Shown: piece by piece, positions 1-45,468 of the stretch
Numbering within the stretch: the first letter of the stretch is position 1
Layout: every line of letters begins with the position of its first letter
Assembly (NCBI GenBank): GCA_016342495.1
Contig: JAEIOG010000036.1
Coordinates: 1-45,468 of the forward strand
Direction: 5' to 3'
Source of the DNA: Phycisphaerae bacterium
GTDB lineage: Bacteria > Planctomycetota > Phycisphaerae > Sedimentisphaerales > SM23-30
DNA length: 45,468 bases
The notes under the pieces: generated by a model
The model's database searches: none
Told to the model about the DNA's origin: nothing
What the model saw: the letters and a program-made list of their open reading frames with translations, nothing else
Position numbers and translations under genes: made by a program

Positions 1-72
1 AAATATAATCATACTTTGGCAGTGTAAAGGCAAGAATAATTGTCGTCGAAGGGAATTTTTAATTGACGCCAG
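1..72. other. Possible insertion or rearrangement junction at the left edge
   Basis: Homology of the neighbouring beta-helix gene to its paralogs stops abruptly at about positions 80-84. The sequence to the left has no counterpart in the other beta-helix genes here. It includes GGGAATTTTTAATTGACGCC (about 51-70), which reminds me of terminal-repeat sequence in some insertion elements (possibly IS21-like); that is memory, not a match. No open frame here can be identified, and the element would lie mostly outside the window. Confidence 0.3.
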
Positions 73-477
73 TCAGTTAACCCATAACTGCCAGATGTCC
101 TTGGTGATCGTTGTTTTATAGATATTTGTGCCAGCTATCTGCTGCCAGGTTGTTCCGCCGAGGTCGGCAATGGACTCAGAACCATCAAAGATAACTTCCT
201 CATCATTGTAATTTGTAAATACAATGTTATCGCCGCTTTCGCCTTCGAAGTTTGTGAGTGAAACCTCCTCGTGGTATGTCCCCCCGCGAATATAGCATGT
301 TTCGCCGGGATCAAGTTTAGTTGCCGCAAATTCAATCGTGGCATATGGAGAGTTCAAAGTTCCGTTGTTGTAGTCACTGCCGTCTGTGGCAACGTAAACG
401 TCTTTCGCAAAAACGCATGGAGATAAATACGCCAATGCTAACAGGACGAAAAACGTTTTCTTTCGGAATCGAATCAT
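73..477 (-). pseudogene. Truncated right-handed beta-helix protein, N-terminal 134 residues
   Basis: This is the 5' remnant of a secreted beta-helix enzyme of the kind found complete at 20450-23650. It has a Sec-type signal (KKTFFVLLALAYLSPCVFA), the start of the beta-helix with RGGTYHEE and the FTNYNDEEVIFDGS strand, and then the family motif DIWQLWV. The frame stops right after WVN, where paralogs continue with a D/G and ARWPN. About 900 residues are missing, so no catalytic function is expected. I chose ATG at 477, behind a GGATG-like ribosome site, over an upstream TTG at 501, because it begins directly at the signal peptide. A copy of the shared 36-bp element and a -10-like box lie upstream, so the gene once had its own promoter. 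The closest relative in the window appears to be the 1066-residue protein, by shared SIADLGG and TNIYKTTI segments. Confidence 0.8.
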
Positions 478-640
478 TTCATCACATCCAAAAAATATCA
501 ATATAAATACTATTGTCTGAATCTAAAATTTTGCAGTTCCGATCGAACGCATAATTGCCCTGAAAACAAGGCCAAATTACAAACAAAATATATTATCACT
601 ATCATACTGAAATCATACCGATTTTGCAATAATAAACAAA

Positions 641-676
641 GCCATAAGAGTGATTATTTTTAGCCTTTTTGCGCAA
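641..676 (-). promoter_or_regulatory. 36-bp shared regulatory element, copy A
   Basis: On the minus strand it begins TTGCGCAAAAAGGC and ends TTATGGC, with two AA(A/T)GGC-like half-sites 22 bp apart. It matches copy B (27332-27367) at 31 of 36 positions and copy C (15461-15496) at 28 of 36. A -10-like GATAAT lies downstream at 597-592, about 115 nt before the ATG at 477. It is probably an activator or repressor site for the truncated beta-helix gene. Identity counts are by eye; the function is inferred. Confidence 0.6.
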
Positions 677-755
677 TGTGGCAAAACGAGGGCAAAAACA
701 ATGCAGGCGGCCTCCTAAGCTTAGTTTGGTATAGAACAGAGAAATTCAATTATAT

Positions 756-784
756 AAAAAACCCCCTAAACGGCGTTTAGAGGG
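756..784 (-). terminator. Rho-independent terminator of the GH29/sulfatase unit
   Basis: On the minus strand CCCTCTAAAC, loop GCC and GTTTAGGGGG form a 10-bp stem with one mismatched pair, followed by six T residues. It begins 9 nt past the stop of the GH29 gene at 794. It closes the long co-directional unit and separates it from the promoter of the truncated gene to the left. Confidence 0.85.
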
Positions 785-793
785 CTCTAAGGG

Positions 794-2287
794 CTAGTTT
801 TCCACTAAGTGAATTTTTAAACAATATGCAAATTCACATGGTTTGTCTTTGGGGAAATTGACTGTAAGGCCGTCTGGGTGAAATTCCCAGTCAATCTTGC
901 CGTCATATCCGAGCAGTTCAACAGACTTGATCTCTTTTATGCGAGTGTTTCCTGGCGATACAAATGACATAACAGCTGGTTTTTTTCCTGGCCAGTCAAG
1001 AACAAAAGCGTAGAGATAATCGCCCTTGGTCGTGTAGCGGATATCCTTGTAAATGAAAGGTGACTCTATAGTCTTGTGAGGCATCTCGGTCTTGCCCTCA
1101 CCGAACATATACCATGGGCGGGTTGCATAGATGCCTTCACCGTTTACATCAAACCATTCACCGACATCTTCGAGGAGTTTGGTTGCAGTATCATCGAGAG
1201 TGCCGTCAGCCAAAATCGGAATATTCAAAAGCATATTACCATTCTTACTAACAATATCAATGATCTTATCGACTACAGCATCAGCTGATGTGTATGGTGT
1301 ATTTTCATTGTATCCCCATGAACCGATCGAGTCATCAGTCTGCCATGGCTCATCAAGAATATGGCTTGCTTTGCCGCGTTCGTAATCGAGCGTTGTTATG
1401 CCATCTGCATAGAGGCCTTGCCATGGACGTTCCTTGACGCACATTACGCCTTCTGGACGTTGGTTATAGAAATGCGAAATCACACCTAAACCAGTACGGC
1501 CTTTATCTTTCCCTCTAAAGGGAACGGCACAGTCGAAGTAAAGAACGTCTGGGTCGTAATCCTCGACCAGCTGTTTGACTCTTTTGGACCAGTTATCACG
1601 CCATACTTTTGGCGGATCAAATGGTGCGCGTGCATGGGTGCTTTGGCCATCATTAGACGGGTAGAGGCCCTTGCCTTTACCCTGAGCGCCATCGTATGGC
1701 ACGCCCTTCAAAGGACCCTGTGTGTCTGACTGGTTGGCAGTGTTTAGCCAGCTGTAGCTGCGTGATAAGTGAGTTGTAACACCAAAACGCAGACCTGCTT
1801 TTTTGGTTGCTTCTTTCCACATGCCGATGAGGTCCTTTTTAGGCCCCTTCTTGACAGCGTTCCATTCATGGTGCTTGGAATCCCAGAGGTCAAAATTGTC
1901 ATGATGGACGGCGCATGGCGAGAAATACTTGGCACCGGAACGTTTAAAGAGAGCGAGTAATGCGTCGGGGTCAAAATTCTCGGCTTTCCACTGCGGGATA
2001 AAATCTACATAACCGTGCTTGGAAGGATGGCCGTAAGTTTCGAGGTGATGCTTATACTCAGGCGTGGTCTCATCATAGAGTTTGCGTGCGTACCATTCGC
2101 CCTGCTTTGCAACAGAATAGGCTCCCCAGTGCAGATAGATACCGAACTTAGCATCACGGAACCAGTCGGGACATTCATAACGCTGAAGTGACTTAACTGT
2201 TGGTTTGAATTTCTTTTTGGCAAGAGACTCGCTGCATCCGACGGTAAGGCACATGCACACTAACAATAATAAACTGACTTTTTTCAT
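794..2287 (-). CDS. Alpha-L-fucosidase-like glycoside hydrolase (GH29), putative lipoprotein
   Basis: This is predicted to remove alpha-L-fucose from an oligosaccharide outside the cytoplasm by the retaining GH29 mechanism. The 497-residue protein starts with a short hydrophobic segment ending LTVGC, a plausible but imperfect lipobox (Cys18). It then has GH29 landmarks: FGIYLHWGAY near residue 50, a VHHDNFDLWDS segment near 130, and VLYFDCA with the presumed nucleophile Asp252. A small C-terminal beta domain ends in CEFAYCLKIHLVEN. It differs from the three divergent GH29 paralogs here in having Cys after the nucleophile where they have Gly, so specificity may differ. AAGGGA lies 5 nt before the ATG. 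It is the last gene of its unit, 38 nt after the previous GH29 and just before a terminator. GH29 membership is firm; the substrate is inferred. Confidence 0.88.
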   Translation of the reverse strand: MKKVSLLLLVCMCLTVGCSESLAKKKFKPTVKSLQRYECPDWFRDAKFGIYLHWGAYSVAKQGEWYARKLYDETTPEYKHHLETYGHPSKHGYVDFIPQWKAENFDPDALLALFKRSGAKYFSPCAVHHDNFDLWDSKHHEWNAVKKGPKKDLIGMWKEATKKAGLRFGVTTHLSRSYSWLNTANQSDTQGPLKGVPYDGAQGKGKGLYPSNDGQSTHARAPFDPPKVWRDNWSKRVKQLVEDYDPDVLYFDCAVPFRGKDKGRTGLGVISHFYNQRPEGVMCVKERPWQGLYADGITTLDYERGKASHILDEPWQTDDSIGSWGYNENTPYTSADAVVDKIIDIVSKNGNMLLNIPILADGTLDDTATKLLEDVGEWFDVNGEGIYATRPWYMFGEGKTEMPHKTIESPFIYKDIRYTTKGDYLYAFVLDWPGKKPAVMSFVSPGNTRIKEIKSVELLGYDGKIDWEFHPDGLTVNFPKDKPCEFAYCLKIHLVEN

Positions 2288-2325
2288 GATCTTCCCTTAA
2301 TTTCTAAATAACAATAAAATTTCTA

Positions 2326-3918
2326 TTAAGTTTGTTTAGGCATTTTCGTTGAACTATTATCATACGGCGGCTTGGCTTTGTCGAGCTTTCCTTTGACCCT
2401 TATGCGAAAAGACAAGGCCCATTCGTTAGGCAAATCATCAGGGAGTTCAATTTCCAAAGCATCTTCTGTCCGCTGCCATTGAACTTTACCAAACCCAAGT
2501 AATTCCACTGACTTAATTTTATTTCTCTTAGAAATACTGGTCGCCTTTGAAAGAGTTTTGACCCTAACAACTTTTGAAGGTGGAACACCGAGTACTGTTG
2601 CATAAAGGCCCTCACCATTACGAGTAAACCTGACATCCGTCCAATCTAACTTCTTTGGGTCCGGCTGAATGCTGCGAGATTTCTTACCGTCCTCATTTAT
2701 TTGGTAATATTCAAGTCGTTCAGTGTGGCCCTCTGCAAAAATCTTCCATGGAACGGTATCATAGATGGCATCACCATTTTGCTCAAGCCATTTACCTATG
2801 CCATCAAGCAAATCAATCTGACCCTGATCAAAAGTCCCATCCGGCCTTGGATTCATAGACAGCAGCAGCCCGCCATTGCGTGCAACGAGATCACAAAGCC
2901 TCACCACTACATCGCGAGGCTTTTTGTATTCGATATTTTTAAACCACGGCCAATCACACCAGCCAATCGCAGAAGGCGTGTCGTCTTCCCATGGCCAATC
3001 GATATAAAGCGGACGGCTGTGTCCATTCTCATAGGAATAAACACCAAAGTCCTTGCCAAAGTTACCCTTATTATGAACACAAACTTCTTTTCCGGCATCT
3101 TGACCCATATTAAAGTAATCGGCAAGTATACGCTCTGTACCATACGCACCGCCACCGCCGTCGAACCAGATAGCATCTGGTTCATAGCGATCGATCACCT
3201 CTTTGGTCAGATCATAGCGAACTTTGCTGAAATGATCCACATCACCTAGAAACCAATAATAGTTTCCGAACTGTGGGTCAAGGATGTCGAAGTTCTCGAC
3301 GCCGTCTGCTTGCTTTAAATCCTTCATTATATTGCTATAATGTTTATAGGTTCGGGCGTGATGGAACGAGGTCATTGTTTTCATGCCACGCTTTTCGATC
3401 TCCGTTAGAATTTCACCAAGAAGATCACGCTTAGGCCCAAGCTTTCCAGCATTAAAATCCATCACATCGCTGTTCCACATAGCATAGCCATCATGGTGAA
3501 TGGCACATATCCCAGCATAACGTGCGCCGGAACGTTTTATCAGATCGGCCCAATATGCAGGATCAAAGTTTTCGACCTTAAACTTCTTAGCAAGGTCCTT
3601 GTAACCATACCCATCTGCGACAGGGCCTATGTATTTTTCAAACTCACGTCGTTTGTCGTTCTTTACATTCGTACTATAAACTCCGCGATAAGAACAAATG
3701 ACATCATTAGCCCAATTCTTGTCTAAGTCCCAGCTGCCGGCTATGGCGTATATCCCCCAGTGGGCGTAGATGCCAAATTTTGCATCCTTAGCCCATTGCG
3801 GAACCTTGTGCTTTCTAAGCGAATCCCAGTTTGCTTCGTAGGCTTCTTGACCTGCACCTTTTGCCAAAGTAGAGCAAACAACAATCACTAATAGTGTCAG
3901 AGCAAGTTTTCGTAACAT
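2326..3918 (-). CDS. Alpha-L-fucosidase-like glycoside hydrolase (GH29)
   Basis: A 530-residue exported GH29 protein with a Sec signal (LALTLLVIVVCSTLAKG). The barrel begins at WAKDAKFGIYAHWGIY and continues with AIHHDGYAMWNSDV, GPKRDLLGE and DAIWFDGGGG, where Asp253 is the presumed nucleophile. LLLSMNPRPDGTF marks the last barrel strands, followed by a C-terminal beta domain and a short hydrophilic tail (KPPYDNSSTKMPKQT). It belongs to the same divergent GH29 subgroup as the genes at 10496 and 29244, which share the GPKRD block. The ATG lies 9 nt after the double-sulfatase gene, and its AGGA ribosome site overlaps that gene's stop codon, so translation is probably coupled. Desulfation and fucose removal by neighbouring products would fit. 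The linkage specificity cannot be read from the sequence. Confidence 0.9.
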   Translation of the reverse strand: MLRKLALTLLVIVVCSTLAKGAGQEAYEANWDSLRKHKVPQWAKDAKFGIYAHWGIYAIAGSWDLDKNWANDVICSYRGVYSTNVKNDKRREFEKYIGPVADGYGYKDLAKKFKVENFDPAYWADLIKRSGARYAGICAIHHDGYAMWNSDVMDFNAGKLGPKRDLLGEILTEIEKRGMKTMTSFHHARTYKHYSNIMKDLKQADGVENFDILDPQFGNYYWFLGDVDHFSKVRYDLTKEVIDRYEPDAIWFDGGGGAYGTERILADYFNMGQDAGKEVCVHNKGNFGKDFGVYSYENGHSRPLYIDWPWEDDTPSAIGWCDWPWFKNIEYKKPRDVVVRLCDLVARNGGLLLSMNPRPDGTFDQGQIDLLDGIGKWLEQNGDAIYDTVPWKIFAEGHTERLEYYQINEDGKKSRSIQPDPKKLDWTDVRFTRNGEGLYATVLGVPPSKVVRVKTLSKATSISKRNKIKSVELLGFGKVQWQRTEDALEIELPDDLPNEWALSFRIRVKGKLDKAKPPYDNSSTKMPKQT

Positions 3919-3927
3919 TCTAAGTTC

Positions 3928-6900
3928 CTATTTAATACGTTTCTGTTTTTTCTTTTCTTTATCGCTGCCTTTTTTCTTGCTGTAAGATTCCCAGTATTTA
4001 ACCGACTCATGCGAAATTTCATTTGCACGGGCATGGGTATCTTCCCAGTGCTCATCGATAATATTCTGTATTGCGGAGTTACCAGTGTCGCTGTCGCCAA
4101 CTTCCTTACGCAGTTCGATCAGCTGTTGCTTTAAATCCTTTACAATCTTCTTATATTCAGCCTTGGCGTAAACATTTGTCGTTTCCAGCGGATCATTTTT
4201 GATATCATAAAGCTCCCAGCCCGGCGGAGTTTGATCTTCAGTTCCTTTTTTTGATAGACCATAGAAGAAAATCAATTTATAGTCTTTCGTCCGAATGCCA
4301 AAATGAGCCGGGTTGTGGTGATGGTTCATGTGCAGCCAATACCGGTAATAACTCCCCTTCCGCCAATCAGCAGGTTCTTTACCTGTTTCCAGTATCTCCC
4401 GAAAACTTTCTCCCTGCATCTGGCTGGGCGTATTAGCCCCTGCGAATTCCAGAAGCGTTGGAGCAAAATCGGTATTGTTTACTATAGCATCACTTCTCGC
4501 CGCTGCATTGATCGACTTTGGATAACGAATAATAAACGGCATACGCAAAGCTTCCTCATACATCCAGCGTTTGTCACCAAAATCATGCTCGCCAAGAAAC
4601 ATCCCCTGATCGGAAGTGTAAACAATTAACGTATTATCAAGTTCACCTTCGCTCTCGAGATAATCAAGCAAACGCTTAATATTGTCATCAACACCCCTTA
4701 CGCACCTCAGATAACTTTTCAAATAATCCTGATAAGCGATTGTCAATGCTTCATCGTCATCTAGATCATCAATTTTCAACCTCGCCTTGGCAAGGTAGCT
4801 GCGATGATGATTTCTCCTGCCAATCGATGAGCCAATAGCAAAATCCAACTCGTTATTATGCCCACGGGTGGCGATCGATCCAAAACCATCTCTATCTCGC
4901 ATTGTCGGCGGTTCTGGAATTTCAACATCTGCGTAAAGTTCTTTGTAACGCTCGGCAAAATCCCACGGTCCATGTGGAGCTTTAAACTGAATCATTAAAA
5001 AGAATGGTTTGGTCTTATCGCGACCCTTGAGCCATTTAATCGAAGAATCTGCAATAATATCTGACGAGTACCCTTGCTCGTTAACCTGTACCTCTAGGAC
5101 CTGGGCATTCTTTCTTTCATAAAACTCCGGATTATGATACTTGCCCTGACTCTTGAGTACCTTGTAATAATTAAATGCTTCGGGCTGAGTTCCCAAATGC
5201 CATTTACCAATAACAGCTGTCTCGTACCCAGCCTTGGCAAGTTCTATCGGCAAAGTTTGCTTGTCTTTTTCAACCTTACCACCAAGTCCTGTAACGCCGG
5301 TAATATGGCTGTATTGCCCCGTCAGAATCGTCGCTCTACTCGGACTGCAAATAGCGTTTGTGCAGAAGCAGTTCTCCATAAGCATACCTTCGCTGGCGAG
5401 TTTATCGATTGTCGGCGTTGGATTCAGTTTTGCAAGTCTGCTGCCGTAGGCTCCGATAGCTGTTGCCGCGTGGTCGTCGGACATTATATAAAGAATATTC
5501 GGCTGTTTGTTTGCTGGAGATTTGCCATTAAATTCAACAGTAACAAAGTATGCGATGCTGTCTTTTCCATCACCGATCAGCGACGTCACAAGGTCAGTAT
5601 CGCCTTTTTCCAGATCGAGCGTAAAACTGGCGTGTGTGTCTTCTGGGGTTACCGCTTTTTCTACGGTCTTTCCGCCAATAGCCAGCCGTACTTTTTCAAT
5701 TGCTAAATCATTTTCATTTAACTTTTTCCCGCCGATGCCAAAAGGCAGCTTCATGTAAAGGGGGTACCGAGACAGAGTAATTGTGTAGCTGCCCTTAGTC
5801 GCAACTGTCACCTTGTACGGCCCATGTGCCTGAAGCAGGTCTTTAGGGCTTGCCTGGGTAAACGCCTGCGGCCCCTTGCCCTCTCGATACATGTCCTGGC
5901 TGGTCAGTTCCACCTTCGTAGCTCGACTGTCGCCGATGATAAAACGCACAGGCTCTTTGATCAATTCAAGGCCTTCATCGCGATGAGCAACAAAGAACTC
6001 ACGCATCTGCTTTACAACCTCAGGATTATCAGCAGCAACATCGTTATGTTGTATCCTGTCCTTTTCAGCATCATACAAGGCAACATCAGCTAACAGCCGC
6101 CAGTTCTTCCATATCACACACGTCTTTTTCACTTCATCAAAGTTTTTCGGATTAAAGTAATGGAAGAACAAAGGCCTGTCATCTTTTTTCGGATTAAGCG
6201 GTCTTTTCAAATAACGCTTGAACGAGCGACCTATGACATTCGCTCCCTCGGGCTGATCCAATCCGCATATATCAAGCAGCGTCGGATAAACATCCATTAC
6301 TGAGATCAGCGTATTATTGTCCGTCGGAGTTTTTATCTTTGAGCCGGATAACTTTAGGAACGAGAACACACGGTGTCCACCTTCTTCCATAGAACCTTTA
6401 TCTCCAGTTTGGCCCATATTCCAGACATCCAGCACATTAGATCTTGCCGCTCCTTGCGCGCCATCATCAGTAGTAAATAGGATAATGGTGTTTTTATCGA
6501 GGCCATCTTCTTTCAGAATCGCAGTCAACCTGCCGAAGTTCTCATCGAGATTGTCGACCATCCCGTAGTATATCGCCAGTTTTGGATCAACACCATTTTT
6601 AATGTGTCGCTGCGTGTATTCATCGGCTACGTTGAGGGGCAGATGCGTTACGTTAGGTGCAAGGTAGATAAAGAACGGCTCGTCTTTGTTTTCTTTTATG
6701 AACCGCATTGTCTCTGTAAAGAAAATATCCGTGCAGTAGCCTTCGTATTTTTTTGGCACACCATTATGATAGTATGTGTCGTCGAAGTAATCATTATCCC
6801 AGTAGTCCGCGATCTGCCCGACAGCTCCGCAGCGAAGTCCAACGACTTCATCAAAACCCTGATCCTGCGGACGCATTGGCCAGTTGTCACCGAGATGCCA

Positions 6901-7323
6901 CTTGCCGAACTGTCCAGTTGAGTAACCATTGGTTTTGAATACCTCGGCAATAGTAATGTTATCGCCTCGCATCATCGTTCGTCCAAGACTTGTACGCCAG
7001 GCACCTGTGTGCTGGGCGTACTTTCCAGTCATTAGTGCCGCACGTGATGCGGTGCACATGGGCATCTGGTGGAAGTTAGTAAGGCGAATCGCTCCGCTGG
7101 CAAAGTTGTCAATATGAGGAGTCCTGACGAGTGGGTTACCCTGGAAACCAATGTCATTACCCTGATCATCTGTCATAATGACGATAACATTTGGCCTGGA
7201 CTTACCTTTTCTGGCAGCATTAAGATCAGAGCAAAAAAGGCCTGTCACTATCAGCATTATTAATGCAGATAGTATCATGTTTTTGCGAAGCACTGCCGAA
7301 AAAGATCGTCCATTATTCTTCAT
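3928..7323 (-). CDS. Two-domain sulfatase fusion (S1 family, both sites intact)
   Basis: A 1131-residue secreted protein with two complete sulfatase modules. After a Sec-type signal (ILSALIMLIVTGLF), module 1 begins at RPNVIVIMTDDQ and has the formylglycine motif CTASR at Cys90, then GKWHLGD and ITTDDGAQG-like metal-site segments. A beta-rich spacer, about residues 480-605, resembles C-terminal domains appended to other sulfatases. Module 2 begins at QPNILYIMSDDHA near 612, has CSPSR at Cys659, FKAPHGPW and TSDQGMFLGEH, and ends in a Lys-rich tail (KEKKKQKRIK). No signal peptide lies at the junction, so this is a real fusion, unlike the ORF at 40597-43533. Its ATG overlaps the preceding stop codon by one base (TAATG), giving coupled translation. 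Two different sulfate positions on one glycan would be plausible targets. Confidence 0.9.
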   Translation of the reverse strand: MKNNGRSFSAVLRKNMILSALIMLIVTGLFCSDLNAARKGKSRPNVIVIMTDDQGNDIGFQGNPLVRTPHIDNFASGAIRLTNFHQMPMCTASRAALMTGKYAQHTGAWRTSLGRTMMRGDNITIAEVFKTNGYSTGQFGKWHLGDNWPMRPQDQGFDEVVGLRCGAVGQIADYWDNDYFDDTYYHNGVPKKYEGYCTDIFFTETMRFIKENKDEPFFIYLAPNVTHLPLNVADEYTQRHIKNGVDPKLAIYYGMVDNLDENFGRLTAILKEDGLDKNTIILFTTDDGAQGAARSNVLDVWNMGQTGDKGSMEEGGHRVFSFLKLSGSKIKTPTDNNTLISVMDVYPTLLDICGLDQPEGANVIGRSFKRYLKRPLNPKKDDRPLFFHYFNPKNFDEVKKTCVIWKNWRLLADVALYDAEKDRIQHNDVAADNPEVVKQMREFFVAHRDEGLELIKEPVRFIIGDSRATKVELTSQDMYREGKGPQAFTQASPKDLLQAHGPYKVTVATKGSYTITLSRYPLYMKLPFGIGGKKLNENDLAIEKVRLAIGGKTVEKAVTPEDTHASFTLDLEKGDTDLVTSLIGDGKDSIAYFVTVEFNGKSPANKQPNILYIMSDDHAATAIGAYGSRLAKLNPTPTIDKLASEGMLMENCFCTNAICSPSRATILTGQYSHITGVTGLGGKVEKDKQTLPIELAKAGYETAVIGKWHLGTQPEAFNYYKVLKSQGKYHNPEFYERKNAQVLEVQVNEQGYSSDIIADSSIKWLKGRDKTKPFFLMIQFKAPHGPWDFAERYKELYADVEIPEPPTMRDRDGFGSIATRGHNNELDFAIGSSIGRRNHHRSYLAKARLKIDDLDDDEALTIAYQDYLKSYLRCVRGVDDNIKRLLDYLESEGELDNTLIVYTSDQGMFLGEHDFGDKRWMYEEALRMPFIIRYPKSINAAARSDAIVNNTDFAPTLLEFAGANTPSQMQGESFREILETGKEPADWRKGSYYRYWLHMNHHHNPAHFGIRTKDYKLIFFYGLSKKGTEDQTPPGWELYDIKNDPLETTNVYAKAEYKKIVKDLKQQLIELRKEVGDSDTGNSAIQNIIDEHWEDTHARANEISHESVKYWESYSKKKGSDKEKKKQKRIK

Positions 7324-8885
7324 TATTTCTCTCTCTTTCTTGCCTTCTTTCTTGCCCTTTCCTTTTTGTCTTTCTTGTCTTTTTTGCCTCTCTCATCAGG
7401 CGAGGATAGAGGACGGTTTTTCATTTTATGCCACGGGCCCATCGGCTCGTAGGAATTTCCCTCAGGATAATCGTTACCGTAGTAACTGTTTTCGCACGAA
7501 CGTATAAACTCGATCGCCTCTTTCCGCATCGCCGCAGCAATAGCTGGTTTCTCTTTGATAATATTGACATCCTCACCCCGGTTACCAAAGAAATCAAATA
7601 GCATATCGCCTTCGCTTTCTTCCGTGTCAAAGTTTGTATAGTACCGGTATTTACCCTTTAATAAACTAAGCTCAGGCGCTTGTGATTCACGGAATCTAAA
7701 AGGAATAGTTTTTTTTCGTTCAGAGCGTTTTCCTGTAACTATGTCAATAATGTTTTCGCCATCAATTGGGCGCTTATCCGGCACGCTGGCTCCTGCGGCA
7801 GCGAAGACTGTCGGAAGGTAATCAAGCGTTGAAAGAGGGGTTTTAATCGTTTGTCCAGATTTAACCTTCCCCGGCCAGACCAGAAATGCAGGCACACAAA
7901 CCCCGCCGTTGAATAGCTGGGCCTTTTTACCTCTCATCCCATCCGTGCTTCCATAACCACCATCACGGGTATGCTTAGCCGGTCCGTTATCAGAACAATA
8001 CCAGAACATAGTATTATCCCAGACGCCCAGTTCTTTCAGTTTTGCATCGAGCCTGCCGACCTGATCATCCAGTGCGGTTATCGATCCGTAGTAGTTTATC
8101 TTTTTGTCGTCAAGGCCGCGATCTTCATACATCTTCCTGTACTTTGGTCCTGCCTGGATAGGTGTATGCGGAGCATGTGACCATATCACAGTAAAGAAAG
8201 GCTTATCATTTTCGGCTGCCGTTTCGATAAACGGTATGACTCTATCCATGATGATTCGCGTATCGCACCCGGTAAGCTTTTCCGTAACTCGCTGACCATC
8301 TTCCCAGTAAGGGTTGTCTGTTGTCTCTGCCTCAGAGCCACCCGGCCCGTACGGATCCCATGTACTAACCGCGTGGTGAGTAACAAAATGTTTGTCATAG
8401 CCGAACCATTCAGGCCTGGCAAGGTGTTTGTCACTTTCGCCTCCGCCTTTACCCGTGTAATCAGGATGCGGCGAGCCAAGATGCCATTTCCCGAAGTGGC
8501 CGGTAGCGTAACCTTTTTCTTGCAATGCATTCGGTATCGTATATTCTTCTCTCGGCAAACGCCCCGTGTTAGCTGTCCAGATGCCGTAGCGGAAATAGTG
8601 CCTGCCCGTCAGGACCGTTGCCCTCGTTGGTGAACATACCGGACATCCCGAAAAGAAATGGTAAAGATTAGCGCCTTTTGCTGCAAGCCTGTCAAGATTT
8701 GGCGTGACAATATCATCGTTGCCGTTAAAGCCAACGTCTCCCCAACCCTGATCATCTGTCATAAATAATATAACATTGGGCCTTCGGGATTTCTTTGACT
8801 TTACTAAAACAGAACTTCCGCCAGTTGAGATACCTGCAACAAAAACACCGCAGGCTTTTAAAAATGTACGTCTATCAGTTTTCAT
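7323..8885 (-). CDS. Tat-exported sulfatase (S1 family)
   Basis: A 520-residue sulfatase predicted to hydrolyse sulfate esters of a glycan after export. A twin-arginine signal is clear at the N-terminus (DRRTFLKACGVF). The catalytic domain starts PNVILFMTDDQGWGD and has CSPTR with the formylglycine Cys84, followed by GKWHLGSPHPD, WSHAPHTPIQ and YCSDNGPAKH, the usual metal and substrate site blocks. The last 25 or so residues are very rich in Lys and Arg (KKDKKDKKERARKKARKREK), a tail not needed for the fold. It sits between another sulfatase and the fused double sulfatase, overlapping the latter by one base. The organisation DDQGWGDVGFNGND resembles arylsulfatase A/B-type subfamilies. The exact sulfate position is unknown. 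Confidence 0.92.
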   Translation of the reverse strand: MKTDRRTFLKACGVFVAGISTGGSSVLVKSKKSRRPNVILFMTDDQGWGDVGFNGNDDIVTPNLDRLAAKGANLYHFFSGCPVCSPTRATVLTGRHYFRYGIWTANTGRLPREEYTIPNALQEKGYATGHFGKWHLGSPHPDYTGKGGGESDKHLARPEWFGYDKHFVTHHAVSTWDPYGPGGSEAETTDNPYWEDGQRVTEKLTGCDTRIIMDRVIPFIETAAENDKPFFTVIWSHAPHTPIQAGPKYRKMYEDRGLDDKKINYYGSITALDDQVGRLDAKLKELGVWDNTMFWYCSDNGPAKHTRDGGYGSTDGMRGKKAQLFNGGVCVPAFLVWPGKVKSGQTIKTPLSTLDYLPTVFAAAGASVPDKRPIDGENIIDIVTGKRSERKKTIPFRFRESQAPELSLLKGKYRYYTNFDTEESEGDMLFDFFGNRGEDVNIIKEKPAIAAAMRKEAIEFIRSCENSYYGNDYPEGNSYEPMGPWHKMKNRPLSSPDERGKKDKKDKKERARKKARKREK

Positions 8886-8905
8886 AAGTTATATTCCAAC
8901 AAGTC

Positions 8906-10474
8906 CTATTTCAGATATTCCTTAACAACGTCGATCTGATTCCAGTTCTTTGCCGCAGGTTCGTTCTGCTGCTTAGTACCGGGAGTGCTCCTGCCTTTGT
9001 TAATAAAATCTGCCAGCAGCATTTTAAGTTCCTTGACAACTTCCGGATATTTGTCGTATAGGTTCGTAGATTCTACAGCGTCGTTTTCCATATCGAACAG
9101 GTGATACTTAGCTGGATTCTTGACGGGTTTATCTTTAGGGTTATTACGCCTTGTGCCGCCATTGGAATCAAAGATAAGTTTCCACTTACCCCGACGAATC
9201 GAAAATATCCCGCTATCTGAATGGTGCACAACACCCCTGCTGTCATTGCCTTTGATCTTCTTACCTTTGAGAGCTTTGTAAAAGCTAACGCTATCTTCGC
9301 CAGCATTGTCATCAAGCTTGACACCGGTAATCTCTGCGACTGTTGCCATTAAGTCCGTAGTGCAAATGATATCGCTACTTGACGAATCAGGCTTGACCAC
9401 CTTAGGCCAACGAGCGATAAATGGAACTCTATGCCCGCCTTCGTTAAGCGAGCCTTTAAGTCCGCGATAGATGTACATCGAATAATGTCCCTGCGCCTGC
9501 ATTCGATCAAGTTTTGCCATTGGAGACGTTCCGTTATCAGCGGTAAAGATGATAAGCGTATTGTCAGCAATGCCGAGTTTGTCAACTGTGTCAACAACAC
9601 GACCCACCGCCCAGTCTGTTTCCATGCAAAAATCACCGTGCGGACTAAGCCCACTCTTATCCTTGAAATCTTTGCTAGGCACGATCGGGCTGTGCGGAGA
9701 ATTTAGGGGCATATAGATAAAAAAAGGCTGATCTGGATTTTTCACTTGGTGGGTTCTAATCCAGTCAGCCGATTTATTAGCAAAAGTTGATAATACTTGG
9801 TCCTGCTCGAATCCGTCAGCAACCCAGCCGGGCTTAGCTCCTATCAACCCTCTGGCTTTGATCTCATCGCCGGTCGCAACGTACTCAACGTCACCGTCGA
9901 TCATTCTATCCTCGACAAACGCATGCGGATCCATATTTAGTGATGCCGAGATACCGAAATAGTGATCAAACCCAACGTCCAGCGGCCCCTTGGTGATCGG
10001 CTTGGTAAAATCAACATTCTTCGCACCGGACTTTTTAAGTTCTTTGCCATCGGTACTAGCCCAGTCCATTCCAAGATGCCACTTGCCAAAACACGCTGTA
10101 GCATACCCTTGTTTCTTGAGCAAACTTGCCACAGTCTCCCGACCTGGCTTGATCAGGTGCCGGCTATGACCGCCGAGTACGCCCTTTTTCAGCTTGGTAC
10201 GCCATGAGTACCTGCCCGTCAGTATTCCATACCGCGTAGGCGTACAAACGCTCGAATTGGTATGAGCATCACTAAAATACATACCCTCGCTAGCCATACG
10301 GTCAAGATTTGGTGTTTGAATCATACTGTTTTCGTTAAGACATGAAACATCTCCATAGCCCATATCATCAGCGAGGATGTATATAATATTGGGACGCAAT
10401 TGCTTTGAACCGGCAAGGGCAAAACCAGCACAACAAAACAGCGATGCGGTAATAAACAATTTCATTTTAAACAT
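8906..10474 (-). CDS. Secreted arylsulfatase A-like sulfatase (S1 family)
   Basis: A sulfatase of about 522 residues with a Sec signal (MKLFITASLFCCAGFALAG) instead of the Tat signal of most sulfatases here. PNIIYILADDMGYGD is followed by CTPTR (Cys78 counted from the upstream GTG), GRYSWRTKLKKGVLGG, ATACFGKWHLGMDW, MPLNSPHSPIVPS and FTADNGTSP. These are classic arylsulfatase A blocks. The frame opens with GTG at 10477 and an ATG directly after at 10474. I prefer ATG because it adds no unusual initiation; a third ATG at 10465 begins exactly at the signal core and is also possible. It has no Lys-rich tail. It follows the GH29 gene by 18-21 nt and precedes the Tat sulfatase by 20 nt, within one operon. 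Confidence 0.9.
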   Translation of the reverse strand: MFKMKLFITASLFCCAGFALAGSKQLRPNIIYILADDMGYGDVSCLNENSMIQTPNLDRMASEGMYFSDAHTNSSVCTPTRYGILTGRYSWRTKLKKGVLGGHSRHLIKPGRETVASLLKKQGYATACFGKWHLGMDWASTDGKELKKSGAKNVDFTKPITKGPLDVGFDHYFGISASLNMDPHAFVEDRMIDGDVEYVATGDEIKARGLIGAKPGWVADGFEQDQVLSTFANKSADWIRTHQVKNPDQPFFIYMPLNSPHSPIVPSKDFKDKSGLSPHGDFCMETDWAVGRVVDTVDKLGIADNTLIIFTADNGTSPMAKLDRMQAQGHYSMYIYRGLKGSLNEGGHRVPFIARWPKVVKPDSSSSDIICTTDLMATVAEITGVKLDDNAGEDSVSFYKALKGKKIKGNDSRGVVHHSDSGIFSIRRGKWKLIFDSNGGTRRNNPKDKPVKNPAKYHLFDMENDAVESTNLYDKYPEVVKELKMLLADFINKGRSTPGTKQQNEPAAKNWNQIDVVKEYLK

Positions 10475-10495
10475 CACAGGTCTTTCTAAGTAGAT

Positions 10496-12058
10496 TTATT
10501 TCTTTTCAATCTTGAACGAATAAGCCCACTCACATGGTTTTTCTTTCGGGAAGAAAATCTTCAGGCCTTGTTTGGTTCTTTTGAACTTAACTTTTTCACC
10601 TGTCGCCAGCATTGTAACAGATTTGATCTTATCTGGATAATGGTCAGATTTCTTCTTCAAATTAGTTACCAGAATATATCCATCTTCCGGCCAAGCCAGG
10701 GTCGTCACATAAAGCTTCTCACCATCTTTTGACTGGGTAAAGCGGATATCTTTCGGGACGAATTCCTGACGATAATCCCAACCTTGTTTAAACTCGCCCT
10801 TGCTGGTCTTACTCATTGCGATAAGTTTTGTTGGACCCTCTGCATAAACTTTCCACGGCCTTGTCGAATAGATTGCTTCGCCGTTAACTTTCATCCACCT
10901 GCCAATACCCCGCATAATCTCTTGTTCGCCCTTGGAGATTGAACCGTCGCCCTTTGGAGTAAGCGAAAGTAGAAAAACACCGCCACGGCTTACAAGATCG
11001 ACAATGCTTCTGGTGTGATAGTCGGGACCGTCTCTGTATGTTTTGTCATTTACGTATGACCATGGGTAACCGATAGCTCGGTCGATAAGGAACCAAGGTC
11101 CGACGTCCTCAGCCATTTCGCGGCCATTTTCGTAACAGAGCATGCCGAAAGTATCCGGAAAGTTGAAATCGCCGGCATGTTTGTTTAGCACGGTCACATT
11201 TTGATTCTTTTTGTCAGCCTCGTTAAAGTAGTTAGATATGACATCCAAAACCTGATCTTCAGACGGGTGATTGTGTCTCATTGCGCCTGTCAATCCATCA
11301 AACCAGATCGCATCCGGGCTGTAGTTATCAACTACCTCAGTTATTTTCCCGACCCATTCATTGCCAAAGTTTTCAGGGGCTTCACCGGTTAATTCGCTGC
11401 GATAAAAATCTGCGTACTTAGGGTCAAAGACATCCCAGTTCTTTTTCATATCTTCTGTGATCTTATCTTTTTTCAGGAAACCTGTCGCATAGCCAAAAGT
11501 TCGGCCGTGATGGAAAGTCGCCAAAAGCTTCATGTCGTCATATTTGCGAACAGCCTTTGCGATCTCGCCATAGATATCACGCTTTGGCCCCATATCTTTT
11601 GAGTTATATTTCGTGTACTTGCTGTCCCAAAGGCAAAAGCCGTCATGGTGAACCAGACATATGCCCCCAAACTTCGCACCAGCTTCATGCATTAGACCAA
11701 CCCATTCATCGGCATTGAACTTGGGAGCCTTAAACATCGGAATGAAATCCTTATAGCCAAAATCTTTGATCTCACCGTATTTTTCTACATGATATTCGTA
11801 AACGCCCTTATCGTTAACCCCAGGCCCGCCGTAAAGATTCTTTACATAGTCCGGTCCGCCGTGGGCCGGGACTGAATAAATCCCCCAGTGCGTATAGACA
11901 CCAAATTTTGCATCCTTAAGCCATTCTGGGATGGGTTGCTTAGAAAGCGAATCCCACGACGGCTTAAAATCAGCAGCCGAAACCTGCATAACAAAACCAA
12001 AGACAACCAGCAAAACAATTGCTACTGAAACATTGATAGTTAAACTTTTTTTATTCAT
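10496..12058 (-). CDS. Alpha-L-fucosidase-like glycoside hydrolase (GH29)
   Basis: A 520-residue exported GH29 protein. A long hydrophobic signal (VAIVLLVVFGFVMQVSA) precedes WLKDAKFGVYTHWGIYSV, LVHHDGFCLWDS, GPKRDIYGE, LLATFHHGRTFG and DAIWFDGLTG, with presumed nucleophile Asp254. The segment GGVFLLSLTPKGDGS closes the barrel, and a beta domain ending CEWAYSFKIEKK follows. It groups with the genes at 2326 and 29244 by the shared WDSL opening and GPKRD block. GAGAGG sits 6 nt before the ATG, a strong ribosome site, so this may be one of the better-translated genes of the unit. It lies between a Tat and a Sec sulfatase with gaps under 20 nt. Fucosidase chemistry is inferred from the family; some GH29 members act on other 6-deoxy sugars or on galactose. 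Confidence 0.9.
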   Translation of the reverse strand: MNKKSLTINVSVAIVLLVVFGFVMQVSAADFKPSWDSLSKQPIPEWLKDAKFGVYTHWGIYSVPAHGGPDYVKNLYGGPGVNDKGVYEYHVEKYGEIKDFGYKDFIPMFKAPKFNADEWVGLMHEAGAKFGGICLVHHDGFCLWDSKYTKYNSKDMGPKRDIYGEIAKAVRKYDDMKLLATFHHGRTFGYATGFLKKDKITEDMKKNWDVFDPKYADFYRSELTGEAPENFGNEWVGKITEVVDNYSPDAIWFDGLTGAMRHNHPSEDQVLDVISNYFNEADKKNQNVTVLNKHAGDFNFPDTFGMLCYENGREMAEDVGPWFLIDRAIGYPWSYVNDKTYRDGPDYHTRSIVDLVSRGGVFLLSLTPKGDGSISKGEQEIMRGIGRWMKVNGEAIYSTRPWKVYAEGPTKLIAMSKTSKGEFKQGWDYRQEFVPKDIRFTQSKDGEKLYVTTLAWPEDGYILVTNLKKKSDHYPDKIKSVTMLATGEKVKFKRTKQGLKIFFPKEKPCEWAYSFKIEKK

Positions 12059-12072
12059 AGTAAACCTCTCTA

Positions 12073-13698
12073 TTACTTTTGTTTTATCTTATTAGCATTG
12101 ACTTTTCTTTTATCTATCGCCGGATCGCCATTCTTTGACTTTGTAAGCGGGACCAGTTTCTTCTTTTCGTCCCACGAAAGATGCCTGTCAGCAAGGATGC
12201 CATGCTCAGGGTAACCATAATCCTTGTAACAATCCTTCTTCCACTGCTCAACGTAACCGTCATAGAGCCTGCGCATTTTCTTAAGCGTACCTTTGAATTT
12301 TTTCTCACCGACAAGGTTTTCCATCTCGATCGGATCGGCATTGATGTCGTAGAGTTCCTCGCAAGGAGTCATGCCATCATCACCGTACATCCAGTATGTA
12401 TACTTAAAATCACCGGTAAGTACTGTCAGAGCATGATTGCTCAGCGGCCCCCATACCTGCGTAAAGAGCATATGCTTTCTGATCTTGCGATTGGGATTAT
12501 CCAGCAGCGGAACGATACTTTCACCGTCTGTGTGATCAGGTACCGCAACGCCACCAAGGTCAAGCATTGTCGCAGACATATCAATGCTGCCTGTAAGTGC
12601 TCTGGACCGTTTACCTCGTTTTGATGCGGGCTTTCGCGGATCAAAGATCAGCAGCGGTGACTTCGACGCTTCTTCATAAGGCAGCACCTTACCGCCAAAC
12701 GCATGTGAACCGCACGAATAACCGTTATCTGTCATAAAGATAACAACGGTATTATCAGCAACGCCCTGCGTCTCAAGCTCATCTCGAATCATCCCAACAG
12801 CAACATCGATACCATATATCTGCCTGTAATATTTCGACAGATGTTCCTGGTACTTATCACCTTCCCATGCCGAAAACTTAGCAGCCTGCCTGCCGCTTCG
12901 TGCTTGGTCGCAAAGATGCTCTGCACCTTTCAGACCATAATTTTCAGGCTTTGGAAATACAACGCCATCGTAAAGATCGTCATATTCCTTATCCGGTGAC
13001 GCAGGCCCATGCGGAGCTTTAAAACTTACCGACAAACAGAACGGTTTGCCGGATTCTTTTGCTTTGCCGATAAACTCCTGGCCGGCTGCACCAAGTGCCC
13101 TTGTCGTATGAGGGTATTTATCTTTAAATTTGGCAATGTAGCCATTATCTTCTGTCTTATACGTACCCTGATCCGGCCAGCCTGCCCAATAATCAAAATC
13201 GGCTATTGGCATATTTTCATCTTTTTTCCACGACCTGTCAGGGTTATCCGCATCGGCAACGCCAAAGCCAAACTTACCTGCAAACCCTGTATAGTAACCA
13301 GCCTCACGCAAAAGTACTGGATAAGAAGTATCGAAGTATTTCCTGTCCAGCGGACCATGCATAAAGTTGCAACCATTTTTATACTCATGCATACCGCTCA
13401 TAACGATTGCACGGCTGGCCATGCAGATTGCTGTATTGTTGTAATGATTATCGAAGATAACCCCATCATTGCCGAGCTTATCAAGATTTGGAGTTTTAAT
13501 ATGTTTGTTGCCCATACAGCCGAGCGTGTCATATCTCTGGTCATCAGTGTAAAGAAAAACAATGTTTGGCCGTTTACTGGAGGATGATTTTTTTGCGGCA
13601 CTGGCAACGGACATAATAGGTAATGAAGTAACTGCAGCACCTGCGCAAACTGCCTTTAAAAACTGACGTCTTCCAATTCCATTCCTGCTTTTCATCAT
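12073..13698 (-). CDS. Tat-exported sulfatase with CMASR active site
   Basis: A 541-residue sulfatase. A twin-arginine signal (GRRQFLKAVCAG) leads to KRPNIVFLYTDDQRYDTLG and the formylglycine motif CMASR (Cys92). Here Ala replaces the usual Pro, a variant accepted in C-x-A-x-R sulfatases. GKFGFGVAD, FKAPHGPASP and MTDNGYSCGSHAFGGK follow. The DDQRYDTLGCMGN opening and the SHAFGGK region recall iduronate or glucosamine N-sulfatase-like branches. It ends KVNANKIKQK, a mild Lys-rich tail. AAGGAG lies 6 nt before a double ATG. It is second in its unit, 26-29 nt behind the first sulfatase. The substrate is probably a sulfated uronic- or deoxy-sugar residue, but this is only an inference from branch resemblance. 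Confidence 0.9.
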   Translation of the reverse strand: MMKSRNGIGRRQFLKAVCAGAAVTSLPIMSVASAAKKSSSSKRPNIVFLYTDDQRYDTLGCMGNKHIKTPNLDKLGNDGVIFDNHYNNTAICMASRAIVMSGMHEYKNGCNFMHGPLDRKYFDTSYPVLLREAGYYTGFAGKFGFGVADADNPDRSWKKDENMPIADFDYWAGWPDQGTYKTEDNGYIAKFKDKYPHTTRALGAAGQEFIGKAKESGKPFCLSVSFKAPHGPASPDKEYDDLYDGVVFPKPENYGLKGAEHLCDQARSGRQAAKFSAWEGDKYQEHLSKYYRQIYGIDVAVGMIRDELETQGVADNTVVIFMTDNGYSCGSHAFGGKVLPYEEASKSPLLIFDPRKPASKRGKRSRALTGSIDMSATMLDLGGVAVPDHTDGESIVPLLDNPNRKIRKHMLFTQVWGPLSNHALTVLTGDFKYTYWMYGDDGMTPCEELYDINADPIEMENLVGEKKFKGTLKKMRRLYDGYVEQWKKDCYKDYGYPEHGILADRHLSWDEKKKLVPLTKSKNGDPAIDKRKVNANKIKQK

Positions 13699-13724
13699 AA
13701 AAACTCCTTAACACATTTCCATTA

Positions 13725-15317
13725 TTAGTTCGAAGTCCAATCCCAATGCTTTGCTCTTAGCTCCATCAATTTAGGGTATTTTTCATCCCCGTCACCAATG
13801 CGATCCTTAATGTTTAAGAGACGCTTTTTAAGACGCTTTATCTTTGTCGCATATTTCTTTTGTCCGTAAATATTTTTTAATTCATGCGGATCTTTTTTCA
13901 GATCATAAAATTCCCACCCCGGCTTTGTTACCCAGCCGGCAGTATTGCCTTTATCCAGCAGCGGCAAACCGTAATAGAATATCAATTTATAACGCCTGGT
14001 CCTTATTCCGTAATGAGCAGGAACTTTTGAACCCTCAAACTGCATCCAGTAACGGTAATACATATCATTGGGCCAATTGGAAGGCGTTTTGCCGGCTAGG
14101 TTCCAGCGGAAAGACCTGCCCTGCATATCCTTTGGTATGTCAAGCGAGGCATAATCAAGAAATGTTTCTGCAAAGTCAACATTTGTTATCATGTCGTCAT
14201 TTACCGTCGCTTGTTTTATCTCCTTCGGATATCTTGCAACGAAGGGCATCTTTAGGGATTCATCAAACATCCAGCGTTTATCATAAAGAGAATGCTCCCC
14301 CAGAAACATTCCCTGATCAGACGTATATATCACAATCGTATCATCGGCGAGACCTTCGTCGTCAAGATATTTAAGCATTCTTCCGACATTTTCATCTATC
14401 GCCGCAATACAACGTAAATAGTCTTTAAGATACTTCTGGTAAGCAGCCTTGATCTTCTGACTATCGTCCATCTTCGTAGTGTCAAGCCTGCCGGTAGGCC
14501 ATTTCTTCTTTTCCGTCACATTCATACGTCCCGCAAGATTGAGCATGTTACGGCCATACTCTCTCGACCCTTCGCTTCGATGAGATAAGTCCTCCTGCAA
14601 ACTTTCAGGCTCGGGAATTACAACCCCATCAAATAAATTCTCATGCCGCTTTGCATACTCCCAAAGCCCATGCGGAGCTTTATGATGACACATAAGAAAG
14701 AACGGCTTATCCTTTTTGCGATTCTCCAGCCACTCAAGCGTAATGTCGGTAACAACATCTGTGCAATAACCCTCATACTGCTTTCCGCCCTCGTTATGGT
14801 CAACCCAGGTATCCCCTTTTTCTTTAAAGAAAGGATCGTGATATTTACCCTGGCCCGGCAGAACATTGTAATAGTCAAATCCGGATGGTTCCGTATGAAG
14901 ATGCCACTTGCCGATCATCGCCGTATTATAGCCGCCCTTTTGCAAAAGTTTGGCAACATTTTGCTGATTACGGTCAAAATCGTGATGAAGCGTATAAACA
15001 CCGTTATTATGGCTGTGCTTACCGGTAAGAATTACTGCACGGCTGGGAGTACAAATCGAATTTGAAACGAAGCAACTATTGAGGCGAACACCCTCTTGAG
15101 CAATGCGATCAATATTGGGCGTTGGCATTATATCCTTAAGCATCCCGCCATAACAGCTTATCGCATTAGTGGCATGGTCATCCGACATAATATAAAGAAT
15201 GTTCGGGCGATTAGCTTTTTCAACTCGCCTAGCAAAAACTTCAGAAAAACCATTGATTGCAGTCAGTCCGACAACTGCTATCCCTGAGCCCTTCAAAAAG
15301 CTTCTTCTATTTATCAT
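13725..15317 (-). CDS. Tat-exported sulfatase, first gene of its unit
   Basis: A sulfatase of about 530 residues. The signal (NRRSFLKGSGIAVVG) is Tat type. RPNILYIMSDDHATNAISCYGG is followed by CTPSR (about Cys89-90), GKWHLHTEP, HHKAPHGLWEYAKR and TSDQGMFLGEHSLYDKR. It closely resembles module 2 of the fused sulfatase at 3928 and the sulfatase at 43553 (shared DDHA/DDQ, AKR, GMFLGEH and PSxMQG blocks), so these three form one subfamily. GTG at 15320 directly precedes ATG at 15317; GGAG sits 6 and 9 nt upstream respectively. I chose the ATG. A 221-nt upstream gap holds shared-element copy C and a -10-like box, so this gene heads the unit ending at 794. The leader would be about 110 nt. Confidence 0.9.
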   Translation of the reverse strand: MINRRSFLKGSGIAVVGLTAINGFSEVFARRVEKANRPNILYIMSDDHATNAISCYGGMLKDIMPTPNIDRIAQEGVRLNSCFVSNSICTPSRAVILTGKHSHNNGVYTLHHDFDRNQQNVAKLLQKGGYNTAMIGKWHLHTEPSGFDYYNVLPGQGKYHDPFFKEKGDTWVDHNEGGKQYEGYCTDVVTDITLEWLENRKKDKPFFLMCHHKAPHGLWEYAKRHENLFDGVVIPEPESLQEDLSHRSEGSREYGRNMLNLAGRMNVTEKKKWPTGRLDTTKMDDSQKIKAAYQKYLKDYLRCIAAIDENVGRMLKYLDDEGLADDTIVIYTSDQGMFLGEHSLYDKRWMFDESLKMPFVARYPKEIKQATVNDDMITNVDFAETFLDYASLDIPKDMQGRSFRWNLAGKTPSNWPNDMYYRYWMQFEGSKVPAHYGIRTRRYKLIFYYGLPLLDKGNTAGWVTKPGWEFYDLKKDPHELKNIYGQKKYATKIKRLKKRLLNIKDRIGDGDEKYPKLMELRAKHWDWTSN

Positions 15318-15460
15318 CACAAACTTCTCCGCAAAAGTGATTCAATTTCTTGCTGCCAATTTATTAACAGAGTTCGCCACCGCATAGAACAAAAGCAATA
15401 ATACAATCAGATCAACAAATCTGGAGAATTTATAATATTACAAATAAGGCGTTTTCGAAA

Positions 15461-15496
15461 GCCTTTTTGGAGTTTATTTTTAGCCATTTTGCGCAA
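15461..15496 (-). promoter_or_regulatory. 36-bp shared regulatory element, copy C
   Basis: On the minus strand it begins TTGCGCAAAATGGC and ends CAAAAAGGC, with half-sites AAAATGGC and AAAAAGGC 22 bp apart. It matches copy A at 28 of 36 positions. A -10-like TAATAT lies at 15440-15435, about 20 nt downstream, and the ATG of the unit-2 sulfatase follows about 118 nt later. The distal half-site also belongs to a small hairpin (AAGGC, loop, GCCTT) that could weakly terminate the preceding unit. Confidence 0.55.
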
Positions 15497-15538
15497 AGCA
15501 ACCTAATAAACACATCAAAATCGAATGTCCTTAAGAAA

Positions 15539-17161
15539 TCAGGACTTAAATTCCGCAAAAGTCCCCGGCGCTTTTTTAAGATGCTTTTTAAGCTTGCCTT
15601 TCATCTTTTTGAGTACTTCAGCATATTTAGGGTCATCAGCAAGGTTGACTCTTTCCCTCGGATCATTAACAACATCATAAAGCTGATCGGCATCATAATA
15701 AGTTTCGCTGTAATGCTTGACCGCATTGCCAAGCTCTGTTCCATCTCCGCCCGGGGATCTGTGAATATGCGTTATTTTTCCCTCTGGATTATTTTCGAGT
15801 GGCGATTTTTTAGGTGACTTTTTGATTAGGTCCTGTATTTTCTGCATTCTGACTTCTTTACTATCAGTTCTGCTCGGCGGCACTCTGAATGCAAGATACT
15901 TGTATTGATCAGTCACAACCGCCCTGGTATAGCCGATTTCAAAGAATAGGGAATCGACGGTCTTATCTTTTTTACCGGTCAAAAGCGGCATTAGATTTCT
16001 TCCATCAACTTTCATGTCTGACGGTTTTTTAACTTTACATGCATTAAGTATCGTAGGGACAAAATCAATATTAGAAATCAACTGTTCGCTCTGAGCGGGC
16101 TTTATCTTGCCCGGCCAGCTGATAATCGTCTGCGTATGAATACCGCCCTGATAAAGGCTTCCCTTGCCACCTTCGGATGCATGATCATTAAAGTATATAA
16201 CCAGCGTATCATCTTTTAAGCCGAGTTCCTCAATCTTATTAAGGATCGCCCCGACACTATCATCGAGCCAAGTAGCCGGTGCCAGTTCCTCATTGATATC
16301 TGCCTTTTTAACACGATCAAACACCGACTGCCTCGACGGCATAACATCCGGCGTCTTATCCAGCATCCCAATTTCAGAAATGCGAGGATCAGCTTTAAGT
16401 GACTGCATCGGAGAAGGCCCGTGCAGAAGTGTCGTAGCATAGTAAAGATAAAACGGCTGATCCTTATTCTCTTCGATAAAGTTTATCGCTCCCTCTGCTG
16501 TCCACTCTGGAGCATGCTCACACAGAGCTAAAGGTATCGCTCTCCCACTGCCGAGATTGCCGCGATGCATATTCTTAGCATCAGTAAAGCCATGTTCTTT
16601 AAGCTCAGCAGCAAAAGTTCTCTGATCATCTTTAAGTGTCTTTATGATTTCCGGGTCGTTATGATCGGACTTTATGTTAATGTGCTTCGAATGACCTGCC
16701 ATCTCAAACCCGTGCAACTTACCAACAACACCTGTCGCATAACCAGCATCGCGAAGTGTTTTTGCAATATTCGTTTCTTTCTTGCCAATATCGGCATTCC
16801 AGTGCACCCACGTCTGCCCTTCTTCGGTAATTCCCTGTTTAAGAAATTTTCCGCTCTGACATCTGCTAGCGTACCTGCCAGTCAAACAAGTATACCTACT
16901 CGGCGTGCAAACACTCGTAGTAACATAGGCCTTATTGAAAAACACACCTTCTGCCGCCAGCTTATCAATATGCGGCGTAAGGGCCTTGCCATTGAGAAAT
17001 CCAAAGCTGTCGCGATCCTGGTCGTCAGTAATAATAAAAATCACATTGGGTTTACGTTTCTTCTTTTTATCTTTAGCAAAGCAAACATCAGCAATTCCAG
17101 AAACACCAACACTTGCAAGGAAACCAGCTCTCTTTAAAAAATCCCGTCTTTTCATGATCAT
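15539..17161 (-). CDS. Tat-exported sulfatase (S1 family)
   Basis: A 540-residue sulfatase, the only one in the unit of three giant beta-helix genes. It has a twin-arginine signal (KRRDFLKRAGFLASVGV), a Lys-rich linker (KDKKKKRKPN), IFIITDDQDRDSFG, and CTPSR with formylglycine Cys85. GKLHGFEMAGHSKH replaces the usual GKWHLG block, and YFNDHASEGGKGS replaces the common T-x-DNG segment, so this is a divergent branch. The tail, KGKLKKHLKKAPGTFAEFKS, is only moderately basic. Two in-frame ATGs are possible: 17161, and 17155 which has a GGA at better distance. It lies 31 nt behind a beta-helix gene, and after it comes the 15461 regulatory element of the next unit. The role is desulfation; substrate unknown. 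Confidence 0.88.
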   Translation of the reverse strand: MIMKRRDFLKRAGFLASVGVSGIADVCFAKDKKKKRKPNVIFIITDDQDRDSFGFLNGKALTPHIDKLAAEGVFFNKAYVTTSVCTPSRYTCLTGRYASRCQSGKFLKQGITEEGQTWVHWNADIGKKETNIAKTLRDAGYATGVVGKLHGFEMAGHSKHINIKSDHNDPEIIKTLKDDQRTFAAELKEHGFTDAKNMHRGNLGSGRAIPLALCEHAPEWTAEGAINFIEENKDQPFYLYYATTLLHGPSPMQSLKADPRISEIGMLDKTPDVMPSRQSVFDRVKKADINEELAPATWLDDSVGAILNKIEELGLKDDTLVIYFNDHASEGGKGSLYQGGIHTQTIISWPGKIKPAQSEQLISNIDFVPTILNACKVKKPSDMKVDGRNLMPLLTGKKDKTVDSLFFEIGYTRAVVTDQYKYLAFRVPPSRTDSKEVRMQKIQDLIKKSPKKSPLENNPEGKITHIHRSPGGDGTELGNAVKHYSETYYDADQLYDVVNDPRERVNLADDPKYAEVLKKMKGKLKKHLKKAPGTFAEFKS

Positions 17162-17192
17162 CCAATTCTAAAATAGAAACACATTTAATGTA

Positions 17193-20100
17193 CTAATCCA
17201 ACCAACTTTCTGACAGCAATCTCAGGTCATTTAGGCTAACCACTCCGGATCTATTTACATCGGCACCATTGCACCAGTCCGGCTCGACACATGGTTTTTC
17301 CCAGTTTTGCGACAATACAACAAAATCCAATAAATTAATGCTGCCATCGCCGCCAATATCAGGGCCAGCCAATACCTCAATTGTCATCGATCCCTCATCG
17401 TAAGCACCAGAAGAATCCATCACACGCATAGTGAAATAGCTAACCCCTACATTAGACAACTGCGGAGTTCCGGCAAGCGTCCCGTCAGCATTTACAATCA
17501 GCCACCCGGGCCCCGCCGATTTAGAAAACGTGATCACATCACCATCAGGGTCTCTCGCTTCTGATGATATATCCGCAGAATACTCCACAAGAGAGTAAGC
17601 ATTGGCTGAGGCAAAAGATGTCGACTGAAAATAAGGAGCATGGTTTACCGGTCCGGTCGGAATATACTCAATTACCAACTCGGGAGGATATGCACTTTCA
17701 CGGCTTTGAACACGCCTATTAGAATCTTTTGGCCCGCGTACAAGACCGATAGATTTAACACCATTCTCAGTATACCAACTTGTAACATCCTCATCATCCC
17801 ATCCATAGCTTGGGGCTAGAGAGCCTATTGGCAAAGCGGACATTGCAGGAGGCGCATTAGCCGATAAAGGATTCCACACCATCTGCATTTCATCCCATGA
17901 ATTGTCCGCGACAGTGAAAATTTCTGCTCCTCCAGAAAGAACATTCAACGAATAAAGTCGCAGCGTTGCCGCCACGATCTCGCCGACCACCTGTGGATTA
18001 AATTTCATAAACCCATGCCTCGTGGTCAAACCTGTATCAGGCGTCCTCAATTCAACTTCGGTACTAGCACCAAAATTGGTGCTAGGATAATTGCTGTCAA
18101 CGTAAGTATCCCCTATCGCATAGAACAATGCGATCTCGGTTTCCGGCTCGGGTATCACCAACGTAAACGACCACTCATCACCAGTAATAGTTCCATTAGC
18201 TGTTTCTGTATCAACCCTCCAGAAATATTCGGTATTTTCATCAAGGGTGCCTGGGTTGTAAATATTATTTGTTTGCGTACTAACCAGCGGCAAATTTCCA
18301 GACTCTGTGCCAAAGTAAACCTTGTGCTCAACCGCATCCTTGCCTTCGAGCCACATAAGATCGGCATCTGTTTTTACGCCCGACGTATTATCCGGCGGAA
18401 TCGGAGTGCTAGCTTTATCAAATTTGCAACCCGGTATCCAGTAATCTGTATCACCATATTCGTACGCACCAATATCGGGAGCCGAACCATTATAAATATC
18501 CGTAAATCCAGGAACCACCACTCCGGCATCGATAAGCTCAGAGCCCGCTTTAGGACGGAAATCCAAATTGACTGCATCTCTCAGCTGATCTTCAACATCC
18601 TTACCAATGTCATTTCCATGCCAAACAGCGATGTTGTCAGGAGCCACAAGCGGCCAGTCGTCAATTACATTACCCGCGATGTTTCTAACGATGGAATTTT
18701 CATTGCCACGATATGGATCACTTCCACGGCGGCCCAAAATTCTACACTCGTACTCCATGCACTCGGGCGGGTCATAACCATAGAACTTTTCGAACGCAAT
18801 ATTGATATCGCTTTTGGGTGTATTATTTAGAGCAGTTAGATTGTAGATTTGGTGCTGATCCCCTTTTAGCCTAAAGCCCCGCATATTATGCATTGAAACA
18901 ATATGATGAACTTTGCCGCGGATACCTGCCGCATCACCATCAAACCGCACACCATTTCTGCCTTTGCAATCGTGTATCCAGCTGTAGCGATGCTCTGTTC
19001 TTTCCTGAAACGATTGATTAGTCTGACAAGCAGAAAAATCTCCATCAAAATGCATGTTATAAATATGATTGTACTCAAGAATCCCGTCAGGACCATTCTT
19101 TGTCGCGTTGTTTAGGCCAAGGGTATGGAATGTATTTCGGCGAAGTATAGTACCGCTTCCTTTATGGTCAGAGACTGCACCATAAACGACCTGAAGAATC
19201 TGACCATTGTGGAAGTAACAGTTTTCGACGAGGTTGCCGCCGTTAGTTCTGATGTATAGTCCCACGCCTTCATAGTTTGCAAACTCGCAATCAATCCACG
19301 TGAGATTTGCCGGATCCCTCGAACCAACGGTCCTGTTGTATGGAGCAGCTCCATCATGTATCACATAACCAGGCCCTGGCGTTATCACCTTCAGCATTCG
19401 TCTGCCGTAACTTGGATAGATAAATTTGCAGTTATCAAAAGCTGTGTCGTATGTATCACTAAGGTCGAATGCTCCGGCGAACAGCTTAATGTTCGTGAAG
19501 TTTAGGTATTCACAGCTGGTAAGGTCGAGGATGAAGTTTTTATTTTTGCCCTCAATGTCCTTGCCCGCCGGAGAACCTGAATCTTTGAACCATACGTATA
19601 ACTCTTTTGTATCTTTATCATAGAACCACTCACCCGGAGCGTCAAGCAGGCCCAAATCGGCTTCAATATAATAACGTGCCCCAGATGCCGCTTGTGAAAC
19701 TGTCGACCCCACTGGAAAATTAACAGTAGTATGCGTAAAATTATCAGAGCCAGCGACATGAGAGGTAATCTGCTCAGTAAAGACATCGTTCCCGCTTACC
19801 AGACACCGGTAACCAACGAGCATAGCTCCCTCTACGCTTATATTTAAATCAACAAGTGACTCATACCTTTCATCATTATAGAAATGCCCCCATGTCGAGT
19901 TATCAGCAAGGCGTCCCTGAGTCGAATCCATATCCCAGTAGCTACCAGGTGTTGGGTCAAAACCGCTCGATGTATCCGGCACATGCCAGTCCTGCCCGAC
20001 ATTAGGCCAGCGAGCAACAGTCATCATATCATCGTCAACAAATAGCTGCCAAATATCTTCTGTGAGCACCTTTCGATAAATATTACCTGAATAGAGAGAC

Positions 20101-20414
20101 CAACCTGCATCATCAATCTGCATGGTTCCTGCTATAATAACTTCTTCGTCATTGTAATTGGTAAAAGTGATCGGATTACTGCTTGTACCCTTAAGACTGC
20201 TTTTTGTCACAGCCTCATGATATTTACCCCCGCGAATATACACCGTATCACCAGAACTAACCGAATCAATAGCATGCTGAATAGTCCTCCATGGTTTACT
20301 GGATGTTCCATTCTTCGTATCATCGCCGCTTCTGGAAACGTAATAATTAGCAGCGTTTACAAAAGAGCCGGATAAGACCATAGATAAAACAAACATGCTG
20401 ATTATATTTTTCAT
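17193..20414 (-). CDS. Modular right-handed beta-helix protein with DNRLRE, Ig-like and dockerin-like modules
   Basis: A 1073-residue exported protein, probably a polysaccharide-active enzyme acting outside the cell. A Sec signal (MFVLSMVLSGSFVNA) is followed by a DUF1565-type start (NYYVSRSGDDTKNG) and a right-handed parallel beta-helix to about residue 640. Inside lies the family motif DIWQLFVD...ARWPN (about 118-138). Next come an FN3-like module (about 675-755, LMWLEGKDAVEHKVYFG), a DNRLRE domain of the kind related to CBM96 (about 762-915), a cadherin/Ig-like domain (about 922-1010) and two dockerin-like calcium loops (about 1015-1073). I cannot assign a CAZy family; the layout recalls GH141 but without enough matching residues. 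It is third of four genes in unit 3, 35 nt behind a paralog. Loop 1 (PDIGGDGSINLLD) lacks one usual acidic ligand. Confidence 0.85.
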   Translation of the reverse strand: MKNIISMFVLSMVLSGSFVNAANYYVSRSGDDTKNGTSSKPWRTIQHAIDSVSSGDTVYIRGGKYHEAVTKSSLKGTSSNPITFTNYNDEEVIIAGTMQIDDAGWSLYSGNIYRKVLTEDIWQLFVDDDMMTVARWPNVGQDWHVPDTSSGFDPTPGSYWDMDSTQGRLADNSTWGHFYNDERYESLVDLNISVEGAMLVGYRCLVSGNDVFTEQITSHVAGSDNFTHTTVNFPVGSTVSQAASGARYYIEADLGLLDAPGEWFYDKDTKELYVWFKDSGSPAGKDIEGKNKNFILDLTSCEYLNFTNIKLFAGAFDLSDTYDTAFDNCKFIYPSYGRRMLKVITPGPGYVIHDGAAPYNRTVGSRDPANLTWIDCEFANYEGVGLYIRTNGGNLVENCYFHNGQILQVVYGAVSDHKGSGTILRRNTFHTLGLNNATKNGPDGILEYNHIYNMHFDGDFSACQTNQSFQERTEHRYSWIHDCKGRNGVRFDGDAAGIRGKVHHIVSMHNMRGFRLKGDQHQIYNLTALNNTPKSDINIAFEKFYGYDPPECMEYECRILGRRGSDPYRGNENSIVRNIAGNVIDDWPLVAPDNIAVWHGNDIGKDVEDQLRDAVNLDFRPKAGSELIDAGVVVPGFTDIYNGSAPDIGAYEYGDTDYWIPGCKFDKASTPIPPDNTSGVKTDADLMWLEGKDAVEHKVYFGTESGNLPLVSTQTNNIYNPGTLDENTEYFWRVDTETANGTITGDEWSFTLVIPEPETEIALFYAIGDTYVDSNYPSTNFGASTEVELRTPDTGLTTRHGFMKFNPQVVGEIVAATLRLYSLNVLSGGAEIFTVADNSWDEMQMVWNPLSANAPPAMSALPIGSLAPSYGWDDEDVTSWYTENGVKSIGLVRGPKDSNRRVQSRESAYPPELVIEYIPTGPVNHAPYFQSTSFASANAYSLVEYSADISSEARDPDGDVITFSKSAGPGWLIVNADGTLAGTPQLSNVGVSYFTMRVMDSSGAYDEGSMTIEVLAGPDIGGDGSINLLDFVVLSQNWEKPCVEPDWCNGADVNRSGVVSLNDLRLLSESWLD

Positions 20415-20449
20415 GAATTCACCGTTTCATAAACCATTTATTAATTGAT

Positions 20450-23400
20450 CTATTCAAGCCAACTAGTTGCGAATCTTTGCAAATCTGCCAACTCAACTTT
20501 CCCACTGTAGTCAAGATCAGCACCTTCGCACCATGATTGTGCAACGCAGGTTTTTTCCCAGTTCCTTGAAACCACTTCAAGGTCTTCAAGATTAACATCA
20601 CCGTCACCATTGATGTCGGCGCTGCCGTAAGCTACTGGTTCAGATGCCGTTGCTACAGCAATATCAGACTGGTAAGAAAATTGATCTGCGACATCGACAG
20701 CCTTTACTATATACTCATAAAGCAGGTCGTAAAGCATAGTAGTGTCAACATACTCAGAAGCAGTGATCAGTCCCGGATGAAGCTGCACGAAGTTGTCGTC
20801 GGGATTCTGACGTCGCAGAACCTGGTAACCCTGAATATCTGTCTCGGTATTGTCATCCCAGTCAAGCGATATCTGCCCGGCACTGCCTACGGCACTAAGA
20901 TTTGCCGGCGGATCGGGTATTGGGTCATCACCACCAGAAGAAGTATAGGCCAGCGTAAGATATGGTGGATTTTCATTTTCTCTGGAACTGATACCACGGT
21001 AGGAGGTTGTAAGCGACCTGTCAATACCCAACGAAACCAGGCCATTACCGCTAACCGCATTTAATACATTAAATCCTCTATAAGAAAGACTGTAAATATC
21101 CTGCTGATCGAGCAGTACACCGTCAATCGACGGAGCATTATTATACGTCAAAGTCAGTTCATTCCATGATGTATCGCTCATCGAATAAACCTGTACATTA
21201 CCGCTAGTTGAAGCACCGGTCGCATACAGGTTAAGATTTGCACTAACGATCGGGCCTGGCACACTAACGTTAAACTTGATATAACCCTCACGCTCATTAC
21301 CGTCTTCGTGCGTAGTAATGGAAAGTTTTGTCTCGGTACCATAGTTAGAATCCGGATTATCGTTTCTGGTATACGTATCGGCAACAGGATAGATATCAAC
21401 ATAAAAAGTATCCAACGGCTGCTGTGCGGTAAACGACCATTCATCACCTGTGATTGTCCCGTTGGAAGTAACTGTATCGATACGCCAGAAATACATCTGC
21501 CCTTCGGTAAGACCGTTTGCATTGGGATCAAAAATATTATTAGTCTGATTGCCTTTAAACTCCAGGCTGCCCGATGCTTTCCCGAAGTAGACATCATGCG
21601 AATCTGCGTCTTTGCCCTCCAGCCACATCAGGTCACAATCCGGCTTTGCATTCAGCGAACCATTGAGCGGGATAGGAGTGCTTGCCTTATCATCCTTACG
21701 CCCCGGGATCCAGTAATTAGTATCACCATATTCATAAGCCCCGATATCCGGTGCCGAGCCAATATATCCATCTGTTATCGGTGAATAAACTACCCCGGCA
21801 TCGACCAGACCGCTGGTTGCTGTCGGACGAAAATCCCAATTTACCGCATCACGAATGCGATCTGCTGCCCTGTCGTTAGCTCCAGTAGAGTCAACAAACC
21901 CGTTCCAATTACTACTATTGTTACCAGTAAGCTGTACGTATGAATGTGTATCCGAAGATATTCCGTCTGCGAGATTGTTATACACATCGCTATTCTGATT
22001 TTTCGGATCAGTTAATGGATTTGCATCTGTCATTTTGATCCCCGGCTCGAGCGGGTCGTGCAAAGCCACAGACGTATTGTTTATAACTTTGTGGTAATCG
22101 CCTTTGATATTCATAGAAGATGGAGTGTTCCATGAAACAAAGTGATGGTCACTGCCATTTACCCCTTCGTCGCCATCCCAGCGGCAGCCGGTCTTATATG
22201 CTTGATGATGCCAATTGTGATGACGCACAGTTCCATCACTGCCGCCGCCTGGACCGTCACCACCGGCACACTGCATAGCCGTTCCATCCATTTGGAAATA
22301 ACCGAAATACATAAAATTACACCACTCAATATCACATGCTGTATGCTTAACCATCACCTTTGATCCGTTGGTATGGAAGGTGCTCCGTTTAACAACGCTT
22401 TCCTTGTTACTGTTAGCCATCAGGATCATCTGCGACATGCCGGTAAAACTGAAGTGATGGAACGAGCAGTTATCCACTTCGTTACCGAAGCCTGTCTTCA
22501 TATATACCATGCCGTCACTGTATTCAAATTTGCAGTTGGCAATGTTGTAATAAGTGCTGCCCGATAACCCTTGAAAAAAGAATGACCCCGTCTCCGGCGG
22601 CTGAGTAGCCGCTTCTGTCGGCTCACCCTGATATCCATATTCGCCCAGCATTCGCCGATACCATGTAGGGTATGAAAAATTGCAATCTTCGACAGTAACG
22701 TGGCTGCCCTTGGGGAAATTCAACGCACATCCAAAGAAGTCGATTCCCTTAATAGTTAGATAACTTGCATCGTCAATATCAAACGCATAGGAAATCGTCT
22801 TTCCACGAACGTCACGTCCCTGCGGACTCTGCCCGTCTTCGCACCAAAGCCGAACCTCGCCGGTATCTTTATTATAATACCATTCGCCCGGCATATCCAA
22901 AGCCGAATCCGCTTCAATAAGAAAATGCCCCTGCCCCTTGTCGTGCGGATTTTGAACAGGCGTATATGTCAAATTGCTGGTCCCTGCGGTATGCGAAATA
23001 ATTGGCCGGGCAAACTGAGATTCAGAATGAAAGTTAAGCACGATTGATCCACCAGCAAAACTAACATTCTCAGCAGCCATGTCATGATAAAGCGTATCGT
23101 TTATCAGGTCACCGGTTGCATTCCAGGAATTGTTCATATGCCCCCATGTCCCCCATATATCCCACCAGCTCCCTTGGACCGGCGTATAGCCGTCAGCCTT
23201 GAACTGGATATCGTCGCATGGATGACCAACGGTAACATTCGGCCAGCGAGCAACAACAGCCATCCGTCCATCAACCCAAAGTTGCCAGACATCTTTGTTG
23301 ATCGTCGTTTTGTATATATTTGTATCAGCCTCCTGCGTCCATGTTCCCCCGCCAAGATCAGCCAGTGACTGCGACCCGTCAATTACAACCTCCTCGTTGT

Positions 23401-23650
23401 TATAATTTGTAATTGTTATCTCGTCGCCATTGTTGCCATGGAGATTAGCTGCCTTGATCTCTTCGTGGTATGTCCCGCCGCGAACATAGACCGTATCCCC
23501 AGCCCCAACCGTGTTTACCGCATGCTGAATAGTCCTCCACGGTTTGTTTATCGCGCCATTTCTGCTATCGTCGCCATTGGTTGAGACGTAGTAATTCCCC
23601 GCCTGCAACGAACCAACAATTAAAACCACAAATACAGCAACTCTTTTCAT
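20450..23650 (-). CDS. Modular right-handed beta-helix protein with DNRLRE, FN3 and dockerin-like modules
   Basis: A 1066-residue secreted paralog of its neighbours. After a short Sec signal (KRVAVFVVLIVGSLQAG) comes the beta-helix with RGGTYHEE, DVWQLWVD...ARWPN (about 118-138) and many Asn/His-rich rungs to about 640. An FN3-like module (about 665-745), a DNRLRE domain (about 747-905), a true FN3 domain (about 908-1000, LDWDDNTETDIQGYQVLRR) and a dockerin-like pair complete it. Both calcium loops, DINGDGDVNLED and DLDYSGKVELAD, keep their ligands, and a Cys pair (TCVAQSWC) lies between them. The frame extends to a TTG at 23683, but ATG at 23650 has GGAG 10 nt upstream and starts the signal directly. 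It is the nearest paralog of the truncated gene at 73-477. The catalytic type is unknown. Confidence 0.85.
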   Translation of the reverse strand: MKRVAVFVVLIVGSLQAGNYYVSTNGDDSRNGAINKPWRTIQHAVNTVGAGDTVYVRGGTYHEEIKAANLHGNNGDEITITNYNNEEVVIDGSQSLADLGGGTWTQEADTNIYKTTINKDVWQLWVDGRMAVVARWPNVTVGHPCDDIQFKADGYTPVQGSWWDIWGTWGHMNNSWNATGDLINDTLYHDMAAENVSFAGGSIVLNFHSESQFARPIISHTAGTSNLTYTPVQNPHDKGQGHFLIEADSALDMPGEWYYNKDTGEVRLWCEDGQSPQGRDVRGKTISYAFDIDDASYLTIKGIDFFGCALNFPKGSHVTVEDCNFSYPTWYRRMLGEYGYQGEPTEAATQPPETGSFFFQGLSGSTYYNIANCKFEYSDGMVYMKTGFGNEVDNCSFHHFSFTGMSQMILMANSNKESVVKRSTFHTNGSKVMVKHTACDIEWCNFMYFGYFQMDGTAMQCAGGDGPGGGSDGTVRHHNWHHQAYKTGCRWDGDEGVNGSDHHFVSWNTPSSMNIKGDYHKVINNTSVALHDPLEPGIKMTDANPLTDPKNQNSDVYNNLADGISSDTHSYVQLTGNNSSNWNGFVDSTGANDRAADRIRDAVNWDFRPTATSGLVDAGVVYSPITDGYIGSAPDIGAYEYGDTNYWIPGRKDDKASTPIPLNGSLNAKPDCDLMWLEGKDADSHDVYFGKASGSLEFKGNQTNNIFDPNANGLTEGQMYFWRIDTVTSNGTITGDEWSFTAQQPLDTFYVDIYPVADTYTRNDNPDSNYGTETKLSITTHEDGNEREGYIKFNVSVPGPIVSANLNLYATGASTSGNVQVYSMSDTSWNELTLTYNNAPSIDGVLLDQQDIYSLSYRGFNVLNAVSGNGLVSLGIDRSLTTSYRGISSRENENPPYLTLAYTSSGGDDPIPDPPANLSAVGSAGQISLDWDDNTETDIQGYQVLRRQNPDDNFVQLHPGLITASEYVDTTMLYDLLYEYIVKAVDVADQFSYQSDIAVATASEPVAYGSADINGDGDVNLEDLEVVSRNWEKTCVAQSWCEGADLDYSGKVELADLQRFATSWLE

Positions 23651-23703
23651 AGTACCCAAGCTCCGTTTTAAGTATAGAAACAATTATGGCATTTAATGCA
23701 AAA

Positions 23704-26700
23704 TTACTCAAGCCACTTTGACGCCAAATACTGTAGATCAAACACTGTAACCTTTCCGCTAAAATTCAGATCCGCACCTTCGCACCATAACGGTTCCCCG
23801 CAATCAGCCTGCCAGTATTTTGAAACAACTCTAAGATCATGCATGTCCACCCTGCCATTGTTATTTATGTCGGCATCACCGAACACGCCAGCTTCAACAG
23901 TGATACTCATATCAGCCACATCATACGCTCCCTGATCATCCGTTACGCGTATTGTCCACATATTTTCGCCAACATGCCCCGGCATGGGCGTTCCAGATGT
24001 CGTCCCGTCAGCAGCCATAGTCAGCCAGGCAGGACCTGCATCTATTGAAAACGTAATCGGATCACCATCAAGGTCAAAACCCTGATCGCCAATAGTATCG
24101 GCAAATTCAATACCTGCAACAGCCCCTGGCTCGTGAATCACTGTAGTATCAAAGTATGGTGGCCGATTCGCAGGCGGCGGCGTCCCGGAACTGCCAGTAT
24201 AGAATGACCACAGCTGGCCCCTTATAGTCACATTAGCAGTAATCGTATCGACTCTCCAGTAATAATAGGTATTCGACCATAGCGAACCCGGGTTGAAAAT
24301 ATTATTTGCTTGCGTACCATAGTCAGTAAGATCCCCCGGATCGGGCCCAAAAAATACTCTGTGGGAAACGGCATCTCTACCTTCAAGCCACATCAGATCA
24401 GCTGAGACTTTCGCAGTGATAGTACCATCCGGCGGGATAGGACAACTTGCGTCCTTGAATTTGCAACCCGGGATCCAGTAGTTCGTATCGCCGTACTCGT
24501 ACGCTCCAATATCCGGTGCATAACTAATATAACCATCGGTAAAACCAGGCACATGCGTCCCGGTATTTACAAGATCAGACCCTGCTTTTGGTCGGAAATC
24601 CAGATTGTCAGGGTCCCGCAGCTGACTCTCTAAAGTCTTACCTTCACCGATCCCATACCAAATACTATCCTGATCGATCGTCGGTATTGGCCATGGATTG
24701 ATGAAATATGCGGCAATATTTCTGACAATCGAATTAATATTACCCGCCTGGTTGCCGAACTCATCGTAATATTTTTGCAGTGCAACATTGCAGTCATCTT
24801 TAGGCCCATTATAAAGCCCAACAAGATTGTATATCTGGTGCTGGTCACCCTTGAGACGGAAACCCCTGTTATTCCGCATCGAAACGCAGTGATGAATCAC
24901 TCCATTGGTACCGCCCGGGTCGCCATCAAAACGAAAACCGTTACGGTTATAAGCGTTGTAAACCCAGTTATAACGACAGACAGTTGAGTCTTGAGTTCCC
25001 GACGGCATCTGATGGCCAGAGCTGTCACCTTTGAACATGAAATTATACGAACGGTTATACTCAAGCAGGCAGTTAGCACCGTTTTTAGTCGCATTACTTC
25101 GGCCTATAGTGTGGAACGTATTGCGGCGATAGGTTGTATCAGAACCCTTCTTGTCAGAGACAACTCCAAACGTCGTTGGTCCCCAGCCGGAGTTATGGAA
25201 ATAGTTATTCTCGATTAAATTGCCGCTTGTCCGCAAAGCCAATGCACGCCCTTCAGAAAAAGCAAATTCGCAATTCGTCCAGCTAAGGTTCGCAGGGTAA
25301 ACGGCACTGTCTGTTGCGTTCATGACCTGATTAATACCTGTTTCGCCAAGAACTGTTTTTGTCAAGCTTGGATAGAGAAATTTGCATTCGTCAAAATTAA
25401 CATCCTTTGTGCCGGTAAGATGAAATGCTCCGCCAAAAAGAGTGATTCCAGAGAAATTAACGTATTGACAATTATCAAGGGCTAGAACAGTATCTGTATT
25501 TCTCGCCTCAATGAAATGGCCGTCAGGCGTTGAGCTGTCAAAGAACCAGACATAAAGCAGATCGGAATTTTTGTCATAGAACCATTCACCCGGACTGTCA
25601 AGACAATCAAGATCACCCTCAATGTAGTATCGCCCGTCATCGATAGGCTTTTTCACCGGAGAGTCCGCCGGATACGAATTGGTTGTATGCGTAAAATGAC
25701 TCTGACCGGCTAAGTGCGATGTGATCGTCTCTCTTACAATGTCATTACCAGTAACAAGGCACCTGAAAATATTGAGTACCCCGCCCTGAAAGCTTTTGCC
25801 TTCACTGGAAAGGGAGTTATTGTTTTCTTTGTTATATAAATGCCCCCAGGTACTTGCAGTATCGAGATGTCCCCAAGTAGTTTCCTGGTCCCAGAAGCTC
25901 CCCGGGGTTGGATTATGCCCTGACGTATCGTCCGGCTCGTCCCAGTTCTTAGTAATATTAGGCCATCTCGCAATGATCATACTTTTATCGTCAACAAACA
26001 GCTGCCAGATATCCTGCGAAACAGTTGTCTTGTAGACATTACCGCTATAGACAGACCACTGGGAAGTTACCGGCATTGTACCGGCAATAATTACTTCCTC
26101 ATTCAAATAACATCTAATGGTAATCGGGTCATCTGATGTCCCATCCAAATTGTTAATCGTTACTGATTGATGATACTTACCGCCGCGAACATTGATTATA
26201 TCACCGGCAACCGCCGAGTCTACCGCATGCTGGATAGTAGCCCACGGCTGCGAATATGTCCCATTATTACTGTCACTGCCGCCCAAAGCTACAAAGTAGC
26301 CTTCAACCAATGCGTCGAGCACTTCAATTTCAATAGTATCTGTATTAGTTGCAGTTGGACTATTGCTGCTGTCATCGGCCAAAAGCTGAAGTTCATAGAT
26401 TCCTGCTGCGGAAAATTCTGCCGTTGGATTAACTATGGATGTGCTGCTGAAATTTACGTTTCCTGGTCCGCTTAATTTCGACCATGTAACTACAAGAGGC
26501 CCGGGTCCGTCCCCGCCGTCATCGGCACTGCCTGCAAGCTGAACTCGACCGCTGTTTGTATTGATATCTGATGCTTGATCAGGGCCGGCGTAAACGTTCG
26601 GCGAAATATTTGAACCTGAACTGCCGCCTGTTATTATTATCAGTTCCGGAATACCGTCAGAATCCTCTTTTGATCGCCAGCGTGCTTTATCCATAGAAAT

Positions 26701-27153
26701 ATCTGTCAAAGCAAAACTAAATATTCCATCGGCTGTTATAGAACCGGTTATATCAAAATCATACCATGTATCACTTTCAAGGGAACCAAGCGTTCTAAGT
26801 GCAGTGCCCGGTGTCGGGGCGGTGCCGTCAATAGCAGATTCTTCTATCCAGGAATTACTTGCAACACTATGAACAGTAGTTCCAAGCGGACAATGTCCCG
26901 CGGTCCTGAGACGAAGAACCACAGATTCGACATTATCGCCATTGATCCCTGAAACCTGAAACTTAAGCAAGCTATAGGTATCGCCTTTGACATTTAAGTA
27001 GTCAATGTCACCTTGAGGAGTTGTACTGCCAGAGGGAATATAAGTGTCATCGGTAGGCTCAAATTGCAATTGACCAGCTAGAGAGATTGACGAAATAAGC
27101 ACCAACACCAATAAAAACACTAAGCTTACTTTGAAGTAATTATTGCTTTTCAT
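23704..27153 (-). CDS. Modular right-handed beta-helix protein with N-terminal DNRLRE and PKD-like modules
   Basis: At 1149 residues this is the largest of the modular beta-helix proteins and the first gene of unit 3. Its order differs from its paralogs: signal peptide (VSLVFLLVLVLISSISLAG), a DNRLRE domain at the N-terminus (about 26-183), a PKD-like domain (about 185-280, ending EIEVLDA), then the beta-helix (about 281-890) with DIWQLFVD...ARWPN at about 379-399. An FN3-like module (about 909-990), a cadherin/Ig-like domain (about 996-1085) and a dockerin-like pair (about 1090-1149, DINNNGRVDMHD and DLNFSGKVTVFD) follow. I use ATG at 27153 rather than the track-extending TTG at 27201; GGGA lies 5 nt before it and the signal begins directly after. 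Shared element copy B and a TATAAT box lie upstream. Enzyme activity is unassigned. Confidence 0.85.
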   Translation of the reverse strand: MKSNNYFKVSLVFLLVLVLISSISLAGQLQFEPTDDTYIPSGSTTPQGDIDYLNVKGDTYSLLKFQVSGINGDNVESVVLRLRTAGHCPLGTTVHSVASNSWIEESAIDGTAPTPGTALRTLGSLESDTWYDFDITGSITADGIFSFALTDISMDKARWRSKEDSDGIPELIIITGGSSGSNISPNVYAGPDQASDINTNSGRVQLAGSADDGGDGPGPLVVTWSKLSGPGNVNFSSTSIVNPTAEFSAAGIYELQLLADDSSNSPTATNTDTIEIEVLDALVEGYFVALGGSDSNNGTYSQPWATIQHAVDSAVAGDIINVRGGKYHQSVTINNLDGTSDDPITIRCYLNEEVIIAGTMPVTSQWSVYSGNVYKTTVSQDIWQLFVDDKSMIIARWPNITKNWDEPDDTSGHNPTPGSFWDQETTWGHLDTASTWGHLYNKENNNSLSSEGKSFQGGVLNIFRCLVTGNDIVRETITSHLAGQSHFTHTTNSYPADSPVKKPIDDGRYYIEGDLDCLDSPGEWFYDKNSDLLYVWFFDSSTPDGHFIEARNTDTVLALDNCQYVNFSGITLFGGAFHLTGTKDVNFDECKFLYPSLTKTVLGETGINQVMNATDSAVYPANLSWTNCEFAFSEGRALALRTSGNLIENNYFHNSGWGPTTFGVVSDKKGSDTTYRRNTFHTIGRSNATKNGANCLLEYNRSYNFMFKGDSSGHQMPSGTQDSTVCRYNWVYNAYNRNGFRFDGDPGGTNGVIHHCVSMRNNRGFRLKGDQHQIYNLVGLYNGPKDDCNVALQKYYDEFGNQAGNINSIVRNIAAYFINPWPIPTIDQDSIWYGIGEGKTLESQLRDPDNLDFRPKAGSDLVNTGTHVPGFTDGYISYAPDIGAYEYGDTNYWIPGCKFKDASCPIPPDGTITAKVSADLMWLEGRDAVSHRVFFGPDPGDLTDYGTQANNIFNPGSLWSNTYYYWRVDTITANVTIRGQLWSFYTGSSGTPPPANRPPYFDTTVIHEPGAVAGIEFADTIGDQGFDLDGDPITFSIDAGPAWLTMAADGTTSGTPMPGHVGENMWTIRVTDDQGAYDVADMSITVEAGVFGDADINNNGRVDMHDLRVVSKYWQADCGEPLWCEGADLNFSGKVTVFDLQYLASKWLE

Positions 27154-27303
27154 CACAGTCCCAATGTTCCTTACAAATTGTATTGCACGGCAATCGTGCA
27201 AAAAGTAACGAGATCGATAAAAATGGCATCAAAGCCAATCAGGTCAAAGATGTTGTGGTTTTGATATTTTAACGCCTGAAAGGCTATAATACAATACTAA
27301 TAT

Positions 27304-27309
27304 ATTATA
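27304..27309 (-). promoter_or_regulatory. Predicted -10 box TATAAT of unit 3
   Basis: On the minus strand TAGCTATAATATATT contains a perfect TATAAT 22 nt downstream of shared element copy B. The equivalent sequence after copy A is TAGTGATAATATATT. No good -35 hexamer is present, which fits dependence on an activator bound to the element. The ATG at 27153 would be about 150 nt downstream. Confidence 0.5.
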
Positions 27310-27331
27310 GCTACTATCCGATACCAGAAAA

Positions 27332-27367
27332 GCCATTAAGGTGATTATCTTTCGCCTTTTTGCGCAA
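27332..27367 (-). promoter_or_regulatory. 36-bp shared regulatory element, copy B
   Basis: On the minus strand it begins TTGCGCAAAAAGGC, continues GAAAGATAATCACC and ends TTAATGGC. It differs from copy A at five of 36 positions. The two half-sites, AAAAAGGC and TTAATGGC, are 22 bp apart, about two helical turns, as expected for tandem binding of one protein on one face. It precedes the giant beta-helix genes of unit 3. Confidence 0.6.
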
Positions 27368-27644
27368 AATTGAAATTCCAGCATCATATCACACATTTAC
27401 GAAGTTCAATGATAACCACTCGATCATCAAACTGAACGAAATGAAACATTGGCTGAATAATAATCAAAATCGAATAAAATACGATGACACTTTTTTGCTA
27501 TTCGTAAACAAACACTTTTTTTTTAATCTCTTACATATAAACGACTTAAGCATCTTACAAACACAAAATAATTACCCATTTTCGCATAAAACCCACATGC
27601 CATTTAAAGGCTTTAAACGCAGATATTTGAAAAAAATAATAACC

Positions 27645-27720
27645 AAAAACGGTCAATGAATAGTCCAAAATGGTACACAAATAATTCGTAAATGGTAAAG
27701 AAACGGTAAAAAACGGTAAA
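27645..27720. repeat. Phased array of five AAAYGGT boxes
   Basis: Boxes AAACGGTCAA, AAATGGTACA, AAATGGTAAA, AAACGGTAAA and AAACGGTAAA have their GGT at 27651, 27672, 27694, 27705 and 27715. The spacings are 21, 22, 11 and 10 nt, all close to whole helical turns. This suggests an operator array or curved DNA; which unit it serves is unknown, though unit 3 is nearest. Confidence 0.45.
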
Positions 27721-27769
27721 CTTCCAACACACTTACGATCATGATTGTCTGTAATTTCAACTGCTTAGG

Positions 27770-29209
27770 CTATTTCTTTTTGTTTTTCTTCTTCTTTTCC
27801 TTCTTGAGTTTTTTAGGTTCTTCTTGTATTCGAGCATTCACCTGATCAGCCGTTATCTCCGCCGATTTCGGATCTTCAACCGTCAAAGGCAAAACATCGT
27901 TAAACTTTTTCTGTTGAGCCTTTAACAAAGAGAGCATTTCATCGACTTTTTTCGAATACTTCCGATTTCCTACAAGGTTGTTCATTTCAAACGGATCCTT
28001 CTGGAGATCGAAGAGCTGTGTCATGTCGACCTGCGGATATCGTATCAGCTTCCAACGGTCTGTCCGCACTGATCGCTGAACATCTTTGTAAATACAGAAG
28101 ATCGCATCGCGTGCCTCTTGTCTTTTGCCAGTAATGACAGGCACCAGGCTTTGGCCGTCCAGTTTTTTAGGAGCATGCAATCCAGCCAGCTGACATACAG
28201 TCGGATAGATATCAAAGAGATATACCATTGCATCACTTTTACCTGCGGGTATACCCGGCCCCACAAAGCACAACGGCACATGCATTCCGCCGTTTTCATA
28301 AAGATTCTGTTTACCGAGCAAGCCGTGATCACCCAACGAAAGTCCGTTGTCAGAAGCAAATACGATAATAGTGTTATCCATCTGCCCTGCCTCTTCAAGA
28401 GCATCCATGATACGCCCAATCTGGTCGTCGGTATAAGTAATTGAAGCATAGTAGTTTGCGATCTTTTGGCGGACATCTTTTTTCGTACGCGGGTGAGGAA
28501 GCATTTTCTCATCACGAACTATCATCTCACCATTGTCGAACGGGTGCAGCGGTAAAAAGTTTGGCGACAACGGCATATCATCAGGGTCATACATTGCGTA
28601 ATATTTCTCAGGCGCAGGCTGAGGGTCATGCGGCGTAGCTGTCGCTAAGTAAAGGAAGAACGGTTTCTTTCCGGAATTGTCTTCGATAAACTTGATGGCA
28701 TTATCGGCATGTTCTTCGGTGCAATCTTCACGCCTGCGAATATCAATATCCTGATCAAACTGATGTGTGATAGACACCGGATGATTGCCCGACTTACCAG
28801 TTCGCATTGTAGCATAGCCTGAAGCATTCATAGCTGCCGGCCATGTGCGAATATCCGGGTTGTCCTGATCCGCCAATTCACCCTTTCGATACTGCTTGAT
28901 GTCAAATACAGATCTACCCGAAAGTGCCATTGTTCTGCTCGGCATACAGACAGCCCCGGAATTAGAACCCATGCAGTATGCACTTGTAAAAGCAAATCCA
29001 CGCTTATAAAGCTTGTCAATGTTCGGGGTCATAATCTTATCATTGCCAAGTGCACCGATGGTATCGGGCCGCTGGTCATCAGTGTAGATAAATATAACAT
29101 TAGGCTTTTTGGCACCTTTCGCCATTGCCGAAACAGACAACGTCGAAGCTGCAGCTGTCAAGCATGTCATTTTTATAAAGTTACGTCTTGAGAGATTGCT
29201 TTTTATCAT
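27770..29209 (-). CDS. Tat-exported sulfatase, iduronate-2-sulfatase-like branch
   Basis: A 479-residue sulfatase, the last gene of unit 4. The signal SRRNFIKMTCLTAAAS is Tat-like, with Ile in place of Leu. KKPNVIFIYTDDQRPDTIGALGN, then CMPSR at formylglycine Cys88, GKSGNHPV, YLATATPHDPQPAP and ASDNGLSLGDHGLLGKQNLYE follow. These recall the iduronate-2-sulfatase or choline-sulfatase-like branch (the GDHGLLGK block). The protein ends in one of the most extreme basic tails of the window (KLKKEKKKKNKKK). It is 34 nt behind a GH29 gene. The ribosome site is weak (AGAAAG). The natural substrate may be a 2-O-sulfated sugar by analogy, but nothing in the sequence proves this. Confidence 0.9.
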   Translation of the reverse strand: MIKSNLSRRNFIKMTCLTAAASTLSVSAMAKGAKKPNVIFIYTDDQRPDTIGALGNDKIMTPNIDKLYKRGFAFTSAYCMGSNSGAVCMPSRTMALSGRSVFDIKQYRKGELADQDNPDIRTWPAAMNASGYATMRTGKSGNHPVSITHQFDQDIDIRRREDCTEEHADNAIKFIEDNSGKKPFFLYLATATPHDPQPAPEKYYAMYDPDDMPLSPNFLPLHPFDNGEMIVRDEKMLPHPRTKKDVRQKIANYYASITYTDDQIGRIMDALEEAGQMDNTIIVFASDNGLSLGDHGLLGKQNLYENGGMHVPLCFVGPGIPAGKSDAMVYLFDIYPTVCQLAGLHAPKKLDGQSLVPVITGKRQEARDAIFCIYKDVQRSVRTDRWKLIRYPQVDMTQLFDLQKDPFEMNNLVGNRKYSKKVDEMLSLLKAQQKKFNDVLPLTVEDPKSAEITADQVNARIQEEPKKLKKEKKKKNKKK

Positions 29210-29243
29210 TTTTAGCTTTCTTTACTAAAAGATTTCAACCGAA

Positions 29244-30806
29244 TTATTCAGCTAATTTACCTTTTACTTGTATTTTTATTCCAACGGCATAGTCACAGTG
29301 CTTTTGCTTTGGCAGTACAACCGTTAATCCATTTTCATCACGCGACCACTTCAGTTTCTTCTTGGTATCCAGCATTGCAATTTTACTAATCTCATTTTTT
29401 GAGCTTATGACTTCATTGGTATTGAGTGATTTAATTATCAGCTTGGAATCTTTTGGCCAGTCCAGTGCGAAAGCGAATAGATCGTTGCCCTTCTTTGTAA
29501 AGCGAATGTCACCAGAATCCCCTTTGCCCTTAAAGTCCCACATGATCTTTGCGCCAGTATCATCAAGGAACTTTTCAACCGGTCCTTCTGTTTCGATCTT
29601 CCATCTGCGAGTACCGTAAATGCCTTCGCCATTTTGCTTTAACCATTTACCCATTTCCCGGAGTATATGCTGCTGCTCATCTGGAATGGAACCATCGCCT
29701 TTTGGAGAGATTGAAAGCATCAATGCTCCGCCACGGCTTACGCGATCAACAAATCCATCGACAATCTGATTTGCTGTGCGATAGTTAATATTATAGGTGT
29801 AGCACCATCCGCGAGTTGCGACATTCAAGTCATCAGCCCAATCGAAATCGACTTTTGGAGGACGGTTGCCGCCCTTCTCAAAATTCTTCAGACCAAAGTC
29901 GGGATGGAAATTTGATTTCTTATTAACCACTAACACCTCAGAACCTTTTTTATTCTGAGTATTATAGAAATACGAAAGCACATCAAGCGTAGGTGCTTCA
30001 TTTTCGCCCTTGCTGAATCCTCCGCCATCAAACCAAATCACGTCAGGCTGATAATTATCAATAACCTCTTTGATCTTGCTGGTCCATTGAGTAAGAAATT
30101 TCTGCTTAGACATAAGCTCTGGGTTCCAATATAAGTCAGCGTACTCAGGGTCGAAGATATCCCAGCCTTCCTTGCGGCCCTGTTCGAGGAGTTCCTTGTC
30201 CTTAGTATTGAACCAGCCATAGGTGCGGAAGTGGTGGAAGCAAGTAAGGATTTTAAAATCGGAGTCAGCCTTACGCAGAGAAGATACCAATTCGCCATAT
30301 ATATCTCGTTTAGGGCCGGTATCCATCGAATCCCAGCGGGTAAATTCACTGTCCCAGAGACAGTAACCATCGTGATGGACAACAGTAATACCTGCATATT
30401 TAGCACCGGAAGATGTGATAAGTTCGGCCCACTCGTCCGGATTGTACTTTTCGGCTTTGAACATTGGAATGAAATCTTTATACCCAAACTCCGACTGTTT
30501 GCCATATTTTTCGATATGATGATTAAAAACTTCCTCCCCGCGAGTCTGTTTATCATACATCAATCGGCCGTACCACTCAGTCTTAAAAGCCGGTATCGAA
30601 TAGATACCCCAGTGTCCATAGATACCAAATTTCGCATCAAGAAGCCATTCGGGCGTCTCATGCTGGTTTAGCGAATCCCAGGATGCTTCATACGTTGGAT
30701 ACTTGTTTGTCTTTCCTGCAGCATGAGTATAACTGCTGGCAAAGAGAGAGATTGATACTGTTAACAAAAGGATCAGTTTAGTGAAATTAAATTTCTGGTA
30801 TTTCAT
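29244..30806 (-). CDS. Alpha-L-fucosidase-like glycoside hydrolase (GH29)
   Basis: A 520-residue exported GH29 enzyme. A Sec signal (LILLLTVSISLFASSYTHA) precedes WLLDAKFGIYGHWGIYSI, VHHDGYCLWDS, GPKRDIYGE, TCFHHFRTYG and DVIWFDGGGF, with presumed nucleophile Asp260. The segment GGALMLSISPKGDGS and a C-terminal beta domain follow. It is very close in layout to the gene at 10496, including the EWYGRLMYD/YVKNLYGG insertion after the first strand, so the two may be duplicates with shifted specificity. It lies between the symporter (83-nt gap) and the terminal sulfatase (34-nt gap). AGGA sits 8 nt before the ATG. It would release fucose for the neighbouring transporter; the linkage is not predictable. 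Confidence 0.9.
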   Translation of the reverse strand: MKYQKFNFTKLILLLTVSISLFASSYTHAAGKTNKYPTYEASWDSLNQHETPEWLLDAKFGIYGHWGIYSIPAFKTEWYGRLMYDKQTRGEEVFNHHIEKYGKQSEFGYKDFIPMFKAEKYNPDEWAELITSSGAKYAGITVVHHDGYCLWDSEFTRWDSMDTGPKRDIYGELVSSLRKADSDFKILTCFHHFRTYGWFNTKDKELLEQGRKEGWDIFDPEYADLYWNPELMSKQKFLTQWTSKIKEVIDNYQPDVIWFDGGGFSKGENEAPTLDVLSYFYNTQNKKGSEVLVVNKKSNFHPDFGLKNFEKGGNRPPKVDFDWADDLNVATRGWCYTYNINYRTANQIVDGFVDRVSRGGALMLSISPKGDGSIPDEQQHILREMGKWLKQNGEGIYGTRRWKIETEGPVEKFLDDTGAKIMWDFKGKGDSGDIRFTKKGNDLFAFALDWPKDSKLIIKSLNTNEVISSKNEISKIAMLDTKKKLKWSRDENGLTVVLPKQKHCDYAVGIKIQVKGKLAE

Positions 30807-30889
30807 TTACAATTTCCTAAAAAAAATTACATAACGTTAACCTTTAATAATCCCGGTAATTTCGTTTCGGGCTTTTGTTTTCATTTTTA

Positions 30890-32596
30890 CTATTCAGTTA
30901 CAACAGCAGAAATATCATCGCTCTGCAGCTCCTGGTTGGACGTATTCTTTCCAATTCCAATTGGCGAGAAGAAGAACAGAACCGCAAACCAGATTATCAG
31001 CAGCGTAGATAAGAACAGGCGGTATTTGATTTTTTGTGATTTACTCATTGGCATCACATCGCGAGACTGGCGAACGTACTCGGCCTTTTCTTCATCCTCT
31101 TTTGTATGCTTAACGAATTTGCAGCCAAGCAGCATCACGACCGCACAGATGATCGTATTAACAAATCCCAGGTTAAGCTTATTGTTAAAGTATGGATGAA
31201 CGCTCTGTCGCAAAGACTCCATTTGCGGGAATCTAAGGAATATAAAAGCGGCAAAGCCGAGGAACAGCCCAACCATAAGTGTCAGGAATGCGGCTCGGGC
31301 ATTGGCCTTCTTATAGCCCAGGCCAAATATTACGCAGATAAACACTGGCGGAGCCAAAAGTGCCCAGATATAAAGCAGATAATCGAAAAGACCCTTAAAA
31401 TGACGAATCGACGGTGCAACTATTATGCACAAAACCAGCAGTGTAAACATGATTATTCGGCCACTACGCAGGAGAGCTTTGTCGCTGGCGTTCTTTTTTA
31501 TCTTAGCGAAAAAGTCATAGTTGATCAGCGAGCCGCATGAACACAGCCCCGAATCTACGCTGGACATGATAGCTGCGAGCAATCCGGCAAGGCAGACACC
31601 CATAAGTCCCTTAGGCATTACGTCCGTCAAAAGAGCGACGTATGCCGAATCGCCCTGCGGGACAACGAGAGTGCCCATTGTCACCAGTTTGGCGGCGATG
31701 ACACCCGGAGTTGCGATGATGAACAAGGCGAGAACCTTAAGGAACCCGCCGAAGATCGCGCCCATCTTGGCATTGTAAAGATCATTTGCAGCAAGGGCAC
31801 GCTGGACATAGTCCTGGTTGGTGCAGTGGCCGTGAACGCCCAGAACGAATGTTCCAGTGATCATCGGCAACCATCCGAAATCATGGTCCCATGGCTGGAC
31901 AAGATCCCACATGCTTCTTCCGGTTTCGACAGATGTAAATGCTAGTGCCTCGGAGATGCTCCCGACTTTCATTACACCGAATACAAGCAGCAAAACGCCG
32001 CCCATAACGAGGACGCACATCTCGATGAAGTTGCAGATCATCACGGCTTTTAGGCCGCCAAGCAGAGTATATGTCCCTGCTGCTGCACCCATAAGGATTA
32101 CGGCTGTCCAAAAGAGTTCGTTTGAATGCTGGCTGACATCCCAGCCGAGCAAATGCGTAAGAACCATTGCGCCTGCGTATAGCGAAGCGGCTAGATTGGC
32201 AAGAACTACCATCATCAGGTTAATGAATGAAACAATGGTGCGGCAGCCTGGGCTGAAACGTTTTTCAAAAAACTCCGGTGAAGTAGTAAGATTCATACCC
32301 ATATAAGTCTGTATAAAGAAAATGGCCAGGAACATAAAACACATCGCACCAACCATCTGAAAGCCTCCGGCGATGATACCTACCGTAAAAGCCAGGCCAG
32401 CTTGACCGACGAACTGCTGGCTGGAGATGTTCGTAGCAAAAAGTGACGCACCGATCATGGGCCACTTCATAGAACGGCCTGCGAGGAAGAATTCCTTTCC
32501 ACCTTTTGCCTGCCTTCGTGATATCCACAGCCCCAGGCAAATTATGCCTGCAAAGTATGAAGCTATCACTATCATGTCCAATAAATGAATCTTCAT
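30890..32596 (-). CDS. Sodium:solute symporter (SSS/SLC5 family), putative sugar importer
   Basis: A 568-residue inner-membrane protein with about 13-14 hydrophobic segments. The N-terminus has FLAGRSMKWPMIGASLFATN (residues 37-56), the typical first conserved block of SGLT-type symporters, and GGLKAVMICNFIEMCVLVMGG is the other family hallmark. It is predicted to couple sodium entry to uptake of a small solute, here most likely L-fucose or another released sugar. It is the only transporter in the window and lies directly between a GH29 and a GH141-like gene, with 70-83 nt gaps. AAGGA precedes the ATG by 6 nt. The position supports a sugar substrate, but SSS members also carry sialate, amino acids or other solutes. 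Confidence 0.93.
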   Translation of the reverse strand: MKIHLLDMIVIASYFAGIICLGLWISRRQAKGGKEFFLAGRSMKWPMIGASLFATNISSQQFVGQAGLAFTVGIIAGGFQMVGAMCFMFLAIFFIQTYMGMNLTTSPEFFEKRFSPGCRTIVSFINLMMVVLANLAASLYAGAMVLTHLLGWDVSQHSNELFWTAVILMGAAAGTYTLLGGLKAVMICNFIEMCVLVMGGVLLLVFGVMKVGSISEALAFTSVETGRSMWDLVQPWDHDFGWLPMITGTFVLGVHGHCTNQDYVQRALAANDLYNAKMGAIFGGFLKVLALFIIATPGVIAAKLVTMGTLVVPQGDSAYVALLTDVMPKGLMGVCLAGLLAAIMSSVDSGLCSCGSLINYDFFAKIKKNASDKALLRSGRIIMFTLLVLCIIVAPSIRHFKGLFDYLLYIWALLAPPVFICVIFGLGYKKANARAAFLTLMVGLFLGFAAFIFLRFPQMESLRQSVHPYFNNKLNLGFVNTIICAVVMLLGCKFVKHTKEDEEKAEYVRQSRDVMPMSKSQKIKYRLFLSTLLIIWFAVLFFFSPIGIGKNTSNQELQSDDISAVVTE

Positions 32597-32666
32597 TGCT
32601 TTTCCTTGCTTAAGTCCCTAAAACTTTATCTTCTTCGAAATCAAATTACACTCATTTGATTAACAG

Positions 32667-34940
32667 CTAATCAGTCAAACTTCCCAAAGCGTCGATCCCT
32701 ATTGTTTCGGCAAAGCCTTCTTTCCGCAAACGCTCAAATGACGGTTCGTCAAGCAATCCGATCTTAGAAACATCGATCTCCTTGATTCCAAGTGTATTAG
32801 CAGGTGAACCTTGCTTAAATCGCAAGTCGCCATTTTCCAGATCAACGAACATCGGGTCTGCAAACAAACCGTTTTCCTCGTGCCCAAGCGTCTTAACCAT
32901 GCTGACGAATTCTTCGCCTGCTCTAACATTATCCGAGTAAAACAAGTTATAATCGGGCCTGGCAAGCTTTAGTAAAGGCTTAAGGTCTTTGGCGCTTTTC
33001 AAAATAATGTCATGAACATTCGTATTGTAAAAGAACACATCGCCGCCCTTGCCATACATAATATTCCGCCCAACCTTCGAGCCGACAGCGGTTTCGGGGC
33101 GAATAGCTACCCCGCCGCCAATAATAATATTATTGGTCGTATAATTTGTGTGCTTAATTTTTATTCCGCGACCAAATATAATATTTTCGGTAATGGTTGA
33201 GTGTTCCTGATCATCATCAAAACGAATTTCATTAGATGCTTTAAGCGTTTTATAAATTAGGTTACGACGAGCAATATTATCGTCACCGGCACACGAAAAG
33301 TATATCGCGTTTCCATCACCAAGCTCTTCCATAACATTATGAAACTCGTTGTCCTGAATGAGATTGTTTTTAGAATGAGCAAATTTTAATGCCTCCACAG
33401 CTGTCTTTGGCTCACCAACTTCATCCCAGCGAATAAGGGGCATGTTTTCGCGAATATTTCTCGGTATCTTATAGCCCTTCCACTTGATCGGGTCCATGAC
33501 GCCAAAGAAACGCGGTCTCACCCCGCTCAAAACAACTGCGTCATAGGGAATGTCGTGGACGTAGTTGTTCAGTATCTTATTATCTCCGCTTTGCCATATA
33601 AAAAACGCCGGGCCATGCAAATAAAACTGCGAAATATCATGAATATGATTATCTTGGACGAGATGCCCTTTGTTAACATCCTTATTGCCGGGCCCATACC
33701 CGCAAAGCAGGATCGCCGTACCGCCAATATTGAAAATCTCATTACCGCTGATCTCGATATTCTGCCCATAAAGATCTACACGAATCCCACCGCCTGCTGC
33801 GTTTCGTATTACACAATCTTTTATAGCACAATCTCTTGCACCTCTTAGCCGAACAACAGCGTTATCTTTGTCAAACATATCCCAATCATGCTGGATACCC
33901 CTGTCTTGACTAGTCCACACGTCCCTATCACCGCATGTAAAGATAAGCCCCTCAAAGATCAAACCGCTAACGGGAATATCTCCCTCGACCGTCTCGACAT
34001 TTTCACCTTCTACAAGCAATAACTCCCGAAGCTTCGGAGCAACGATATCGTTCCCAATAACACCATCGGCAGGCCAATAGTATACTTTGCCTTCCTGAGT
34101 ATTGAGGACCCATTCGCCCGGCTCATCCAGATAGTCGATTACATTCTCTACCCAGCACGATTCCGTCAAATCATTGACGACTACTTCGCATAAGCGGTAA
34201 GTGCCCTCGACTGTCGTTCTGGCTATATGTCTTTTCTCATTGACAGAAGCAAGCGTCAGATAGTTGACCAGCCATTGATGAGTAGGCCTGATCAAAATCT
34301 CAATATCCTCAAGATTTTCCCAATCTTTTATTACATCACCGGGAAATTCGAGTGTGTCCTTTTCAGTCCATCGTGTTGCAAGGAACGGTTCAGGGCAAAT
34401 ACCTGTCGGTACAAATCCTTTTGAGCGTGCTCTTGGTAAAGTTTGCTCGCCGTCATAGAGAACATGGAATCGCCAGTTACCGCCTTTTGTCTCGGGAACA
34501 TCAGCGACCCAGACATTTCCCTTTGCAGCATTGGCAAGGCCTGCGGGAAATTGAGTAAGTTTCTTCCAGCCGGAAATTTTCGCTGCCGAACTAATGATCG
34601 GCTCCTGCCCGAAAGCGGCCTTGTAAGTAACCGTAAATTCATCACCAGCTGAATCTTCAAGACCAAAACGCAATGTTTCATCAATAATGTATGTTCCGCC
34701 AGCTAAGACGACCTCTACATCGCCTTTTAGCCCCTCGGCGATCAACCCTCTTACAGCATCACGTGCCTCTGTAATGGTCGCAAACGGGGTGTCTTCGCTG
34801 CCGTCGCCGGAAAAACTAATATCTGGAGAAACGTAAAAGCGGCTTACCTCTGAGGCATCTGTTTCGATATGCCTCACTTTGCAACCAGTGAAAACCAAGG
34901 CTGCGATCAATACAAAAGCAGTAACTTTTATGACTTTCAT
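32667..34940 (-). CDS. GH141-like right-handed beta-helix lipoprotein
   Basis: A 757-residue putative lipoprotein. The signal VIKVTAFVLIAALVFTGCK has a plausible lipobox with Cys20. FYVSPDISFSGDGSEDTPFATITEARDAV and GGTYIIDETLRFGLEDSAG, then IISSAAKISGWKKL and WVADVP, match the usual opening of GH141-type proteins, whose characterised members include alpha-L-fucosidase and xylanase. A run of beta-helix rungs with Asn and Ile ladders follows to about residue 720. It has no dockerin, FN3 or DNRLRE module. The frame extends to 35057 and would overlap the previous gene, but ATG at 34940 has AGAGAG nearby and starts the signal. It neighbours the symporter. The GH141 call comes from recalled motif layout; a profile search would settle it. 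Confidence 0.75.
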   Translation of the reverse strand: MKVIKVTAFVLIAALVFTGCKVRHIETDASEVSRFYVSPDISFSGDGSEDTPFATITEARDAVRGLIAEGLKGDVEVVLAGGTYIIDETLRFGLEDSAGDEFTVTYKAAFGQEPIISSAAKISGWKKLTQFPAGLANAAKGNVWVADVPETKGGNWRFHVLYDGEQTLPRARSKGFVPTGICPEPFLATRWTEKDTLEFPGDVIKDWENLEDIEILIRPTHQWLVNYLTLASVNEKRHIARTTVEGTYRLCEVVVNDLTESCWVENVIDYLDEPGEWVLNTQEGKVYYWPADGVIGNDIVAPKLRELLLVEGENVETVEGDIPVSGLIFEGLIFTCGDRDVWTSQDRGIQHDWDMFDKDNAVVRLRGARDCAIKDCVIRNAAGGGIRVDLYGQNIEISGNEIFNIGGTAILLCGYGPGNKDVNKGHLVQDNHIHDISQFYLHGPAFFIWQSGDNKILNNYVHDIPYDAVVLSGVRPRFFGVMDPIKWKGYKIPRNIRENMPLIRWDEVGEPKTAVEALKFAHSKNNLIQDNEFHNVMEELGDGNAIYFSCAGDDNIARRNLIYKTLKASNEIRFDDDQEHSTITENIIFGRGIKIKHTNYTTNNIIIGGGVAIRPETAVGSKVGRNIMYGKGGDVFFYNTNVHDIILKSAKDLKPLLKLARPDYNLFYSDNVRAGEEFVSMVKTLGHEENGLFADPMFVDLENGDLRFKQGSPANTLGIKEIDVSKIGLLDEPSFERLRKEGFAETIGIDALGSLTD

Positions 34941-35016
34941 AAACACTCTCTTTTCGTAGATCGACATTCCTTTAATCCCTGATTGACTGTAATATCTAAA
35001 CCGATTGATTTTGTAG

Positions 35017-37206
35017 TTACTTAGAATTCCCATTAACCGTAAATGACCAAACATCACCTTTGACGACCTTGCCGTGAACTACGGCATCAATTCGCCAATA
35101 ATACTTTTTGCCTGGCTTAAGCTTGCCAGGGTTAAAAATATTAATATTACCTTCAGTGCTGCCCTTGAACTCGGGAGATTCTTTCATAGCATCCGTGACC
35201 GCCTGCTCATCAGTTGCAAAATAAATATCATGCGATGTAGCCTTATAAGCGCCAAGCCACATCAGATCGGCATCTGCTTTTGCCGTCTCTGTTCCATTAG
35301 GGGGAATTGCGACAGAAGCCTTAGAAACCTTCCTGCCAGGTATCCAATATTTCGCATCGCCATACTCATACGGGCCAATGTCTAGGGACTTGCCCATATA
35401 GCCCCCCTCGTAAACCTTAATAGAAGCCCCGGCATCAACAAGTTCTGACTTTGCTTTTGGGCGAAAATCCAGATTGTCCGGATCGCGAAGCTGTGTGCGA
35501 ATACCCCTGCCTTTGAAGTTTGCCGCCCAGTTATGATCAACAACGCCCGGGACGGGATAGTCCTTGCCGGGCTTTGTCCTGTGACCGGATAAATTACCTG
35601 CAATATTATTCCGTGTAACCGTTTCAAAATTTCTGCCATTGGTTTCAACGTCACTGGATGGGATCAGATCGTTTCGCTGGCAATCAAAAGTAAGATTATT
35701 GTAAATATAGTGCTTATCGCCTTTAAAGAATGTCCTGTCTACAGCCCAGGCAACGTTGTGATGAGCTCGTGCACTTTCGCCCCATGGCGAACCTGGGACA
35801 TTGGAATTATCGAAACGAAGACCAATTTTCACACTATCATGAACCCAGTTAAAAGAGGTCTCGGATCTGTCCTGCTGCTTAACGCTTATCTGGATAAGGG
35901 CTCCGTCATTCTGCAAATAACCCGTCCGAGAAATATCGTTGAGCTGAATAAGGTTACGAACACCAGCCTTGAACATTTCGCTGGCACCTGTTGTATGAAT
36001 TGTATTTCTGCGTAAGACAAGTCTCGGGGCATCGACCATCTTCAGTGTCCACCCCCCTGCATAAGTACAGCTGTAGTCAATGCTATGAATATAGTTATTC
36101 TCTATGACGTTCTCGCAGCCATTCATCTCTATCGCAGGCCCGTCAGCATACTCGATTACGCAATCGCGTATAGTATTGTAGGCCATGTCAAACTCTTCAT
36201 CCATCACCATCTTCGTAACATCCATAGGGCTGATATCACGGAGCATTCGTTTACTATAACTAGGATACAAAAGATTGCAATTTACGACAGTTATATTATC
36301 GCATCCATCAAATCTAAATGTAGTGGCAAATAAGTCAATCCCAATAATTTTAACATAAGAGCAATTAGTGCCGTCAAATGCATAGGATCGACGTTTGCCT
36401 TTGATCTTCAGGTCTTGCGGCTTCTTGCCATCAGGCGGCCAGAGATAGAGCATTTTTTCTTTCGGCTCGTAAAACCATTCACCTTCAACATCAAGCAGTC
36501 CTAGTTTTCCCTCAAGAAAATAACCATGCTTGTAAGCGGGATACGTGCCATGGTGCTGCTTTGCTGTACTTGTATCAAATTTAAAATTATCGCTGCCAGC
36601 CTTATGTTCGGTAACGAATGATTTGTATGTTCTAAATGATCCCGAATTAACAATAACTATTCCGCCATTTTCAAGACTGAAATCGAAATCCTTGAGCTCG
36701 ATATTATACTGATGCCCAAACTCGCTCCTGCCTTTTTCAGGCCACATCATAGATTTTGTCTTGTCCCAGACAGAACCGTCATCCCAGTTGCCGTTTGGCC
36801 AGCGTGCAGAAGACATGCTTTTGCCGTCAACAAAAAGCTGCCAAATATCTTCGGAAAGTTTGGCTTTATAGATACCGTCGCGGTACCTTTGCCATTTAAC
36901 GTCAAGAACATCGGACCCGTCGAAAATGACTTCTTCCCCCTTATAAGATTTGAAAACAATTTTCTCTTCCGCCTTACCTTTAAGCCCATTTAACATAACG
37001 TTTTCTGTATAGCGGCCCTTGCGTATACAGCAAACATCACCAGGAGCAAGAACCTCCGTTGCTTTCTGGAGTGTTCTAAATGGATGCTTCTTATTGCCGG
37101 AAGCACTGTCATCTCCTTCAAGAGAAACATAATAGTTTCTGGCCACTGCAACAGTGCAAAGTTGCAGTGCAAATAGGATAACTGACAGTCTCTGGTTTTT
37201 ACTCAC
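35017..37206 (-). CDS. Right-handed beta-helix protein with FN3-like tail
   Basis: A 729-residue exported relative of the giant beta-helix proteins of unit 3 that lacks the DNRLRE, Ig and dockerin-like modules. It has a Sec signal (SVILFALQLCTVAVA), NYYVSLEGDDSASG, the motif DIWQLFVD...ARWPN (about 116-136), a beta-helix to about 620, then an FN3-like module (about 639-729; LMWLGAYKATSHDIYFATD, YYWRIDAV). The frame has no ATG before the signal, so the start is a GTG at 37206, with AAGG 10 nt upstream. It is 82 nt behind the interrupted fucosidase. Its compact layout makes it the best candidate for the core enzyme of this family. Without a dockerin it would be free or periplasmic. Function unassigned. 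Confidence 0.82.
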   Translation of the reverse strand: MSKNQRLSVILFALQLCTVAVARNYYVSLEGDDSASGNKKHPFRTLQKATEVLAPGDVCCIRKGRYTENVMLNGLKGKAEEKIVFKSYKGEEVIFDGSDVLDVKWQRYRDGIYKAKLSEDIWQLFVDGKSMSSARWPNGNWDDGSVWDKTKSMMWPEKGRSEFGHQYNIELKDFDFSLENGGIVIVNSGSFRTYKSFVTEHKAGSDNFKFDTSTAKQHHGTYPAYKHGYFLEGKLGLLDVEGEWFYEPKEKMLYLWPPDGKKPQDLKIKGKRRSYAFDGTNCSYVKIIGIDLFATTFRFDGCDNITVVNCNLLYPSYSKRMLRDISPMDVTKMVMDEEFDMAYNTIRDCVIEYADGPAIEMNGCENVIENNYIHSIDYSCTYAGGWTLKMVDAPRLVLRRNTIHTTGASEMFKAGVRNLIQLNDISRTGYLQNDGALIQISVKQQDRSETSFNWVHDSVKIGLRFDNSNVPGSPWGESARAHHNVAWAVDRTFFKGDKHYIYNNLTFDCQRNDLIPSSDVETNGRNFETVTRNNIAGNLSGHRTKPGKDYPVPGVVDHNWAANFKGRGIRTQLRDPDNLDFRPKAKSELVDAGASIKVYEGGYMGKSLDIGPYEYGDAKYWIPGRKVSKASVAIPPNGTETAKADADLMWLGAYKATSHDIYFATDEQAVTDAMKESPEFKGSTEGNINIFNPGKLKPGKKYYWRIDAVVHGKVVKGDVWSFTVNGNSK

Positions 37207-37288
37207 AATAATTAAGCCTTATTAAAATGAACCGTAAAACTTTACAAGAGCATACAAACCTTACTAAAACAAAAAATCACTAACGGCA

Positions 37289-37762
37289 TTACTTGGCTGG
37301 GGCCAATACGATCTTCTCAACAGCGATACCAAGTGATTCAAGTTTGTCAGCATCAGCCGGTTTTAAATTCAAAGTCTGCCGTCCGATGGCTAAATCAAAT
37401 TCACCGATAGCAAACGTGCCTGACGTATCCTTATCGCTGAAGTCTACAGCAACGGTTTGTCCGGCGATAGAAAACTCCAGATCTGCATCACCTTTGCCAA
37501 CCTTATAATCAATGGTCGCTTTATACTTACTGGCTTTTTCAATCATTACATCCCAGCTCTTCCAAATGTTACGATAAAGAGACTTGTAGCTCTTGGCTGT
37601 ATACACACCATGAGCAAACGCGTTAGCGTTATTAAGTTCAAAGCTTCCATCACTGGTCTGAGCAATATAAGGATTAACGACCTCAACTTCCCCGTCGATT
37701 TCCAGAGCAACAACGGTCAACCGTTCATCAACAGCTTTTTTGCCGACCCGTATAAAGAACAC
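37289..37762 (-). pseudogene. Frameshifted C-terminal part of the GH29 fucosidase at 37728-39026
   Basis: This 157-codon frame has no convincing start of its own (GTG at 37762) and no signal peptide. Its first residues, VFFIRVGKKAVDERLTVVALEIDGE, are what the end of the GH29 catalytic module should be: a final beta-strand of the fold and a GEVEVVNPYI start of a C-terminal beta-sandwich. The rest resembles the carbohydrate-binding-like tail of many fucosidases (DLAIGRQTLNLKPA). It joins the upstream frame if one A is removed from the A8 run at 37767-37774, giving one protein of about 578 residues. Either the gene is broken, the base is an error, or the frame is restored by slippage. Unless restored, this part is probably not translated. 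Confidence 0.8.
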
Positions 37763-39026
37763 CGCCTTTTTTTTGCTTTGCTTTGACTTTGGAATTTCCT
37801 TTCAAAAAGTAAGCCTTTTTGACATCACTTCGCAATCCAGGGACCAACAACTTGCCATCAACCGGCCACTTCTGGATAAACAAATATAACATAGATCCTT
37901 TTGTGGTGCAATATCCAAAATCAAGCTTCCTGAACGGGGTAGGCTTGACGTTGTATATCGCTTCGCCGTTAGTATCCATCCACTCGCCCATTTTTTCGAG
38001 GACTTCGATTTCATAATCGATGATAGTGCCGTCAGATTTCGGACCTACATTCAGTAAATAGTTTCCGCCCTGGCTGACAACCTTCGCCATTAGATTTATC
38101 TGCTCATTAACCTTTTCGTCAACATCACGAGGAATGACCCATGACTTGTAACCCCAGGTATTTGTGTTTGTGTTATGATAGAGCGTAGCCGGTGTTTCCC
38201 AGGCCATCTCGATAACTTCATCTGGAATCTTATTATCAGGCATTGTCAGGAAATCGCCCTGATTATTCATCACCCTGCCGTTTATCATGCAGTTTGGCTG
38301 AATGCTTTTAACTATCTCAGCAAAACGTTTACTTTGCTCCTGTGTAGGATTGCCCATATCAAAGAATAGCTCGCACATTGGTCCGTAATTAGTCAGCAAT
38401 TCCTTTAGTTGACCAGCCATATACTCTTCATGTTCATCGCTAACTTTCTCAAACACGCTATACGCATTTGCCGGATTACGTTTAACGGACTTGGGATAGC
38501 CCCAGTCTGGAGTCGAATAATACAGACCGAACTTAAGCCCGCCGCGTTTGCACGCATCAGCAAGCTGCTTGACAATATCCTTCTTATAAGGTGTGGCATC
38601 AACAATGTTGTAATCAGATAGTTTAGTATGGAACATATTAAAACCATCATGGTGCTTACTTGTAAGAATGATATATTTCATGCCGGCATTTTTTGCCAGA
38701 CGCACGTATTTATCCGCATCAAACTTAACCGGATTAAACTCCTTTGCCAGTGCCGCGTATTCATCCTGCGGGATTGAGGCATGTCGCTGGATCTGCTCAC
38801 CAAGCTTAGGTATTTGTTCACCTTTCCAAATACCTTCACAAACCGAGTATATGCCCCAGTGGATAAACATACCGTATTTCATGTCACGCCATGCTTCCAG
38901 CCCATCGTTACCCTTACTTGAACAACTAGAAGAACAACCGCTGCATGAACCTGCTACAGCAGTGCCTGCAACAAAGCCAACAAGCATCATTGCGATTAAA
39001 ACTCGTGCAAATCTAAATTTAAACAT
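37728..39026 (-). CDS. Alpha-L-fucosidase (GH29), catalytic part, interrupted at its 3' end
   Basis: This is the most canonical GH29 in the window: YGMFIHWGIYSV, LTSKHHDGFNMFHTKLSDYNIVDATPYKKDIV, GLYYSTPDWGYP, CELFFDMGN with presumed nucleophile Asp223, WETPATLYHNT and WGYKSW. The signal (RVLIAMMLVGFVAGTAVAG) is followed by an unusual CSGCSSSC cluster. The frame ends at 432 residues with a frameshifted LYTGRQKSC tail; the correct continuation lies at 37289-37762. The catalytic barrel is complete, so a truncated but possibly active enzyme could be made. I chose ATG at 39026 (GGAG 7 nt upstream) rather than TTG at 39053. It lies 34 nt behind a Tat sulfatase. It should act on terminal alpha-L-fucose; known GH29 members of this type are exo-acting. 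Confidence 0.85.
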   Translation of the reverse strand: MFKFRFARVLIAMMLVGFVAGTAVAGSCSGCSSSCSSKGNDGLEAWRDMKYGMFIHWGIYSVCEGIWKGEQIPKLGEQIQRHASIPQDEYAALAKEFNPVKFDADKYVRLAKNAGMKYIILTSKHHDGFNMFHTKLSDYNIVDATPYKKDIVKQLADACKRGGLKFGLYYSTPDWGYPKSVKRNPANAYSVFEKVSDEHEEYMAGQLKELLTNYGPMCELFFDMGNPTQEQSKRFAEIVKSIQPNCMINGRVMNNQGDFLTMPDNKIPDEVIEMAWETPATLYHNTNTNTWGYKSWVIPRDVDEKVNEQINLMAKVVSQGGNYLLNVGPKSDGTIIDYEIEVLEKMGEWMDTNGEAIYNVKPTPFRKLDFGYCTTKGSMLYLFIQKWPVDGKLLVPGLRSDVKKAYFLKGNSKVKAKQKKGGVLYTGRQKSC

Positions 39027-39060
39027 GAATAAACTCCAAAAAACACTTATCAAGAATAAC

Positions 39061-40563
39061 TTAAATAGATTCCGCTTTTTCAGCGGCTTTCTTTGCCGCC
39101 TTTTCAGCTTTTTTCGCGGCTTTACTCTTACTTTTGTCTTTACCTGCGTTTTTTAATTTTTTACGTGCTTCGTTTTCTTCCTTTGCCTTCTTCATCTCAT
39201 AAAACTTCTCTGCAGGAAGATCGCGAAGCTCCGGGTCAAGCTGCCTGACCTTCGGGTATTTATCCAGTATCGCCTGAAACTTTTTGCGAATCGCTTTTGT
39301 TTCTGATGTGTCGGTACTAATAGCATTCTTCTCAAATGGATCATCCATCGCGTGGAACAAGTTACCGTTGTTATAAAGTTTCCACTTCTTATCCCGCACC
39401 CATCTAGTCGGTTCACCTTTATCGGTTCGCGACTCGGGAGTAACGACCCCTTTGCCCTTTTCGTAATGGAAGTACAACCATTCTTTCGCATTACCTTGCT
39501 TGCCCTTGAGCTGCGGCAGAAAGCTTATTCCATCGGTTATAAAATCACCCGGAATCTTCACACGGCCGGCATCAGCTATCGTAGGCAGCATGTCTGAAAA
39601 ATCAATCAGATCCTCGCATACCCCACCAACAGGAGTAGTACCCTTCCAATAGGCGATAAACGGAACATGCGTACCCCATTCGATACTTTGCCCCTTGCCG
39701 CCGCGAATCGCAAGATCGCCCATATATGAAGTGATCTTCTTATCGTTACCGTTATCGCCTGTAAACAGCAGTAGCGTATTCTCGGCGATACCAAGCTCTT
39801 CAAGTTTATCAACCATCTGCCCGACGATCTTGTCAGTATACGCGACCATGTCCTTCATGTACTTTCCATCACGCTGATATTTTCCGTTTGGACTTGGTTC
39901 TCTGTCCGGCGTATCCGGCGTTGGGATATGTGGGCCATGCGTAAGTGCCATAGGGTAATATGCAAAGAACGGCCTGTCTTTATTGTCGGCCATGAAATCC
40001 ATCACAAAGTCCCTGAACACATCCGGGCCGTACTTACCTTCCATGCCCTCAAGCCATTTGCCATTTTGAATAAGCCTCGGGTTCCAGTACCTTGAATCAG
40101 CGGGGTCGTCAACATGATAAAGACAATAGTCGTCAAAGCCGGCATCCTCGGGTCTTGTGCCCTTGACAGCATCAAACCCGGTGAGCTGCCACTTGCCGGC
40201 GATACAGGTTTTGTAGCCGCCAGCTTGCATGATATGACCAAAGGTTTTCTGCCTGTGATCAAGTGTTCCAAAATGAACGTAGTTGCGATAATTATGTTTA
40301 CCCGTCATGATCTTGACACGAGTGGGAGTGCAGACCGGGTTAGAGTGACAGTTTGTAAAACGCAATCCCTTTTTCGCCAGATCGTCAAGAACAGGTGTCT
40401 CGTAAGAAGTACCGCCGTTGCACTGCAAGCACTCAAAAGCAAAGTCGTCGGCCATCATAAGGACAACATTGGTCCAGCGTTTTTTTCTAGCCGAAGCAAC
40501 TCCAGGTATCGCCAAGGCCCCGCAGGAAACAGCAGCAATTTTTAAAAAGTCACGTCTTTTCAT
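39061..40563 (-). CDS. Tat-exported sulfatase with Lys/Ala-rich tail
   Basis: A 500-residue sulfatase. The twin-arginine signal KRRDFLKIAAVSCGALA leads to TNVVLMMADDFAFECLQCNGG and CTPTR with formylglycine Cys78. GKWQLTGFD, YYPMALTHGPHIPTP and FTGDNGNDKKITSYMG follow. The GKWQ block and HGPH region are shared with both modules of the next gene upstream, so the three belong to one subfamily. It ends in a long Lys/Ala-rich low-complexity segment (SKAAKKAEKAAKKAAEKA), which may form a charged helix. It is 33 nt behind the double-sulfatase ORF and 34 nt before the fucosidase, in the centre of unit 4. Its target is unknown. Confidence 0.92.
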   Translation of the reverse strand: MKRRDFLKIAAVSCGALAIPGVASARKKRWTNVVLMMADDFAFECLQCNGGTSYETPVLDDLAKKGLRFTNCHSNPVCTPTRVKIMTGKHNYRNYVHFGTLDHRQKTFGHIMQAGGYKTCIAGKWQLTGFDAVKGTRPEDAGFDDYCLYHVDDPADSRYWNPRLIQNGKWLEGMEGKYGPDVFRDFVMDFMADNKDRPFFAYYPMALTHGPHIPTPDTPDREPSPNGKYQRDGKYMKDMVAYTDKIVGQMVDKLEELGIAENTLLLFTGDNGNDKKITSYMGDLAIRGGKGQSIEWGTHVPFIAYWKGTTPVGGVCEDLIDFSDMLPTIADAGRVKIPGDFITDGISFLPQLKGKQGNAKEWLYFHYEKGKGVVTPESRTDKGEPTRWVRDKKWKLYNNGNLFHAMDDPFEKNAISTDTSETKAIRKKFQAILDKYPKVRQLDPELRDLPAEKFYEMKKAKEENEARKKLKNAGKDKSKSKAAKKAEKAAKKAAEKAESI

Positions 40564-40596
40564 AATTTCAATTCCTAAATTCGCAATTGTTTTTAA

Positions 40597-42069
40597 TCAT
40601 TCCTCGTAAAATTGATAATCACTATGATTATGCAGGTGCTTCTTGGCATACTTGGGGTCCATGATCTCTTTCCAATATACCTGGCCCCTTTTTGATTCCC
40701 AGAATGGATTGTCCTTGGTCAAAGGGGGGAACTGTTTGAGAATCTTATCAAATTTCTTGCGAGCCTTGGCATGCTCCTTTTCATCATTGACAAGTTCATA
40801 TCCTTTGCCAAAACGATTGTTGCCGGTATGATAGAATCTGCCTTTGGGCATACCCAGTATCGGGTTGACTACCTCAAGCATATAGTCTTTTGTTCTGAGG
40901 AGCTGACTGGTCGCGATACAACTGTATATCCATTGCTTATGCTTATTCGTCTTGCCTGAAAGGAACGGTTTTAGGCTCTTTCCGTCTGGCTTATAGTCGC
41001 CAAAGTCACCGCCAGCATAATCAACCAAAGTAGGAAGGACATCCGAAAAATCCATCAATTCATCAGTCGCACCGCGTTTTTTTACATCTGCCCCAAAGGC
41101 AACAAATGGGACATGGCTGCCGCGTTCAACGCCTCTGTTTTTGGCAGTAACTCCTGTGCCATTATCTGCACAAAATATGATAAGCGTATTATCTAGAAGA
41201 CCAAGGCTTTCGACCTTCTTAACGATCCTGCCAACACAAACATCTATATACTCGTTAAGTGCCCTGAACCTGGCTTCGTTTTCCTCGGGCGAATCAGACT
41301 TGCCCATCTCGCCGACCTTACCACGAAGTGGAGTCGTCGAAACACCCTCACGCGTGCCATGCGGTGCAACCATCGGGTAATACGCAAGGAAAGGCTTATC
41401 CTTGTTACGCTCGATAAAGTCACAGATAAACTCCGTAAAAATATCCGGCCCAAAATCATTCGCCCCCGTCTTGACCAACTTATGGTTCTTTATGATGCAC
41501 GGCTGCCAAAACCTCGGCCATTCACCATCGCCATCGTACATATTTTTGTATTTCGGGGAACCTTCAAGAAGCGAAACTGCCTTGGTGGTTTCCCACAGGC
41601 AATACTCATCGAACCCAACGCTCTCTTTATACGGGGCAACCGCGCCACAATGCCATTTGCCCGCGATCGCCGTGGCGTAACCTGCGTCTTTGACCATCTT
41701 GCCAAAGCTCTTGTTGTCAACATATAACCGCTTGGAAGCGTCTTTTAGCCACATCGCATTCTGATAAACACCCGTTGTTGATCCATACCTGCCCGTAGTT
41801 ATCAAAGCTCTCGATGGCGCACAGATCGCAGACGCCCATGCCGTCCGGAACATAACACCCTCTTTTGCCATCTTGTCGATGTTCGGTGTCGAAACAAGCT
41901 CGTTACCGTAACATCCATAAAGATCCGGGCTAACATCATCGGCCATGATCAAAACAATATTAGTCTTTGCTGCGTCACCAGCAAAAGCAGGCAAACAAAC
42001 AGCAGTAACTAGCAAAACAAATAAAATTGCTTTGGCCCTAGTGCAAGTTCGTAATGCGTAATTATTCAT
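40597..42069 (-). CDS. Independent start for the second sulfatase (Sec signal)
   Basis: Reading from ATG at 42069 gives a 490-residue sulfatase with a complete Sec signal peptide and formylglycine Cys83. An AAGAGA-like site lies about 5 nt upstream, inside the end of the first sulfatase. Its DDVSPDLYGCYG opening and RYGSTTGVYQ block differ from part 1, so it is a distinct enzyme and not a recent duplicate. It is probably translated on its own, coupled to the gene before it. This entry overlaps the long ORF on purpose. Confidence 0.6.
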   Translation of the reverse strand: MNNYALRTCTRAKAILFVLLVTAVCLPAFAGDAAKTNIVLIMADDVSPDLYGCYGNELVSTPNIDKMAKEGVMFRTAWASAICAPSRALITTGRYGSTTGVYQNAMWLKDASKRLYVDNKSFGKMVKDAGYATAIAGKWHCGAVAPYKESVGFDEYCLWETTKAVSLLEGSPKYKNMYDGDGEWPRFWQPCIIKNHKLVKTGANDFGPDIFTEFICDFIERNKDKPFLAYYPMVAPHGTREGVSTTPLRGKVGEMGKSDSPEENEARFRALNEYIDVCVGRIVKKVESLGLLDNTLIIFCADNGTGVTAKNRGVERGSHVPFVAFGADVKKRGATDELMDFSDVLPTLVDYAGGDFGDYKPDGKSLKPFLSGKTNKHKQWIYSCIATSQLLRTKDYMLEVVNPILGMPKGRFYHTGNNRFGKGYELVNDEKEHAKARKKFDKILKQFPPLTKDNPFWESKRGQVYWKEIMDPKYAKKHLHNHSDYQFYEE

Positions 42070-43533
42070 GCTATCTCTTTCTGATTTTTTTTCTTCAATT
42101 TTAATATCCCAGGGCTGAGCTGAGAGCTTGTCATACTTCGGAGCTGCGTCAACCTTTGGCATCTTGTCAACTACTGCCATGAATTTCTTTTTCGCTGCTA
42201 CTGCCGCTTTATCTTTACTATTTACGAGATTGTTTTTCTCAGCTGGGTCCTTGACAACATCATACAGCCCTTCTGGTTTTCTGTCGGTACCAACAAACAA
42301 TTTAAACCTCTTGTCCCGAAGCACACGGTCACGGAACACATGAATCGGCACAACCCAGCCATCCTGGTCAACTGTTCCGCCATGGCTTCCCATAGCGAGC
42401 GTCCACTTTCTGGAGCTGTCCTTCTTTTTGCCCAATATTACCTTAGCGATAGAGACACCGTCAAGCTTTGCATCTTTAGGTATCTTTGCCCCGCCAAGCT
42501 CTGCAAAGGTAGGCAGCATATCAGTGAAGTCCGTAAGTGTCTCGGTTTTAACACCAGCCGGAATCAATCCCGGACAATTTACAATGAACGGTGCGCAAAT
42601 ACCATTTTCCGTAGTAAGTGTCTTTCCGCCGCGGACAAGCCGTCCATTACGCATAGCTGACAAACTTTTTGCTGTTCCGTTGTCAGTAGTCCAGATTACA
42701 ATCGTATTGTCACGAATACCAAGATCATCAAGTGTATCAACCAGACGCTTTAGACAATGATCCGTATAGCGGACCATCGCCCTATGCATCTCATACTTTT
42801 CTGAAACGTTCGGCGCACTTGGAGTCGTAGTCAGCGGACCATGCGGCAAGCACATTGGGAAATACATCATCATCGGTTTGTCTTTTTTGCGTTTCATAAA
42901 ATCAATCAGGTAATCGGTGAAAACATCCGCGCCGAATTTATCTTTGTAAGTTTTGCTTCCATCTTTAGTATTAATATAAGGATTCCAATACCGCTCAGCA
43001 CTAGGCGGGTTATCACCTTCATACCCGGTCCACATGCAGTAATCGTCAAAACCATGTTTTACCATCGCATCCGGTGTAACACGGAAATCGTTGATCTGCC
43101 ACTTGCCTGCCGCTGCTGTCGCGTAGCCAGCCGACTTCATGACATTTCCAAAGCTAATGTTATGTTTCCAATCGAAGTGACACCCCTTGCCCCAACGCGG
43201 TACATCCCAGTGATTTATCCAGCCATGATTAAAGGGATACCGACCCGTCAAAAGAGTCACACGTGTTGGAGTACACTGAGGCATGGAGTAAGCATTAACA
43301 AACTGCATACCTTCAGCAGCGAGTTTATCTACAGTAGGAGTAAGCGACTCTTCACTACCGCACGTCTCGACCCATTCTTTACCAAGATCGTCAAGCATCA
43401 CAAAAAGGATGTTAGGTTTTTTCTTTTTCGCACGCTTTGCTTGCAGTGTGGTGGTGTAACTGCCAAACGTCGCAACTGAAACTGCTGTTCCTGCAAGTTT
43501 CAAAAAACTTCTTCGATTCAAATCCTTTTCCAT
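40597..43533 (-). CDS. Double-sulfatase ORF, probably two adjacent genes joined by an indel
   Basis: This 978-residue frame encodes two full sulfatases. Part 1 (residues 1-488) has a Tat signal (NRRSFLKLAGT), KKKKPNILFVMLDDLG, CTPTR at Cys87, and FPMCLPHGPL. Part 2 starts at Met489 with its own Sec signal (AKAILFVLLVTAVCLPAFA), then TNIVLIMADDVSPDLYGCYG, CAPSR at Cys571, GKWHCGAV and FCADNGTGV. A signal peptide in mid-protein is not functional, so two separate proteins are expected. At the junction is a run of eight A (minus strand); with seven, part 1 would end in TGA overlapping the ATG of part 2 (ATGA). The extra A thus appears to have fused them. AGGGA precedes the first ATG by 5 nt. Part 2 also has its own entry. 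Confidence 0.8.
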   Translation of the reverse strand: MEKDLNRRSFLKLAGTAVSVATFGSYTTTLQAKRAKKKKPNILFVMLDDLGKEWVETCGSEESLTPTVDKLAAEGMQFVNAYSMPQCTPTRVTLLTGRYPFNHGWINHWDVPRWGKGCHFDWKHNISFGNVMKSAGYATAAAGKWQINDFRVTPDAMVKHGFDDYCMWTGYEGDNPPSAERYWNPYINTKDGSKTYKDKFGADVFTDYLIDFMKRKKDKPMMMYFPMCLPHGPLTTTPSAPNVSEKYEMHRAMVRYTDHCLKRLVDTLDDLGIRDNTIVIWTTDNGTAKSLSAMRNGRLVRGGKTLTTENGICAPFIVNCPGLIPAGVKTETLTDFTDMLPTFAELGGAKIPKDAKLDGVSIAKVILGKKKDSSRKWTLAMGSHGGTVDQDGWVVPIHVFRDRVLRDKRFKLFVGTDRKPEGLYDVVKDPAEKNNLVNSKDKAAVAAKKKFMAVVDKMPKVDAAPKYDKLSAQPWDIKIEEKKSERDSMNNYALRTCTRAKAILFVLLVTAVCLPAFAGDAAKTNIVLIMADDVSPDLYGCYGNELVSTPNIDKMAKEGVMFRTAWASAICAPSRALITTGRYGSTTGVYQNAMWLKDASKRLYVDNKSFGKMVKDAGYATAIAGKWHCGAVAPYKESVGFDEYCLWETTKAVSLLEGSPKYKNMYDGDGEWPRFWQPCIIKNHKLVKTGANDFGPDIFTEFICDFIERNKDKPFLAYYPMVAPHGTREGVSTTPLRGKVGEMGKSDSPEENEARFRALNEYIDVCVGRIVKKVESLGLLDNTLIIFCADNGTGVTAKNRGVERGSHVPFVAFGADVKKRGATDELMDFSDVLPTLVDYAGGDFGDYKPDGKSLKPFLSGKTNKHKQWIYSCIATSQLLRTKDYMLEVVNPILGMPKGRFYHTGNNRFGKGYELVNDEKEHAKARKKFDKILKQFPPLTKDNPFWESKRGQVYWKEIMDPKYAKKHLHNHSDYQFYEE

Positions 43534-43552
43534 AACGATCCCTTATATTAAT

Positions 43553-45166
43553 CTAATTAGAAATGTTATTATGTTTATTTTTCTTTTTTACTTTAACCTT
43601 CTGTTTCTTTTCTTTGGCCGGCTTTACTTTATCGTCTTTAGTGGCCTTAACTTTATTAGCGACCAAACGCTTGCCGGGAAGTTCATTCTCTGCGATATCC
43701 GCATCGATCATAGCATTCTTGAGTTCCTCTTCCATCTCTTTAACCAGACTCACATATTTCGGGTCACCATATAGACTAGTAAGCTCATGCGGATCATTCA
43801 CAATGTCAAACAAATCCTTAAGCCCGCTCTCGGCCCATACGATCAGTTTATACCTCTCAGTCCTAACGCCATAATGCTTTTGAACGCCATTGGAATAAAA
43901 CGCGTAGAAACTGGATTTGCGGTGCTTATCTTTTTTGCCCTTAAGAACATCGGCAAAGCTTTTCCCTTGCATACTTGAGGGTGTTTTCTCTCCGGCAAGA
44001 TCGAGTAACGTAGGCGCAAAATCGACATTGTTGACAAGTGCCTTGGTAACGGCTCCGGATTTGATCATTTTTGGATACCGAACGATAAACGGCATACGCA
44101 GCCCCTCTTCCAGCATCAGGCGTTTATCATAAAAACCATGCTCACCGACATACATCCCCTGGTCAGCTGTATAGATCACGATAGTATTTTCAAGGATACC
44201 CTCATCCTTAAGATACTTAACCAGCTTACCAACATTCTCATTAATACCGGCAACGCAACGCATATAATCCTTGGCGTACTTCTGGAATGTTGCTTTTTTC
44301 TGCTGCTTTTCATCCATCCCTGAAAGATCAATATTTCCGGTAGGCCAATCTCTTTTCGGAGCACCTGGCTTTTTGCCATTACCGCAGACCTGATGAGCAA
44401 GATTTGGATACAATTTCGCCTTCTTATTGTTCACCCCTCCTGAGGCCCGATTTGAATAATCATCAAACAAGGTCGCCGGTTCAGGAATTTCAACATCAGC
44501 GTAAAGTTCCTCAAACCGTTTGGCATAAATCCAGTCACCATGAGCAGCCTTATAGTGGCACATCAATAAGAATGGTTTATCCTTGTCTCGCTTATCCAGC
44601 CATTCCAGCGATGCATACGTGTAAGCGTCGGTAGAGTGCATGCCAGAAAAACGTCTTTTGATACCACCGGGTCCGGTAAGCGTTGGGTTATAGTAGGAAC
44701 CTTGCGAAATCGTCACTCCATAATCATCAAGGCCATATTTATTATCACCATGAACATGCCACTTGCCAAACACTGCCGTCTGATACCCGGCCTTGTTAAG
44801 CACGCTGTAGGAGGTCGGCTTATCCTTGGTATCCATATCTTCGCGTAAAGTATAGACGCCTGTTTTATGACTGTACTGTCCAGTAGCTATGCTCGCCCTG
44901 CTCGGAGCACAAAGAGAGTTCGTGCAAACACAATTTTCAAACCGCATCCCCTCTGCGGCAAGTTTGTCAATATTAGACGTCTGAACATGATCCTTCATCC
45001 ACCCGCCATAGCAAGCAACAGACTCCGGGCTTTGATCATCTGCCATAATATACAAAATATTCGGTTTCTTTTTTATGTCGCCAAATGCAACTGGATCAAA
45101 TGCCAATGAAGCTGCAGCGATCCCGACTACTTTAAGAAAACCACGTCTGCTGATATGATGGCTCAT
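43553..45166 (-). CDS. Tat-exported sulfatase, first gene of unit 4
   Basis: A 537-residue sulfatase. The twin-arginine signal (SRRGFLKVVGIAAAS) is followed by KKKPNILYIMADDQSPESVACYGG, CAPSR with formylglycine Cys86, GKWHVHGDN, HYKAAHGDWIYAKR and TADQGMYVGEHGFYDKR. It shares blocks with the sulfatase at 13725 and with module 2 of the fusion at 3928. The C-terminus is a basic tail (KVKATKDDKVKPAKEKKQKV and more). The ribosome site is weak (GGGTG). It lies 241 nt from the next CDS at the right edge and appears to be the first gene of the long unit running to 27770. It has no copy of the 36-bp element upstream. Confidence 0.92.
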   Translation of the reverse strand: MSHHISRRGFLKVVGIAAASLAFDPVAFGDIKKKPNILYIMADDQSPESVACYGGWMKDHVQTSNIDKLAAEGMRFENCVCTNSLCAPSRASIATGQYSHKTGVYTLREDMDTKDKPTSYSVLNKAGYQTAVFGKWHVHGDNKYGLDDYGVTISQGSYYNPTLTGPGGIKRRFSGMHSTDAYTYASLEWLDKRDKDKPFLLMCHYKAAHGDWIYAKRFEELYADVEIPEPATLFDDYSNRASGGVNNKKAKLYPNLAHQVCGNGKKPGAPKRDWPTGNIDLSGMDEKQQKKATFQKYAKDYMRCVAGINENVGKLVKYLKDEGILENTIVIYTADQGMYVGEHGFYDKRLMLEEGLRMPFIVRYPKMIKSGAVTKALVNNVDFAPTLLDLAGEKTPSSMQGKSFADVLKGKKDKHRKSSFYAFYSNGVQKHYGVRTERYKLIVWAESGLKDLFDIVNDPHELTSLYGDPKYVSLVKEMEEELKNAMIDADIAENELPGKRLVANKVKATKDDKVKPAKEKKQKVKVKKKNKHNNISN

Positions 45167-45259
45167 TCTACACCCGCTTTATTACTAAAATAAAAACTTA
45201 AATTCATATAGAACAATCAATAGTACGAATCAGGTTCATTGAATATTTCAAATAAACAA

Positions 45260-45289
45260 ATTATACCTAAGGAGGATAATTCAATGCAA
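45260..45289 (-). promoter_or_regulatory. Candidate sigma70-like promoter of unit 4
   Basis: On the minus strand TTGCAT (45289-45284), an 18-nt spacer and TATAAT (45265-45260) give a plausible housekeeping promoter about 95 nt before the ATG at 45166. This differs from units 1-3, whose promoters carry the 36-bp element and lack a good -35. It is a consensus match by eye only. Confidence 0.4.
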
Positions 45290-45407
45290 GTATTCAGCTA
45301 GTAATACGGTCATTTTATACATGCCTCACATCTAGATCAAAATTCGAGTTCAAAAACCTTAAAGACAAATTTATAGTAAATCATAACATATTCCAGGGCA
45401 ACCGCAT

Positions 45408-45468
45408 CTAAATTCCTAATAATTTTTTCAGATAATCTTCATCCCAGCCTGCGTTTTTGCGTTTGGAT
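45408..45468 (-). CDS. C-terminal end of an unidentified gene entering from the right
   Basis: The minus strand reads SKRKNAGWDEDYLKKLLGI and then TAG, with the frame open to the window edge. Only 19 residues are visible, so no product can be named. The charged helical end could belong to many families, including transposases. It lies 241 nt upstream of the sulfatase at 43553 on the same strand, so it may or may not belong to the same locus. Confidence 0.45.
   Translation of the reverse strand, partial: SKRKNAGWDEDYLKKLLGI

Follow-up and report, generated by a model that had tools for sequence, protein, structure and literature searches.

A putative operator of a XylR-type regulator in a fucoidan-type polysaccharide locus of Planctomycetota

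The closest described systems are those of E. coli XylR and Vibrio XylRA, in which the operators are direct repeats located near the promoter (PMC12125979). Vibrio XylRA, which has the same domain architecture as the candidate regulator described below, is an experimentally tested example: from two AT-rich direct repeats in front of xylan-locus genes, it activates these genes in response to xylose (PMC12125979). In the open-access literature, we found no described regulator-operator pair for the sulfated-polysaccharide loci of Planctomycetota. The 36-bp element analyzed here is likewise a direct-repeat element near a promoter, and it resembles the system of the beta-1,3-xylan locus of Vibrio in that several promoters of one polysaccharide locus appear to be served by two direct repeats. 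However, XylRA is encoded inside its own locus and senses xylose, whereas the candidate regulator presented here is located on another contig. The predicted targets also differ from those of E. coli XylR, being sulfatase, fucosidase, CBM96/beta-helix and prepilin-type genes rather than xylose genes, and so does the half-site core, which is GCGCAAAAWGGC in the present element. The kind of switch, a XylR/AraC-family activator with a direct-repeat operator, is already known; the present case of it is well supported and has a new set of targets.

The window, by which we mean the whole stretch of DNA that was analyzed, comprises the entire 45,468-bp contig C203 of a genome of 5.42 Mb in 221 contigs. 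Relatives of its proteins indicate a Phycisphaerae-like member of Planctomycetota. All of its major genes are located on the minus strand and only 4.5% of it is non-coding. The products include sulfatases, GH29 fucosidases, CBM96/beta-helix proteins, a GH141-like protein and a sodium:solute symporter (Pfam families include Sulfatase, GH29, CBM96 and GH141_M). Sulfatases and alpha-L-fucosidases are co-located, as expected of a fucoidan-type polysaccharide utilization locus, and by its gene content the window is a sulfated-fucan (fucoidan-type) locus, with a putative substrate deduced from the genes alone. Two of the window genes, at 3928-7323 and 40597-43533, encode double (fused) sulfatases.

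The preliminary description of this DNA had proposed that the element heads separate units. This is correct for three units, but the window contains at least four (Table 1), and no copy was found before the largest run as far as the contig extends past position 45166. The unit downstream of copy A is cut by the contig end. The gene in it runs colinear with the N-terminal ~135 residues of the beta-helix proteins before reaching a stop codon 72 bp from the contig end; it is probably a truncated gene, the other option being an error at the assembly edge.

Table 1. Locations of the element copies, the predicted -10 boxes and the associated genes. Positions lacking a prefix refer to the window.
Feature	Position	Strand	Remarks
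Copy A	641..676	minus	distal half-site 663-676 (TTGCGCAAAAAGGC); proximal half-site 641-654 (...TTATGGC)
Copy B	15461..15496	minus	distal half-site 15483-15496 (TTGCGCAAAATGGC); proximal half-site 15461-15474 (...CAAAAAGGC)
Copy C	27332..27367	minus	distal half-site 27354-27367 (TTGCGCAAAAAGGC); proximal half-site 27332-27345 (...TTAATGGC)
Copy on contig C206	C206:817-852		TTGCGCAAAAAGGCTAGAAAATCGTTCGATATTGGC
Predicted -10 box of copy A	612..617	minus	TATGAT; 23 nt downstream of copy A
Predicted -10 box of copy B	15432..15437	minus	TATTAT; 23 nt downstream of copy B
Predicted -10 box of copy C	27304..27309	minus	TATAAT; 22 nt downstream of copy C
Gene behind copy A	73..477	minus	beta-helix protein, first 134 codons; 52% identity to 20450-23683
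Gene run behind copy B	794..15318	minus	8 genes, sulfatases and GH29 fucosidases
Gene run behind copy C	15539..27153	minus	three CBM96/beta-helix proteins and one sulfatase
Remaining run, the largest	27770..45166	minus	sulfatases, GH29, sodium:solute symporter, GH141, beta-helix
XylR-like regulator, 381 aa	C206:1779-2924	minus	Peripla_BP_3 and HTH_18
Prepilin-type (N_methyl) gene behind the C206 copy	C206:1008-1772 (L020 715-1479)		
Prepilin-type (N_methyl) gene next behind an element	L181 15231-16019		
Prepilin-type (N_methyl) gene next behind an element	L181 5134-5922		
Prepilin-type (N_methyl) gene next behind an element	L183 7245-8072		
Prepilin-type (N_methyl) gene next behind an element	L192 4179-5033		
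Prepilin-type (N_methyl) gene next behind an element	L193 6538-7404		

Inspection of the three window copies agreed with the preliminary description in placing all of them on one strand and in non-coding gaps (478-793, 15319-15538 and 27154-27769), with pairwise identities of 28, 31 and 28 of 36 positions, and in a half-site distance of 22 bp. Their coding-strand sequences are, as listed, TTGCGCAAAAAGGCTAAAAATAATCACTCTTATGGC, TTGCGCAAAATGGCTAAAAATAAACTCCAAAAAGGC and TTGCGCAAAAAGGCGAAAGATAATCACCTTAATGGC, and on the minus strand the element can be written as TTGCGCAAAAWGGC-N19-GGC. The distal block TTGCGCAAAAWGGC is almost invariant. It is followed 22 bp further on by a weaker repeat, poorly conserved in sequence, which ends with GGC and is succeeded by TTT; the distance from GGC to GGC is 22 bp in all three window copies and in the copy on contig C206. 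A comparison of the distal and proximal 12-mers gave 6.2 matching positions out of 12, as compared to 3.0 +/- 0.45 for shuffled sequences. The two half-sites are direct rather than inverted and are separated by about two helical turns, as expected of a XylR-type (AraC-family) activator operator. A scan of the window identified 3 matches, whereas 0 were expected from 100 dinucleotide shuffles.

Analysis of the flanking sequences confirmed that a TATAAT-like box is present near each copy, but not at the distances of 43, 22 and 20 nt previously given for copies A, B and C (Table 1). The value for copy A referred to the wrong box. With all three -10 boxes located 22–23 nt behind the element, the suggested displacement of copy A by two helical turns is not borne out. 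Across 22 sites from this genome and its relatives, the best -10 offset, counted from the element, was nearly always 22–25 nt, and the summed -10 score of these sites was 122, as compared to 28 +/- 5.3 for shuffled flanks and a maximum of 52.4 among 2000 shuffles. With a 17-bp spacer, the -35 sequence would begin at the TTT directly behind the element, so that the proximal half-site adjoins or overlaps the -35 position, again as expected of an operator of this type. The -35 sequences are poor (TTTGTT, TTTCGA, and CTTTTC or TTTTCT). A poor -35 sequence beside a well-formed -10 box is the layout of a promoter whose activator touches the -35 region.

The preliminary description had proposed a genome-wide scan for the motif and had called the element locus-specific. 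We had also considered it to be confined to the window, which was rejected when a looser spacer uncovered the copy on C206. In the 5.4-Mb genome, this was the single match outside the three window copies, with no near-misses and 0 matches to the reversed-pattern control. A profile search of the same genome identified 4 sites at E-values of 1e-9 to 1e-11 and nothing else better than 2e-4. The element is thus restricted to the locus except for one further promoter, that of the prepilin-type gene on C206. Among the 397 genomes of the class, matches were obtained in this genome (4 sites) and in G104 (8 sites) only, with 0 in the control. Matches to the pattern with 3 mismatches occur in many members of the order; they resemble chance matches and were excluded unless they adjoined a XylR-like gene.

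Contig C206, which is 3,010 bp long, contains the fourth copy, the prepilin-type gene behind it and a regulator gene. This agrees with the earlier expectation that the regulator is encoded outside the window, the candidate being a XylR-like protein of the AraC family. Residues 6-375 of the regulator align with E. coli XylR (PDB 4fe4 and 4fe7) at an E-value of 4.6e-55, showing full-length homology and the same architecture, a LacI/periplasmic-binding-like sensor combined with an AraC-type double HTH for DNA binding. The C206 copy heads the prepilin-type gene, which is a neighbor of the regulator gene and convergent to it; the upstream sequence available for the regulator gene itself, 86 bp, contains no copy. 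XylR-like proteins number at least 12 in this genome, and HTH_18 proteins at least 24. Of the XylR-like genes, that of the C206 regulator is the single one accompanied by a strong copy on its contig, and the upstream regions of the others score at most 8.2. In L020, which includes the prepilin-type gene of C206, a C-terminal fragment that by visual inspection resembles glucose-6-phosphate isomerase is located at 160-470, immediately after an inverted GGGGACAGTCACCTATT repeat. The isomerase-like gene was perhaps disrupted by the insertion of a repeat.

The association between the element and the regulator was also observed in relatives. Among 161 genomes of the order, the closest relative of the C206 regulator is G118:C127:3940-5076, with 64% identity. 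A strong copy (score 42.6) is located in the divergent gap between this gene and a sulfatase gene, pointing to the latter, and on other contigs of G118 more copies precede genes for sulfatases and CBM96/beta-helix proteins. In G084, G117, G108 and G112, a copy is likewise located between a XylR-like gene and its divergent neighbor. In all six cases, including C206 and G118, the regulator linked to the motif combines a LacI/PBP-like sensor with an AraC-type HTH. A search for weak matches with a sequence profile of 20 sites gave, among the matches listed, 117 outside the training set, of which 16 are located upstream of XylR-like genes at distances of 78–331 bp, with 350 bp as the limit, and 5 downstream; all 16 upstream matches face away from the gene. 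The fixed -10 distance, the near-confinement of the element to the locus, the C206 regulator, the sulfatase and beta-helix genes headed by the element in relatives and the links between regulator and element there support, as far as sequences can tell, the suggestion of an operator whose protein contacts one DNA face.

Based on the half-site and -10 spacing, the restriction of the element within the genome, the family of the regulator and its link to the element in relatives, all of which are read from the sequences, we consider it very likely that the element is the operator of an activator-dependent promoter, bound by a dimer of the XylR-type C206 protein in response to a fucoidan-type sugar signal; we infer the binding, activation rather than repression, the C206 protein as the cognate one and the ligand. 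The dimer would bind the direct half-sites, TTGCGCAAAAWGGC and the weaker ...NGGC, on one DNA face and 22 bp apart. Located at the poor -35 region, the bound protein would recruit RNA polymerase to the -10 box 22–25 nt further on. Such a layout is named class II in other AraC-family activators. The signal is likely to be a sugar released from a fucoidan-type polysaccharide, and the regulator together with this signal would switch on three of the units of the locus and the prepilin-type gene beside the regulator.

An unlikely, but the least improbable, alternative is that the element is a XylR-type operator recognized not by the C206 protein but by another of the many XylR-like or AraC-family proteins of this genome. 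The sites of XylR relatives have a CGCAAAATGG core in common, so recognition could overlap between XylR-like proteins, and G104 has sites in a genome where a XylR-type gene was not found. However, as described above, the C206 regulator is alone among the XylR-like genes of its genome in having a strong copy on its contig, its closest relative in G118 adjoins a strong copy, and the upstream regions of the other XylR-like genes have low scores, all of which points to the C206 protein.

Activation by the C206 protein is also favored over repression, in which the regulator would block the promoter and the sugar would lift the block. The LacI-type sensor domain belongs to a family rich in repressors and the proximal half-site adjoins the promoter, which would suit this model. 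Yet the combination of a well-formed -10 box with a -35 sequence that is TTTNNN-like rather than TTGACA suits an activator, and characterised XylR proteins of the same architecture activate (PMC12125979). We therefore regard a repressor operator as improbable. That the element is itself the core promoter of an alternative sigma factor is highly improbable: two conserved blocks at a fixed spacing could be taken for a -35 and a -10 sequence, but a separate sigma-70-type -10 box is located at a fixed distance behind them, the blocks are alike and form direct repeats 22 bp apart, the genome holds just four copies, and throughout the order the motif accompanies XylR-like genes. Finally, the copies can hardly be what is left of a mobile or duplicated segment and owe their similarity to recent descent instead of function; the neighboring genes are paralogous, but identity does not extend beyond the 36-bp element, the TTT after it and the -10 box, in otherwise unrelated flanks, the same columns are conserved in other genera, and the genes downstream of the copies differ.

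The operator reading can also be followed into G104, a distant relative from another family, in which two contigs carry a similar locus and the element occurs nine times. These copies precede sulfatase, CBM96/beta-helix and prepilin-type genes. Downstream of them are, among others, a prepilin-sulfatase run, a CBM96/beta-helix run homologous to that behind copy C (64% and 61% identity) and a counterpart of the sulfatase at 43553-45166 (72%). The identity to the window proteins is 82% for GH29 and 72–81% for the sulfatases. A weight matrix trained only on the sites of G104 and G118 was run on the window, and its top three ranks were exactly the three copies with 38.3, 36.5 and 32.2 bits, followed by 12.1 bits for the next match. 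Hence, the element and the genes have been kept together across families, by descent or transfer. Neither a XylR nor a HTH_18 search found a XylR-type regulator in G104 (best E-value 5.8e-6), its HTH_18 proteins being unlike XylR in length and sequence; since this assembly is 91% complete, the gene may simply be missing from it. Along L262 1-13000, L183 and L184 (contig C118 of G104), the homologous fucan locus has 72–82% protein identity. This seems high for a distance between families, so the fucan locus was possibly transferred horizontally between them.

The gene next behind the element is of the prepilin type at 6 of the 21 strong sites, in several genomes, as compared to a background of approximately 1–3% of genes. 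The binomial probability is 5e-7 to 3e-5 at background rates of 1.5–3%, a rough estimate because the next gene was assigned by eye from simple ORF calls. This recurrence suggests that the predicted regulon includes surface-fibre-like proteins that are co-controlled with polysaccharide breakdown, and it links polymer breakdown with pilus-like proteins. The prepilin genes behind the element fit the observation that dextran is bound to pili-like fibres of Planctomycetes (PMC5394234). A broader proposal, which we offer tentatively and with rather more doubt than confidence, is that the polysaccharide loci of the order are chiefly controlled by an expanded family of XylR-like activators, all with variants of the CGCAAAATGG direct repeat as their operator, and that these activators co-control substrate-specific prepilin-type proteins with a part in polymer capture or uptake. 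With a named candidate regulator and a defined operator, the regulon is directly testable, and it predicts which genes act together.

A xyl locus in the same genome provides a further comparison. On contig C76 (L264 1106-5488), a XylR-like gene is divergent from xylA and a xylulokinase-like gene, and the gap between them holds CGCAAAATGGATGTAAATATACGCAAAATGGAT, in which CGCAAAATGGAT occurs twice at a distance of 21 bp, forming a perfect direct repeat of 12 bp; TATAAA follows 21 nt behind the repeats. Both systems thus have a XylR-like gene, a divergent target and two direct repeats with a CGCAAAATGG core. The C76 repeats are identical and 21 bp apart, whereas those of the window element are 22 bp apart, the distal one starting with TTG and the proximal one being degenerate. 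At the sequence level, the element of the window resembles a specialised form of the C76 xyl operator. On contig C136 (L261 4531-8999), another XylR-like regulator gene is divergent from a ribulokinase gene, with a related motif, TGTCGTAAACTGGTG...ACACAAAAAGGGT, in the gap, and the genes after the ribulokinase gene seem to make up the remainder of an arabinose operon.
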